Origin: Tetracentron sinense
Taxonomy: Eukaryota > Streptophyta > Magnoliopsida > Trochodendrales > Trochodendraceae
Assembly: GCA_015143295.1 (NCBI GenBank)
Contig: CM026554.1
Span: 33,679,531-33,743,530 of the forward strand
DNA: 64,000 nt
Reading direction: 5' to 3'
The notes beneath the pieces are model-generated. The model was not told the DNA's origin. It made no database searches and saw only the letters and a program-made list of their open reading frames with translations. Of this stretch, positions 1-64,000 are shown piece after piece. The position numbers and the translations under genes were made by a program. The number at the start of each line of letters is the position of its first letter. Position 1 is the first letter of the stretch.

Positions 1-60
1 GTAGGAATTATATATGTGATTTTAAATGAGGGTGATGTAGGACCACATGATTTCATAAAA

Positions 61-1260
61 ACTTTTATACTCTAGCCCGACCTTGGGCCTTGAGATTAGA
101 GCTTGGGCTTAGTTAATTTAGGCCCTCCGAGAACTTGAGAGTTTAAATAGATAACCCAACACTCTTAACTTGGAAACATTATTGAAGATAATCCTAATAT
201 ACTAAAGATACTAATATAAGGATCAAGATCTTCATGAGTTTGCCACAAGTCAAATACTCCTCATCCTTGATCTTCTTTGATAATTTGTTGACAAATAATT
301 AGAGCATCCAACTGTACTTGGTGGTCACCGTTAGTCTGTGAAGTCCATCTCTGTCACATCCCACTCATTTTTGAGTCTGTCGAAGCTGGTGGCCCACTAG
401 ATCAGATTGTCATGATCTTCTCCCAAAGCACATGAAGTATGACCTACGATTTAAAGAAAATATCTCATTGGAGAAGTTTTCAATAAATGAAAAGAAAAAA
501 AGAGATCCATGAGTATGAGTATGATCCTAGGGATGGTAAAAGTATAGAGAATGATAGTAGGGTTTTTATTTAAAACAAAAAATAAAAATCAAAGGTTTCA
601 CACCTGGCGGGTGGTGGTGGCACCACCCGCTGGAAAAGAGGAATCAAACAAAAATATCAAAATAGGTGGTGGATCACCCGCTCTGATACCATGATAGAAA
701 ATAGATTCTATTGAATAACTTGGATAATCTCTACAATGATCCTTAGAGGGTTTATATAAAGATGGATTACATTTAAAATAGAAACAAAACCTCAATCAAA
801 TCTATCTTACCTAACCTAATCAAATCAAATCAAATTTAATTCAAATTCAAATATATGACGAGATACAGTATATATCATCACACCATATCACACTAGTACA
901 TATTATTCTCCTAGACTCCCTCTCAAAAGCATGGGGATTGAGATCATCATGGGTTTGCCACAAGTTGAGTACTCCTCACCCTTGATCTTCTTTGATTTGT
1001 TGATAAATAATTAGAACATTCAACCGTGCTTTGATACCATGTAGAAGACTGAATATTATATATTGATTTACTTGAATAGATTACAATGACTCATAGAAGG
1101 TTTAAATAGATATCCCAACACTCTTAACGAGATCCTGTGTATCTCATGGATATTAACATCATTGTTTCCTTAACATAATATTTCCCTAATTCTTATAAGT
1201 GAGGGTTGAGCCTAATATGGCTAGGCCTTGCCCATTGACTACCCTAGTGTCAACCCATAT
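61..1260 (-). mobile_element. Degenerate tandem array of short LTRs (TRIM/copia-like)
   Basis: Read on the minus strand, the stretch looks like LTR-internal-LTR-internal-LTR with very short parts. A primer-binding-site-like gctctgatacca lies at about 681-692 and a second, gctttgatacca, at about 1027-1038; both are the reverse complement of the tRNA-Met type TGGTATCA. Each abuts an LTR-like block (about 693-900 and 1039-1260) sharing a gtttaaataga..ccc-type core with a block at about 61-210. The short stretch next to the LTR at 225-320 is repeated, diverged, at 937-1025, and a purine-rich tract precedes the middle LTR. No protein-coding domain is visible, which suits a TRIM-type fossil. Copies are strongly diverged, so it is old. 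Borders are approximate. Confidence 0.42.
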
Positions 1261-3386
1261 TACACAATATTCAATATTCTTTGTGTGTGTATGTGAGCAG
1301 TGAACCTCAATTTAAAAGAGATATCCCAAGTTCTCTTGAAAAATGTATGGTATGAAAAATATGGGAAGTTTTTTAATAGTATAAATGTAGTCTCCTCACC
1401 ACCCAAATTGGTTAACAAGAATTTGTAAACCTAAATAGTATAATGTTCCATTCTAATAGGCTGATAAGGAAATTGGATGGAGGACCGGGTTACGGTGTGG
1501 GGGAGGTTTTAGGTACCCACAAGTCCCTACAATGTCAACATATATCTACTTGTATTATATTTGCGAACTCAATAAAAATTAAGCATCTATCTATATTCTA
1601 TATACTATATTATATGATGGTGGTATCCCCGTGACATATTCTGTTGCTATCAATTTGCTTGAGGTTGGTTCTACATCATCCCAGTATTTGGACCAATAAA
1701 ATTCCTTTCAATCCCATCTCAACCAACTATTCCCTTCACTTCAAGAATTGGAACAAGTACCCTTATTTCTTAAGAAGAAATAATCTCACTTTAACTTAAT
1801 AGCCTCTTTCTCTTGAGAAGTACTCATTATATATATTATTTTATTAAACTTAATTATTGAAGGCAAAATGATGACAAAGAGTAAAAGGAAGGAGTTGAAG
1901 AGACTAAAACTCTCTATAAGCCTAGGACAATTTCATATCTGCTTGCAATGGCATAAAGAGAGATTTAAATAGAAAACTAAACTCTAAAGTTGATCATGAC
2001 CAACCAAGATCATAAGGATTGACAGTCCAAGATGCAAAAGAAAACCCTAAAGAAGAATTACAAAAATAACAATAGAGTTAAAATTACAAAATGCCCTAAA
2101 ACTAAAATGCTTTAAAAACTATCAAAATGATCCCGAAACAAAACTTTGAGCATCGAAGAACCGCATACGTAGTTTAACCTAGATTCATCACATCGAGGCA
2201 CCCCAAATCATATACTATAGTAGATAAACGGATGCCTGGATCAAAAGCTGTTTATTTAAAGTTCTACCGCTAATTGACATTATTAATCACCATTTATTTA
2301 ATCATAAATTATAAACTATATTTATATATTCCTTTCATAGTCACGTCATCACCCTCCCTTATTATCAAATTAAAATCAAATAAATCAACAATTATATGTA
2401 ATTTATTTATCTTCTTAGTATCATTTCTAATTGAGTATAAAATCTCTCAAAAGTCTCTCAAGACATAATTAATATATAATTAGAATAACGTTCTTACTTT
2501 GTTGTAATTTAATTTGAAGAAAACATTATAAATTAGAGGGATTACATTGTTGATCTATATGCCTATTTGTAAAGCTCCATCTTCTATATAAATGCACATG
2601 AATATTGATAAATAACTAATGCTACAGTCCTATTGCTTTGATGGCCAATACTTAAGGCTGTTGTGCTTTAGAATATCTCAACCTTTTAACTCTCCCATAT
2701 GGGGCATTTCATGATGTACGTGGTGCAATCAATCTTTAGTAGTTTTGATCAATGCATCGAAGGGCCAAAATGTATTGTATGAGATGGAAGCACATGTAAT
2801 GTATGAGATGAACATGTTAATAACTGAAATCAAACCCCAACTAATAGACGTGAATCATATAAATTATAATTATTACGTTATATACTATTCAAGTGCATGC
2901 TGCTCTTTCTTTCTTTTGTTTTTGTAAAATTTAAATAATGAGTCATATCGTGTAGAAATATAAGAAAAACTTTTGAAAATAAAAAGAATGTTCATAATCA
3001 AACGAATGAAAGACTTTTGAAAAAAATATAAGAAAATGAAATCAGATGAGATCTCTTTAAAAAAAAATGCATAATGGGAGTTTTCTTTTTTATCCGTAAA
3101 AGAAAACACCTTCGAGTGGGGGAGGGGGTACCCGCAATACTCCCAATTATTGATAAAGAAAAACTAAACTAGTTAGGGCGCAATGTCTATGCCCTACCCT
3201 TACTACAGTGTAGAGAACAAATATATATTAGAAATAAATACATTTTTTTACTATGAAATCCAATGGGTTCTCTAACCTCTCTTAGGAATTCCTTGAGAAT
3301 ATATAATGCAATAGCTTCAACTTCTTTTTACTTCATGTTTTTCTTCGTAACCACAACTTGGAAGACTTCATTAATGAGATCATCAC
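1261..3386. other. Non-coding AT-rich spacer
   Basis: I see no gene, RNA gene or clear transposon ends here. Open frames are short, have no recognisable motif and lie in AT-rich sequence. The G-rich run near 3117-3128 is isolated. Confidence 0.5.
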
Positions 3387-3389
3387 TTA

Positions 3390-3881
3390 GGCCTCGTTTA
3401 GTTTAGCTTATTGTGGTCACAATTAATTACACAATAAGTGATGTCATGAATAAGCAATGTTACAAATAAGCAATGCCGTGAATAATCATATTTGATTAGC
3501 ACTATTAATAGGTGATACCTAAGAATTTCAAGAAATGATAGTTTAGTCATTTTAAAAATAAAAAGATGTTATCGGGAATGTCTATAAAGCTTAAAGTGGG
3601 TTTTGCACCCTATAATCACTCCTTGGTGAGATTATAAAAATCACTGGTTATATACATAATCAATTATTATTATTTTAACTTGTTTATTGGTGGCCCCAAA
3701 GGGCTCTCCTAGGTGATTAGGCCATCCTATCAAGGCGGTACTAGACTGCTCTACATAATCAACAATTATATAATCACTTATTATGTGTTGAACCAAAAGC
3801 TATTATTCAAGTTATAATAATCCCTACATAAACGGTTATAAGCGATTAAATTGGTTTCGATAGTTCAAACCAAATGACCCC
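3390..3881. mobile_element. Tourist-like MITE (PIF/Harbinger type)
   Basis: A 492-bp non-coding element. Its left end ggcctcgtttagttt is matched imperfectly by the reverse complement of its right end, ggggtcatttggttt. It is flanked on both sides by TTA (3387-3389 and 3882-3884), the 3-bp target duplication typical of PIF/Harbinger. The interior is rich in repeated cacaataagtg/aataagca words. It carries no transposase, so it is non-autonomous. A denser-GC block at about 3685-3755 inside it is not explained. Confidence 0.6.
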
Positions 3882-3884
3882 TTA

Positions 3885-4447
3885 AGTTTTCATCCTTTGT
3901 CTAGGATCTTCACAGTTGGGAATGTTCTTACTCAAACAAACCCTTAAAGCTAAGACTCTTACACAACCAACTTTGATTGGGTGTATGACACCCGATCTCT
4001 AGGATTGAACACCCACACTTTATTAAGCGTGTACATACAACTAACAAAGTCTCTAGTGAACACACCACAGATTACAAGCTCAATGACATCATAATCTCTA
4101 ACTATGTATCTAGTCTTATTTTGTACATGTACATAACCAAATCTCCTTGATTGTAGCTCATTCAGTCATACACAATAATATTTATATGGAATATAACCAC
4201 AACCCAAAGTGTGTGAAAAATAATTCTTCCAATACGTGTAACAGTTCTTTCAAATACCTCCCTCAAATGAAGGGCTCATCTGATCAGCATCTGACTTAGA
4301 GATGCTGGTAGAGAAACAATACTCAATGCTCGCACATCAGACCCTCATGGCTAGAGAGAGATAAAAAAAAAAAACAAGGGCTTATGATAACAATATGCTT
4401 TAGGTTTAATAAATAACATTTGAGTCTTCTTCTATAGTTTCCACAAA
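3885..4447. other. Spacer downstream of the VAPYRIN gene
   Basis: No gene seen. A 25-bp word at about 4073-4097 (acaagctcaatgacatcata) also occurs near 10013 and, weaker, near 7583 in the duplicated segments. It may be a third scrap of that repeat. Confidence 0.4.
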
Positions 4448-4611
4448 AACTTGGGATTCTCTTAGGTTATAACAGGTCTCAAAACTGGAGATGACATCTC
4501 TTCCTTTTCCATCCATATAATAATGACACACTACGTGAAGGATAAATGTCATTTCCAGAGTTATAACAGGTCTCTTTGAGACTGGATATAACCTCAGAGA
4601 ATCCCAAGTCT
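4448..4611. mobile_element. Fold-back MITE in the VAPYRIN 3' flank
   Basis: A near-palindromic 164-bp unit. The arm acttgggattctcttaggtt at the left is matched by aacctcagagaatcccaagt at the right, and ataacaggtctc recurs near each arm. The whole could fold into one hairpin. It lies 70-235 bp beyond the VAPYRIN stop codon, so it may fall in the 3' UTR. No clear target duplication was found. Confidence 0.55.
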
Positions 4612-4681
4612 TCAACAAAAAGAATAACGTGAGCACTTGAATGGGGTAGCAAAAAACTCATGGCTCATGTTAGCTAATAAG

Positions 4682-6298
4682 CTAGAGCACAGCCAACGGC
4701 ATGGACCGTTCAAAGCTACTCCGGAGAGCTCTAGCTCTGGTTCGATTCGGCTTCTTCTTAATGCCCTTGAGCTCTTTCTCTCGAGCCGCCATGCTCGTCC
4801 CCGAAGGAAGCTGTACAGTTGATGCAACCTTTTCAAATCCATCTCTGGTGGCACCACCATGAACAAGTATCCGCGTAATCCCAGAGTAGTTCAACGATTC
4901 AGCAATCTGCAGGGCAGTCACACCCTTGTTGGTTTGTGCCTCTACATTGGCTCCCTTCTTTATGAGCAATTCAATCACCTCAACTTGGCCCGACTCGGCG
5001 GCACAGTGTAATGCCATGTACCCATCTTCATCTCTAGCATTAACATCAACACCCTTCTCTATTAGCACCCTAACAACATCTAGCCATCCTTTGAAGCAGG
5101 CTCGGTGTAGTGCAGTCCACCCATGTTGATCCCTCCCATTAATTGATGCGCCATTCTCAAGTAGTCGGCCGATCGTTCGCACATCTCCCTTCCGAGCTGC
5201 CATACATAGCCTATCGCCAAATCGAAGTGCGTCGAATAGCCGAGTATGCCCATTTTCGGCTGCTACATCATAGGCACTTTTTCCAACCCTATTAAGGATA
5301 TCCTTGTTAGCTCCCTTCTGTAACAAGAGCTTCACCATTTGCTCATCGCCTAATCCCGCCGCTATGTGTAGAGGTGTGTCACCATTTCCTGTGTTACGAA
5401 TATCGGCCTTAGCTCCACTAGCTAGCAAGAGACGTGCAGAGTCCCTTTGGCTTTCATCGACGGCTAGGTGCAGCGCAGTGTAGCCGTCCGCTGTGAGTGC
5501 ATTCATATTAGCTCCTTTGAGCAATAGAAGCCGCATCACTTCCATATGCCCACCTCTGGCTGCAAGGTGTAGAGCCCCCCATGTGGAGGATTCGGGTCCT
5601 TCGGTGCTAGCTTGATTAGCTAGCAAAAGCTCAACAATTAAAGTCTCTCCCGACTCCGCCGCTGCCTCAAGGGGCCTACGCCCTGATCGGTTCCTGGCTT
5701 CGACATTGGGCTCGAATTCGAGTAGTAATTGGACAAGGTCCGGTCGACTCTGAGCTATAGCCAAGTGGAGTAAGGTCTGGCCGTGTTCATCAACTGAGTC
5801 AGCAGCCCCCCATTCCGAGTCACTCCTTTCAAGTACTTCTCGAACTTCTTCCATAGAACCATCGGCTACAAGCCGAGCCAGAATCGGCGATCCGACGAAT
5901 ATTACTTTAACACCACTATCAGTAAACACTTGCTTCTTTTTTGTTGTAAACCAATCATTAGGTATTGAATCAAAGGTGGATGAAGGATCCTTAACAGCTG
6001 CACCAGGAACCACAACACTATGTAAGAGGAATGAGTCATCCGAGTGAGGGAAAGAGTCAGGGAGATTTGAATTTGGTGGCGAGACATAAGTAATCTCTAG
6101 AACAAGCGTGGATAGAGGCGATATAATTCCCGATTGCGGCCGAACTGTGTATCGATTCTTGTTCATAGGTTGAAGTATGAAGGCGACCGGCATGGTGTAC
6201 ATGACGTTGCGCAAGGTGAGCTCACCGTAACATTTCTGACCCAATTCGATCCTGATCACTACTTGGTTCGATGGCTCTAAGCTTATAAGCTTATCCAT
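4682..6298 (-). CDS. VPY: VAPYRIN-type protein (MSP domain plus ankyrin repeats)
   Basis: An uninterrupted 538-codon frame, matching the usual size of about 535-541 residues for plant VAPYRINs. Residues 5-115 form a VAP-type major sperm protein domain, with [18 protein letters not shown] followed by the conserved [12 protein letters not shown] block. From about residue 137 to 486 there are about eleven ankyrin repeats (for example [18 protein letters not shown] at 392-409); the sixth, near 335-360, lacks the TPLH motif. The tail from 487 is basic and ends SMPLAVL. In petunia and Medicago, VAPYRIN is needed for intracellular passage of arbuscular mycorrhizal fungi and arbuscule formation, sits on mobile endosomal/TGN puncta, and links to the exocyst subunit EXO70I. 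The ATG sits directly before the MSP domain, which supports this start. No intron is visible. It could be the paralogue VAPYRIN-LIKE, which also occurs in hosts; a tree would decide. It is the only intact host gene in the window. Confidence 0.93.
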
Positions 6299-6982
6299 GG
6301 TGGATCTCTAAGCTTAGAAGCTTCACTTCTTCGTTTTCCTTCTTTTATTGAACTGATCCTCAAGGGGTTTTGATGGAAAATCAAAACCCATGAAGGGAAG
6401 GAAATGAGGGAGCAAGGAAGAAGGTAGGTTTAATGTGTTTTAAAGGAAGGAAAAGCAGGCCGGCTCTAATGAGAGAGTGCCACATGCTAGTGTTAAAAAC
6501 AATGCTGACTTGTTCTATCCGGCGTCCGGACTTCATATACCCTAAGATACATTGTTGTATGTAAGTTAAAAACCAAGAGTTATCCTCCGGGTTGTTTCTG
6601 CAAGTCCTTTTCACTGTTCTTTAAGAGTCTATATATACATGAAATCATTGTTTTTAGTTAATTAAAAACACTTGTTTATCGTCTCTACAAACAAAGACAA
6701 TCAAAGAAAGGAATAAAGAAATCAAGAAAATTTTACAAATCCAATGAGAATTGCACCATCGTTTGCTCCACAATAAATAAATATATATATGGGTTTAAAT
6801 ACAAAGTGGAGCTTTGATTTAAGGCTGAAAAGGGGATATCCCTTTTTTATTTTACCAAATGGTTGTTGTAATCTTATGATTATGAAGAGAAAGTTATTTG
6901 CAAAACTATCATACTCTTCTCTCTTCATTGTTACAAAAGTGTAATCCTTTTATTTCGTGAAGGAGAGCTCCGCCTGTAGTTA

Positions 6983-6984
<2 letters not shown>
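6299..6984 (-). promoter_or_regulatory. Upstream region of VAPYRIN, with TATA candidate
   Basis: On the minus strand a TATATATAGA box lies at about 6627-6637, some 330 bp before the ATG, leaving room for a 5' UTR of about 300 bp. A second AT run lies at 6778-6791. I did not find a clear CTTC or MYCS box of the kind reported in mycorrhiza-induced promoters. No other gene is visible. Confidence 0.35.

Positions 6985-7043
<59 letters not shown>
6985..7043. repeat. Compound (CT)n(AT)n microsatellite
   Basis: About 35 bases of CT repeat run straight into about 23 bases of AT repeat. More AT repeat continues at 7200-7211 beyond a MITE, so the microsatellite has been split by an insertion. Confidence 0.9.
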
Positions 7044-7200
7044 GGCAATGCTAAGTTCATTGTCCTTCTCATCATCCACTCTCTCTTCTTGAATAATAAA
7101 ATTGAAATAAGTGTGTACGGGGTTCACAACTTATTTTTTGTCTTCATATCTAAAAAAAAATTGAAAAAGGATGACAAGAAAAATGGACTTAGCATTGCCC
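7044..7200. mobile_element. Short MITE inserted in an AT microsatellite
   Basis: Terminal inverted repeats: ggcaatgctaagttcattgt at the left, and the reverse complement of aatggacttagcattgcc at the right. The 157-bp unit lies between two AT-repeat tracts, so the target duplication cannot be told from the repeat itself. There is no coding capacity. Preference for TA microsatellites is known for Micron-type MITEs; membership here is not shown. Confidence 0.6.
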
Positions 7201-7212
7201 TATATATATATG

Positions 7213-7370
7213 ATTTTGCTAGCCCCATTCTCCCCTACTGCAGTATTCTTTTTAAGGACATGTAGATAAGGATTTTGAGGTGAGGCCATGACTACTCGAC
7301 ACAAAATCCTTGCCTTCTTACGGAATGAGGGGAGAGTAAAATAGGGGAAGAGTGGGCTAGCACTCCCTAC
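7213..7370. mobile_element. Second fold-back MITE
   Basis: The ends tgctagccccattctcccct and aggggaagagtgggctagca are inverted repeats with few mismatches. Inner words aaggattttg and caaaatcctt also pair. It lies 12 bp from the preceding MITE and has no coding capacity. The target duplication is unclear. Confidence 0.55.
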
Positions 7371-7504
7371 AAACACACAGAGATAGAGAGAGCCTTGATG
7401 TTTACTCATTGGTAAGTTCTCCTTGTGAAGTATGAAATAGAAACGGGCAAGGTTCAAAAGTACCCTTTAACACCATGGTGTAGGCAGTAAAACAAACCCT
7501 TGCA

Positions 7505-8293
7505 AGTAGCTTTTACCTTCAAGGGACAAAAAAAAAAATGTATATAACAAGATATTGCTTTGGAACTTCTCTTGGATGTTGACAAGCTCCATAACATCAT
7601 AATCTATTTTGACAGTGCAAAGACAGCTGGTTCTTAGATTAGGTCATGTAGCTTTCGTCTTTGTTTGTTCAGTATTTTGTTTATTGATTTCAGTGGATTT
7701 TTCTTTTGCATCAGTGAGACAATTGGGCAAGAGAATCAAAAAAGTCTCCTCTTGTCTATATCATGCCACGTGGAGCCATTTGGTTTGTGAGTTTTATGCT
7801 TAATGGATCTTCTGTTGTTTTCCCTAATAAAAAGTTCCCAAGACCAATGAAATTGCACTGTTGCAAGATCATGTCCATTAATTATGAAATATTACCAAAA
7901 TGCCCTCACCTCAGAAATGACTTTATAATTATTAGAATACATGATAATTTTTTTTCGGCAATCAAATATATGATAGCTTAGTAAGGTGGGAATAACATAT
8001 AGGAAGGTGGGAATATTGCAGATTTAAATCTTTGTGGATGGTTCTTATCTCAGGTTTTGGCAAAAGGCAAGGATGAAAATTATAACTGTAATTTGAACTT
8101 AATATTATATAACCTCTGTAAAACAATTTACAAATATGGATTCCAGGCTTCAGTCTCCAAATTTGTGGAAATATAAGAGATTTATGTAGTTAATGTAATG
8201 GGCTTCGACTTCACCAATAGCCTTGCAAGATGGCTAGGTTCTTGGTTTCTTGAGCTGCCGTTTAAGTTAAATGGCTGGGCACAGACCTTAAGC
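7505..8293 (+). repeat. Duplicated segment, copy A
   Basis: Resembles 9893-11008 base for base over most of its length, in the same orientation. Examples are the blocks starting near 7600 and 10030 (tttgacagtgcaaag and tttgacattgcaaag) and those ending near 8290 and 11005 (aaatggctgggcacagacc and aaatggctgggcatagacc). It lacks the MITE found in copy B. Its first part holds a 64-codon open frame that is also open in copy B. Confidence 0.8.
7609..7803 (+). other. Short open frame in copy A, 64 codons
   Basis: A frame starting MTVQRQLVLRLGHV with a hydrophobic stretch (FVFVCSVFCLLISVDF, about residues 16-31), ending LVCEFYA. Copy B has a 65-codon equivalent with the same ends. Residues 15-33 could act as a signal or membrane segment. 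No family is recognised. It may simply be non-coding DNA whose frame happens to be open in both copies. Confidence 0.15.
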
Positions 8294-8702
8294 CTTTGTA
8301 CTGATGCATCCAAACTGGGTACAAAGGCTTAGGGCCTTAGGGGCCTACTAGCTAGCCACTCTAGCTCATTCGGACTTACCCCTCTAGCTCAGATGGTTCA
8401 GATGGTGAGGTGTGCTTGTTATTTTAGGATGGTCCTAGATGAAGTCCTAATTATAAGCGGGGACTCTTTCTCTTGATAATGTGGCATCCAGAGGTCTAAT
8501 CACAATTTAATAAGACTAAATGCTAACAGAGATAAACGATCCAAAATATTTTGATCCTGTCAACATAAGCAATTTAAGTTGACCACTTTCTTATGTATTG
8601 GTGGATATATAATCAACATTCGCTTATCTAAACAATTCCTGTGTTAAGGGCAAGGATCTTTGGTATGTACAAGAGATTCTAGCCTACAACACAAGGAAGG
8701 CC
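8294..8702. other. Spacer between duplicated segments, left part
   Basis: No gene. A tRNA A-box-like word (tagctcagatggttcagatgg, about 8381-8401) is present without a convincing B box at the right distance. Confidence 0.4.
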
Positions 8703-8713
8703 ATTTTGGTTCT

Positions 8714-8871
8714 AACACCCCGCTTGCGCCAGTGGTGGGGTGTGGCCTCTCAGTTGAGGGAGGTCTGGGATCCAATCCCCCCCCGGTATGAGTCGCAAGA
8801 GCACCAATTCCCAGCTAATTATTAACCCACTAACTTAGGTAAATGATATCCACAGCCCCCCAAAAAAAGAC
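8714..8871 (+). mobile_element. tRNA-derived SINE
   Basis: A 158-bp unit flanked by an 11-bp direct repeat (attttggttct at 8703-8713, aatttggttct at 8872-8882; 10/11). It has an A-box-like region (gcgccagtggtggggtgtgg), a B-box-like ggtctgggatccaatcc about 30 bases further, and a short A-rich tail. These are the marks of a polymerase III SINE placed by LINE machinery. The family was not identified. Confidence 0.65.
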
Positions 8872-8882
8872 AATTTGGTTCT

Positions 8883-9266
8883 GGCCTTATTTACTGTTAT
8901 AATGTAACAGTCTATAAGATATAAGATATCTGACTCTATTATTAGCAGTATCCATATATAAAACCATGCTTACAAGTAGACAATACGAATTGCAAGGGCG
9001 TTTAAGTAACTGCAGCTCCTTTTAGGAGCAGGAAAGGACGAATTAAGCCGAACATATACCAAGTCTAAGATATGCCAATGCATTTAAAATACAGAGTTTA
9101 CAAGCACTAGAAATGGCGCTAGGCATAGGACAATTCGATCACCTCAACAACTCTCTTTGTTAGAGTATTTGTGATCTCTGAGTATAAGAACAAGGTTAGA
9201 ACAACAAACCTAACCCATTTATTTTAGATATTCTAATTCAAATGTGGCCGTACAATACTTCTAACA
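8883..9266. other. Spacer
   Basis: No gene, RNA gene or repeat structure recognised. Confidence 0.4.
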
Positions 9267-9270
9267 ATTA

Positions 9271-9419
9271 CCCTTTGTTTGGTTGTCGAGAAAATAAGTG
9301 AAAACATAGAAAAGAAAAGAAAAGAAAATTTTACAATAAACGATTAAGAATTGTATTAGGCATCTGTAATTTTCGTTTATTTTCTATGTTCACTTATTTT
9401 CTCGGCAACCAAACATAGC
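9271..9419. mobile_element. Tourist-like MITE, TTTGGTTG family
   Basis: A 149-bp unit with near-perfect inverted ends of about 45 bp (left ctttgtttggttgtcgagaa; right ctcggcaaccaaacatagc). It is flanked by ATTA on both sides (9267-9270 and 9420-9423), which contains the TTA target expected for PIF/Harbinger MITEs. A relative lies at 36056-36190. Confidence 0.7.
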
Positions 9420-9423
9420 ATTA

Positions 9424-9892
9424 GGTTTAGAATAATTAACAAAGAGAATTTTTAATGGAGAACCAAGGGGAATGACATGAAAAATGAAAGATAAGAAGGC
9501 CCTCAAGTCTCGTTCTTAGCAATATACTACTGCCCTGAGTAACAGTATCCATGGTTCAGTCTGTTTTTCATCGTTAATCGCCGTCCCAAATATGCCGATA
9601 AGAGAGTTGAGCAATGGACTAATCTAAAATACTGCTCTTCATGTGGAAGTTACTTTTTCCTATATGACAGACCTTTGGTTTTCATTCTCTTCGCAACTAG
9701 GAACCCGAATAGTCCCTCCTTCCAAACCTCAATTAACCCAAGTTTGGTCCCATCACCAGGCATCCGAGATCAAAACGGATGTCTTGCACCAATATTAAAA
9801 AGGAAAGTGATTTAAAACTCTTGGTAGTACCAAACTAACCTGGGTTCAACCCTTGACCATCAGGCAATAAATAAATAAAAACTCATTCAAGC
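9424..9892. other. Spacer before copy B
   Basis: No gene or repeat structure recognised. Confidence 0.4.
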
Positions 9893-10039
9893 AACTTAGT
9901 AGCTTACAGCTTTACACCTTCAAAAAAAGAGAAAAACAAATTCTGAACTACCCTTTTGTAAACAAGGTATTGCTTAGGAACTTCTCTTGTATGTTGGCAA
10001 ACTAGCCCAATGACAAGCTCAGTGACATCATAATCTGTT

Positions 10040-10237
10040 TTGACATTGCAAAGACAACTGGCTGTTAGATTAGGTCATGTTGTTGCTTTCTTCTTGGTAT
10101 GTTTAGTGTTTTGTTTATTGTTTTCAGTGGATTTTTTCTTTTGCATCAATGAGACAACTGGGGAAGATAATATAAAAGTATCTTCTTGTCTATACCATGC
10201 CATGTGGAGCCTTTTGGTTTGTGAGTTCTATGCTTAG
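10040..10237 (+). other. Short open frame in copy B, 65 codons
   Basis: Counterpart of the frame at 7609-7803: starts MTLQRQLAVRLGHV, hydrophobic FFLVCLVFCLLFSVDFFF, ends LVCEFYA. Relative to copy A it has a 3-base insertion and then a +1 and a -1 shift that cancel, so only the middle dozen residues differ strongly. No known family. Coding status is unproven. Confidence 0.15.
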
Positions 10238-10470
10238 GGTTCCTTCGTTTGGTGAGAAAGTGGGTGAAAGAAAAGAAAATAAAGAAAAAGAAAAGAAAAT
10301 TAGGGTTTCTCTCAAAATAATCATCAAAAGATGGAAGAAGTTTTTGAGAGAAAATTTGTAGCTATTGAAAAAGTGCAAGAAAATGAAAATATATTTCTTA
10401 TACACCAAACGCAAGAAAAGTACAAGAAAACTCACTTTTTTTTTACTTTTTCACCAAACGAACACACACC
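10237..10470. mobile_element. MITE inside copy B
   Basis: Inverted ends built on cttcgtttggtgagaaagtg at the left and ctttttcaccaaacgaacac at the right. Copy A gives an empty-site comparison: cttaatggatc there becomes ctta, element, agggatcc here. Flanks are TTA and CTA, consistent with a worn 3-bp Tourist-type target. Confidence 0.65.
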
Positions 10471-11008
10471 TAAGGGATCCCCTCTTGATTTTCCCGATAT
10501 GCAGTCCCAAGACCAATGGAATTGCACTTTTGCAAGGTCCTGTCCATTGATTATGAAATATTACCAAAATGTCCTCATCTCAGAAATGACTATAATGATT
10601 ATAATACATGATAGCTTAGAAGGAAAGAAAACACAGTAGTTTCTAGTATCTCAGGTGGTAAGGTGCAGGGGAATAACATATTAAAAGGTGGGAATAACTC
10701 TAATGTAAGTTATTGAGATATAAATCCTTGTGGATGGGTCTTATTTTGGTTCTTATGTGGACTCTATTGAGGAGGATTAAGAACAAAGGGTGAAAATTAC
10801 AATTGTGATTTTAGCTTAATATGATATAACTTCTGGAAAACAATTTACAAGTTTGGATTCCTGGCTTCTGTCTCCAAGTTTGTGGTAAATATAAGTGATT
10901 TGTGTTGTAAATGGAATGGGCTTGAGCCGTACCTAGAGCCATGAAAGACGGCCAAGTTCTTGGTTTCCTGAGCTGGCCTTGACGTTAAATGGCTGGGCAT
11001 AGACCATG

Positions 11009-11843
11009 TATATTTGGCTTGATAAGCCCTTCTTATAACAGGAAAGCCTTCTTTTCACTCTGGTCAACTATTTTAACTTTTAGAGTTAATATTTTTTAAT
11101 ATTTTTTTAAAAAAACCAAGTTTAGATAATTAAACCCTAAGAGTTAATAAATCATAACCACACAATTAAGGGATATTGAAAGGGACACGTGTTGACCTGT
11201 GAGACGTAACTGGACTCCGAACTCTTTGGTTGGCTTGACCAAGTGTGCTTGGATCTTGCTCATTCTAACGGATTCAGCTCGTCTGCTTGACCAAGTGTGC
11301 TTGGATCTTTGCTTGGCTTTGGTTCCTAGCACGCCACCACACATTACTTAAGATCTAAGGGTCACGATTAAATCTGAGGTTTTAAACCATTTTTGGGTCC
11401 TAAAATGAGCGCCAAAACACACGACTCCATCTTCTCTCTCCTTTTCGATTTTCCTCTTCTCACTTGACCTGTGAACTAACAGAGTTTGGGGTTCTGGCGA
11501 ATTAGCACGACACCAGCAAGGCGGCAATGCGAGATGAAAATAACCCCATTTTCGAACCCCAAATGGAACGATTATAGTGTTGTGGTAGTCGAAAGATGAA
11601 AGAACAGTAATAGAGAGAAAAGAAATTACCTGATGAAGCATTTGAAAATCAAGGCTTGTGCTTCGTATTGAAGGGTGAGCAAAATCAAATAGATCCAAAC
11701 CCTTTTATCCCTTCTATCTGAGCTCGTCCGAGGACTTTTACGATTGGTTGCCGCCATTAATGGCAACCTGAGATGAGGTAAGAGTTTTTTTTTACGTTAT
11801 TTTGCCCTTTCTTTCTCTTCTCTTTTCTTTGCAGAGGAGATGT
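11009..11843. other. Spacer with a fold-back-family arm and a short direct repeat
   Basis: At about 11083-11190 the sequence resembles one arm of the fold-back family seen at 20201-20458 and 36240-36812 (taaaccctaagagtt, then aattaaggg..gggacacgtg). At 11233-11257 and 11286-11310 the word gcttgaccaagtgtgcttgg occurs twice. The minus-strand open frame of 116 codons at 11348-11698 has no recognisable domain. Confidence 0.4.
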
Positions 11844-11987
11844 CCTTTGGAGCAGGAAGAAATGTTTTTTCTTCACTTTTCGTTTTCTCTTTCTGGGATG
11901 CAAGGTCCAAGAAATCCTTTGGAGCGGGAAGAAATGTTTTTTCTTCACTTTTCGTTTTCTCTTTCTACGATGCAAGGTCCAAGAAAT
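11844..11987 (+). repeat. Tandem duplication, 72-bp unit x2
   Basis: A 72-bp unit beginning cctttggagc occurs at 11844 and again at 11916 with only a few changes. As 72 is a multiple of three, open frames on both strands continue through it. There is no sign that it is coding. Confidence 0.85.
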
Positions 11988-12565
11988 TGTTTGAAAAAAT
12001 AATGAAAAAAAAATTTCTTTCCGAGTTTAGCTTTCCATTAAATTATATATTTTAATACCCGTTTTGAGGAGTGTTTGGGTGATGCTTATGCTGGGTTGCA
12101 AGTGTGGTTGTGTGTGTGTGTGTGGTGCGGTGTGTGTTTCCTTTGTCTTGCCTTCAACTATTGCCTTGTGGTGTAGTTGAGTTAACAAAAAAAAAACCCA
12201 CAAAATTGTATTTACATTTTATAGGCTAAAATAATTAATTTCTCTCTCTTTCATATGAGAAGTTTCCATTTAATCGTTTGAATTAAACGGTTAGGGTATG
12301 GGATTACCCACAAACTGATTCTTTTGAAATCTGAATATGACTTTCACTCTGACAAAAACAGCCTGAACTAATTTACACAGAAATGGTGTAGGTAGAAAAT
12401 TTAGTTCTTGGAAGAATTGGCAAGGATTATAATAGGACCTAGATGGAGAGGCGCAAGTGCATTGACCCAGGGATCGGTGTTGGCCTTGTGAAATTATTCT
12501 CAAATCAAAGTCACAAACCAAATGCTAGCTAGCAACCTTACTCACTCATCTCATTCCTGAAGCTT

Positions 12566-13289
12566 ATACCACTAATTTATGATCTGGAAAACTAGAAATG
12601 AGTTTATTTTTGAGAAATCCAAACCTGATCCTCGTGATACAGTTGAGAGAGCAAATGTGTATGCTCTGGAGTTAGTCTCTTCCGCTCAAAATGCTAACCC
12701 GGCTTCAGATATCTTCACTTCTCAATGTCTAGACCTCCTGAAGCTGATTCAAATAATTTTCTATGGATCGCCCCTCCGAGTGGTTGGTTGAAGATTAATG
12801 TGGACGGGTCTTCTTCTGTGGATGGGTCCATATCAAGCGTGGGTGGGCTAGCTCGGACTCATACTGGCAGGTGTGTTGCCTCGTTTTGTTTTCCCATCTA
12901 CCCTAGCAATGCGAGACAAGCTGAGGCAAAAGCGATTTTTCTTGGGTTGATGCTCTGCCTCCAAAATAATTGGAATAAGTTCATCCTCGAAGGTGACTCT
13001 CAATCTATTATGCATGCTATTTGTTAGGATGCAGGGTCCCTCATTGGGATATCAAGTCAATCTTTGAAGACATCAAAATTTTATGGAGAAATTTCCCAAA
13101 TTCCTCTATTTCGTGGGTGCGTAGCTCATAATCTTGCAAAAATAGCAAATGTGGAGGCATCAAAGTTTTTTCAAACTGGAATATGTACCAAGGAAAATCT
13201 GATCTTTTATGGTAGAGGTTATAACCTCCAGGCCCATGTACATCGTTCCTTTATTTGAATAAATTATTAGTTTCCTACCAAAAAAAAAG
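12566..13289 (+). mobile_element. 5'-truncated LINE, RNase H end
   Basis: Two stretches match the 3' end of plant L1-type LINEs: MIWKTRNEFIFEKSKPDP (12579 on), then an RNase H-like (RVT_3) region with WLKINVDGSSS, GGLARTHTGRCV, ARQAEAKAIFLGL and FILEGDSQSIMHAI (about 12785-13020). An A-run at 13278-13287 marks the 3' end. The metal-binding D of VDGS, the E of EAKA and the D of EGDS are present. Stops and frame changes after 13020 show it is dead, and the reverse transcriptase part is missing. No clear target duplication was found. Confidence 0.8.
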
Positions 13290-15319
13290 CAGGGTATTCA
13301 AGAAGAACATGAATTATATTATGAAAAAAATTTGGGTTTTTGATCTTTTTCAAAAATAATTTAATTTTATTTCTATAAGGGTATATCTAAATGGGATGAC
13401 AATTAGCAGCCACTAAAAGAGAGCTCCAAACCCTTCAATGAAGAAAACTCATTTCCCCAAACCTTCCTCTATTTACTGGTTGTCTTTATGGATATATTTT
13501 TGATACAATTTATTGGTTCAAAGCTTAGCACTGATGGTCTTAGCAATTTCATATTAACTCTATTCTCATTTCATTTTGTTTAGTACTAATGCTCCGAGGA
13601 ATGAAGAAAACCCATTTCCAATAAGTTGTTCTATTATATTCTTATTAAGACTAAATGATGTCTTGAAAACACTTCTTTAAATGATGTTTGTGTTCAATTT
13701 GGGATGCCAGTAACACGAAAATGGATTTCAATTAAATTGTGGATTTTGATCATGGTATCTATCTAACTTCAACTGTATGATTGGCTTTTTCTATTTCTTA
13801 GTGTTTCTAAGGTATCCATGTAACAAGGTGTTTTGATATCTCTTAGCAGATCACTATTTGCTTCAGCTATTGGGAATGAATGAGTTAATGACTACAACTG
13901 ACATTATTGTGGATGACTTGGGTGCTTAATCTGTAGAAATTGGACTTGCTTAGGTTGTTTCTAAACTCAATTTTTACTTAGGTTCTTTTGATTTTAATCA
14001 ATCTATTTTAGTTCTTTTCAAATGTTCCAGTAGTGGGTTATAATTCATCTTTAGATTTGAATGGTTAAATTGTTGTCTGGACTGAAAACCAATAACTTTG
14101 CATAACAAATAACAATTTTGAATCTCTATTTTACCTTCCAAAAAAAAATTCTGAATCTCTATTATTGCTTTGAAAGAGAAGTAATTTGGGATACTTGGGA
14201 ATATTATGGATGCATGAATGATTGTGATTTTTATAATCTGTTGCACCAGTTCAATTGTTGGTTCTAGTTCATTTGTTGGTTCAAATTTGCCGCCCATATG
14301 GTTCTAAATATTTCGTGGTATGCATCTGGTTTTATTGGCTCAACCTCACTATTTAAGCAAGTCCAATTTTCATCTGGGTCCTCTTGTCAGTGAGAATTTT
14401 TGATATTGTTGGTTCTGCTTCATGGTGCCCAGATCGCTTGACATGGAGACACTCTATGTGCAGGTGCTCTATATATGTGGATTTCCATCCGCAACAGCAA
14501 AGGTGGATAGCTTGTGGACATTTTTTGGTTAAGTAACGGAGATACTCTAGTTCATATCTTGAGTGTTCATATGAGCAGGGCCCTTTCATGTTCAGCTTCT
14601 AGTCCAAAAGTCTGATTGACTGGTTGATGTTAGCCTTTTAACCCTGCTGTAAAATAGGAGAACGGTGAATATATGTTGTTTTTTTTATTATTATATTGAT
14701 TCCTACTCTCTAGACCCCAAATGAGAAGCTACAGAGGTTGTTTGGCAGTTCCTTATATGTTGTTGTTTTGTTTATGTTGATTCCTACTCTCTAGACCCCA
14801 AATGATAAGCTACAGAGGTTGTTTGCAGTAGAATCATGCACAATGGCTGATGAATTTTAGGGTTTAAAGCTTTCACTTTGATTTAGGTCATAGAAGGTCT
14901 TATATTTCTAGGCCAAAACTGTCTACCGCTGGTGTCGCCCTTAGTATTCTTTAGTATTCTTCTGGATGTCTGAGATGAAAGCTCTACATTGAAAGAGAAC
15001 TTATCAAGACCCAACACAACCAGAGATTCCAAGTTTGGTTTTTGGCTGCAGAAGGTGGCCTTTTTCTCCCAACTTCTTTTTTTTTTAAAGTCATCTGTTA
15101 TTGTGCAGCTCAAATTTGAATATGGTTGAGAGAGAAATTTGATGCTGACTTCCACTACAAGGTCTTTTTTGGATAGTTTTTGAATGGAATTATTATATCT
15201 ATTGCTTGACAATTCTACACATGGCTTCATCTTGAATTATTATATCTACAGATTTCATGAACCTGGGTAGATTGTAATCAACTAACAAACTATCTCAACT
15301 TGGACTGGTGAAAATGCAG
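13290..15319. other. Non-coding stretch, perhaps intronic, upstream of the kinase exon
   Basis: No kinase domain blocks (HRD, DFG, APE) were seen here, so the earlier exons of the kinase gene are not in this interval. A tandem duplication with an 81-bp period covers about 14668-14830 (gattcctactctctagaccc twice). The rest is AT-rich and unremarkable. Confidence 0.4.
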
Positions 15320-15550
15320 GCAATGAAGAAGTTCCATGAGGGAGATGCTATTTTGACATTGGATCCAAGGCTCATCCGGACTGCTACAACTAACATAGCA
15401 CTAGAAAAGATTCTTGAGCTAGTTTTACAATGCTTGGGTCCGACCAAACAGAGCCAGCCGAGCATTAGGAAGTGTGTGGAAATCCTTTGGAGCATCCGTA
15501 AAGACTATAGACAGCTATTAGCTTCAGATTTCCACTCACTATCCTCTTAA
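15320..15550 (+). pseudogene. Last-exon remnant of a calmodulin-binding receptor-like cytoplasmic kinase
   Basis: The product from 15320 reads AMKKFHEGDAILTLDPRL, then LEKILELVLQCL and EILWSIRKDYR. This is the end of the kinase domain and C-terminal tail of the CRCK subfamily. The exon follows a convincing acceptor (gtgaaaatgcag, ending 15319) and stops at 15548-15550. In the usual CxxxxxRPSM of kinase subdomain XI the arginine is replaced by glutamine (QSQPSI), so the fold would lack a normally conserved salt bridge. No other kinase exon is visible within 10 kb upstream. I take it as a detached or decayed fragment; a working exon with very distant partners is less likely. Confidence 0.7.
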
Positions 15551-16761
15551 TCCCAGAGGATTGCTGCAATCTGAGAAGAATTAAGTGGTACATTGCATGA
15601 GATCTAGATCTTCACGAGAATGCTTAGATTAGTGAGGAATAATTTGATTCAAGGGAAGTGGAAAGTATGCAGAGGTAAACATGTGGGAATGCTTTTAGAA
15701 GAATTTTTAATTCATTATACTTCTCATGTTGGATTGTCTTGAATCAAAGGAGCTGTGAATTGCTCAGAATCTAATGAAAGGTGTGTCCAAGATTTGAAGA
15801 AGGTTGACATTATTGCATCCTCATGTAGAATACTGTATGGATATAATATATATAGGAACTTCAATGTAAGATGTAGGGTGGGGTGGGTGGATTGGGAAGC
15901 TTCAACTGAATGTGTGTTTTGGGTATTTGTAGCATTGTGAAGCGGAATGACAATTTTCCTACGAACATTCTGTTGCTAGGGTGGGTAGATTATCATTGTC
16001 AATGACAATGATCCTTTGCTCTTTATCTCTATGTATTTCTACCATTATTTTGTTGTAATAATATACAGAGTCCTTCCTAAAAAAATCAGTGCTCCACTCG
16101 TCAACGACTGTATGGATGCCGGAGGTCCCATCTTGGGCATTTGCCAGAGATAAACCGAAGCCTAACCCTTAATTCCATCTCAGCCATGTGACCAATAAAA
16201 GAGTGAAGCAACACATACTCAAGGCAACATTATTAAAAAGAATAATTGCACGACTTAGTTTTGTGGCAATCAAAATGGACCTTATGCCACTGAAACCAAA
16301 TCCACACGTACAATAAAACAGCATCAAAATTTTGGCTCAAAAAAGTTCTCATTCAGGTTTGCTTAGAACAGTAGCAGTCAAACAAGAAATAACCCCCTAA
16401 TCCTAACCATTTAATGGTAAGACTTTTTTTTGAGATTGCTTCACTAAGCTGGGTGCTTAGTTTTCTAAAAATGCAGATTTTATGAGGAATAGACCTTATG
16501 GACCTTCAACATTTGTTTGGAGTTCCTTTAGAGTCCATGTTTTGTCGCATTATTACTATTAATGTCTTGTTTTTCGGCTATATCTCAACTTTTACTATTT
16601 TACACTCCTCATTCTGCTAGTGTATATGGTAATGATTATGATGCCTTCATAGTCATGAAACACAATTAATTCTTTCGCTAATTGGAACTTAGCTTGGATT
16701 TTACCGCTCTTTTAATGTAGGGAACCTAGTTGTAGCGCGTGAGCCTGAGACAGTAGAGGAA
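15551..16761. other. 3' flank of the kinase remnant, no gene
   Basis: Possible 3' UTR at first. A short perfect palindrome (atcattgtcaatgacaatgat) lies at about 15990-16010. No further gene or element was recognised up to the gypsy element. Confidence 0.4.
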
Positions 16762-16766
16762 GAGAG

Positions 16767-17934
16767 TGTAGAATCCCAAATTTATTATTCTTGATATTCG
16801 TGATAATTATTAAATTTTATAGAAACCTGTGTTTAAAAATTTAATGTGAACAAGCTCATAAATTTTAGATGAAACTCATTTATTTTAAAACTCAAATAAG
16901 GTACTTAATTTAAGAGATTTTTAGAGTGAAATTGCATGAAAAGAAAGATAGGCAAAAAAAAGTAGCAAAAGACAAAAAAAAAAAGGATCGGCGCTCCGGT
17001 CGATCGATCGCCCACAACACCGTTTTGGCCTCGATTTGCGCGATTTTTTGATTTTTGGAGTCCCTAAGGCCCTCAACACTATAAATAAGCCTTATATTCG
17101 TGAGTTGAGGGTTTCTAAAGCTTTCTAAACCTAAAACAGAGAGAGAGAGAAGGAGATTTTGGGAGATTCAAGAAGGGAGATAAAAAGTTTTGTAAGGAAA
17201 AATGATGAAAAGACTTAGATCAATCTCATTTGCAAGCGTTTGATTGTAGGGAAGCGATCGGGAGAGGAAAATATAAATTTCTTCCTACCAATATGGTGAC
17301 TTTAAGATAAACAAGAGAAATACGTACAAGTTAGCACGTATAAGAATTGAAATTGAATTATGCTTCCGCACTCTGAATTGTTTATATGTGTTACATGTCA
17401 CGTTGAATTTTAAATTATGCCTTATATTAAATGTTGCTATATTGTTAGCTAGGAGTTTATATATACGCGGGATAACTTGTTACTCAGCCGATGACTTTTG
17501 TTGTCGGTAGATTCTAAGTTTAATATTTGTGTCTCAGGACCTTGGGAAGAGGAAGAATACGAGGAAGAAGAAGAAAAGCCAGCAGGTGATTAGCCCGATG
17601 GTGAATGGAATTTGGACCGTTGGCCATTTCCAGGAAATTAATTATTAGTATTTTGATTTGGAGTTTTAGACACTGTAATAGACTAAATTTTAGACTTATG
17701 GCCGGTTAGATTGAATTGATGATTGGGAATCATGGAGGATGATTCAAATTATTTATGATGTTTTTAGTATTTAATTCAAGACATTAGACTTAATCATGAT
17801 TTATTTAAAGAAAAATTTTCAGATTTATGTTTTAGATTGCCTTAAATGCTTTATGACAGGAAGTTATGGAAGTTGATGGTTAAGTCACGTGCCAAAGTTT
17901 CACATTAAGCTAGGTCGGATTTTGGGGCGCGACA
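16767..17934 (+). repeat. 5' LTR of the gypsy element
   Basis: Starts tgtagaatccc, ends ggggcgcgaca. A TATA box (actataaataag) is at about 17079-17090. A CGATCGATCG palindrome cluster sits about 80 bp before it. The post-TATA leader is rich in gagaga. Confidence 0.93.
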
Positions 17935-17938
17935 GAGG

Positions 17939-17950
17939 TGGTATCAGAAC
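17939..17950 (+). promoter_or_regulatory. Primer binding site
   Basis: TGGTATCAGAAC lies 5 bp after the LTR end and matches the initiator tRNA-Met 3' end as in many plant gypsy elements. A second similar word, tggtatcagagc, occurs near 18036. Confidence 0.8.
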
Positions 17951-18279
17951 CCAGGCATTAGGATCATAGGGATTGAGGTGTTTTTCCAGTTTGGACCTAT
18001 GATTGATTTAATAAATGTTTGATACCACAACAGAGGTGGTATCAGAGCAAAGGCATTAGGTTAGCTAGGGCTTAAGTTTTAGGGATACAACAGGCTAGTA
18101 TTCATTGTGATGTTAGTGTAAGGTTTGAGTGTTAAAGTAAATTAATTCCGAGTTAGACTAATTGTTACCGTTTGCTCTCAGGAATATCATAATGAGGCGC
18201 GGTGGTAGAGCGTAACACTAAGGGAAGCGTTGGAAGGGGTATTGAAAAAGGACATCCAATTGGTAATGATTAGCCTGAC

Positions 18280-19430
18280 TTGACTGAAGTGTTCGGATCA
18301 ATTGCCCAGATCATGGCACTCCTTGCAGCCAAGCAACCTGCTGCAGCTGCTCTTGGACACGCAGAAGCACATGCACCTCCTCCACGTAGGGCACATGCAG
18401 GGATTGAGGCATTCTGGAGATTGAGGCCTCCGTCATTTTTTGGGACCACAGATCCAATACCTGCAGAGGCATGGATCTTACAACTGGAGAAGATATTTTC
18501 AGTTCTGTCTCCAACGGATACTGAAAGAGTGACATGGGCAGCCTATATAATGGAAGGCGAAGCAGAGCATTGGTGGCGAGAAGCCTCCAGGAATAGGGAT
18601 TTGACGAGAGTGGGCCAACCATGGATATGGGGGGAATTTCTGAATGTATTTTATAAGAAGTATTTTCCATTTGTCATTCGGGAAAAAAAAGAAGCAGAGT
18701 TCCTCATTCTTAAGCAAGGGAAGATGTTAGTGGCCGAGTATAAGGCCAAGTTCTTCGAGCTTTCAAGGTTCACACCTCACATGATTGCCACAGAGGCGAT
18801 GAAAGCGCGGAAGTTTGAAAGGGGTTTAAGAGATTTCATTCGAGACCGAGTCTCAATGTTTCGACTCGAGACTTTCGCTGAGGTGAACGATAAAGCACAG
18901 TTGGCTGAAAAGAATTCAGAGGAATTCTTGAAAAAGAGAGAGATGAACCAAAAGGAGAAGTTTGGTAGGGGACATCCAAGCAGGGTTGGACCACAGGATA
19001 AGAGGTCTAGATTTTCAGGCCAACCACTAGTAGCTAGGTCGACTCCTTATCAGAGGCCAACACCTCCATCTGCACCTGTGCCTCGTCCTACTACTTCTTA
19101 GGTCACTTGGTATGTGTAGCCCAAGTCTTCTACACCTATGTTTGATGTTTGTGTACATTGTGGGAAGAGGCATCCAGGGGGCGACTGTCGAGCACTCACG
19201 GGTGGATGTTTCCAGTGTAGGCAAATGGGACACCGGATTAGAGATTGTCCTCACCGTAACCAGCAGACCCAACCTCAGGGGAATAGGCCACCTACCAGGT
19301 AGGCACCACAGTAGAAGCCTACTCAGGCTCCCAAACCCCAGCAGCCCCCGCAGCAGCAGCCACGCCAAGTGACTCAGGGTAAAGTCTTTACAATATCAGA
19401 ACAAGATGCACAAGCATCAGATGATGTGGT
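18280..19430 (+). mobile_element. gag region of the gypsy fossil
   Basis: A retrotransposon gag (capsid-like) domain is clear at about 18395-18930, with WILQLEKIFSVL, WWREASRNRD, WGEFLNVFYKKYFP and ELSRFTPHMI. CCHC zinc-knuckle motifs lie near 19150-19260. It belongs to the element above and is a fossil. Confidence 0.88.
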
Positions 19431-19974
19431 GTAAAGTACACTTTAATTATGTCTATATTTGATGTGATATTTTTATGATTAATGTGATGTTTATAATTAT
19501 GATGTATTGATAAAAATATGCTACTGATATTATGTTGATAATGCACAAGATTGACACTTAGTTATATAATAACTCAGGCACCCTATTGATTAATGAATAT
19601 CTGGCACATGTACTAATTGATACGGGATCAACTCACTCATTTGTTACACCTAGTTTTGCAAAGTGATTTGTTTAAGAACCGAGCCAATTAGATAAGGAGT
19701 TGTCCATCTCGACTCCTATCGGTAGATCAGTAGTCACCAACCAAGTATACCGAGCTTGTGTCATCCAAGTTGGACAACATATGTAACGACCCCAAATCCT
19801 ACCTTGACTAAAATAGGACCTTGGGTAGCCACATTTCTTGAACATGCTTAAATCTATGACATACAAGGCATACTAACACGAGTCTCCAAAAATGAGGATA
19901 GTAAAATTTCGATTATATAAAGTGAAACCATCCTATATAATGATAATCTATCCAACATAACCCACCATAATCGG

Positions 19975-20619
19975 CAGGGGCGGAGCCAGGGGCGGGGGGT
20001 GGCCATGGCCCCCCCAAATTTTTTGTAATTCCTTATTGCACTAGTATTAATAGTGGGCCTCTCAATTAAAAAATAATAATTTTAGTATACTTGCCCCCCC
20101 CCCCCCCCCCCCCCCCGCCAATCTTTTTGTCCTATATAATATAGTGGCCCCCCTAATTTTTTTTGTCATATATATAGTGGGCCCCCCAATGGAGTCCCTT
20201 TATGCCCTTGAGGTTGCCACATGTCCTTATTGACACCCCTTAACTATGGTTAAAATTCACTCAATCTCAGGTTCACCTACTTATCCTTGGTTTTTAGAAA
20301 ACAATATTTAAATAATTTTAACTTTAGGTGTTAGTTAATTTTAAACTAGGGTTCAAAAAGAAATTTGATACTTTTTTTAAAACCAAGGATAGGTGGGCGA
20401 ATCTGAACCACAATTAAGGGGGTCTTAATAGGGATATGTGGCGACCTCAAAGGCATTACTGAGAAAAAAATCTCAAAATAAAAAAACTACCAAAAAAAAA
20501 AATTTCTTGGGGGCTATGCCTCCAAACCCCCCAAATTCCATACCCTCAAATCAAATTTTTTCTTATACATGTATTTTGGCCCCCCTCCCCCCAATGAAAA
20601 ATTCTTGGCTCCGCCCCTG
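19975..20619. mobile_element. Non-autonomous hAT element in the solo LTR
   Basis: Inverted ends caggggcggagccagg and ttggctccgcccctg are nearly perfect. The 8-bp flanks ataatcgg (19967-19974) and ataatcaa (20620-20627) match 6/8, as expected for a hAT of some age. It has no transposase. It contains a 23-base C run (20094-20116) and a nested fold-back unit. Confidence 0.85.
20201..20458. mobile_element. Fold-back MITE nested in the hAT element
   Basis: Left arm tatgcccttgaggttgccac and right arm gtggcgacctcaaaggcatta pair, and pairing continues inward for about 100 bp with indels. It is related to the fold-back at 36240-36812 by the shared GTGGCGACC / CCCCTTAAC words. No clear target duplication. 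Confidence 0.6.
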
Positions 20620-20939
20620 ATAATCAAGATAGAGTAAAGTCATCAAATAATAGTGAACAGTCTAAGCAACATCCTGAAATAACATAAGTTTATTACAATC
20701 ATTTTCAAAATGTAAAACAAGGCCTAATAAAGTGTCCACCCAACCAACTCTCGAACTTCCTCAGCCGGAGGCTCGCTTTCTTCTTCTATCTCGACATAGA
20801 AATCCTCAACCACGGCTCAGCAATCAACTCACTCTAAACCTACCGATAATAACAGGTCGACTGAGCATTAACAACGCTCAGCGGATATCCAGTCTAACTA
20901 ACAATAGCAATAACTCATGCTCATAATCAATATTAAATT

Positions 20940-21505
20940 CACACAGCAGTTACAAAATCAATAACATGTTCATATGACGTTTATATAATCCATGACAAGT
21001 TCATATAGCATAATCAAATGACAGGTTCATATGACACTTGCATAATCCATGACAGGTTCATATGACATTTGCATAATCAGAGTGCGGAAAATATGTGAGC
21101 ATATCATGACGTGTTTCATTGCCCTTATAATTCTGTGTTCATGATTCAGTATTTGTAATTCAGTGTCAATGTCCAACAACGCATGATAAGTTTCATATTC
21201 ATGTTTCAGTACTTGTAATTCAGTTTCAATATCCGACAACATATGATAAGTTCCATATTCATGTTTCAGGACTTATAATTCTGTTACAATATCCAAAAAT
21301 GCATTATAAGATCGACAATGCATGATAAGATCAGTGTTCATAATTCAATATTCTTATCCAACAATGCATGATAAGATCGACAACGAATGATAAGTTCCGA
21401 CAACGCGTGATAAGATCGATAACGCATGATAAGATCTGTGTTTATAATTCAATATTCTTATCTGACAATGCATGATAAGATCGACAACGCATGATAAGTT
21501 CAATG
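20940..21505 (-). repeat. Irregular tandem repeats in the solo LTR
   Basis: Two sets follow each other: variants of catgacaggttcatatgaca at 20960-21075, and variants of acaacgcatgataagatcga at 21170-21505. Spacing is uneven. They lie in the part of the LTR after its TATA on the minus strand. Confidence 0.7.
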
Positions 21506-23261
21506 CTCATATCATCACCTTGAGTCATGTACTTGTGAGAATCCTAGACTTAGGATACAACATGATTATGAGATGGTGGTTACGCTTATGAGTCCATGAG
21601 CAGGTTATTCAAATCATGCACTTATTCAGATCCTTCATTAGGCTTATTCAGTCTATCAGGCATATGCAATGCTTATGATTGTGGTCCACATGTGTGACTT
21701 GTGAAGCTCTTATCTTAACATACACGTGAGTTTGTGCATAAATATCACAATTAACATTCGAATTGGTCATCGCTTAGATTCCGATCTCCCACAATGAAAA
21801 CTCCACTATACTGTCTCATACCATATAGTTAGAGAATTTCTGGTTAGAAAGACCTTCCTCTAAGTTTTGTCCTACTCGAATATCAATCACCATACGATAT
21901 AGATAGGCATAATTTAACATTCATGATTAATATTCGAACTCGGTCATCGCCTAGACTTCAATCTTCCACCAAGAATCTCCGCTAGGTTACATGTCGCTAG
22001 TTAGAGAATTCCCAACCTGGAGGACTTCCTCTAGGCTTTGGCCTATCCAATTATTGATCACCGTACAAGTATAAATAGAGCATAATTTAGCATGTGAGAG
22101 TTTAGGGCATAATTTACATAGTCATAACAAACAATATCTTATCATGATTTCACAATTTTCTTAACCAACTTAATAAATGGTAAACTTCATCCTATTCCCC
22201 TCATTCATAAAACATCATAATAATATAATCGTACTCAATAGAATTTGTATCACAAGTAAAACCCTCATGTCATAGATATAATCCCTCTAGTCATGTTCAA
22301 TAGAATTCATAATATATGCAAAAACCCTCATGTTATAGATAAAATCTCACATTCATTTCATAGAATATATAGCACATGCAAAACCCCCATGTTGTATAAA
22401 TAGCACATAATTTAGCACGATAAACCATAATATCTTATTCGCTTAGTTTCTCAATTCTCGTTTAACATCATATTAACATTGAAAACACTCTCAAGCATTT
22501 AAACAATCACCTTAAGTGTATTTATTATGTGTACATTGCCCTTCTCTTTTTTTTCCATCATACAATAGTCATTCATATAATCTATGAGCATCCAATTCAA
22601 GCTCAACCCCACTTCATGCATCCATAATCCATCCCTTTACCATTTTAACCCAACCACCATCATTTCCATACATCCATAACTCATAAAACATAACTCATAA
22701 TCCAATTAAGCTTCTAACATACAAATTCATCTATATCCTTACTTAAACATGCAATATCTCATACAAATTCATCGTTTATCATACTTAATCAATAAACATA
22801 AGAATACAAAGTTTAGATTGGAGAGGATATCGACTATTCATACACAATAGAGCTTATAGCACATGCAAAACCCTCATTTCAAGAATAAAATCTTTCATTC
22901 ATGCTTATTACTTACTCATCTTTGTTTATTCATGTAATACTCTTGATAATCCATAAACATTTATATTTAAAACATGTAAAACATTTACTGAGGTTAGATT
23001 AGAAAAGATATCGACCTTAGGATCATTCCCTTGGATCCAAATCGCTCCCAAGAAGCTTTGAGGAAGATCTTCAAGTTTTTCTTGCAATTTTCAAGCTATC
23101 TCCTTCTTCTCCAAGAAATTTCTCCCTCAAAACCCTAGATTTCCTCTTTTCCCTTGCCAAATTAGGGTAAAAGGGTTTAGAACCCTAAAATCCTCTATAA
23201 TCAAACCTCTATTTATAGCCCCAATGGTTAAAAACCCAAAAAAACACACTTTTTAACAAAA

Positions 23262-23425
23262 TATGGGTGCGAGTGCGATCGATCACACCTTTGGTGTGAT
23301 CTATCGCACTTAGACCCAAAAGAACTTTAAAAAAGCTTGCCTGAATGCGATTGATCACAGAATTTTGTGATAGATCGCACTATTTTGCAATCGATCGCAC
23401 TTGGTTTGTGATAAATCGCAGCTCC
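23262..23425. repeat. CpG palindrome cluster in the solo LTR (GATCGATC type)
   Basis: Several variants of gtgcgatcgatcaca and gtgatagatcgcac lie in about 160 bp, next to the TATA of the LTR. Palindromic sub-words are GATCGATC, and the arms gtgcgat and atcgcac pair. Confidence 0.75.
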
Positions 23426-25539
23426 CTTTTCAGATACCGACTGATTTTTATCTTATTTTGATCATAAATTTTGACTCGCTTATCAGATTTTGATGATTCT
23501 ACTTGAGTTGGACTCGTCTTTCGAAGGGAAACAACTTTGTATCTAATAGATAAATCCTAATTTTGAGTTTTTAAAGGTCTAAATGGGCTCTAAATCTGAT
23601 TAATCTGTAATTTCATCAGACAAAACATCGGAAAACCCACTTTTGACTAAGCTTAGACTCAAAATCTGGAAAAACATTAAACATAAACCTCAAAGAGGAT
23701 TCCAATACCTTTCTAATGGTTCAAGAATTACTTGATTCTGATAAACGGTGACAAAACTAAAGCTTCCTAAAGTTTGAGAATATATTAAGACATCCCTCTC
23801 TTTACAACTTTGATTAAGTCTTGATCACACTACACCAATTAGATATAAATACATATGCATAAAATATGATAAAAGACTAACTACCCTTATTAAACAAGAT
23901 AGAAATAGGGAATTTAGATTCGGGTCTCTACAACATGAGTTACTGGCAGACCTGATCCTCCTAGACTTCCAAGATTTTAATATCATTCTTGGAATTGATT
24001 GGCTTCCAACTTACCACGGACAAGTAGATTTTTTTGAGAAGATGGTGAAATTCAAGCTAGTTAATGGAACTCCCTTCCATTTTAGAGGATTATAGAAGAA
24101 AGATATCGCTAGATTTGCAGCCTTAAGTCTTTCAAAGTCAGAAGTAAAAGATGGTTCTGTCATCCCAGTAGTCATCAAGTTCATTGATGTATTTTCTGAC
24201 GAGTCACCAGGGTTACCACCAGATAGGTAGATTGAATTTATCATTGACCTAACTCCAACCACTGCACCGATTTCTAGCGCACCGTATAGAATGGCTCCAG
24301 CATAACTAAAGGAGTTGAAGGTACAGATTAAGGAATTACTGGAACAATGTTTCATCAGACCAAGTATGTCACCATGGGGAGCTCCAGTTCTCTTTGTAAA
24401 GAAGAAAGATGGGTCAATGAGGATGTGCATCGATTATCGGCAACTAAACAAAGTCACAATAAAGACCAAATACTCATTGCCACATATTGATGATCTGTTC
24501 GGCCAGTTAAAGAGAGCAAGTTCTTCTCTAAGATAGATCTAGGGTCAAGGTATCACCAGTTGAAGATTAGATCAGAAGATATCCCTAAATCAGCATTTAA
24601 AATGAGATATAGACACTTCGAGTTTTTGGTTATGCCTTTCGGCTTAACAAATGCACCTGCATCATTTATGGACTTGATGAATAGGGTATTTAGACCAGTC
24701 TTGGATTGTTATGTGATAATGTTTGTGGACGAGATCCTTGTATACTCACCAACCAAGGAGGATCATGAGAAACATCTTCGGGTTACACTTGAGACTTTGA
24801 GAGAGCATAAGTTGTATGCTAAATTGAGTAAATTTGAGTTTTGGTTTGAGAATATGGCATTTCTAGGCCATGTCGTATCATTAAAAGAGATTTCAGTAGA
24901 CTCTTCTAAGATTGAAGCTGTTGCAAGTTGGGATAGGCCAAAAGTGTTACAGAAATCAGGAGTTTCCTAGGCCTCGTAGGTTATTATAGAAGATTTGTAG
25001 AGAGATTCTTTAGCTTGGCACTACCACTCACTTACCTGACCAAGAAAAATGTCAAGTTCACATGAGATGATAAATGAGAGCAGAGTTTCTTAGAATTGAA
25101 GAAGCGCCTCACTACGGTCCCAATTCTCACTATTTCATCAGATAGTGGTGGATTTGTAGTTTACAGTGATGCTACGCATGTTGGATTAGGTTGTGTTCTC
25201 ATGCAACATGGTAAAGTCATTGCCTATGCATCACGGTAATTGAAGAACCATGAGAAGAACTACCCTACTCATGATTTAGAGCTAGTTACAGTGGTTTTGC
25301 TCTAAAGATCTGGCGGCACTATATGTATGGAGAAGAGTTTGAATTTTTATAAATCAACAAACCTCAAGTACTTATTCTCTCAGAAAGAGCTCAACTTGAG
25401 AAAGAGTCGTTGGGTAGAGTTTTTGAAAGATTATGATTGTTCGATTCAATATCATCCAGAGAAAGCTAATGTTATAGCAGATGCACTTAGCAGAAGACCC
25501 TCTGATTTACTGGCACACTTAAGGGTCAAAAGGTGGGAA

Positions 25540-26320
25540 TTTTGTTCTCCTTACCACACAAATAGCCTCACTGCTGCTGCATGCCTTCGATCTACGCGCA
25601 ACCTCGCAAAGAACCTTCGCCCTCCCGGCCGGAAACATCTCATAGATAAAGTGAGTTCCCGATATCGGAAATTCTTATTATTCGATCCCCCACTCGAGCT
25701 ATGTTGGACGGTCTATTACCTGCCCCCTCCACTATAAGGGCGCGCTTTGGGATGCTGAGGAGCTATTATCGCCCCTGTAGATTCTGGCCCAAGCCTGAGT
25801 TGAAGCGACCTTCCATCGGACCCTGAAAGAGAGCAGCTTAATGCGGAGGCAGTTCCAGTCCTTGTCGCAGCGCAGTAGCCCTTTACTAGTAGGGGTTTGC
25901 TGGATCGATCGATGGAGTGTTAGTTTCATCTTGTTTAAGCGGGTGAGAAGTATGGCTTACTTTGGTTGGGCAAGCTAGTTCAGTGGATAAGATGGCTGCA
26001 GACCCTGAGTCTGAGTCTAGTTCGTCAAGCTAATTGAATCTGCCGATGCATTCGTTCGGATACATTCTTCCTTCTTATGTATGATTCCTCGTCTACTGCC
26101 GCGTCCAATGAATGGGTTTCGAAGATAAAAAAACTTTATTGGGTGGGATTGGGACATAAATTGACCTAGGTAAATCCATGAGCTCAATTCGATTATTCCT
26201 TACCTATTCTTAATAAGCATCTGAGCTAATTCGTTCAGAACTCAGTTGACTGCTGCTATAGATAAGGCGGAGCATCCTTGGCCTAAGCCAAAATGTTGAA
26301 TAGTAGGAGACGGGTATACC
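25540..26320. other. Probable organelle-derived (mitochondrial) insert in the gypsy pol
   Basis: The retrotransposon protein similarity stops near 25540 (after [10 protein letters not shown]) and resumes near 26323 (MSNNEISFSLCTFGPLV). The DNA between is visibly richer in G and C than its surroundings, has no LTR, TIR or poly-A ends, and has the word texture of plant mitochondrial spacer DNA (for example aagggcgcgctttgggatgc). I infer a nuclear insert of mitochondrial DNA. No organelle gene was recognised, so a different filler DNA is possible. Confidence 0.4.
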
Positions 26321-27860
26321 TAGAAGACATGTCTAACAATGAAATAAGTTTTAGTCTTTGTACCTTTGGACCGTTGGTAGCTAATATTGTTGTCAGATCA
26401 TATATTCGAGTCAGAATCATAGAATTGCAAGGTTCTGATGAATAATTGTTAGCTTATCAAGCTAAGTCCTTCAAAAATGGTCAATAGGATTTCTCAATTA
26501 ATGGAAAATGAGCCATAACATTTAAAGGCAGGTTATGTGTCCCAAATAACGAAGAATTGAGATGAGAGATTTTTGATGAAGCACATTGATCCAAGTATAC
26601 AGTTCATCCCTGTGGTATTAAGATGTACCAAAATCTCAAGAGGCACTATTAGTGGAGGAATATGAACAGAGATGTGGCTACTCATGTATCTTAATATTTG
26701 GTCTATCAACAAGTCAAGGCCGAATATAAGAGACCTGCAGGATTATTGCAACCTCTTCCCATTCCTGAATGAAAGTAGGAAAATATATCAATGGATTTTA
26801 TTGTAGGTTTGCCAAGGACATCTAAGAATTTCGATGCTATTTGGGTAGTAGTGGACCGTCTGACTAAGACAACTCATTTTCTATCTTATCGGACTACCTA
26901 TAATGCTAATAAGTTAGCGGAACTATATATTAAAATGACGTAGTTTATCTCCATGGAGTACCTGTCAGTATAGTTTCTGATAAAGACACAAGGTTTATAT
27001 CAAGATTCTGGAAGAGTTTTTAGCAAGCCATGGGATCTCGCCTAGATTTCAGCATGACATTTCATCATCAAACAGATGGTCAGACAGAGAGAGTGAATCA
27101 GGTTATTGAAGATACGCTCCAATCGTGTATGCTTGACTTTCAAGGCAGTTGGGATGAGCATTTACCCTTAGTTGAATTTGCTTATAACAACAGTTATCAA
27201 GCAATTATTCAAATGGCACCATTTGAAGCCTTGTATGGTAGGACTTATCGATCTCCTATTTGTTGGGATGAAATAGGAGAGAGAAAATTATTGGGTTCCA
27301 AGTTAGTTGAACAGACCACAGACAGGGTTAACTTGATTAGGGAAATGTTAAAAACTGCTCAGAGTAGACAAAAGAGTTATGCTGACACCTGGAGAAGAGA
27401 TTTGGAATTTCAAGTGGGAGACTATGTCTTCGTCAAAAATATCTCCTACAAAGGGGATTATGAGATTTGGAAAGAAAGACAAGTTAAGCCCAAGGTATGT
27501 TGGACCTTTCGAGATTATCAGGAGGGTAGGAGAAGTGGCATATAGGGCTACCCTGCCTCCTCACATGGCAGCAGTTCATAATGTCTTCCATGTTTCTATG
27601 TTGAGCAAGTATATTCAAGATCCATCACACATCATTGACTTTGAACCTCTGAAAATTTGAGAAGATTTAACAATGGTAGAACAACCGGTTCAAATTCTAG
27701 ATCAAAAAGAGTATGTTCTACGCAAGAAGACCATCCATTTTGTCCTCTTTCGATGGCAACATCACCCCGTTGAAGAAGCCACTTGGGAAAGAGAAGATGA
27801 AGTTCGAGAGAAATATCCCCACTTGCTTTAACTCAGGTATGTAATTTCGAGAACGAAATT

Positions 27861-27877
27861 CTTTTAAGGGGGAAGGA
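27861..27877 (+). promoter_or_regulatory. Polypurine tract
   Basis: aagggggaagga immediately precedes the 3' LTR start. Confidence 0.8.
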
Positions 27878-29046
27878 TGTAGAACCCTGAATTTATTATT
27901 CTTGATATTCGTGATGATTATTAAATTTTATGGAAACTTGTGTTTAAAAATTTAATGTGAACAAGCTCATAAATTTTAGGTGAAACGCATTGATTTTAAA
28001 ACTCAAATAAAGTACTTAATTTAAGACATTTTTAGAGTGAAATTGCATGAAAAGAAAGATAGGCAAAAGACTTATAAAAAAGAAGGATCGGCGCTCCGGC
28101 CGATCAATCACCCACAGGCGGCGGCGATCGATCGCCCACAACACTGTTTTGGCCTCGATTTGCATGATTTTTCGATTTTTGGAGTCCCTAGGACCCCCCA
28201 ACACTATAAATAAGTCGTATATTCGTGGGTTGAGGGTTTCTAAAACTTTCTAAACCTAAAAGAAAGAGAGAAGGGGATTTTGAGAGATTCAAGAGGAGAG
28301 ATCAAAGGTTTTACAAGGAAAAATGACGAAAAGGCTTAGATCAATCTCATTTGCAAGCGTTTGATCATAGGGAAGTAACCGGGAGTGGTAAATACAAATT
28401 TATTTATATCAATATGGTGACTTTAAGATAAACAAGAGAAATAAGTACAAGTGAACACGTATAAGAATTGAAATTGAATTATGCTTCCGCACTCTGAATT
28501 GTTTATATGTTTACGTGTCACGTTGAATTTTAAATTATGCCTTATATTAAATGTTATATTGTTAACTAGAAGTTTATATATACGTGGGATAACTTGTTAC
28601 TCAACCGATGACTTTTGTTGTCGGCAGATTTTAGGTTTGATATTTGTGCTCCAGGACCTTGGGAAGAGGAAGAGTACGACGAAAAAGAGGAAGACCTGCA
28701 GGTGATTACCCTGATGGTGAATGGAATTTGGACCGTTAGCCATTTCCTAGAAATTAATTACTAGTATTTTGATTTGGAGTTTTAGACAATGTAATAGACT
28801 AAATTTTAAACTTATGATTAGATTGAATTGATGATTGGGAATCATAGAAAATGATTCAAATTATTTATGATGTTTTTAGTATTTAATTCAAAACATTAGA
28901 CTTGATCATGATTTATTTAAAGAAAAATTTTCAAGTTCATGTTTTAGATTGCCTTAAATACTTTATGACAGGAAGTTATGGAAGTTGATGGTTAGGTCAC
29001 GTGCCAAAGTCTCACATTAACCCAGGTGGGATTTTGGGGAGCGATA
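27878..29046 (+). repeat. 3' LTR of the gypsy element
   Basis: Matches the 5' LTR through its whole length. The palindrome cluster (28090-28140) has about 24 more bases here than in the 5' LTR. Followed directly by the GAGAG target copy. Confidence 0.93.
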
Positions 29047-29051
29047 GAGAG

Positions 29052-29589
29052 TAAATGATTTTGTGGGTATCCATGTCCCTGCTTCCAGTTAATGTCATGC
29101 TTTTTGTATACTTTTTCATATATGTAAATGATATGGCTAGTCAATGTTAACTAAATCACTGCTTTCTATAACTACTTGAAAAAGGGTTCACCATAAAGGG
29201 ACCTTGTTTTGTAAATTGTAGTATCTCGTATGGGTTCAAAGTCTTCAAGATGGGATCATCTTTGGAGTCCCACTCCCATGTACAGAAATGTGTACAAGTA
29301 TCAAGTTTTATTGTGTATTACTAGAAAATCAAAATTTATTTTATTGGTATCTCAGGAGAAGTTGGTGAGAAAGAAATACTCATTTTTAGCTATTTTATTG
29401 CATCAGTGATAAGGAGGTTGATACTCTTTAATTGTAACCATGGCTTAATTTTTAAGCTTCTAGAAATCAAAATATATTCCTTATGCGATGTCGGGATGCA
29501 GGATTTGATGTGTTTTGTTACAAGCACAAGTATGGCTCATCACATGCCCTTGGATGAGTGTTTATCAGTGTAAGAGTGTTCTAGTAGTC
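29052..29589. other. Spacer
   Basis: No gene or repeat structure recognised. Confidence 0.4.
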
Positions 29590-30093
29590 AACCATGATTG
29601 GGGGCAGGTATAGGGTGCAAACATGTTAGGGTTTAAAATGCCCCTCCAAGTGGGCTGCTTGTAGACTATACCATAGCCTATTCTATATGCTGAATGCTGG
29701 GGTAATGCAGGTGTTTTCCTAAAAGGTTTAGGGCCACTTAACACCGTACATACGAATCCTTGGTTTAGAACATACCTGAAAAGGGACGATTGATGTAAGC
29801 AGGAACGTTCAGAATCCTTCCATGAGGGTAATCACCTAGCATGCGTAATTCCGCAGACCTCCAAGACTTTTAAGCTTCTGACATTGAGGATAATCATCCA
29901 GCAACCGTAAGCGTAATAAGCCTGTCTACTGGGTTTCATAAATTATTACACTACTATGATATACACAATACACGATACACCCTAATATTAGGCTAAATAC
30001 TTAGGCATTTGAATAATTTTGAGTTTTATTTGGCTTAAACCTAGGTTCCGGGTTGAACCTTAAAGGAATATTTCCCAACAGAGTCGCCAGAGC
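29590..30093 (-). mobile_element. Internal remnant of a Tat/Ogre-type gypsy element, with PBS
   Basis: On the minus strand the word TGGCGACTCTGTTGGGAAA (complement at about 30073-30091) follows the LTR end. This is the Arg-tRNA-like PBS used by Tat/Ogre elements. The DNA beyond it to about 29590 has no coding signal and is taken as leader remnant. The far border is uncertain, and no gag or pol remains. Confidence 0.55.
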
Positions 30094-32735
30094 TGTGAGC
30101 ACGGATTTTGTTACTCACAAGATTGATTAAGATTAAGAGTCACCACCTATTTATTCTAAGGGATAGGTCTCAGGATTATGGATAAGGTCTTAAGATCTGC
30201 ATTAAAGTTCTAGGTAAGAGGTTCGATTAAGTCTTAGAGAAGGTGTTAGGTGGGTACTCTGAGACCCCCATTTTGCAATAGTTATCTACTCCCTAGGTAT
30301 AAGCCAAATTAATGTCAAGTATTATTCAAATGCCTTAGTTTTTAAATTAGACTAATCCAAGAAAGAAAAACTAATTAGGGTCGAACCCGGGTTGAGTTGC
30401 CTACGTACTCACATAGGGTAAGATCAAACCGAGCGTAGTTCTGGCACATGAGCCCATGCCAAGGCTAAAAGAGTGTGTGTGTGTGTGTGCATTGGAGTGA
30501 CTTAAGGGTCTAGCCCAGGGGGCTAGGGATGGTTAACCAGGTTGGTCAAGTGCATGGTCTAAGGTTGATTCAGTCCCGGAGGCCAAACTTAAGCCCCGAG
30601 GCTTGGGGTTTAGTCCAGTAGACTAAGATTAGGCCCGATAGGCCGAGGGTTAGCCCAGTAGGCTAGAGGTTGGGCCCGGTAGGCTAAGGGGAGCTTAATC
30701 GGAGTCAAAAGGTGGGTTAACCATGGTTAGAGTTGTTAACCATGGTTGGCAAGGTCCAAAGTCAGATTTTTAGTTTTTTATATTTTTTAGATGTTTTTGG
30801 AAATTTTTAGGATTTTTCCAAATGTTAAGTGAGTTTAACCATGGTTAAAATTTAATCAGAATTGAATTGACCTTTGTTGAAAGGTATGGTCTAGTCTGGG
30901 TGGGCTTAGGTAGTTTGACAGGGCATAAAATGGCCTCCTACCGGGTCTGGGCCCTGTGAAAGACCCATTTAAAAGAAAACTGGGATTGACCGTAAACTGT
31001 TTATCACAAATTCCAATCATTCAGAGATTTGGACTGGCAAGAGAGAGTTCATCGCCATTCCCACTCTTTTTTGAGAATGGCTTTGCAGGTCAGGGGAGGA
31101 ATTAGGGGTTAACCCATGGGGTCATGGACCCTCAAGGCTGGTTAGGGGACTTCCCCACTTGTCCTGAGCCTGTTATGGGCCCTGGGTTTGGTCTAAAATG
31201 GGCCCACAATAGTCATGTTCGCACTGTAAATGAAATCTCAGAATGGCGGTAGAATGTTTACCGTCATTCTGGACAATTTGCTTTCAGAGTGATTTTAACC
31301 ATGGTTAAGCAAGTTAGGTGAGCCTCAAAGGACCAGGGTTGGCTGAGGGAGGTCCTAGAGACCAAGTCTGTGCCCTTGAATGGACCAGGGCTCAACTAAC
31401 TGGGGTCCACAGCCACTGGAAGGAAGAAGGTCCAGAATGACGGTATTGTGTTTATCGTCATTCTGGAAAATTTTCAGAAATCGAATTGGGCCCCATGGTG
31501 CTGCACCGTACTATTTTCAGTGGATCCCTCATGAGCTGAGGTCCCCCAAAAGCTAAAGGGGTAGACTGAGTGGTGGGAGGACGGCCTAAGGTCGAACTTA
31601 TACTCTTGAGGGGAACCCTTAAGCCTATAAAGAAGGTAAGGTATCCTCCTTTGAGGGTTTACAATAGTCAAAATGCTAAAAAAATCCCATGGAATAGGAC
31701 CAGGGGCTCACATGATGGTTTTACAAAAAAAAAAGGGGTAGGGAGAGGCCCTACCCTGCTGCTACCCTTCACCAGTGGTGGTGGCTTCGGTGGTGGTGGT
31801 GCAGGATGATGGTGGCGCACAGTGGTGGTGTTGCACGGCTGTAGCAAGGCTTAGGATGGTCCTGGGGGCCTCTGGTGAGGCTTGGGTGAGGTTAGAACTC
31901 GAGGGCAGTAAGGCAGAGGCTCGGATAGGTGGTTCAACCGTTGGAGATGAAGTGAGGAGCTTGGGATTTTATAGGAGGAGGGCTAGGGACCCAGGGAAAA
32001 TAGTACAGTGGTAGGCGGAGGCTACAGGAGGGAGTGAGGGCTGCTAGAGGCGTGCTTGAACACTAGGGGGAACAGTTGAGCTACAAAACACGCAAATAGG
32101 GAATATCTGTAATTCCAGTACCGCCATTCCCCTACAAAACCAAAATGATAATGGTGGTAAAAACTTTACCGCCATTACTGGTTTTTACCCAAATGGACTT
32201 GACCTTGCTTGCACGCGGTACGGCTTGGGGGTTTTTGAATTTTTAGGCCCTATTTGGCCCAGGTTAGGGTTTAAGCCTTAGGGGCCTTGGGTTTTGATCT
32301 CTTGTGGGCCATGGGCCCATGGCCTATGATCTTAGGCCTAGGCTAGGGCTAGGCCAGGGTTTAACTATGGCTTAGAGTTTGTCCTAGGTTTGGACTAAGG
32401 TTACACTAGGGTTTGTCTTAGGGTTTATCTTGGGGTTTAGGGTTTTGACCTAGGGTTAACCGGGGTTTAACTAGGGCTGACCTAGGGTTAGACCTAGGAT
32501 TAATTAGGGTTTGACCTAGGGTTTAACTAGGGTTGACCTAGGGTTTGACTAAAGTTGACCTAGGGTTTAGCTAGGGTTTGACAGAGGTTAACCTAGGGTT
32601 AAGAAGGGTTGTCCTAGGGTTAGACCTAAGGTTTGACTGGGGTAACCTAGGGTTTACTCAGGATTGACTGAGGTTAACCTAGGGTCAGAGAGTTTAACTA
32701 TAATTAAGAAGGGGTGCAAAAATTGGGTGCTTACA
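30094..32735 (-). repeat. LTR of a Tat/Ogre-type gypsy element
   Basis: On the minus strand it starts TGTAAGCACCC and ends CGTGCTCACA, right next to the Tat-type PBS. Length 2642 bp. Inside are reiterated gcccagtaggctag words (30590-30700), three ACCGYCATT hairpins (31240-31280, 31430-31475, 32115-32185) and a telomere-like CTAGGGTT array (32390-32700). Confidence 0.75.
32390..32700 (+). repeat. Degenerate CTAGGGTT array
   Basis: About 25 variants of ctagggttt and ctagggttgac in 310 bases, spaced irregularly at 10-25 bp. It looks like, but is not, the plant telomere repeat TTTAGGG. Confidence 0.8.
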
Positions 32736-33119
32736 GGGTGGATTTGCAAAGGATTTAAAAGTTAGTGGGGGGTAAAATACAAAATTATAAAAGGGAATGG
32801 GGTATTTACAAATGACTAAAAAGATAGGGAGTTTTCACAAAATAAAACCTTCATAAAACACAATTCCTCCATCATATAATACTATTCTCCATTCACATTC
32901 ATTCATAAACCATAGACATTCATCCAAACTCATCCACCATAATTTCTCATCCTCCGTTTCACTCATTCATAGAGTTAACATTGAATATCAACATCATAAT
33001 AATTGAATAATGTTCAATAGAACCTATAAACACATGCCAAACCCTATTTCATGCTCCCAATCCCACAATACATGTATAATTATGTTAATATATGAAAAAA
33101 TCCAGTGAATCTCAAATCT

Positions 33120-34480
33120 ATGTTTGAGTCAAGAACTCACAAACCTAAGGGGGTGGCTAGGTCTTCCTACAAGTTTATCTACCTTTTTAATTTATGTAAT
33201 CAAATTATTAACTAAGGGAGGATGAACAATAAAGTACGGAATAAGAGAAACAAACAAACCACAACACAAATATTTGTACGTGAAAATTCTTTCGGGAAAA
33301 ATCACGGGAGCTAGTCCAGTAAGAGATATCATTAAGACAAAGTAACAAATACTTACAGGACTCAAACTGTACTCAACCGAACTCGACACTATGGTCTTCA
33401 GTACTCAGTCCTCCACGCCTCGATAAGCAATCACGATCTTGCAAGACTCCCAATCTATCGTAGTAGCCTGTTCTTAATAAGACTGGCCAAAGAAAGATAA
33501 AATTGTCGACAAGGAGCTGACCAAGTGGTCAGGATGTGCTAATGGAAGAGTGTCGCAATCGCCAAAGAAAAGAGTGTGGCACTCGTCTTTGTCTCTAAAC
33601 AAGACCTACGTGCCTGATCAGTGCAAAAAGATTCTAGGCGGTAGTATCCGCTTTAAAGATAGACCCGCTCTGCGATCTCAGCTGATAATTCCTGAATGGG
33701 TTGATGGTTGTTCAATTAACATTCCCTATATGGATTTGAACGGAATAAACAAGCAAGAATGATCAAACAATATCTTGCATACTCTAGGATGGAAAATGAG
33801 AGGAGAATGAGTTTGGAAAACCTTAAATCACTCAATAAAACTCTCTCAAACTTCTTAGGTTCGAATGTGGATTGAACCCAACTTATATAGGGTCAAATAG
33901 TGTTCTAATCAAGGTAGGGGACCAATTTCACAAGGAGTGGTCGACTGGTCTTAAAAGTGGTCGACTGATCCGCTAATGGTTGACTAGAGGTATGAGTGGT
34001 CAACCACCCATTAGTGTACACTCTAGAAAATAACACCATACAATTTTTTTGTATGAGCGGCAGACCAGAATCAAGAGCTGTCGACCGATAGACCCAGAAT
34101 TGGTCAAAACTTCCTTCATGAAAGTTGTAGATCTTTTTGAGGGCTTAAATTTTCATATATTATGGACTAAAATCAAAGTAACAGTCAGTGACTTATGCCC
34201 CATACACTGAACATAAGTTGTTTTGCATTTCTAACTCCTCTTATGCCTATGAAGGCTTGTATCTAGTCACCTAAGGTACATAAAATGATTCTAAGTCAAT
34301 TTTCCCCTAAGGTAGAAGGTATCTAGGTCACTTACCATCCTATGAGTGAGACGAATGCGACGTTTTGAATGTCTTCAATTGAACTTCTATGATCCTCATC
34401 ATCACGGACTTTGATGCTTGTAGGCAATGACACAAGACACTTTGTTTTGACATCGGAATATGTTAATACCAAAGGTATGG
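33120..34480. mobile_element. LTR-like repeat inserted in the preceding remnant
   Basis: Begins near a tacgtgaaaattctttcggg block (33278-33300), a phrase common to a class of plant LTRs, and holds a gtggtcgactg palindrome cluster at 33935-34095. No coding domain. Borders are approximate and family assignment is open (copia-like suspected). Confidence 0.35.
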
Positions 34481-34804
34481 ACTTACAATATATAACCCAT
34501 TAATCTATGCATAATCTTACTTAAACATATCAAGAATCATAATAAGGTTAGGTTAGACAGTATATCGACTTTTGAGATTGTACGATCCAATTGCTTGAGG
34601 ATGACCTTTGGGGCGATCTCCAAGCTTTTCCTCCATTCTCCAAGAAAAATCTCATGAAAACTCTAGGTTTTCCTCATCTCTCCTTTAAAATAGGTTTAGA
34701 CTCTTAGATACCCTGAAATTAACCCTTGAAATATTAAAAGGACTATTTATAGTGGTAGGGTTTAAAACCCTAAAAATCACGCAACTTAGGGTTTTCCCGA
34801 AATA

Positions 34805-35045
34805 TCCCGTGTGACACCGTTCGAACGGTTTATATATCGTTCGAACGAATTGGGTTCTTTTGAACAATTTTGGATTCGGGAGAACAACTCAATTGCATTT
34901 CACTAGCACCATTTGAACGAACTTAGAATCGTTCGAACGATCCGGGTTCTTTCAAACGGATTTGGCTACTAGAATGACAGTGCAATTGATCTTATTGGCT
35001 CCGTTCGAACAAACAATGAATCATTCGAACAGTTCCCCATGTTTT
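34805..35045. repeat. CpG palindrome cluster (TTCGAACG type)
   Basis: Eight or so variants of cgttcgaacg, intact or worn, within 240 bp of the LTR remnant, close to its TATA. Confidence 0.8.
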
Positions 35046-35331
35046 CCTTATTTTTCGCTTTTCTTCCATTTCTTCTTCATTATAGTTATTTTAAACGTTT
35101 CAAAGACATTACTTAACATCAAACAGATAATACATATTTAATTTGGCTATTTTACCCTCATTAATTATGATAATGACATAAGTACAAAAGTTGGATCTCT
35201 ACGGACCAGGTTTTGACAATAGAATTTGCTAATTATAAATGTGGACCCTTCACACTTGAAATTACGGATAAGGCTTTTGTGACTGCCTGATCGTAGAGTA
35301 ATCTGAGACCGAACACGAGGATGCAAGATTC

Positions 35332-35695
35332 TAGGGCGTCCAATTTTTTGGGACACCCTAGTATCCCTACTAGTTGTTCATGTATAATCTATTTCATGTT
35401 ATTTTAACCGAATCATATTATTTAATTGAATCATTTATCTTGAGTGAACTACACAAATTACCTTTACCTGATTCAAGTAAAATAACCGGAATCATGCAAT
35501 TTTGAGTGAGTCATGCATGTTAACAAATTTAAGTAAAATAACTCAAATCAGGTTACTTAATTTGATTCACGGTATTTTATCAGAATACGCAAAGCTTTTC
35601 ATCGGATGAGTAAGTAATTGGGTTATTATGTATAAAAAAATTTTAAAAGAAGAATAGTTAGGATATTAGGGCACCTCAAATTTTTGGATGCCCTA
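35332..35695. mobile_element. MITE with self-complementary ends
   Basis: The left end tagggcgtccaattttttgg continues to acaccctagtatcc. The right end reads ggatattagggcacctcaaa, then tttttggatgcccta. The two ends are inverted repeats of each other over about 38 bp, and each end can also fold on itself. Non-coding, 364 bp. Confidence 0.65.
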
Positions 35696-36055
35696 AATCC
35701 CAGCCAAATGTGAACGATCTCGGGCTGTCGGGTTGAGGCTTAATATCGTAATTTGAAATTGTAGGGATTGGAGTTTAGAGATCAAAGATGAGTCATATTT
35801 CTATATATTATAGTATAGATAGATATATATATACTTAATTTTATTATTTGAATGATGTAAGCATATTTTAAATATTTTACTGTGGTTTGGGCTTAGTAAA
35901 CAAGCTCGAGTGATTGCTATGAAGAAGCTCGAGTGGGCTATTAAAGAGCGAGCTCAACACGAGCAACATGGTTCGTTGACTGCTCCTAGGCATTCCATTC
36001 GCGCTCCTGGATGATATCGCATGGGCGTATTAAAAGGGGATGCCACTCATCCTTA
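35696..36055. other. Spacer
   Basis: No gene seen. Contains short AT microsatellite (35815-35835). Confidence 0.4.
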
Positions 36056-36190
36056 CCTTATGTTTGGTTGTTGAGAAAATAAGTAAAAATATAGAAAATA
36101 AAAGAAAATTGAACATAACATAATTAAAAATTAAAAAAATTTCTTTTCTTTTCCATCTTTTCACATATTTCCTCCTCAATCAAACATAGC
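36056..36190. mobile_element. Tourist-like MITE, TTTGGTTG family
   Basis: Ends ccttatgtttggttgttgag and cctcaatcaaacatagc. It is flanked by TTA (36053-36055) and ATTA (36191-36194). Clear relative of the MITE at 9271-9419. Confidence 0.7.
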
Positions 36191-36239
36191 ATTAGGGTTA
36201 AGCAATCTAACTATGATTTTTAAAAATAATAAAAAAAAA

Positions 36240-36812
36240 GGAGCCAAATCCTCTCCGGTGATAACCGGATTTGGCAAATCCGGTTATCACCCCTAGAGGT
36301 CGCCACGTGTCTCCTTTGACACCCCTTAACCGTGGGTAAGGTTCACCCACCCATTTTTGGTTTTTTTTATTTATAAATATTAATTCTTTTTCTAAAATTT
36401 AAAAACTGTTTTTATTTTAATTAATACAAATATTTAAAATACCTAATATTTTTTTCTATTACTTAAAATTTGAATTAACATATTACATTTTCTGAGTGAT
36501 TTTCTTATGTATAAATAATTTTTTAATCTAAAGACAGTTTTTTAATTTTAGAAAAAGAATTAATATTTTTTTAAAAAAAACCAAAAATGGATGGGTGAAC
36601 CCTAAGGGTGGGTTGTGTGAGTGCTCTGTGCTTTGTTGCATGTTGGGGTGTGTGTGAGTTATGTGTGTGTGTTTGTGTTAGTGTTATATACACCAAAAAA
36701 AAAAAAACCCTAGGGGTAGCTGAACCTTACCCAAGGTTAAGGGGTGTCAAAGGAGACACGTGGCGACCAAAAGGGGTGATAACCGGATTTGCACCGGAGA
36801 TGATTTGGCTCC
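36240..36812. mobile_element. Long fold-back MITE
   Basis: Ends ggagccaaatcctctccggtg and caccggagatgatttggctcc are inverted. Pairing continues through gtgataaccggattt and agg/ggtcgccacgtgtctccttt into AT-rich sequence, with arms of about 200 bp. The right arm holds an extra GT-rich block of about 110 bases (36605-36715) between gtgaaccctaaggg and its near-copy. Long-TIR MULE-type MITE is my best guess. The target duplication is obscured by A runs. Confidence 0.7.
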
Positions 36813-37097
36813 AGGAAAAATATAGAACTTTTAACTTTAATTTAGTTATGTATAACCAAGATTGAAGAGGTGTTAAAATGGACACGGGACACTGCGGTCA
36901 GCCTAGAAGCGGACTGTAGGGGTCAGCTTTCAGGACTCTTTTAAAAGTACTGATACGGAAAGGAAGATTCTGAAAATTCTCTCACTATTCAAACAAGATA
37001 GCTCTGAACCTCTGAAGGGAAGATTTTGAGAAATTTTTGATCATATTATATATAAGGTAAGTAGATCGATCAAGATTCTCCTCACTCTACGGAAATT

Positions 37098-37205
37098 ATG
37101 GAAACGACGATCATCTTCAATGGAAGATTACAGCTATCATCACAGAAGCAGAGTTGGAGAAAAGTGTTTCCTGGTTCCTCAAAACTCAAAATCAAATCAC
37201 AACCA
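37098..37205 (+). other. Possible first exon with transit-peptide-like start
   Basis: The frame from 37098 starts METTIIFNGRLQLSSQKQSW and stays Ser/Lys/Arg-rich and acid-poor for about 38 residues, as chloroplast transit peptides do. The A of the start is preceded by gaaatt, a fair plant context. It lies 310 bp before the ClpB-like exons on the same strand. No family is recognised for the leader itself, and it may be unrelated to them. Confidence 0.25.
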
Positions 37206-38159
37206 AGGCAAGCACAACCCCTGTATAATCTCTCTTCTCTTTCTTCTATATCCCTACTGTGTTCATATGTTTTGCATTTCTTGAATGATGTCTTTTACCG
37301 TATAATCTCATTGGCTAAAGAGGTTTTAGTTCCAGTTTTTGCGTATAATCTTCACAAACCTAACCCTAAAATAGGGTTTGTCTTTGTTATTGAAGTTCTA
37401 GGACTTGTAATTAATGGCCAAGAAGCTGAGCCTGGGGTATGTGATAAGTATTCTTCAGGAGGTGAAGGAGGAACTTGAGATGGAACACTGTGTTCGAATT
37501 CAGGACGAAGCTTTAATCTTTGCTGCTCATCTTGCGAGGAATCACTTCAATGGTTTGTTCCATCTTAATCGAGTTTTTCAATTTTGAATACAATTTTCGA
37601 TTTCCTAATTGGTTGTCTGATTTAATTTAGTCCAGTCCATTTTCATCTTCTTGTTTGAGATCATCTATTTCTGTAATCTGTCAATGGTGTGTATTCTTGT
37701 TTGTTGATGAAGGGACTAAGCTGCAAGAGAAGGCATTTGAGCTTGTGAGGGAAGCCTGTGTGAGGTTGAGACAAATGCTGAAGAGAACGAACTGGATATG
37801 ATGGAATACACACTGCATTCGTCACGGGTTGAATGCAATGAGCTAAAGAAAGAGAAGGACGAAGCTAGCAAAGCTTGGCTCGTTCAAGTAATAATTACAT
37901 GGAGCCACATTCGCTCTCGTGGCTCATCGGTGCATTCCCTGGGTAAGTAAGTAGAGGGTCTGCTTCTTTTGTTCTCCATGGGAAATCTGGTTGAGTTATT
38001 GGTTGGTTTTGTTATTATCCGTATGCAAAAAGACAGAATTTACCGATCACCAATTCGTATGTAGCAGTAGACCTGTAGATAAGAATTCCAGAGTCCTAAT
38101 GTTTGAGAACTGCAACTAAAAATCTGTAGATCACCAGTAACTCGTTAGTAGAGAAGATC

Positions 38160-38950
38160 GAGGCACGTGTTTTGACACGCTGACCTTAAGGTGAAATCCG
38201 CCCCTACAGGTTCTCCTCAACCTGTGATGCTCGTAGGATAAATGCGGGCACCCCCAAGATACAATAATCTATTTCAGAGATAAGGGAGCACTCTCCTTTC
38301 TCTGGTCACAGCGAACTCAACTTTACCAAAACTCGGAAGATCACAATAGAAAAAAAAGCTTTTGATAGAACTCTGAAATCTGTGTTATTGTTGTGTATTG
38401 TGTACAGAAACAATTACACTTATATAGAATTTCGAAATCCAAAAGGAAATTTTTTAGATCTGAAACCGAAAAAGGAAATTAATTTTCTTAATACCGTTTT
38501 TTAATAGAATGATTAAATTTTTTATAACAGTAATAAAACGGTAATAAAACGGTAACTTTTAGTAACCCAAAAGGCAAGGAGTAAAAAAAATAAAGAAATA
38601 AAAAACCAATCAAGATCCCACGCGCGCGGTCCAGCCCGGCTCGGCCGGCCGCGCGTGTGTGTGTCTTTGATGTTTGCGCACAGGACGCGACCCGCAACGC
38701 GTCGCCCATGAAGGGTTTTCGGCCTGGCTCGCCAAATTCCTATTGAAACCACTTTGGCCTCCCCTTGGGCCTCACACATGTGCGAGGGCTTAGCCCACTC
38801 ATTTTCTATTACCCAAGTATTAAAGTGTTAGAGGTTATAAACTCTTTCACAACTTTCTCTCTTTCCGATGTGGGACTAAAAACACAAGGCAAATTAAGTT
38901 TTACACTTTTTTCAAAACACACCCACAACACCAAAGAACCCCACACAATT
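38160..38950. mobile_element. Probable inserted repeat between ClpB-like blocks
   Basis: The expected coding blocks between the middle domain and Walker B are missing. In their place is sequence with a GC-rich patch (38615-38700) and a cttccgatgtgggactaaaaac phrase (38862-38883) that is common in plant dispersed repeats. Ends were not found, so family is unknown; it could also be intron. Confidence 0.3.
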
Positions 38951-39320
38951 ATACAACTTTACCGTTTACGTTGGAAATTTTCAGAGCAGACAACTACAAA
39001 GAATATGGTACGGGACAGCTCATAGAGGCTGTTAGGATGATGGTGTACAGTGTTGTCCTGTTTGACAAAATTGAGAAGGCCCACTTTTCCATTATTGATA
39101 TACTGTCAGTGATTGTAAGCGATGGTAGTCTAGTAGATGGTGAAGGGTACAGGGTTAACTTCACTAATTCATTGATTATTATAGATTTCAAATGTTGGAG
39201 CAAAGCAACTCTCTACCACATGTAGATGTCAGCTAGAAAATGGTCAAAGCCAACTCATTATCACTAGAGAGCGTAGGCCTGTTGGGCTGGCTTGGATAAA
39301 TCACTCAGTCAGACACAGAT

Positions 39321-41641
39321 TGTAGGACCCCCGGAACTTTTCGTGCCTAATGAACAGTGTTCTCGTAGTCAATTGACCTTTCACATAATTTAATTAATAA
39401 ATGAAAAAGAATTTGATGATTCTGAAACGCCAGAAATGTTCCTTTTTGAAAGACGAATTCAACGCAAGTTGAATCGTCAAATCCGACGAATGAGTCAAAA
39501 GTTATGGCCAAAATACCAAAGTAGAAAAAAATAAGGAAAATCAGCAAAATAGGCAAAACACAGACCAACCGGTCAACTGCTCTAGCCACCAGTCGACCCG
39601 TTGCCTACCGGTCGACCTCTCTACCCACCGGTCGACCACTCTCGCACTAAAACTTGTATGAGGAATTTTTCCAGAGAGGTGATTTTGACCGGTCGACCGC
39701 CCCTCACCACCGGTTGACTTCTAGCCTACCGATCGACCGCTCCTATGACCGGTCGACCGCTCCTCGGGCACTTGCCTATTTGGTTGGTTTTGTCCGAAAT
39801 TTTAAGAGTAGGATGGTTCATTTGATCACCCCTTTTTCTATATAAAGCCCCAACTCGTGGGTGAGGGTTTCATAAACCCTCAAAGCTCATATTTGGGGAT
39901 TTTGGGAGATTGAAGAAGGAAGAGAAGTGAAGCTAGGGTTTGGCCAAGGGTTGGTTTGTGTGATTAAGGGGAAAGCTTGGATCTCATCTTCCCTCAAGTT
40001 CTCCTCTAATTTTGAAGGTTAGTACACCCTACTAACTCACTTAGCAATAACCTAGGTTTCCTTATTGTAAATGATGCTTTCGTTCTTGTGTTCCTCTTTT
40101 CTTGAAATATGCTATATTCCCTAAATATAAACAAGATAATGTGAATGGTGGAATGTATGGATGGATGAGGGGTTTGAGGCGCTTGGATGCCGTGTAGATG
40201 TGGTGTAATGTGTGTGATGGAAAATGGTGGATGGGTATCCTACAAATAATGAATACACCTTGATATTTTGATGGAATGTATGCACTAACAAGAGGAAATG
40301 AAACGAATATGAAAGGTTGCATGTCATGTGTTCGATTAAATGCTTAAATGAAAAGTTCCCCAATAAATGAAGAATTTGAAAGCATGAATATGTGTAGTTT
40401 TCCTTCAAATCCATAACCTTGATCAAATGCCATATAGATTATCTAAATCCTCACATGTTTATACTATGAATTGAAATGCTACACCCTATCCTTCATGTCA
40501 TATTGTTATCATGATTACTACAAGTGCCACACATACCCACGCATACATGCATGAACCGATGTTTTTAAAGTACTAGTATTTGAAAGAAATAAATAAGAAC
40601 AAGAAATGCGATTCACGATACTATTGATAAAGCCGGACATCGGACCGGTTAGGGGTAGGGCATATCCCTAGGATATGTCATACCTGGCTCACAAGGAAAA
40701 CAAACACAAATGTCAAGGGTATGACATATCCCTAGGATATGTCATACCTGGCTCACAAGAAAACAAGACAAGGAGGTTGGTGTACCTTTTTCATATATAT
40801 ATATATATTTCGCTCAAGGGAATTTACATTCCCGGCTCACAAGTCGCATCAAGGGCACTAACCTCTGGCTCACAAGTATACAAGCAAGTCAAGTCAAGAA
40901 CATGACAAGAACAAGCAAGACATGTATGATTCTCACAAATAAGACCAAGATAAGAAACAAGTTTTCAATTATGACGAATAAGTTTTGAAAGAAACATGAG
41001 ACTAATTTCAAGTATAAGACATGGCTTTTAAGTACGAGTTTTATTGGAGTTTTTGTTTTTGCATTCATGCAAGCATGTCAAGATTATCATACTACTTTAC
41101 TTTCAATGCTATTGTCATTATTTGTTTTTGAATGGATGTGATGAATTATATCTTGTTACTTTGTGTGATTGTTATTGCTATTGTTAGTTAGTAGCTTGTA
41201 CTTGCTGAGTATTCCATACTCAGCCGGACCGAAGAAGCCCTCAACCCCGAGCTTTGGGTTGAGGAAGAGTATGTTGAGGAGAGAGAGCCTCCTATCCCGA
41301 TACAGTCGCAGGAGGATAGAGACCGTGATGTCTGGCCATACTTAGATTACTGTTGAGCATAGTGGGCTCAATAGTTCTTTTTGTATTTTGCTATTTTGAT
41401 GGGTGGGCATGTCCACCTTTGACTTGATATGTTTTGTATATTCTCACTTGGAATACAGACCACCTTATATAGAAAAGAAAATTTTGGTTTACGCTTCCGT
41501 ACTCATGTTTTAGCTTCCGCGCTCTGATTATTATTGTTATAGTATTATGTTTATCTTGTTCATTACTGGATGGTTTGACAGGTACGAATAGTCACCTCTA
41601 AAGTATCCCTTAACTCCTAGGGGGTATTTTGGGGCGCGACA
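39321..41641 (+). mobile_element. Gypsy solo LTR with perfect target duplication
   Basis: Starts tgtaggacccc, ends ggggcgcgaca, and is flanked by CAGAT on both sides (39316-39320 and 41642-41646). The end words match those of the gypsy element at 16767-29046. TATA box tctatataaagcc at about 39838. A CGGTCGACCG palindrome cluster lies at 39560-39765, just before TATA. Two near-identical blocks with atatccctaggatatgtcat lie at 40662 and 40727. No internal domain. The perfect flanks suggest a fairly recent insertion into the ClpB-like gene. Confidence 0.9.
39560..39770. repeat. CpG palindrome cluster (GGTCGACC type)
   Basis: About nine variants of accggtcgaccg, spaced roughly 20-25 bp, upstream of the LTR TATA box. 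Confidence 0.85.
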
Positions 41642-42252
41642 CAGATGTATGATACAAGGCAGTGGTAGAGATCAAGTTCTACCAGAGGTAAGATGTGGTA
41701 GGGAGTAGAACAATGAGGACGGACTTTGGAATTTATGTCAAATTGATCTACATTCGATGACTATTCGTGTCATTTTTGGCAGGTAAGGTGTCAATTCAAC
41801 CATCAGTTCCTAAAATTGCTGGATGCTGTTATTGTGTTCAATGACTGTTGTAAAGGGCAATTGAAGGCTGTTGCTAGGCTCCGGCTGGGGGATATGGCCA
41901 CCGCTTTGGCCAAGAGAGGGGTCACTCGATACGCATCTGATGCTGCTTTGTCTATTATAGCAAATCGGGCCGTTATACATTTTGTGAGTATCTTTTCTGC
42001 TTAATGTGAATGATGATTTAATTGTTTGAAATTAGAAGCAAACAATACATATTTGGAAAAAAAAAGAGAGAAAAATAAAATAAATTAAAGGAAGATGAAA
42101 AGTTAATGAGGGAGTATAGGTGAATAAGAGGAGCAAAGCTTTCATTATAAAAAAATTTCTTTTCTGTAGGAATTAGAGCTTTTGTTGGTAAGAAGTTGTT
42201 TGGAATTGCAAAAAAGATCACCAATAAAACCAACCAAATCAAGATCGATACG

Positions 42253-42348
42253 TATCGATGCAAAACCTATCTATGGCATAATCAATATTTCCCAAATAGG
42301 TATCGATGCAAAACCTATCTGTGGCATAATCAATATTTCCCAACATAT
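42253..42348 (+). repeat. Tandem duplication, 48-bp unit x2
   Basis: tatcgatgcaaaacctatct starts at 42253 and again at 42301, with few differences between the units. 48 is a multiple of three, so an open frame repeats IDAKPI.GIINISQ. Confidence 0.9.
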
Positions 42349-43092
42349 TTCCTCATGTTTCTTGTCATGTGTCTTGTCGTGTGTACAGATTGCTTTCTTA
42401 GTAATATCAATACAATGTTTCAATTGATATGTATGGAATACCTGACTATAACATTTCTATACCAAAGTATTTGAAATTCTTGATTTTCCTTGTATGCTAT
42501 TTTGCATAACGTATTTAGAAGTAGAAATCAAATATATAATGGGTATTCCATTAGATATAATTAGCAAAATTAGGGACTCCAATGGGTTGGTGTCGTAATT
42601 AAAATGTAAAGTATTTATCTTTTTATTCAGATAGAAATTTTAAAAATGTTATTATAAACCATAGTTGCAGGGAGGCCATGTCCAAGGTGAGAAGCTCGTA
42701 TGCCTGGAAACCTGTTTGGGAAGCTAGTTCGATTCAGCTTCCCCATTTTTCGGCAAGCATTTGGGAAGTGATTAGGAAACGCTCTGTGGTAGTTGAAACA
42801 ATTATGGGAATTGCGTGAGAATTGTGAGGGACAAGTGATGGAAATCGGAAAGAAAAGTTACAACAACTAATTAATTTTTAACTTATTCCATATTTATTTT
42901 CTTTACTTTTTTTTCTCACTTTCTTTTCTTGTTATTCTTTCATTTGAAAGACATTCGATTCACAATGGTTGTACTTACCAATATTTTCTAATTGCATTTA
43001 GAAATGCTAAGGCTAACAAGAAAAGAACTCGTATGAAAAAAGAAAGACAGATTGGTCATGGCTTCAGCTATATCATCTAATTTCAAGGACTT

Positions 43093-43142
43093 GTTTAGCA
43101 TAACCAAGTCCCCTGTAAAACAAGGACTTGGTTATGCTAAAC
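43093..43142. repeat. Perfect 19-bp inverted repeat with 12-base loop
   Basis: gtttagcataaccaagtcc (43093-43111) is the exact reverse complement of 43124-43142. The loop is cctgtaaaacaa. The outer caaggacttg also occurs as a direct repeat. Perfect pairing implies recent origin or constraint. Confidence 0.9.
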
Positions 43143-43585
43143 CTTCAACAACATGAATAATATCATTGTCAATTGCAGGTAATAAGTAATATGTAATAAC
43201 ATGACAATAAGATTTAATGCATATATATATATATGTTGTCAATTGCACTTAATTTTATAACAGCATCGTCAATTGCAGGAAATGCGTGTACTTTGCACTT
43301 AATTATTGTTTTCTATGAATGCTTGTGCTATGGTTGTAGTAATATTTTTATGTCCCTAAACTTTCTATATTTTCTTAGGCTCAATATATTTCCAAGAAAT
43401 ATTTTCATTTTCTAGTGAGGCCTAAATTTATATCGAAACTAAAGTTCAACATATTGTGTGAAACGAAAATTAGCTAATAATTGAAGGTGCCCTTTCATAA
43501 GATGTTGGCAGTTTCCAGCGACTGGTGGGTAGACTGATATATCTCTCACTAGGTCAGACATTGCTTATGCTGTAAATGTAGTGAG

Positions 43586-44233
43586 CATGGTTGTTAAATC
43601 GTTGCGATTTGCGATTCAAATCTTACAATTTGAATTGAATCATAGGTAAAATGGTTCAAAATTCAGGTGGAAATCGTAATTGGGTTAAGTCTCATTTGAT
43701 TTGCAATTCCGATTGTGATTTGTGATTCAAATCCTATAATTCATGCGATTCGAGCATGAATCCCTGTTATGGATCAATACTTAAAAAAAAAATTTAATGT
43801 ATTCATTTTTTCAATTTTCTAAAGGTACCTTATGACTTTTAAGAACAAAGAAGAAATGGGGAAAACCCTACTCCTGTTACGGACATGATTGGGGTTTTCT
43901 CTTTGTTGCGCTATGAAATAAGGAAAGAAAGGAGAAAGAGGAGAGAGTGGAGGAAGAAGAATGTGGATGGACTTGGGGAGTTGGACTCTTGGAATACTTG
44001 ATAGTCTATTTTAATACTTGATCTCATACAACATGATTATATGAGTTTACTTTTTTTGATTTATCTTTAATGATATTGGGTGGATTATTTCATTATTATG
44101 ATTTATTAATTTTTTAAAAACAATTTTCAAAAAAGAAACTAGATTGAATCTTATGATTTACGCTTTGAATCCTGATTTGAATCAAATCGGTCCTGAAACG
44201 ATTTTACGATTCAATTACGATTTAACAACTATG
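43586..44233. mobile_element. TIR element inserted in the copia fossil
   Basis: Inverted ends catggttgttaaatcg and cgatttaacaactatg differ at one base, and subterminal gattcaaatc-type words repeat. It splits the copia protein between AVNVVS and NRYMRAPR. The flanks gtagtgagc and acaatgaat differ only by transitions (five of nine), so a 9-bp or 8-bp duplication worn by cytosine deamination is possible but not proven. Non-coding, 648 bp. Confidence 0.7.
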
Positions 44234-45338
44234 ACAATGAATAGATATATGCGTGCTCCTAGATCTTTACATTTAGAAGCAACATACAGAATTCTGAGGT
44301 ATCTCAAGTCAATTCCGGGTAGGGGACTCTTATTAATAAGACATGGACATATGAGAATTAAGGTGTATGTAGATTGAGCAGGTGCCAATGATGATAGAAA
44401 GTCTACATCTGGCTACTACTTTCATGGGAGATAACCTTGCAACGTGGATACGTAAAAAGAAAATTGTTGTTGTTAGGTCAAGCGCAGAGGTTGAGTTTAG
44501 ATTGATGGCTCATGGTATATGTGAATTGTTGTGGTAGAAGATCCTTATTCAGCAATTGGATTTCCATGTTAAGGGACCTATAGTTTATACTTCGACAATA
44601 AGGCTGCAATCAAGGTTCGAAATTTCGTATATTTCGACAAAATTTCGTATATTACGATGATATGTATCGACTTCGGAGGGTCCTAACATATCTAGACCAA
44701 GAATTCTATTTTTTTACAATTTTTTGAATATTTCGATTGAAATATCTCAAATATGACACGATAATTTGTAAATCGTGCGATATTTTGGGAAAATTTTTTG
44801 ACTTTGTTTTTATATTTTTCGTTAGATGTTTTGCGATTTATGGGATATATTGCATGATATATATCCCATATATCATGCGATATCGTTTTAAAAAAAAACC
44901 AGAGTAGTAAACTCGTGAAGAACAAGAAGAATCTAAGTTTCAGACTCTTGCAGATTACTTGTGATTCCGTGAAGGGCATGGAATCCTTATTTAAACCATG
45001 GTTAAACCTCAACTCAAAAATCCATGGGAAATACCAAAATAGAATTATAGAAGGAGAAAAAGAAAAAAAAAGGTTTGAGAAGGATTTGGGAGTGGATGAG
45101 GAATTAGGGAGGGGTATATACTCGTAGAAGAGGACTCCTTGCCGTTGCCATCATCCTTTCTCACCGGCAACGTCGCCGTCACCTTTGTCGCTGAGCAGCC
45201 GAGGACCCGAGGTAAGTCTCTCCCCTTTCTCTCGTGTTCTCTCTGAGTCTATATTTTTGGTTGATTGAACTAAACTTAGAACAAACAAATGAGTTTTTAT
45301 GTTTAGTGTAATGGATAAAATTCGTAAATGAGCAAGTG

Positions 45339-46177
45339 TTGTAAGGGCGAGTAGAATCCTCGTCCCCGTAAATGACAAATGAGGTTTCCATACTCCGTTT
45401 ATGGTATGAGCTCGTGCTCCTTAGGACACTATCAGATATCGTAGTCATTAGGATGATTTCAGATATCGTCGTCTCTAACATGATTTCAGATATCGTTGTC
45501 TCCAGGACGATTTCAGATATCGTCATCAAGAGGATGGTTTCGGGTATCGTCGTCTGCAGGACGATGTCAGGTATCGTGTTTATGATAAGAACGAGCCCAT
45601 GCTCACATTGAGGATGGAATTGCCTTGTAGGACGAAATAATCAGGAGACGATCTATTTACTCTAATGTTAGGTGGAAAACACTGTCTTGACATTTAATGC
45701 TGGTCATCTCAGCATGCTTTCGACCTGAGACTGACCTTAGAATTAGTAGGCTCACACGTGTGACACGTTTGCATGAAGATTTGTCTGACATTTTTGATAA
45801 TGATCATAAAGCAAGTTGCATGACCATTCATGGGCATAGATGAGCATGGAGAGGCATGTAAGCTTAAGCTTATAAATACCCAAGACCCCTCATAAGGTAA
45901 AGACTACTGAATCTCGACTATTCAGCCCTCCCTTACGTATAAACCCATTGAGAAAATCACACTTGAGGAGAAGTCCTTAACACATTCTCTCTCTTTCAAA
46001 GTTTGTTCTCTGCACTTTATCTTCTACGTATACTGACTTGATCATCGGAGGACTTTAATAGGAGGAACCCCCACCCGCATCAACAAAGACGAGCTGTGAT
46101 CCTACCTTCTTCCTTACCAGTCAACCTGAGTTCGAAGAGCAAGTGTCACGTGGACAATCCAAGAAAATTCATCACAT
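45339..46177 (+). mobile_element. Possible small solo LTR in the transposase intron
   Basis: Starts tgtaagggcg, ends ttcatcaca. A TATA-like cttataaatacccaag is at 45869-45884, followed by a leader-like gactattcagccctcccttacg and a cttgatcatcggagg phrase seen in Tat-like LTR ends. No clear 5-bp duplication. Borders and family are tentative. Confidence 0.35.
45433..45582 (+). repeat. 27-bp minisatellite, about 5.5 copies
   Basis: cagatatcgt (or cgggtatcgt, caggtatcgt) recurs at 45433, 45460, 45487, 45514, 45541 and 45568, an exact 27-bp period. Each unit has a GATATC palindrome (worn in the last two) followed by cgtcgtc. It reads as a nine-residue repeat (SDIVV.RMI), but there is no coding context. 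Confidence 0.92.
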
Positions 46178-46449
46178 TTAGCTATAACGGTTATTTACGA
46201 AATAGAGCCTTAGTTATTCAATAATATCTATAAGGTAGCTACTTATAAATACATTTCATTCTTATGTTTTAACATAGAAACCTCTTTTTTTTTCTTCTTT
46301 TTTTTAGAGACCTCCCTTACATTACACACTAATGATGTTAAAAAAATTGTATAAAATGAGAGTGTAGGGAGTATTAACCTAAAAATATTCCACAAATTAA
46401 TTATTATTTAACTATGCTTAGTACTAATCTAATACGAAGTCTTTTTTAT

Positions 46450-47107
46450 TTTCTTAGAAAAATTTATTTTAATAAATTAATATTATATTGTTTTTTAGAA
46501 GGATATATATTATTAAATATATATGTTAGTATTTTTTAAGGATACATTTGATCAAATATTTATTTTAATTTATCTATTTTAAGGATATATATATTTTAAT
46601 ATAGATGTCATAGTGTTATTTTGTTAAAAATATATTTTATTAAATATATATCATAGTGTTATTTTCTTAAAAAAAATATATTAATAAATTAATATGATAT
46701 TTTTTTTTAGAAGGATATATATTATTTAATATATATGTTAGTATTGTTAAGGATACATTTTATCAAATATTTATTTTAGTTTATCTCTTTTAAGGATATA
46801 TTTTGTTTAATGTATATGTCAGTGTTATTTTGTTAAAAAAATATATTTTATTAAATAAATATCAGTGTTATTTTTTTATAAAAATATTTTAATAAATTAA
46901 TATCATATTGTTTTTTTAGAAGGATATATATTATTAAATATATATGTTAGTATTTTTAAGGATACATTTTATCAAATATTTATTTTAGTTTATCTCTTTT
47001 AAGGATATATTTTATTTAATGTATATATCATAGTGTTATTTTTTTAGAAAGATATATTTTATTAAATATGTATCAGTGTTAGTTTTTTAGAATATATTTT
47101 ATTAAAT
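46450..47107 (+). repeat. AT-rich tandem repeat, about 210-bp unit x3
   Basis: agaaggatatatatt starts at 46497, 46709 and 46918 (periods 212 and 209), with nearly the same AT-rich body after each. A scrap of the same unit recurs at 58436-58500, on the other side of the transposase gene. Lies inside the transposase intron. Confidence 0.85.
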
Positions 47108-47674
47108 ACTAGTTGGCCCGATAGGCCGGCACATGCAGGATATCCTATTTTCTAATTAAATAAATCGACAACAAAAATTAAATAAATCAAAAGATGATAT
47201 ATGTTAATAGGTATACATATATAGAATTATTATTGTGCATAAAAATATATATGTACCATTTATATTAAATAATTAATGTTTCAACTTGTGTAGCTTATTT
47301 TCATTATAGCACCGGACATAGGTTGGTCGCATGGAAAACCAGGTGGGAATAAAAATTGGTCAGTGTGTAATTATTGCGGTAAAGTGATAAAGAGTGGGGG
47401 AGTGACTTGGCTGAAGCAACATCTTGCCAGGGTCATCGAAATGTGTCAGCCAGTCCATATTGTCCACAGGAAGTTAGAAAAGCAATGAGAGAGAACCTTA
47501 CTGCTTGGGCTAAGAATAGGGAGGAGATCGCCATTCGTGAGAGAGATTCACATGGAATTGAGGCGTCCTTTATGACCACCACGAGCTGTGGATGAGGAAG
47601 ATGATGAGGTTTCTGACTGTGCATACCCAGTTGACTATATAGGAGTTGACGAGAGGATTGCATATCGACAGGCC

Positions 47675-48314
47675 CAGTGTAGTCAAGGCATCGCCTAGGC
47701 GACGCTTAGGCCTTTTTGGACCTCAATCGCCTAGGTGCCCTTCTAGGCAGGCGAACCTCATAAAATATTAAAAAAAAAATCCAAAAAATCCCAATAAATA
47801 GAAAAAAAACAAAAAAAACATGTAGTGAAGAAGTAACAAGATTCTAAATCGTTTTTTTCAATAAAAATATCATTTTTTTGAACTAAAAATATCATTTTTT
47901 AAGCAATCTGGGCCTATTAGGCCCAGATTGCAGATGCACTTCGTGCGTCGCAGGGGGGCTCTCCCCCTTGCCACCCCCCAGGCAATCGCAGGGGGGCTCT
48001 GTCTAATATTATACATGTAACATGGACAGTGACACGAATTTGGGTATTTGGCCCAGATTTTGAAGTGTTTAATACTCTACTATGTCAACATGTCTTTGGT
48101 TATGTGATGAGTGATTATAATAGACTTTTTATTTTATGTTTTTGTGGAATGTGGGTGTGGAGTTTTGGTCTTTTGGATGTTATATATAATAATATATATA
48201 TGTGATATATATATATAATTATATATATATTTATATTAAATTTATCGCCTAGGCAATGCCTCACCTAGCCGGGGCTAATCGCTTAGGCATCGCCTAGACG
48301 CATTGACTACACTG
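47675..48314. mobile_element. hAT MITE (GCCTAGGCG family)
   Basis: Inverted ends cagtgtagtcaaggcatcgc and cattgactacactg. The 8-bp flanks gacaggcc and gacatgtc match 6/8. Subterminal tcgcctaggcg words are inverted at the two ends. 640 bp, non-coding. Inserted in the transposase gene after the BED finger. Confidence 0.85.
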
Positions 48315-48426
48315 GACATGTCTACCGGAAATCTATGCGGAGTCAGTGAGAAAAACAGCAGAAGCGTGAATTACAGTCCTCTGGTATCACTGTATCAGAG
48401 TAGTACAGGTGCAGGACCATCACGGT

Positions 48427-48963
48427 TAGGGGTGTATTCTAGCCGGGCTGAGCCGGGATTAGCCCTGCTCGGTTTGATATTTTTTCATATATGCTGGAGC
48501 TCGGCTTGGTTTGATATTTTTTCAACTATGTTTGAGCTTGGCTCGGATCGAACCTGCTCGGTTAGGCTTGAGCTTGGCTCGGGCTCGAATTGATTCGAGC
48601 TCGAGTCATGCTCGACTTAGCTAAAGCTCGGATTGAATTATTAAAAAATAATTTTTAAATAAAATAATAATATTTTTGTTATATATATACATATATAATT
48701 ATATAATAATGATATTACTTATACATAATAATATTTTTTATAAAATATTCAAGCCGAGCCGAACCAAGCCTTAATCGGGCCGAGCTTCGAGCTGAGCCGA
48801 GCCGAATCAAACAGGCCTTGGCTCGAGCTCGGCTTGAATACATTTTCAAACTCAAAAAATAGCTTGACTCGGCTCGATCGAGCCTATTTTCTGAGCTCAA
48901 GCTAGGCTTTTTCAGGCCGAGCTAAGCCAAACTTCGAGCTAGCTCGGTTCGATTACACCTGTA
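48427..48963. mobile_element. hAT MITE (GAGCTCGGCTCG family)
   Basis: Ends taggggtgtattc and gattacacctgta are inverted (11/13). It is flanked by a perfect 8-bp duplication, atcacggt (48419-48426 and 48964-48971). The interior is a reiteration of gagctcggctcgag words near both ends. 537 bp, non-coding. The perfect flanks mean it is younger than the MITE 110 bp to its left. Confidence 0.92.
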
Positions 48964-50599
48964 ATCACGGTCGAGGGGTAACATAGAGAAAGATATTGGG
49001 AGTCAGAGGAAGTTTGGACGCAGTCAGAGCGTGAGGGTCCCCAGAGCCACCACATGATTCAAGTCTTTACAAGAATCGAAACGCAAAACAGAGACGGTTG
49101 AAGTATCTATGAAGTGGGGAAATCTAGTGGAGATGCTTGGGACAGCTGTATTGAAGTTCTTTATACATAGTCACGTGCCTGCTAATGCCGCCTCGATTGC
49201 ACAATTTAAGAACATGATCGACGAGGCCGCACAGGTTGGTCCAGGGGTACTGCCTCCCTCTTCGTTTGAGATCACGGGAAAATACTTAGATGCAGAGGAG
49301 GTAAGGGATTATATTGTGTGACGCCCCAAACCCGCGCTTAGGGAATCATGTTCCGAGACGAGTGCCCGTTCGTCATTATCACGCGAACGGAAGACTTTAC
49401 TCACGAAAATACGGAAAATTTAAAACATTTATTAGATGCTTTCGATAAAGCAATATACACTGTCATCACAATAGCCATCTTATAAACCATATACTTGTAT
49501 TAATTACATCAAGTCTGTTTTACAAAAGTTGGCCCCCATTACTGCACCGGGTACAGTCTATACAATATCCAAAATCCAGAGGTCCATCACCTACTGATCA
49601 GCAGCTCTAAGATTTGCTGACATGAAACGTCAGTGAGCTATGAAGCCCAATAAAACTACAGTCTATTTAGACTATTTTCTATATAATAACACACATCAAT
49701 AATGATATAATAAACAGTTTAGTTTGCATGTTACAGTAAAATATAACAGCATATAATAAACTATGACCCAAGGTCACTTAGGGTTACGTCACCCTAACCA
49801 AGGTTACTGACCTCATTATTCTCCAATTATTAAGTTCATTTATGAAATGATGTTCACATTATCCAGTTATCATTTCAATCATCAATCATGTTTCATTTCG
49901 AATCTTTAGACTCTATTAACTGGACACAACCCATAAATGTTTATGTTAAAATCTCTAAATCACAACTATACATGGAGCCATTTAGACTCACATACATTGT
50001 TCCGGCTTTCACCTGAATACAACCAAACCTTGAGTATACCAACCCAAACCACTTGGAATCTGAAGATTCCATACCTAACCCCGAGTACACCGATTCAGAC
50101 AAATACACAAACCCTGAGTACTCTGACCCAGACAACTTCGTATCCGAAGATTACACACACGACCTAGGCATTCACCCGATAAGAACATACTTCTCAATTC
50201 AACTGACTGACAATATTTACCGTGTGTTCGCTGCCATCGCCCTGAGTATCAGTCAAGAAGGAACCACGACCAACCTGCCTACTGTCATCTTCTGGCTAGT
50301 CTATGGAGGAACCCTGACATCTTTACTAATGCCGACATCTCCTGACGTTCCACTAAGAAGGGACCCCGATAGACATGGTGCCGACATCTTCTGACCCAAC
50401 CAGAGAGGAACCTCAGACTATACACTATCTGATGTTCAGCCAGTTTAAACTCCCTAGGACTCTGACATCTCTTGACTATCAGTCACGGAGGAACCACGGG
50501 CCTTACTAGACACCGCCACTCCTGACCTAGTCCAAGAGGAACCACAGACGACCTAGACAAACAAACTGACATCTCCTGACTATCAGTCACGGAGGAACT

Positions 50600-52713
50600 C
50601 GTTAGCCTTTAGGTTTTGACCTAAGGTAACATCATTGATTTTGATGATAATACAATAAAGGAATGAATATTGTGTTACTAATGTCTCTTTTGAGTTTCTA
50701 TGAAAATCAGATTAAGAAGAACATTAGAGTGCCATTCAACCAAAAAGCATGAGTTGAATTATATTAAAGCCTATATACAAGAACAAGTCCTAGTCAAGAT
50801 CATTCAAGATGACAAAAGCTCAAAGCTCAAAGATGAAATTGAAGAAGATGGATCATCACAAAGCAATATCAGATCCAAGATCAGAAGAGAATTCTCAAGG
50901 TTTTTAGTGTCTTAGTTTAAGTTGAGAGTGTTTAGGACTTTTGTAAAAAGTCCTCATTAGATGGTTTGGATAAAAGCTCAATAACCTTAGATTGACCATA
51001 GGTTCCTTCAACCAATATAATGATATGATTAAGGACCTTAAAACATGATCATCTTTCTCATAAAGATTAAGTACAAAACCTTAGAATCATATCCTATCTT
51101 AAAGGTTTTAAAAAATGGCTTCAGGAAAGAAACTGATCTATCCAGTCGATCAGACAGACCATCCAGCCGGTCAGGCAGACTATCCAATCGATCAGTCAAG
51201 CCTTGTGATCGACTGGATAGAACAAAAATTTCCAAAATTTGTCCGCATGTTTAGATCGTGTTGGAAACCATTATGAATCCATATTAGATCATTCCAAAGA
51301 TTATTATGAGTTGTTAATCATGTTTATCTAATAATTTAAAAGACTTTGGTATGCTTGAAAATCATTAAGGTCAAGAAGATTAGATTTTAGTGTTTTGTTT
51401 TGCAAACATTCTCTATCCAGCCGATTAGAAGGGTCTTCTGATCGACTGGATAGACCAAGTTCTGCAAATTCGGTTCTGGCCATTTTTCCCAAATCTAGAA
51501 ATCTTTGGGACCCTTTTTGACAATAAATAAAGCAGAATTAAGATTTGTCTATTAGACACAAAATTGTTCCCCTTAAAATTTTAAGTACAATAGGAAGTTG
51601 AATCATCTAATTTCATTCAGAAAATCAAAAGTTATGGTCAAAATATAGAAGGAGAAAAATCGGATCACCATTCAATCGACTGGATGAACCAGTCAACTTT
51701 GAGAGCCTTTTTGGCCATGAAAAGGCAGAATTAGGATTTGATCATTAGAGACAAAATTCTTTCCCTTTTAATTTTAAGTGGAATAGGCTCTCGAATCACC
51801 TAATTCCGATAAGCCAATCAAAAGTTATAGTCGCAACACCGAGAGGCAAAAACATTACTCTATCCAGGCGATTTGAAGACTCATCTAGTTGATCAGAGGA
51901 CTCTCCTAATCGACTGGATGAACTCCAGAACGAACAAAAAGCCTGTAACGACTATATTTTAACGGGTGGTTTCGCATCTATTGCTTCTCCAACGACTATA
52001 TTCTTAAATGCTCTATACATTGAGATGTTCTATGATTTAAAACAATAAGGGTAATCAATCTATCAATTCCTAATAATTCACGAAGATCCAAAACTCAAAT
52101 CCATCGTGAAAAATCTGAAATCCCTAATACTCTGTTTTTGAACTGAAATCCAATCCATCATTTGTGAGATTTCTTAGAGTTTGTTATTCCATTCTTATCT
52201 AACTCTTAAAGGAGTTTGTATTTCGGGTTCAAGATCCAAAATCTCTACATTGTAAAGGTTCATCCTTAACCTCAAAGGATTATGAAGGTTTAATCCTGAG
52301 CTATAAAAGGATTGTGTAACGGTTCATCCTCAGTCCGTAAAAGGATAGTAAAGGTGGTTTCTTAGCCTGCAAGGGAGTGTAACGATTTACCCTTCACTCG
52401 GAAGAAGAGGACATGGTTTGAGAATAAAATCGTGGGGAATCCTTGGAGCGGGAATAGCTCAAGGCGGGGACGTAAGCGGGTTGCCGAACCTCGTGAACAA
52501 TATATGGTGTCAAGTGTTTGCATCTCTCTAATTCTGTCTACTTGACTGATTTCCATTATTGTTTACACTATTGTTAAGCAAAATTGTCAGATTCTCTATT
52601 TTCCTTTAACTTACCTTAAAGTTGAAATTCCGCTTAAGGAATTTAGAGTAAATAATTTTTAATTGCCATAGACCCTATTCACCCCTCCTCTAGGGTCTAT
52701 AACCTAGGCAATA
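50600..52713 (+). mobile_element. Copia-like solo LTR nested in the gypsy solo LTR
   Basis: The repeat text of the outer LTR (gtcacggaggaac) breaks at 50600 and resumes at 52714 (gaaccacgggcctt). Flanks gaact and gaacc match 4/5. The left end gttagcctttaggttttgac with attttgatgataat, and the right end attcacccctcctctaggg, are standard phrases of SIRE-like copia LTRs. 2114 bp. Several GATCGACTGG-type palindromes lie at 51130-51215, 51415-51450, 51665-51690 and 51860-51920. Confidence 0.78.
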
Positions 52714-53059
52714 GAACCACGGGCCTTACAGAATACCGCCACTCCTGAACTAGTCAGAGAGGAACCACTGACTACACTTAACCCTGGTTAGGTTTTCTAA
52801 CAATAGGACTAACCCCAGTTAACTCAAGCCTCACTTGATTAATTGCAATAGGGCCTCACGCCCGTGAACCAAGTTCAATAATATACCGTCCAATTAGGGA
52901 ACATTTTCAGGCCAATGGATGTCTCCATCGCCTTACACGACACTCAGGCAAACTTTTCGATACCCTAGGGTGACAATACCATATACTCGGGACCCAATCT
53001 AGGCTCCCGAAGGTCCACCTGAAGTCCCCACATCATCACAGCCCAAAAATACAGGTCTG

Positions 53060-53220
53060 GGGACTGGCGATCGATTGCCAGTGCTGGGCGATCAATTGTC
53101 CAGACATTTGCATGTTGGCGATCGATTGTCCAGACATTTGCATGTTGGCGATCGATTGTCCAGACATTTGCATGTTGGCGATCGATTGCCAATATAGGAC
53201 GATCGATCGCCCACTGTTCA
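53060..53220. repeat. 30-bp tandem CpG palindrome array (GATCGATT type)
   Basis: The unit tggcgatcgattgtccagac plus atttgcatgt (30 bp) occurs three times in a row, flanked by partial units that include gacgatcgatcgcc. It belongs to the outer gypsy solo LTR and lies after the TATA on the minus strand. Confidence 0.9.
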
Positions 53221-55211
53221 GCAAGCCAAAATCCGGGGTTTTTCAACCCTAGACTAAGGGCTACACCCCTCTACTCATCGTCCATGCAAAAATACCCTTC
53301 CATACATTATCCACGGGGTCTCCGACCCTTTTTCATCCATGCCAAACAAAAACATACATTCCACATAGCTTAAAATAAGAAAAATAGGGAAGAAAGAAAG
53401 GGTTTTACCTCCCTACATGGATTTCAAGACGACTAGGGAAGAAACGGACACTGCCAACGCGCTTAGAAAAGCGATCAACCCCAAGGTGAAGCTCTTTGTC
53501 TTCAAATCTTCACTTTCTTTCTCTAACCTTTTCTCTTTCTCTCTCTACACGTTGATCGAGGCACCGGGAAAGAAAACAAACGCCGCCAATGCGTCGGGGA
53601 TGTTGAAATACCCCAAAATAGCTTCCCATTTTCTTTCTCTTCTTTCTCTCTCTCTCTAGATTTTCTCTACAAAAATCTGGTTAGGGGCAGAACTCTCCAC
53701 CGTGAGAAGATGAACAGAATGAGGAGCTTTGCCCCCTTTTATAAGCCCAAAGGTCATCTGCTATGCACATGACCATGGTGATGTGACCTCTTTTGACCGA
53801 GTCAACGGTTTTGACCATTTGAATTTTCCCCGACTTTTCTCGCGTATACGACCTCCGAATCCCTACTAAATGAAATCCGATTGTGACGAAACTTCAGGTG
53901 ACCGAACTTGGTGCAATCTAACACCTGCTGTAGATATTTCAGGGAAAAATGCTGAGTTTTGACAGTCAAAAGCAAGTCTGGAAGAAAACTATAAAACCTG
54001 CTAATTTCCTGATTTCGGATACAAAACATATTTTCATTTATTCATTTTAAATAATGAACTGCTGAAACAACAGACAGTCGTCCACAGGGTCTACCGACAT
54101 GCAATGGTATGTGTTTCGCGGATTTCTATTAGAATTCCCAACAATTATTGAGTCCCAACTGAATTCTGGAAAATCTGTAATTTCTTTGTTTTTTTGATTT
54201 TCTTATATTTAAGACCCCCACGGTCTCGCGAATCGATACACGACAAAACTTGAATGACGGGTGATCGTCTAGATAGTCGGCCCGTACATTGTGTATGATT
54301 TTCGAGAAAAAACACTGAAGTTTTATTGGTACAATCCAATCCCGAACAAAACCCACTTTTCACCAATTTAACAAACACTTAACTAATTAACCTCAATTAA
54401 GGACTTATAAACGCATAATTTTATTATATTAAAATTCCGGGTCGTTACATATTAACACCCTTAGGTCATCGTGGGAAACTTTTGGAGTTAAAATTATGTG
54501 TGATGGGTGGACAGGGCCTACTAGACTTTCCATTATTAACTTCATGGTGTATTGTGCGGGGAGGACAATATTTTGGAAGTCTGTGAATGCATCTGATCAT
54601 AATGGTTCAAAATTTCGGTATTGGTCGCCGTATCGGTAAGTCTAAAATAGGATACGTATCGGCGTATCGGTACCATATCGGTTGGATACGACGGAAAAAT
54701 TTAGGATATGCTAAAAAAAGCTTGGATACGTAAGGAAAAACTTGGATACCTTGCATAAAATCTCTTTTAATGCAATTATAAGCTAAAAACAAACTAAATG
54801 AAGGTCTCTAACTACATTTATAATCATACGTATGAGAGTTAAAAAAGGCGTGCGCGCTGATAAATATGTACAAAAATACAAACCATAGTTACTTAACCAA
54901 GTGATAGAAGCTCACTTGCATTCATAAATCAAATGTATGAAAATAAATAAGCACTTGGATTCATAAATCAAATGACATACATGATAGAAACTCAAAACCA
55001 TATTGAGCTTCGTGTCAGCTTATACTTTCACTGTGGGATCAGGAATTAAGTAGAGTGATACATCATAAGTGTTCCAGACATGATGACACCACTGTGTCTA
55101 ACTCATTATCGTGCGGTACATGCTCAGGTATATTTTTACATATGTCAATTGCTGAGTCGTGAACTAATGATCTGTCCGTAACTGTCAGTCGAAGACTGGG
55201 ACTGAGCATCA

Positions 55212-55746
55212 TAACCACATTTAATAGGAGTTAAAAGGGACACATTCTAACCTTTTTTTAAAAATAATTAACTTTAAAATTAAAAATTCTTAGCAGTTAA
55301 TTTTTTTTAAATCAAACCCTAAGAGTTATTGTATCTGAATCATAGTAAATAAGAGTTAAAAAGGACACTTTTGAACCTTTTAAAAAAAAAAAATTAACTT
55401 TAAAGTTAAAAATTCTTAACCATAGGGTTAATTTTTTTTTTTTAAAAATCAAACCCTAAGAGTTAGTGTATCTTAATCACAGTTAATAGGAGTTAAAGGG
55501 ACACTTTTGAATATTTTTTTAAAAATAACTTTAAAGTTAAAAATTCTTAACCATAGGGTTAACTTTTTTTAAATCAAACCCTAAGAGTTAGTGTATCTTA
55601 ATCACAGTTAATAGGAGTTAAAAGGTACACTTTTGAACTATTTTTTTTAAAAAAATTAACTTTAAAGTTAAAAATTCTTAACCATAAGGTTAATTTTTTA
55701 AAAATAAACCCTAAGAGTTAGTGTATATTAACCACAGTTAATAGGC
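55212..55746 (+). repeat. Minisatellite, about 125-bp unit x4 plus partial
   Basis: Each unit runs ttaataggagttaaaaggg, acacttttgaacc, an AT-rich tract, taaccctaagagttagtg and atcttaatcac. Units start near 55217, 55343, 55481, 55604 and 55735. The words match an arm of the fold-back MITE family at 36240-36812. Confidence 0.85.
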
Positions 55747-55916
55747 TAGCACTCCTCCTTCAAGGTAAAACTTGCTCATGACTATGAGCTTAAAAGCTTT
55801 CAACAACAAAAAAAAACAAAGAAAAAACAGAAGAAGCAAACCAGCAAACCTTGTTTAGCTGAAAGGGAAAGGGGCAAACCGCAAAGTCTATCACTCCTCT
55901 TTGATTTTGCTTGACA

Positions 55917-55986
55917 ATGGCAATGGATTTGGGTGGCAATGGCAACGCCGATGAAGATGAAGGCGATCTACACTCTACATGCATAG
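55917..55986 (+). other. Possible captured first exon
   Basis: The frame MAMDLGGNGNADEDEG continues seven residues to a good donor, catag|gtatgt (55987). It is preceded by a purine-rich, UTR-like leader with gaaagggaaagggg. The GC content is higher than in its surroundings. It sits inside the TIR-like element, as expected for gene-fragment capture. No parent gene was recognised. Confidence 0.3.
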
Positions 55987-58330
55987 GTATGTACCTAGTA
56001 CCCTAAATCCCTAATCCCCCTCAAAAATCTGATTTTTTTCTTTTTCTACTTCTCAATCTCTTCTGTAGAGCGCATTTGAGATTCTTCCATGCGAATCTGT
56101 CCTTTTTTGAGGGGATGGATATTACAAACAAATCCCATTTTGAATCTTTGATCAGTTTTTTTTTTATACTGTAAAAAACTCGTATCGACAGAGTATCGAC
56201 TGTATCGTGCGTATCGGTACCGATACGCACGATATGGTTGATACTTTGTCGATACGGGGTATTTTTTTTCTTCAACCGTATCCAAGTATCGGGTGCTTGA
56301 AAAACCGATACGTATCGGCCCGTATCGAATCAGATAAAGGATGCGAAGTATATATGTGGATTAATGAAGAGTGTTGTAGAAGAGATGGGGAAGAAGAACG
56401 TAGTACATGTGGTGACTGCTAACGGGTGCGCCTCCATGAAGGCTGAGAAGTTGCTTATGAAGAAGTATCACCTGTACTGGACCCCGTGTGCCGCCCATTG
56501 CATAGACTTGATGCTACAGGCCATAGGAGAGAGGCCTACTGTGAAATCTGTTATTGAAGAGGCAAGGATAGTCACCAACTTTATATACAACCATGGTTGG
56601 GTTCTTGCAAAGATGAGGGCATGTGTGGTGGTGACATAGTACAGTCAGGGGCGACGCGCTTCGCGACTAATTACATTGCATTGAAGAGTTTGTTGAACCA
56701 TAAAGTTGGACTAAAGGCAATGTTCACTGATGCTTCTTGGGAAGAGTATGCAGGTCGTCGCATTGTTTTGGCAAAGTGAGTTGAGGACATCATCCTCAGC
56801 AATGCATTTTGGGATAAAGCGCGTGACACGACTACCATACTAGAGCCTATCTATCGTGTCCTTAGGTGGTAGACGTGGATAAGTGGCCGACTATGGGTTC
56901 TATGTACGAATTGATGCGGGTTATGAAGGAGTCGATAAAGAATGTGTCTCCTCATGGATACAAGTGGGCACAAGATTATTAATAATCGATGAGATAAGAC
57001 TAGTGAGCATCCACTTCATGCTGCTGGTAACTTTATACTTATATTTTTATTAGATGTTTACATTAAATTATTATTGTATTGTTGTACGAGATTGATTGCC
57101 CGAACCCAAGAAAGTTGGCGGCTCGTGTGCTAGCATAGAATGCTTCATCTTCGGCATGCGAGCGTAATTGGAATACATTTTTCCTCATTCACACAAAGTA
57201 GCGAAACTGACTCGGCTACAAAAAATACAAAACTGGTATTCTGCCACTACAATCTGAAGCTGCGACTCAGAGGATTGCGCAAAGCGTGATTGGGAGGATA
57301 TCGGAGCAGGATCCCTTAGACTTGATGGCAGTCGGTCTTGATGAGAATAATTCACTTTCTGAGTGGGTTAAGGTCTGCTCTTGATGAGGATGATGGATGT
57401 CCGAATACAGTTATAGCTAGGGAAGCCACTGAGATGGGCATTGATTTGTACAGGGTTATAGCTATCGAAATGGGGTCTAGCACTAGTGAAGATTCATTTG
57501 TTGAGTTGATGAGAGGTCCTGTGACTTCCAGTGCTGCAACCATTACGACGGGTGGATTATTTGATTCTCATTTTGATTGTATTAGTGAGGGTGGTGATGA
57601 CCACGACACTGATGATGAGACTAGTGGAGGCAAAGACGACAATCCTGGGGATAGAGGCAACGTCGGACCAGAGGTGAGCCAGAGGCCTTTTAGCCCATTC
57701 ACTGTTGAGGCTTCCTTTGATCATTCCACATAGGACCAGGATCATGTACCCCATCATCACATCCAGAAGTGAGCCAACCAAGACATTATATCTCTCGTTG
57801 GTAGGGTAGTGGCAGTGGCAGGGTAGGGGTAAGGGCAAGGGCAAGGGCAAGGGCAAGGAGTGAGACAAGGACGTCGACCAGAGGCAAACCATTTGTGAGA
57901 GGTATGGATTGACAGGTGCTTGGTTTAAGGCTAGGGAACATCTAGGCTCTAGTTCCAGAGGCCCTCATCGTACTCGGTCCTTTAACCAGGACCAAGATGC
58001 ACAGTCTCAAACATCGAGCTCTCGGCAATCTGACTATGCACAACCACAACTAGAGGGCTAATATCCATATGGATATGTTTCTGGATATGAGCCGTATGAT
58101 TATGCGTATCGTCCGTATAGAGGTGTACAACCTCACGTGCCAGTGCCCATGACAGTTATCCATCATTATCTAGAGTATCCACCGATGGGAGTATTGATAC
58201 GTGTTGGAGTAGATGACTATTAGCATTATGTATACGAGTATACATCAATGTTCCCTCATCAGATGAACTGGGCAAAATATTATACTTATGTGGAGAACCA
58301 GAACTTTCATTAGCCTAGTCAGGATTTTGA

Positions 58331-58892
58331 CCCTATGCGTAACTCCATGTGGATGTGAGCTTGTGATTGTACTTGTTGAGGTTGGATACTTGTTATTGGA
58401 TATAGGTCAGAGATGACTTCGGCCCTCAATATTATAGTGTTATTTTTTCTTGGAAGGATTTATTTTATTAGATATATATCATTGTGTTATTTTTTTAGAA
58501 GTCTTGCTTGTTTAAATCAAAAATAAAAAACACTTAAAGAAATTATAGCTCAATAGACATAGAGGTCCTGCTTGTTTACATCACAAATAAAAATAAAAAT
58601 ACTTGAATAGGAATCTTGCACATTTAAATAAAATTACATTAACTTCTTTTTACATAATTATGTTCACTTCACATTTAAATAAAATTACAGTCTTCTTTTT
58701 CTCTTGATTCTTGATGCAAAGTCTCCGATAATTCAACCATCTCATCCTCTGCTCATATTGATTCAATCCTGTAAAAACATTGAGGTCATCAATTGACAAT
58801 ATATACAAATATCAAGAAGAAATTATAGCTCAAATAAGTAGAAAACATATGTCATTTAACTCGGAGTTCGAGATACTATTATTATTGTATTA
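58331..58892. other. 3' part of the hAT element, non-coding
   Basis: AT-rich, including a scrap of the 210-bp repeat (58436-58500) and two gtcctgcttgtttaaatcaaa-type words near 58502 and 58565. No gene. Confidence 0.5.
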
Positions 58893-60709
58893 ACAAGAGG
58901 CGGTAGTAGGAGATTATCTCGAGAGAAGAGGTGAGGGGGTGGTTTGGTGTCCGGTATTGAGGCGGGATTTGAACGATTGGGAAATTGAGGAAGTGTTGCG
59001 ATTGTTAGCTTGTATTAGCTCGTACTCCCCACGGGTTGAAATTAGGGATTTCAGGGTTTGGTTTGGCAACAACAATGGTTGTTTCTCAGTAAGATCACTT
59101 CTACAGTCTTTGGGTACTGGCTTCTTAGGTATGTTTCCTCATTGGGTGGTGTGGAATCCAGGGATTCCCTCCAAGGTTCTTTTTTCCTTTGGAATGCAGC
59201 CCTGAATAAGATCCTTACTTGTAATCATTTACAACTAGGGGTGATACTCGAGCCGAACGAGCCGAGTAGTGGGGTGCTCGAGCTGGGCTCGCTAAATTTT
59301 ACTACTGTTTGAGCTTGGCTCGAGTTTAGTTCAAACATTAATACTACTATTCGAACTCGGCTCGTGAAAACATAAACGAGCTCGAGCTTTTAACGAGTCT
59401 ACACAATACCATATGATTTTCTTGGGTCTTCATCAAAACCTGCTTAACCATGTTTTCGTTGGTGCTCGCCCCGCTCGGCCAACATTCAATAGTTGCTGCC
59501 ATGGTGGAACACAAAACAAATCTGGCTTGGAACCATGAGAAAAAACATAAATTTGCATAAGAGTTACAGAGAGATTCGCAGGAGAGACAGATTTGCAGAA
59601 GAGTTAGAAAGAGAGAGGGTTTTATTAGTATTCGAATATACCTGTTTACAATCGCATGAAAACCAAACCATGTCTTCCTTTTTTTTGCCGGAATCGCAGC
59701 TTGAATCATCGACGGGAGTAACACACGAAGGTAGAAGAAACTTGAAAAGAAACTGAGGAGATTTGATAGCCCTAGGTATGTTTTATCCGGATAAAAGATT
59801 TATCCATGGTTTGGTCAAAGACTCAAAAGCCTAAAGTAAGTTCTCATGTACCTTTTACTTTTACCCATTCTATTAACTTACATTTACGTTTGATGCCATT
59901 GACCATTTGACGTTTTGATTAACATTTTCATCTATATTTACGACTCGTGCCATTCTGCATAATACATCTATACAATATTAAGGAACCGAGCTTTTGTCGA
60001 GCCGAGTAGGGGTGTGTTCAAGCTCGGCTCGTTTACTAAATGAGCTTGAAAATTGTGTTCATGCTCAGCTCGTTTACTAAATAAATGAACGATGCTCGAG
60101 CTTTTAGCGAGCCGAGCCCAAGTAGTTCACGAACATCTTGTTCAATAACCACCCCTATTTACAACATAGAGGGTGGATGTTGGCCAACAGGTGCTTTGTG
60201 TGCCTACAAATGGAAGAGTTTGTGGACGATCTGCTCTTGCACTGTCCTACTGCGACTGGTATTTGGGGATACTTCCTTTCCCGCATGGGAGTGGACTGGG
60301 TCTTTCCCCTTTCCTTTCTTAACATCTTATTTGTTGGCCTAGGGTCAGTGAGGATGGTGCTAGAGAGGCATTGTGGTTGGTGCTCCCGGGAGCTATATCA
60401 TAGATATTATGGAAAGAGAGGAATAACAGAATTTTTGAGGATACTTCGATGTCCCAATCCAGTATTTGTGCTCACATACGTATGGTTGCGTTGGAATGGG
60501 TGGGTCTTAAGTTTGATGGGGAGGAGCTTCAGGAGGTGTTGGGTTGAGCATCCTCGGGCGGAGTTTCTAAACTAGGAGTCAAGACTGGTTCCTTTTCTTA
60601 TAGATTTGAGTTTATTTGCTTGCAAACTCTTATTTTGATGTTTTTGTTATGTTCCTGTATCCTTGCCCGCATTTTTTTTATATATATGCTTCATTACCGA
60701 TAAAAAAAA
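58893..60709 (+). mobile_element. 5'-truncated LINE (zf-RVT end), split by a hAT
   Basis: Protein blocks of a plant L1-type LINE: FRVWFGNNNGCFSVRSLL and WNPGIPSKVLFSF (59050-59195), resuming after the hAT at 60166 with RGWMLANRCFVCLQ.EEFVDDLLLHCP, the zf-RVT motif, and then a shifted ALEWVGLKFDGEE-like part near 60485. A 3' A-run lies at 60701-60710. The flanks actattattattgtat (58875 on) and actattatgtat (60711 on) fit a target duplication with a small indel. The reverse transcriptase is missing, and there are frame changes. Confidence 0.82.
59236..60157. mobile_element. Non-autonomous hAT inside the LINE
   Basis: Ends taggggtgatac and ataaccaccccta; perfect 8-bp duplication tttacaac (59228-59235 and 60158-60165). 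The interior ends are rich in gagccgagctcg words, as in the element at 48427-48963. 922 bp, non-coding. It is the deepest layer on this side of the nest. Confidence 0.92.
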
Positions 60710-60755
60710 AACTATTATGTATGAAATTGATTGTATTTGAATTAATTGTTATGCT

Positions 60756-61306
60756 CAGTGTTACCTAGGCACTTCAGTTTTCCCAAATTTTGTCGTGCCG
60801 ACACTTGGACACGACACGACACTCCATGACACGACACGACACTCCTTGGTATGTGCCTATACCATGTCATGGTGACATCAACATTATGATTAAGCATATG
60901 GTGCTTTAAATATGTCGTATCATTTTTAAAATACAATTGCAATGAACTTTTTGTCAAATTTTGTTGCTTTTTTGGAAACAAAGACAAAATTTTACTAGGA
61001 GAGAAGCGACAACAACAACGATCAATATGTATGTCTATATTTTCTCTTCTCTCTCTCTCTTGTTGCTCATTTCTACTCCCTATATGAGTATTTTTATAAC
61101 TTAGGTATGTAGTTTTTAAAAAAATTGGGGACTAGTGATCCCCTTCTTTTTATTTAAAAATTTTGAGTTATATATATATATATATAATCATTTTAACAAA
61201 AATTATACGTCTGTGCCGCCGTATTGAGATTTTCAGAGCTTGTCGTGCCGAACACCCCTAGACACCAGGACACTTGGCACCCGTACCACGTGCCTAGGTA
61301 ACTGTG
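60756..61306. mobile_element. hAT MITE near the right end of the 17-kb hAT
   Basis: Ends cagtgttacctaggcac and gtgcctaggtaactgtg are inverted (15/17). The 8-bp duplication gttatgct is perfect (60748-60755 and 61307-61314). Inner gtgtcgtgtcgtg-type words occur. 551 bp. Confidence 0.92.
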
Positions 61307-62169
61307 GTTATGCTTGATTGAGAAATAAATGTAATTTTTTTATGTAAGTTACATCAATATTAGTGAATCATTCATCGTCGTCGGTGTTAGCGCACGTCTT
61401 TGGCTCCCTTCTCATTGCATGTCTTATATACACTGTTGTTTTTTTAAAATTTTATTTTATTTTCGAATGTGTATTAACATCTATTTTAACATTTCCTGAA
61501 GTTTCATTGAAAAATTTCTTATTTTTCACTATTTTTTTCGATTTTTTTCTCATGATATTGATATATCTTGCGATATATCCCCGATATATCTTTTTTCCAT
61601 AGCTTGACATGTTATGCGATATCGACATTCAGAACCTTGGCTGTAATTAGTATTGCTTATAACCTAGTTCAACATGATAGAACCAAGTATATCGAGATAG
61701 ATTGCCACTTATCAAAGGTGAAGTTTGCACTCCCTAAATGAAGACTGGTGACCAACTAGTTGATTTTCGTACTAGGCAGTTAGTAGTAACTGGTTAATTG
61801 ACATGCTGGGCAAGATGGGCATGCTTGATATTTATGCTCCCATCTTATGGAGGAGTGTTGTCAGGGGTATTCTAGGTATTCTATGTCTTAATGGCGTGCC
61901 TATTATGTGTACTGATGCATCAAATTTTTTTTTTTTGTGTATTTATGTAATTCTCACGTTAGTGATAATATATAAAGGAGGAGAGGGTTGTGAATCATAT
62001 CAAATGCCCTCTGTATCTCTTTCTTTCTTATTTTTTTTGTCTCCTTTCCTCTTATTCTTCCTACTCTCTCTACTAGGTTTGCAATGTGAGCGGTCATGTT
62101 GAACGGTCATGTTTTAGGAAGATGATCAAGTATTGGTCATGATTAGTCCCCTCAGTGCCAAGTTTTGGT

Positions 62170-62510
62170 TGGTGAGCTTAAGAAGACTCAAGATGACTTG
62201 CATAGAGGCGATTGTTATCATTTTTGGGAAGAAATCCAAAGGGGTTTTTACTCCCAAGGACCTCAATAGTTGCCTTCTCAAAAAGGAAGATAGGAGATAG
62301 TCAACATTAACCATCTTTCGAAGGAATTTGAAGGAGAGTGAGATCGAGGAATGTATTAACCATCTTAAGAGGCTTAAGAAGACTGAAGATGACTTGCATA
62401 GAGGCGATCGTTATATTTTGCAAAGAAATCCAAAGGGGGTTTTTACTCCCAAGGACTTCAATAGTTGCCTTCTCGAAAAGGAAGATTAAGGAGATAGTCA
62501 ACATTCCCAA
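62170..62510 (+). repeat. Direct duplication, about 196-bp period
   Basis: The block gcttaagaagactcaagatg ... aaggaagat..gatagtcaacatt at about 62176-62310 recurs at 62372-62505 with few changes. The translated unit (DLHRGD, FTPKDF) has no recognisable family. It may come from a lost retrotransposon gene. Confidence 0.8.
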
Positions 62511-62585
62511 GATTTTTTTGAATCTAAAAAATAATGTGACAACAACAACAATAAAGAAATGTTTGGAAGGTCCAAGTTCCCCAAA

Positions 62586-62975
62586 GGCTGTGTTTGTTTG
62601 CATGGAAAAGAAAAAATTTCCAAATTTTTTTTTTTTTTCCTAATCTTCACTTTTCTACTGTTTGGCTAGAAGGACAAAGAAGTAAATCATATAAGAATTA
62701 CCAGAAAAAAACAAACAATTAAAATTATAAAAAATAAAAAATAATTTTTTTTTGGGAGAGTTCGTGTTTTTATTTGGAGACATCTTAGTAAAGGGTCTCT
62801 CCAGGGAATTAACTTCCCTCCATATTTGAAAGAAAAAATTTCCATGGAAAATATTAACTTGTGGGAAAAGTTTTCTACAATAAAGTGTATTTTCTAGGAT
62901 ATTAAACACTTGAAGGAAAATGTTTCCCTTGGAAATGATTTCCTACACCTATTTTCCTCTCAAACAAACAAAGCC
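62586..62975. mobile_element. Tourist-like MITE
   Basis: Ends ggctgtgtttgtttg and caaacaaacaaagcc are inverted (14/15). Flanked by AAA and TAA, a worn 3-bp target. 390 bp, with tttccatggaaa-type inner words. Confidence 0.65.
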
Positions 62976-63249
62976 TAAGGGAAACCTTGTATCTAGACGG
63001 TTATTTTGGACAAGACCGTCATTGTAAAAATACCTAACAAATCGTGGCATGATGTGACAATTTCTAATAGGTGCAATATGCACAACTTGTCCAAGGTAGA
63101 CACAAATCATCTTATATTTCATTATGAGTTCTCTAGTTTCAGGAATGCAGATTTGTTTTTACAAATGGATTCAACTTGTATTTGACGATACATGATGTCA
63201 TTTTCTTTCTTGTGGGAATTTCCAAATTCCCTTTAATTGTATATGCACA
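62976..63249. other. Spacer
   Basis: No gene or repeat recognised. Confidence 0.4.
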
Positions 63250-63768
63250 GTTGTTTAAGACGCCTCGAGGCTTGCCTCGGGGCGAAGCTTAAGGAAAACG
63301 CCTTGAGGCTCATCCAAGAGGCTTAAACCCCATAAGGCTCACGCCTCAAAGTGTGAGGCTCACATAAGGCACATGCCTCACACCTTTATGCCTCATACAT
63401 TAACTAAAATTAGGGTTCTAGCCACAACAAGGACTTAAGTTATGAATTTTTTTTGTTATTTGTTTCAACTAATAACAAATAAAACTTTATTTATTTCAGA
63501 TAAGACATGAAAATGATGATGGTGTTATTGGTTTCAACCAATACTTAATTTAATTGGGTTTTAAAAACCCTTTGAGTCTAATTTACAATATTTCCCTAGT
63601 AGACATTGCAAAAAATTTGGAGGCATTGGCTTAGTTCATGACTCAAAAGGGGAAATAACTGTTTATTTGTTAAAATAAGTGATCATGAAGCTTTCTTGTG
63701 AGGCTTAAGCCTCACGCATCTTGAGGTCCTAACGCTTCGCCTCACGCCTTCACGTTTTAAAACATTAG
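63250..63768. mobile_element. Probable hAT MITE (GCCTCACGCC family)
   Basis: Left end cagttgtttaagacgcctcg; right end ccttcacgttttaaaacatta. Subterminal gaggct and agcctca words repeat in inverse orientation at both sides. The 8-bp flanks were not convincing. About 519 bp, non-coding. Confidence 0.55.
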
Positions 63769-64000
63769 TTTAAGTACAACTTAAGTGATTTATCGAAAAT
63801 TAAGAAGTATGGCATCACAGTTAAATTTGGTAGTGCCATTCTATAATCAATGGTGCCCCATCCAAATGCCTAGAGTTGGTTTTGTGATTGCTATATGGGT
63901 ACCCATATCCATATGTAGTAGTCAAACTAGCATACATCATCTTAATTCAATGCTTGTACTGTTCAATGTTCATGCAAAAGTATTGACATCACGGCTTTAG
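63769..64000. other. Window end, no gene recognised
   Basis: An open frame from 63785 runs to the window edge region without any motif I recognise. Confidence 0.3.

Follow-up and report, generated by a model that had tools for sequence, protein, structure and literature searches.

The locus analysed here raises the question of whether the short CpG words that cluster inside LTRs of different families constitute one kind of promoter array, and what may have shaped them. An earlier note on this DNA had described compact clusters of CpG palindromes in nearly every LTR. The words that it listed have been found at or very near the positions it gave and the arrays are real, so its description is partly confirmed, but it needs correction. 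All comparisons were confined to copies inside the 64-kb stretch of DNA studied (the window), where the labels E1 to E7 denote seven LTRs or LTR remnants, E1 having two.

Elements and arrays in the window

The LTR copies, their upstream U3 regions and their words are located as follows.

16767-17937, + strand: left LTR of E1, by its proteins a Ty3/gypsy element (16767-29049); 87.7% identity to 27878-29049
16997-17012, + strand: word of the left E1 LTR, formed by two CGNTCGANCG matches that overlap; TATA box 75 bp downstream, at 17080
23274-23420, - strand: E2 array, six TGCGATCGATCGCA-like words, 63-196 bp upstream of the TATA box at 23217
23430-23935, - strand: E2 upstream U3 with box CAAAATTTATGATCAAAAT, a region common to E5 and E6
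27878-29049, + strand: right LTR of E1
28099-28136, + strand: E1 right words, 76-100 bp upstream of the TATA box at 28205
33091-34488, - strand: E3, candidate solo LTR nested in E4, with TG..CA ends and ATATA on both sides; ends placed by eye
33936-34089, - strand: E3 array, six GTGGTCGACY-type words (two weak, five mismatches), 53-193 bp upstream of the TATA box at 33889
34816-35033, - strand: E4 array, eight ATCGTTCGAACGAT-type words (one weak), 71-275 bp upstream of the TATA box at 34751
39321-39565, + strand: start of the E5 LTR with its upstream U3, which carries box CAAAAGTTATGGCCAAAAT
39568-39761, + strand: E5 array, eight ACCGGTCGACCGGT-type words, 85-265 bp upstream of the TATA box at 39839
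49318-54452, - strand: E7, solo-LTR-like copy (TGTAACGACCC start), split by E6
50600-52720, + strand: E6, Sirevirus-like solo LTR nested in E7; ends inferred by eye
51139-51920, + strand: TATCCAGTCGATCAG units of E6, the direct copies spaced 21 bp
51503-51832, + strand: E6 U3 box region in two copies (78%), with words after each
53066-53211, - strand: E7 array, six GGCGATCGATYGCC-type words spaced 21/30/30/30/21 bp, 539-671 bp downstream of the TATA box at 53743

The pieces scanned between the two E1 LTRs match gag, RT and a Tf2-1-like SH3 domain, with a chromodomain match below threshold, and by this protein content E1 is a Ty3/gypsy element. By its proteins E1 does not qualify as a Ty1/copia Sirevirus, nor do E2, E4 and E5 by their shared frame. 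The RT piece of E1 had no relatives in viral_contigs or genome_contigs, and a 20-mer from the U3 box had no match in viral_contigs. E7 appears gypsy-type, an assignment made by its start only. A C-rich motif close to the E6 end (CACCCCTCCTCTAGG, 52680-52694) is compatible with a Sirevirus; another in E3 lies about 68 bp from an LTR end that was inferred by eye, whereas this distance averages 21 bp for Sireviruses in the available text of PMC2829016.

The arrays differ in their internal build. In the right LTR of E1, a decayed word (28099-28112) and a perfect GGCGATCGATCGCC (28123-28136) stand 24 bp apart, and the stretch separating them is, by eye, missing from the left LTR. The E4 words form three blocks at intervals of about 92 bp, those of E5 two duplicate blocks 120 bp apart, and E7 consists of roughly three near-identical 30-bp tandem copies, spacers included (98% matches). 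E6 has three runs, each terminating in an inverted copy after 24 bp, and a lone inverted copy at 51672; its repeat is direct and inverted rather than palindromic. Palindromy is exact in E4, E5 and one right-hand word of E1, nearly so in E2 and E7, and decayed in E3. E1 has just one or two words per LTR.

The clusters had been placed mostly about 100-250 bp from the TATA box. In E1 to E5 the words lie 53-275 bp upstream of it and the nearest word 53-85 bp away; two TATA candidates occur in each E1 LTR and in E4, of which the one in the shared frame was used, the other in E4 falling inside the array. E7 has its array downstream of its own TATA box, and E6 has no clear TATA box, its sole candidate being 392-1156 bp from the words.

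Enrichment of palindromes and repeated words

Perfect palindromes in each LTR were counted in four versions against 500 dinucleotide shuffles, with p values uncorrected. This test, proposed in the earlier note, succeeded in three of eight LTR copies: E5 (10 versus 2.9 shuffled, p=0.002), E4 (CG-centred, 5 versus 0.6, p=0.002) and E3 (length at least 10, 5 versus 1.2, p=0.008). Perfect palindromes were not enriched in E1 left, E1 right, E2, E6 or E7, and the count was dropped as the main statistic, being too weak and failing in five of eight copies. Near-palindromes, counted in two versions, passed in one version each for E4 (p=0.062/0.008), E5 (0.669/0.001), E1 right (0.035/0.796) and E7 (0.002/0.059), the last aided by its 30-bp tandems, and in neither for E2 (0.155/0.074), E3 (0.591/0.056), E1 left (0.138/0.813) and E6 (0.788/0.882).

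An unbiased scan counted copies of any CG-containing 12-mer on both strands in 300-bp windows (638 real, 1276 shuffled). The shuffled windows never exceeded three copies, while at least four were present in 35 of the real ones. Twelve of these 35 cover the E2, E4, E5, E6 and E7 arrays (4-8 copies); the E1 and E3 arrays stayed below four. The other 23 lie outside the LTR arrays, for example at 21.1-21.5k, 45.3k, 48.4-48.8k and 59.1-59.9k, and word repetition itself is therefore not special to LTR promoters. The view of arrays as an LTR-only feature was likewise rejected, given other CpG-word arrays at 48.4-48.96k, 54.6-56.3k and 59.2-60.2k. These three resemble DNA-transposon ends, and the lags most frequent in them differ from 20 bp.

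Spacing, conservation and core

The centres of 33 words are phased at about 10.15 bp (jitter null, p=0.0005), E6 having been left out of the test. Leaving out E3 gives the same value (p=0.0005), and jittering only the gaps of at least 30 bp in E2, E4, E5 and E7 gives p=0.002. Since E3/E5 and the blocks within E4 and E5 are duplicates, the spacing evidence amounts to three or four independent arrays. Conservation was measured as mean pairwise identity of non-CpG word columns against spacer columns, giving 1.00/0.36 for E2, 0.65/0.30 for E3, 0.73/0.35 for E4 and 0.91/0.34 for E5 (permutation p 0.0003-0.01), values biased toward word conservation by the calling of words with a consensus from the same arrays.

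The core CGNTCGANCG occurs 10 times in the window, where 0.08 matches would be expected, and each of the 10 lies in E1, E4, E5 or E7; with one mismatch there are 27 against 3.29 expected, 20 of them inside arrays. The pattern was noticed in the arrays before it was tested, and exact matches are absent from E2, E3 and E6. A TCGA core, as previously suggested, is indeed common to the words, but among all CG-centred tetramers in the window TCGA is in any case the most frequent (190/373). The claim of a different word for each family holds among E2, E4 and E5, but not for E1 and E7, which share the GGCGATCGATCGCC type, or for E3 and E5, which share GGTCGAC.

CpG observed/expected ratios of the array stretches range from 0.60 to 1.81 (E3 0.67; E4 1.67; E5 1.12). 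CpG cells now read TG or CA in 28 of 91 cases, compared with changes at 35 of 280 other positions, and the central CpG of the E2 word has been lost in four of six copies. Conceivable readers of the words would be CXC-domain proteins for TTYGAA (E4) and GARP/GATA factors for GATC words; CpG decay of GGTCGACC might also have given rise to W-boxes (E3, E5).

Related frames and a shared array

Alignments of the TATA/R regions relate E2 to E4 (z 29.3), and E1 to E4 (12.6), E5 (11.6) and E2 (6.3), while E2 and E5 align upstream of the array (z 15.8). In the same comparison no match above z 3.5 was found between the TATA regions of E2 and E5 or of E4 and E5, or for E7. The earlier picture of a conserved frame that holds a rapidly changing module applies to some gypsy-type copies, with different words in E2, E4 and E5. 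The E3 array aligns with the E5 array, and the two LTRs match nowhere else.

Interpretation

The arrays are probably best explained as LTR promoter arrays of near-palindromic CpG sites, of the kind known as Sirevirus repeated motifs, serving as putative dimer sites and quickly rewritten. Each word would be recognised by a dimeric host protein that binds DNA, and several dimers, spaced by about 20 bp (two turns), would lie on one helix face and drive the promoter just downstream; binding, dimers and activation are the parts that we infer. Array turnover proceeds via tandem duplication, and probably also via exchange of U3 pieces between LTRs, with old copies afterwards losing CpGs. Among the roles previously proposed, a binding-site array would fit best, judging from words more alike than spacers and from the helical register. 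Recombination seems partly right for array growth and spread (E5 blocks, E7 tandem copies, E3/E5), an element-specific tag is weakened by the words in common and the E3/E5 homology, and of a methylation-sensitive switch only CpG decay is visible.

A more specific form, tentative and on balance doubtful, is that promoters in plant retrotransposon LTRs have in common a helically phased dimer-site platform built on the core CGNTCGANCG. Its word would be rewritten, or exchanged as a cassette across superfamilies, so that unrelated elements would trade promoter specificity under a fixed spacing rule. This proposal is based on E5, with its upstream box as in E2 and E6, its array as in E3 and its TATA/R frame as in E1.

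Functionless short tandem duplications, arising by slippage and kept merely because LTRs tolerate them, would account for the E7 copies with their spacers, the duplicated E5 blocks and the array-like scan windows outside LTR arrays, and E3 and E5 words are just mildly more alike than their spacers (56/84 versus 19/36). Neutral slippage is nonetheless unlikely, considering that words are conserved beside spacers of near-random identity in four arrays, and that a common core and register persist despite different words. A role in RNA has also been considered, in which the words pair with each other in the transcript 3' U3 and the hairpins feed or trigger small-RNA silencing or serve the element RNA. 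Arrays do fold better than shuffles (E2 ranks 3, E4 11 and E6a 18 of 639 windows), the E6 runs close with an inverted copy, and maize Sirevirus LTR palindromes have been described as places where small RNAs concentrate (Bousios et al., 2016, as cited in the accessible parts of PMC5311732 and PMC10760457). Palindromes, however, fold by construction, pairing needs no helical register, folding is possibly a cost rather than a function, and E7, E5 and E3 rank only 58, 61 and 73 (top 9-12%) with E1 ordinary (229, 575), which makes this reading quite unlikely.

A tag for self-recognition or against silencing, which a protein of the element itself would read in the way VANC reads VANDAL tandem motifs, appears highly improbable. 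Related frames with different words and turnover in copy number are seen here as in VANC targets, whose short, family-specific tandem motifs turn over jointly (PMC5735166, in part). Against this, one array is common to the otherwise unmatched E3 and E5, and the E1 pieces gave only the gag, RT, SH3 and chromo matches. VANDALs are DNA transposons with an encoded reader, and VANC21 motifs have a single orientation, with palindromes unmentioned in the text of PMC5735166.

Relation to known motifs

The preferred reading, promoter arrays of putative dimer sites, has a precedent. Sirevirus repeated motifs in Ty1/copia LTRs are palindromic, element-specific CpG words in many copies, clustering upstream of a conserved TATA box between diverging flanks (Bousios, 2010, PMC2829016). 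In the available text of that paper they are defined by eight or more copies in each element, with identity commonly above 85%, a CGG-CCG core except in Tnd-1 and a CpG island, they are called Sirevirus-specific and absent from the compared 'classic' retrotransposons, and the protein reading them is left open. Outside E6, the present arrays come close to them in symmetry and, in E1 to E5, in place; the Vitis word CGGTCGACCG is the core of the E5 word, and the Tnd-1 word ACAATCGATTGT resembles that of E7. Here, in contrast, Ty3/gypsy-type frames are also involved and the core is CGNTCGANCG, CGG-CCG being present in E5 (CGGTCGACCG) and absent from E1, E2, E4 and E7 words. LTR arrays have 6-8 copies (eight in E4 and E5, six in E2, E3 and E7) and E1 LTRs one or two, solo LTRs hiding any linker copies. 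Neither the spacing register nor array sharing has a counterpart in the accessible portion of PMC2829016.

Other systems show partial likeness, as far as the consulted parts of each source go. Maize Sirevirus palindromes likewise form a fast-evolving, palindrome-rich LTR cis region with a different word; the maize Copia palindrome is also the most frequent motif in structured regions of Helitrons, a precedent for the same palindrome occurring in two superfamilies, and several TE families are known to have cis-regulatory arrays whose repeats are sometimes palindromic (PMC10760457). Del (Ty3/gypsy) LTRs also have a CpG-rich, length-variable stretch toward their 5' part, with plastic islands that are lacking in the eudicot and nearest monocot groups, palindromes and tandems being unmentioned (Cruz et al., 2014, PMC4029996). 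In Tnt1/Retrolyc1 the U3 changes fast and in modular fashion, the remaining sequence being conserved, and neither palindromes nor tandem arrays are named (PMC1838419). REM/CLSY3 motifs, with other words and 1-nt spacing, were set aside (PMC12270911).

A literature search turned up no earlier description of palindromic arrays in the LTRs of Ty3/gypsy elements, although this does not prove that none exists. The kind of array is already known, and what is apparently new are the Ty3/gypsy-type hosts, the spacing register and the shared array. The presence in such frames of a trait described for Sireviruses points to one of two processes, convergence on a host factor or promoter-cassette exchange between superfamilies, and the spacing together with the common core offers a concrete bait for the protein reading the arrays.

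Elements Carrying the Arrays

Clusters of short, near-palindromic CpG-containing words (arrays) have been located in the two LTRs of one Ty3/gypsy element (E1 left and right) and in six other LTR-like copies (E2-E7, with ends placed by eye), in a plant-like window with a GC content of 37.5%.

16767-29049: E1, Ty3/gypsy element, LTRs 87.7% identical, with gag, RT and Tf2-1-like SH3 domain matches
E2, E4, E5 and E7: gypsy-type LTR copies with starts TGTAGAGACCC, CCGTAGAGATCC, TGTAGGACCCC and TGTAACGACCC, respectively
33091-34488: E3, candidate solo LTR within E4
About 50600-52720: E6, solo LTR within E7, C-rich motif close to its end
23454-23587 (E2), 39437-39515 (E5), 51503-51639 and 51697-51832 (both E6): U3 box CAAAAGTTATGGYCAAAAT regions

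The starts of E2, E4, E5 and E7 are those which we take to indicate gypsy-type LTRs, a putative label supported for E2, E4 and E5 by homology to E1 in the frame, the LTR sequence outside the array. The E1 RT piece gave three matches among solved chains, the best named just reverse transcriptase/RNase H and the second Ty3 Gag-Pol, and a chromodomain match fell slightly below the Pfam cut-off (23.7 vs 25.1 bits). A C-rich motif near the LTR end, as seen in E6, is described for Sireviruses (Ty1/copia) in the available text of PMC2829016.

Spacing and Position of the Words

Word-centre distances (bp)
E1 right: 24
E2: 21, 51, 20, 20, 21
E3: 20, 19, 20, 61, 20
E4: 20, 19, 53, 20, 19, 53, 20
E5: 20, 19, 20, 61, 21, 19, 20
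E7: 21, 30, 30, 30, 21

For 33 words with at most four mismatches, the best period between 8 and 14 bp was 10.15 bp, with a statistic of 25.5 of 33, where none of 2000 jittered sets exceeded 16.1; three five-mismatch ladder words, of which E3 has two and E4 one, were left out, as were three further five-mismatch hits beside E3/E4, the single left word of E1 and E6. The register persisted without E3 (p=0.0005) and with jitter confined to gaps of at least 30 bp in E2, E4, E5 and E7 (p=0.002), with the caveat that some gaps recur through block duplications and that the 53-bp gap of E4 is off by 2 bp. In a model-free count, lags of 19-21 bp made up 6/13 of the short-lag matches in E2, 7/8 in E3, 5/10 in E4, 22/39 in E5, 1/9 in the whole of E6 and 7/43 in E7, where a 30-bp lag is found instead; seven control arrays gave 6/16, 0/20, 0/17, 2/10, 1/9, 0/2 and 0/3. 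The largest lag in E2 and E4 is about 91-92 bp. E6 has a distinct layout of 15-bp units at 21-bp steps; each of its three mixed runs has an inverted unit 24 bp past the last direct unit, and a further inverted unit stands alone.

The proximity of clusters to the TATA box proposed in the earlier note holds for E1-E5, from 53-85 bp (nearest words) to 275 bp (farthest) upstream, the TATA of E1 left, E1 right and E4 having been chosen from two candidates each. It does not extend to E7, whose array lies on the opposite side, 539-671 bp downstream, nor clearly to E6, whose sole TATA candidate is 392-1156 bp away.

Repetition and Conservation of the Words

Palindrome enrichment over shuffled sequence, also raised in that note, was obtained for perfect palindromes in three of the eight LTR copies and failed in the remaining five. 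When copies of any CG-containing 12-mer were counted per 300-bp window, shuffled windows (n=1276) reached at most 3 repeats and the array windows of E2, E4, E5, E6 and E7 had 4 to 8. At least four repeats were present in 35 of 638 real windows, 12 over these arrays and 23 elsewhere, so that repetition alone is not special; the word form is. CGNTCGANCG occurs 10 times in the window against 0.08 expected, always within E1, E4, E5 or E7 (the exact form is absent from E2, E3 and E6), and 27 times against 3.29 with one mismatch allowed, 20 of them inside arrays, in a test that is partly circular since the pattern had been noticed in the arrays before counting. Among CG-centred tetramers in the window, TCGA is the most frequent (190/373).

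Within E2-E5, words are closer to each other than spacers are. The six E2 copies differ at 0/48 non-CpG positions, with 10/18 CpG cells changed; across all scored arrays, TG or CA occupies 28/91 CpG cells and changes affect 35/280 other positions, a pattern that decay of methylated CpG would leave. Between E3 and E5, 56/84 word positions are identical against 19/36 in the next 6 bp, and words are thus just mildly more alike.

Shared Frames and Modules

The TATA/R regions align for E1-E2 (z 6.3), E1-E4 (12.6), E1-E5 (11.6) and E2-E4 (29.3); none of E2-E5, E4-E5 or the pairs with E3, E6 or E7 exceeded z 3.5. E2-E5 is the sole pair that aligns upstream of the array (z 15.8). The words of E2, E4 and E5 differ from one another, and CGATCGATCG is common to those of E1 and E2.

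Outside its array, E3 matched no other LTR (largest z 2.6). Its array aligns to that of E5 over about 187 columns with identical gap order (z 18.9; score 86 vs a maximum of 40 among 500 dinucleotide shuffles), and masking the words leaves one matching 28-bp spacer (score 28, the best shuffle scoring 24). The box CAAAAGTTATGGYCAAAAT and the sequence around it form a second module, present in E2, E5 and twice in E6, adjoining words each time. With its array aligned to E3, this module to E2 and E6, and its frame to E1, E5 resembles a mosaic. Superfamilies may have exchanged such pieces, a possibility that hinges on the candidate lineages of E3 and E6.

Known Systems and Proposed Function

This kind of array is already known from the repeated motifs of Sireviruses. 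The text seen of Bousios et al. (2010; PMC2829016) describes clustered palindromic motifs upstream of TATA in 13 elements, with words specific to each element (CGGTCGACCG in Vitis); the motif was termed Sirevirus-specific, no common binding protein was found and regulation was suggested. Maize Sirevirus palindromes have been linked to small RNAs (Bousios 2016, as cited in passages of PMC5311732 and PMC10760457), and PMC10760457, in the portion seen, reports that maize Copia and Helitron elements have one palindrome in common and refers to palindromic cis-regulatory arrays from further TE families. The 5' CpG islands of Del gypsy elements are variable, yet palindromes are unnamed in the accessible text of PMC4029996. 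In the literature searched, as far as its text was available, no account was found of gypsy-type hosts for such arrays, a TCGA core across words, the register or a shared array.

From the observed sequence pattern, conservation, spacing and, in E1-E5, position, we infer that dimeric host proteins would bind the arrays along one helix face and that bound arrays would act in activation; upstream activating arrays read by such dimers are the favoured reading. Small-RNA silencing may be a cost of array structure. Array folding is strong in some copies and modest in others: among 639 200-base windows, ranks were 3 (E2), 11 (E4), 18/30/52 (E6), 58 (E7), 61 (E5), 73 (E3), 229 (E1 right) and 575 (E1 left). 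Palindromes fold in any case.

Other Repeats and Features

The strongest fold of the 639 windows is that of 56173-56340, a region resembling a DNA-transposon end, which contains a 32-bp perfect palindrome (56203-56234) with a GATACG/CGTATC word array and adjoins a DUF659 coding piece (56301-56636). Word arrays of GAGCTCGGCTCGAGC type occur at 48428-48957 and 59236-60163, the latter flanked by TAGGGGTG/CACCCCTA, bounds which we presume to be like those of small hAT-type elements; CpG-word arrays are thus also present at likely DNA-transposon ends, without the 20-bp lag. Longer tandem arrays lie downstream of the E2 TATA box (21138-21501, AACGCATGATAAG) and in E7 (50240-50600, GACATCTCCTGACTATCAGTCACGGAGGAACC type), and an AT-rich 211-bp unit is repeated about three times at 46446-47107. 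An inverted repeat at 36241-36812 (107-bp arms, 83% complementarity), in part similar to 20205-20448, is MITE-like. A dispersed direct repeat links 7546-8287 and 9961-11005 in three pieces of about 82-84% identity, and an intact 538-aa reading frame at 4682-6298 (minus strand) presumably encodes ankyrin-like repeats with an MSP-like start.
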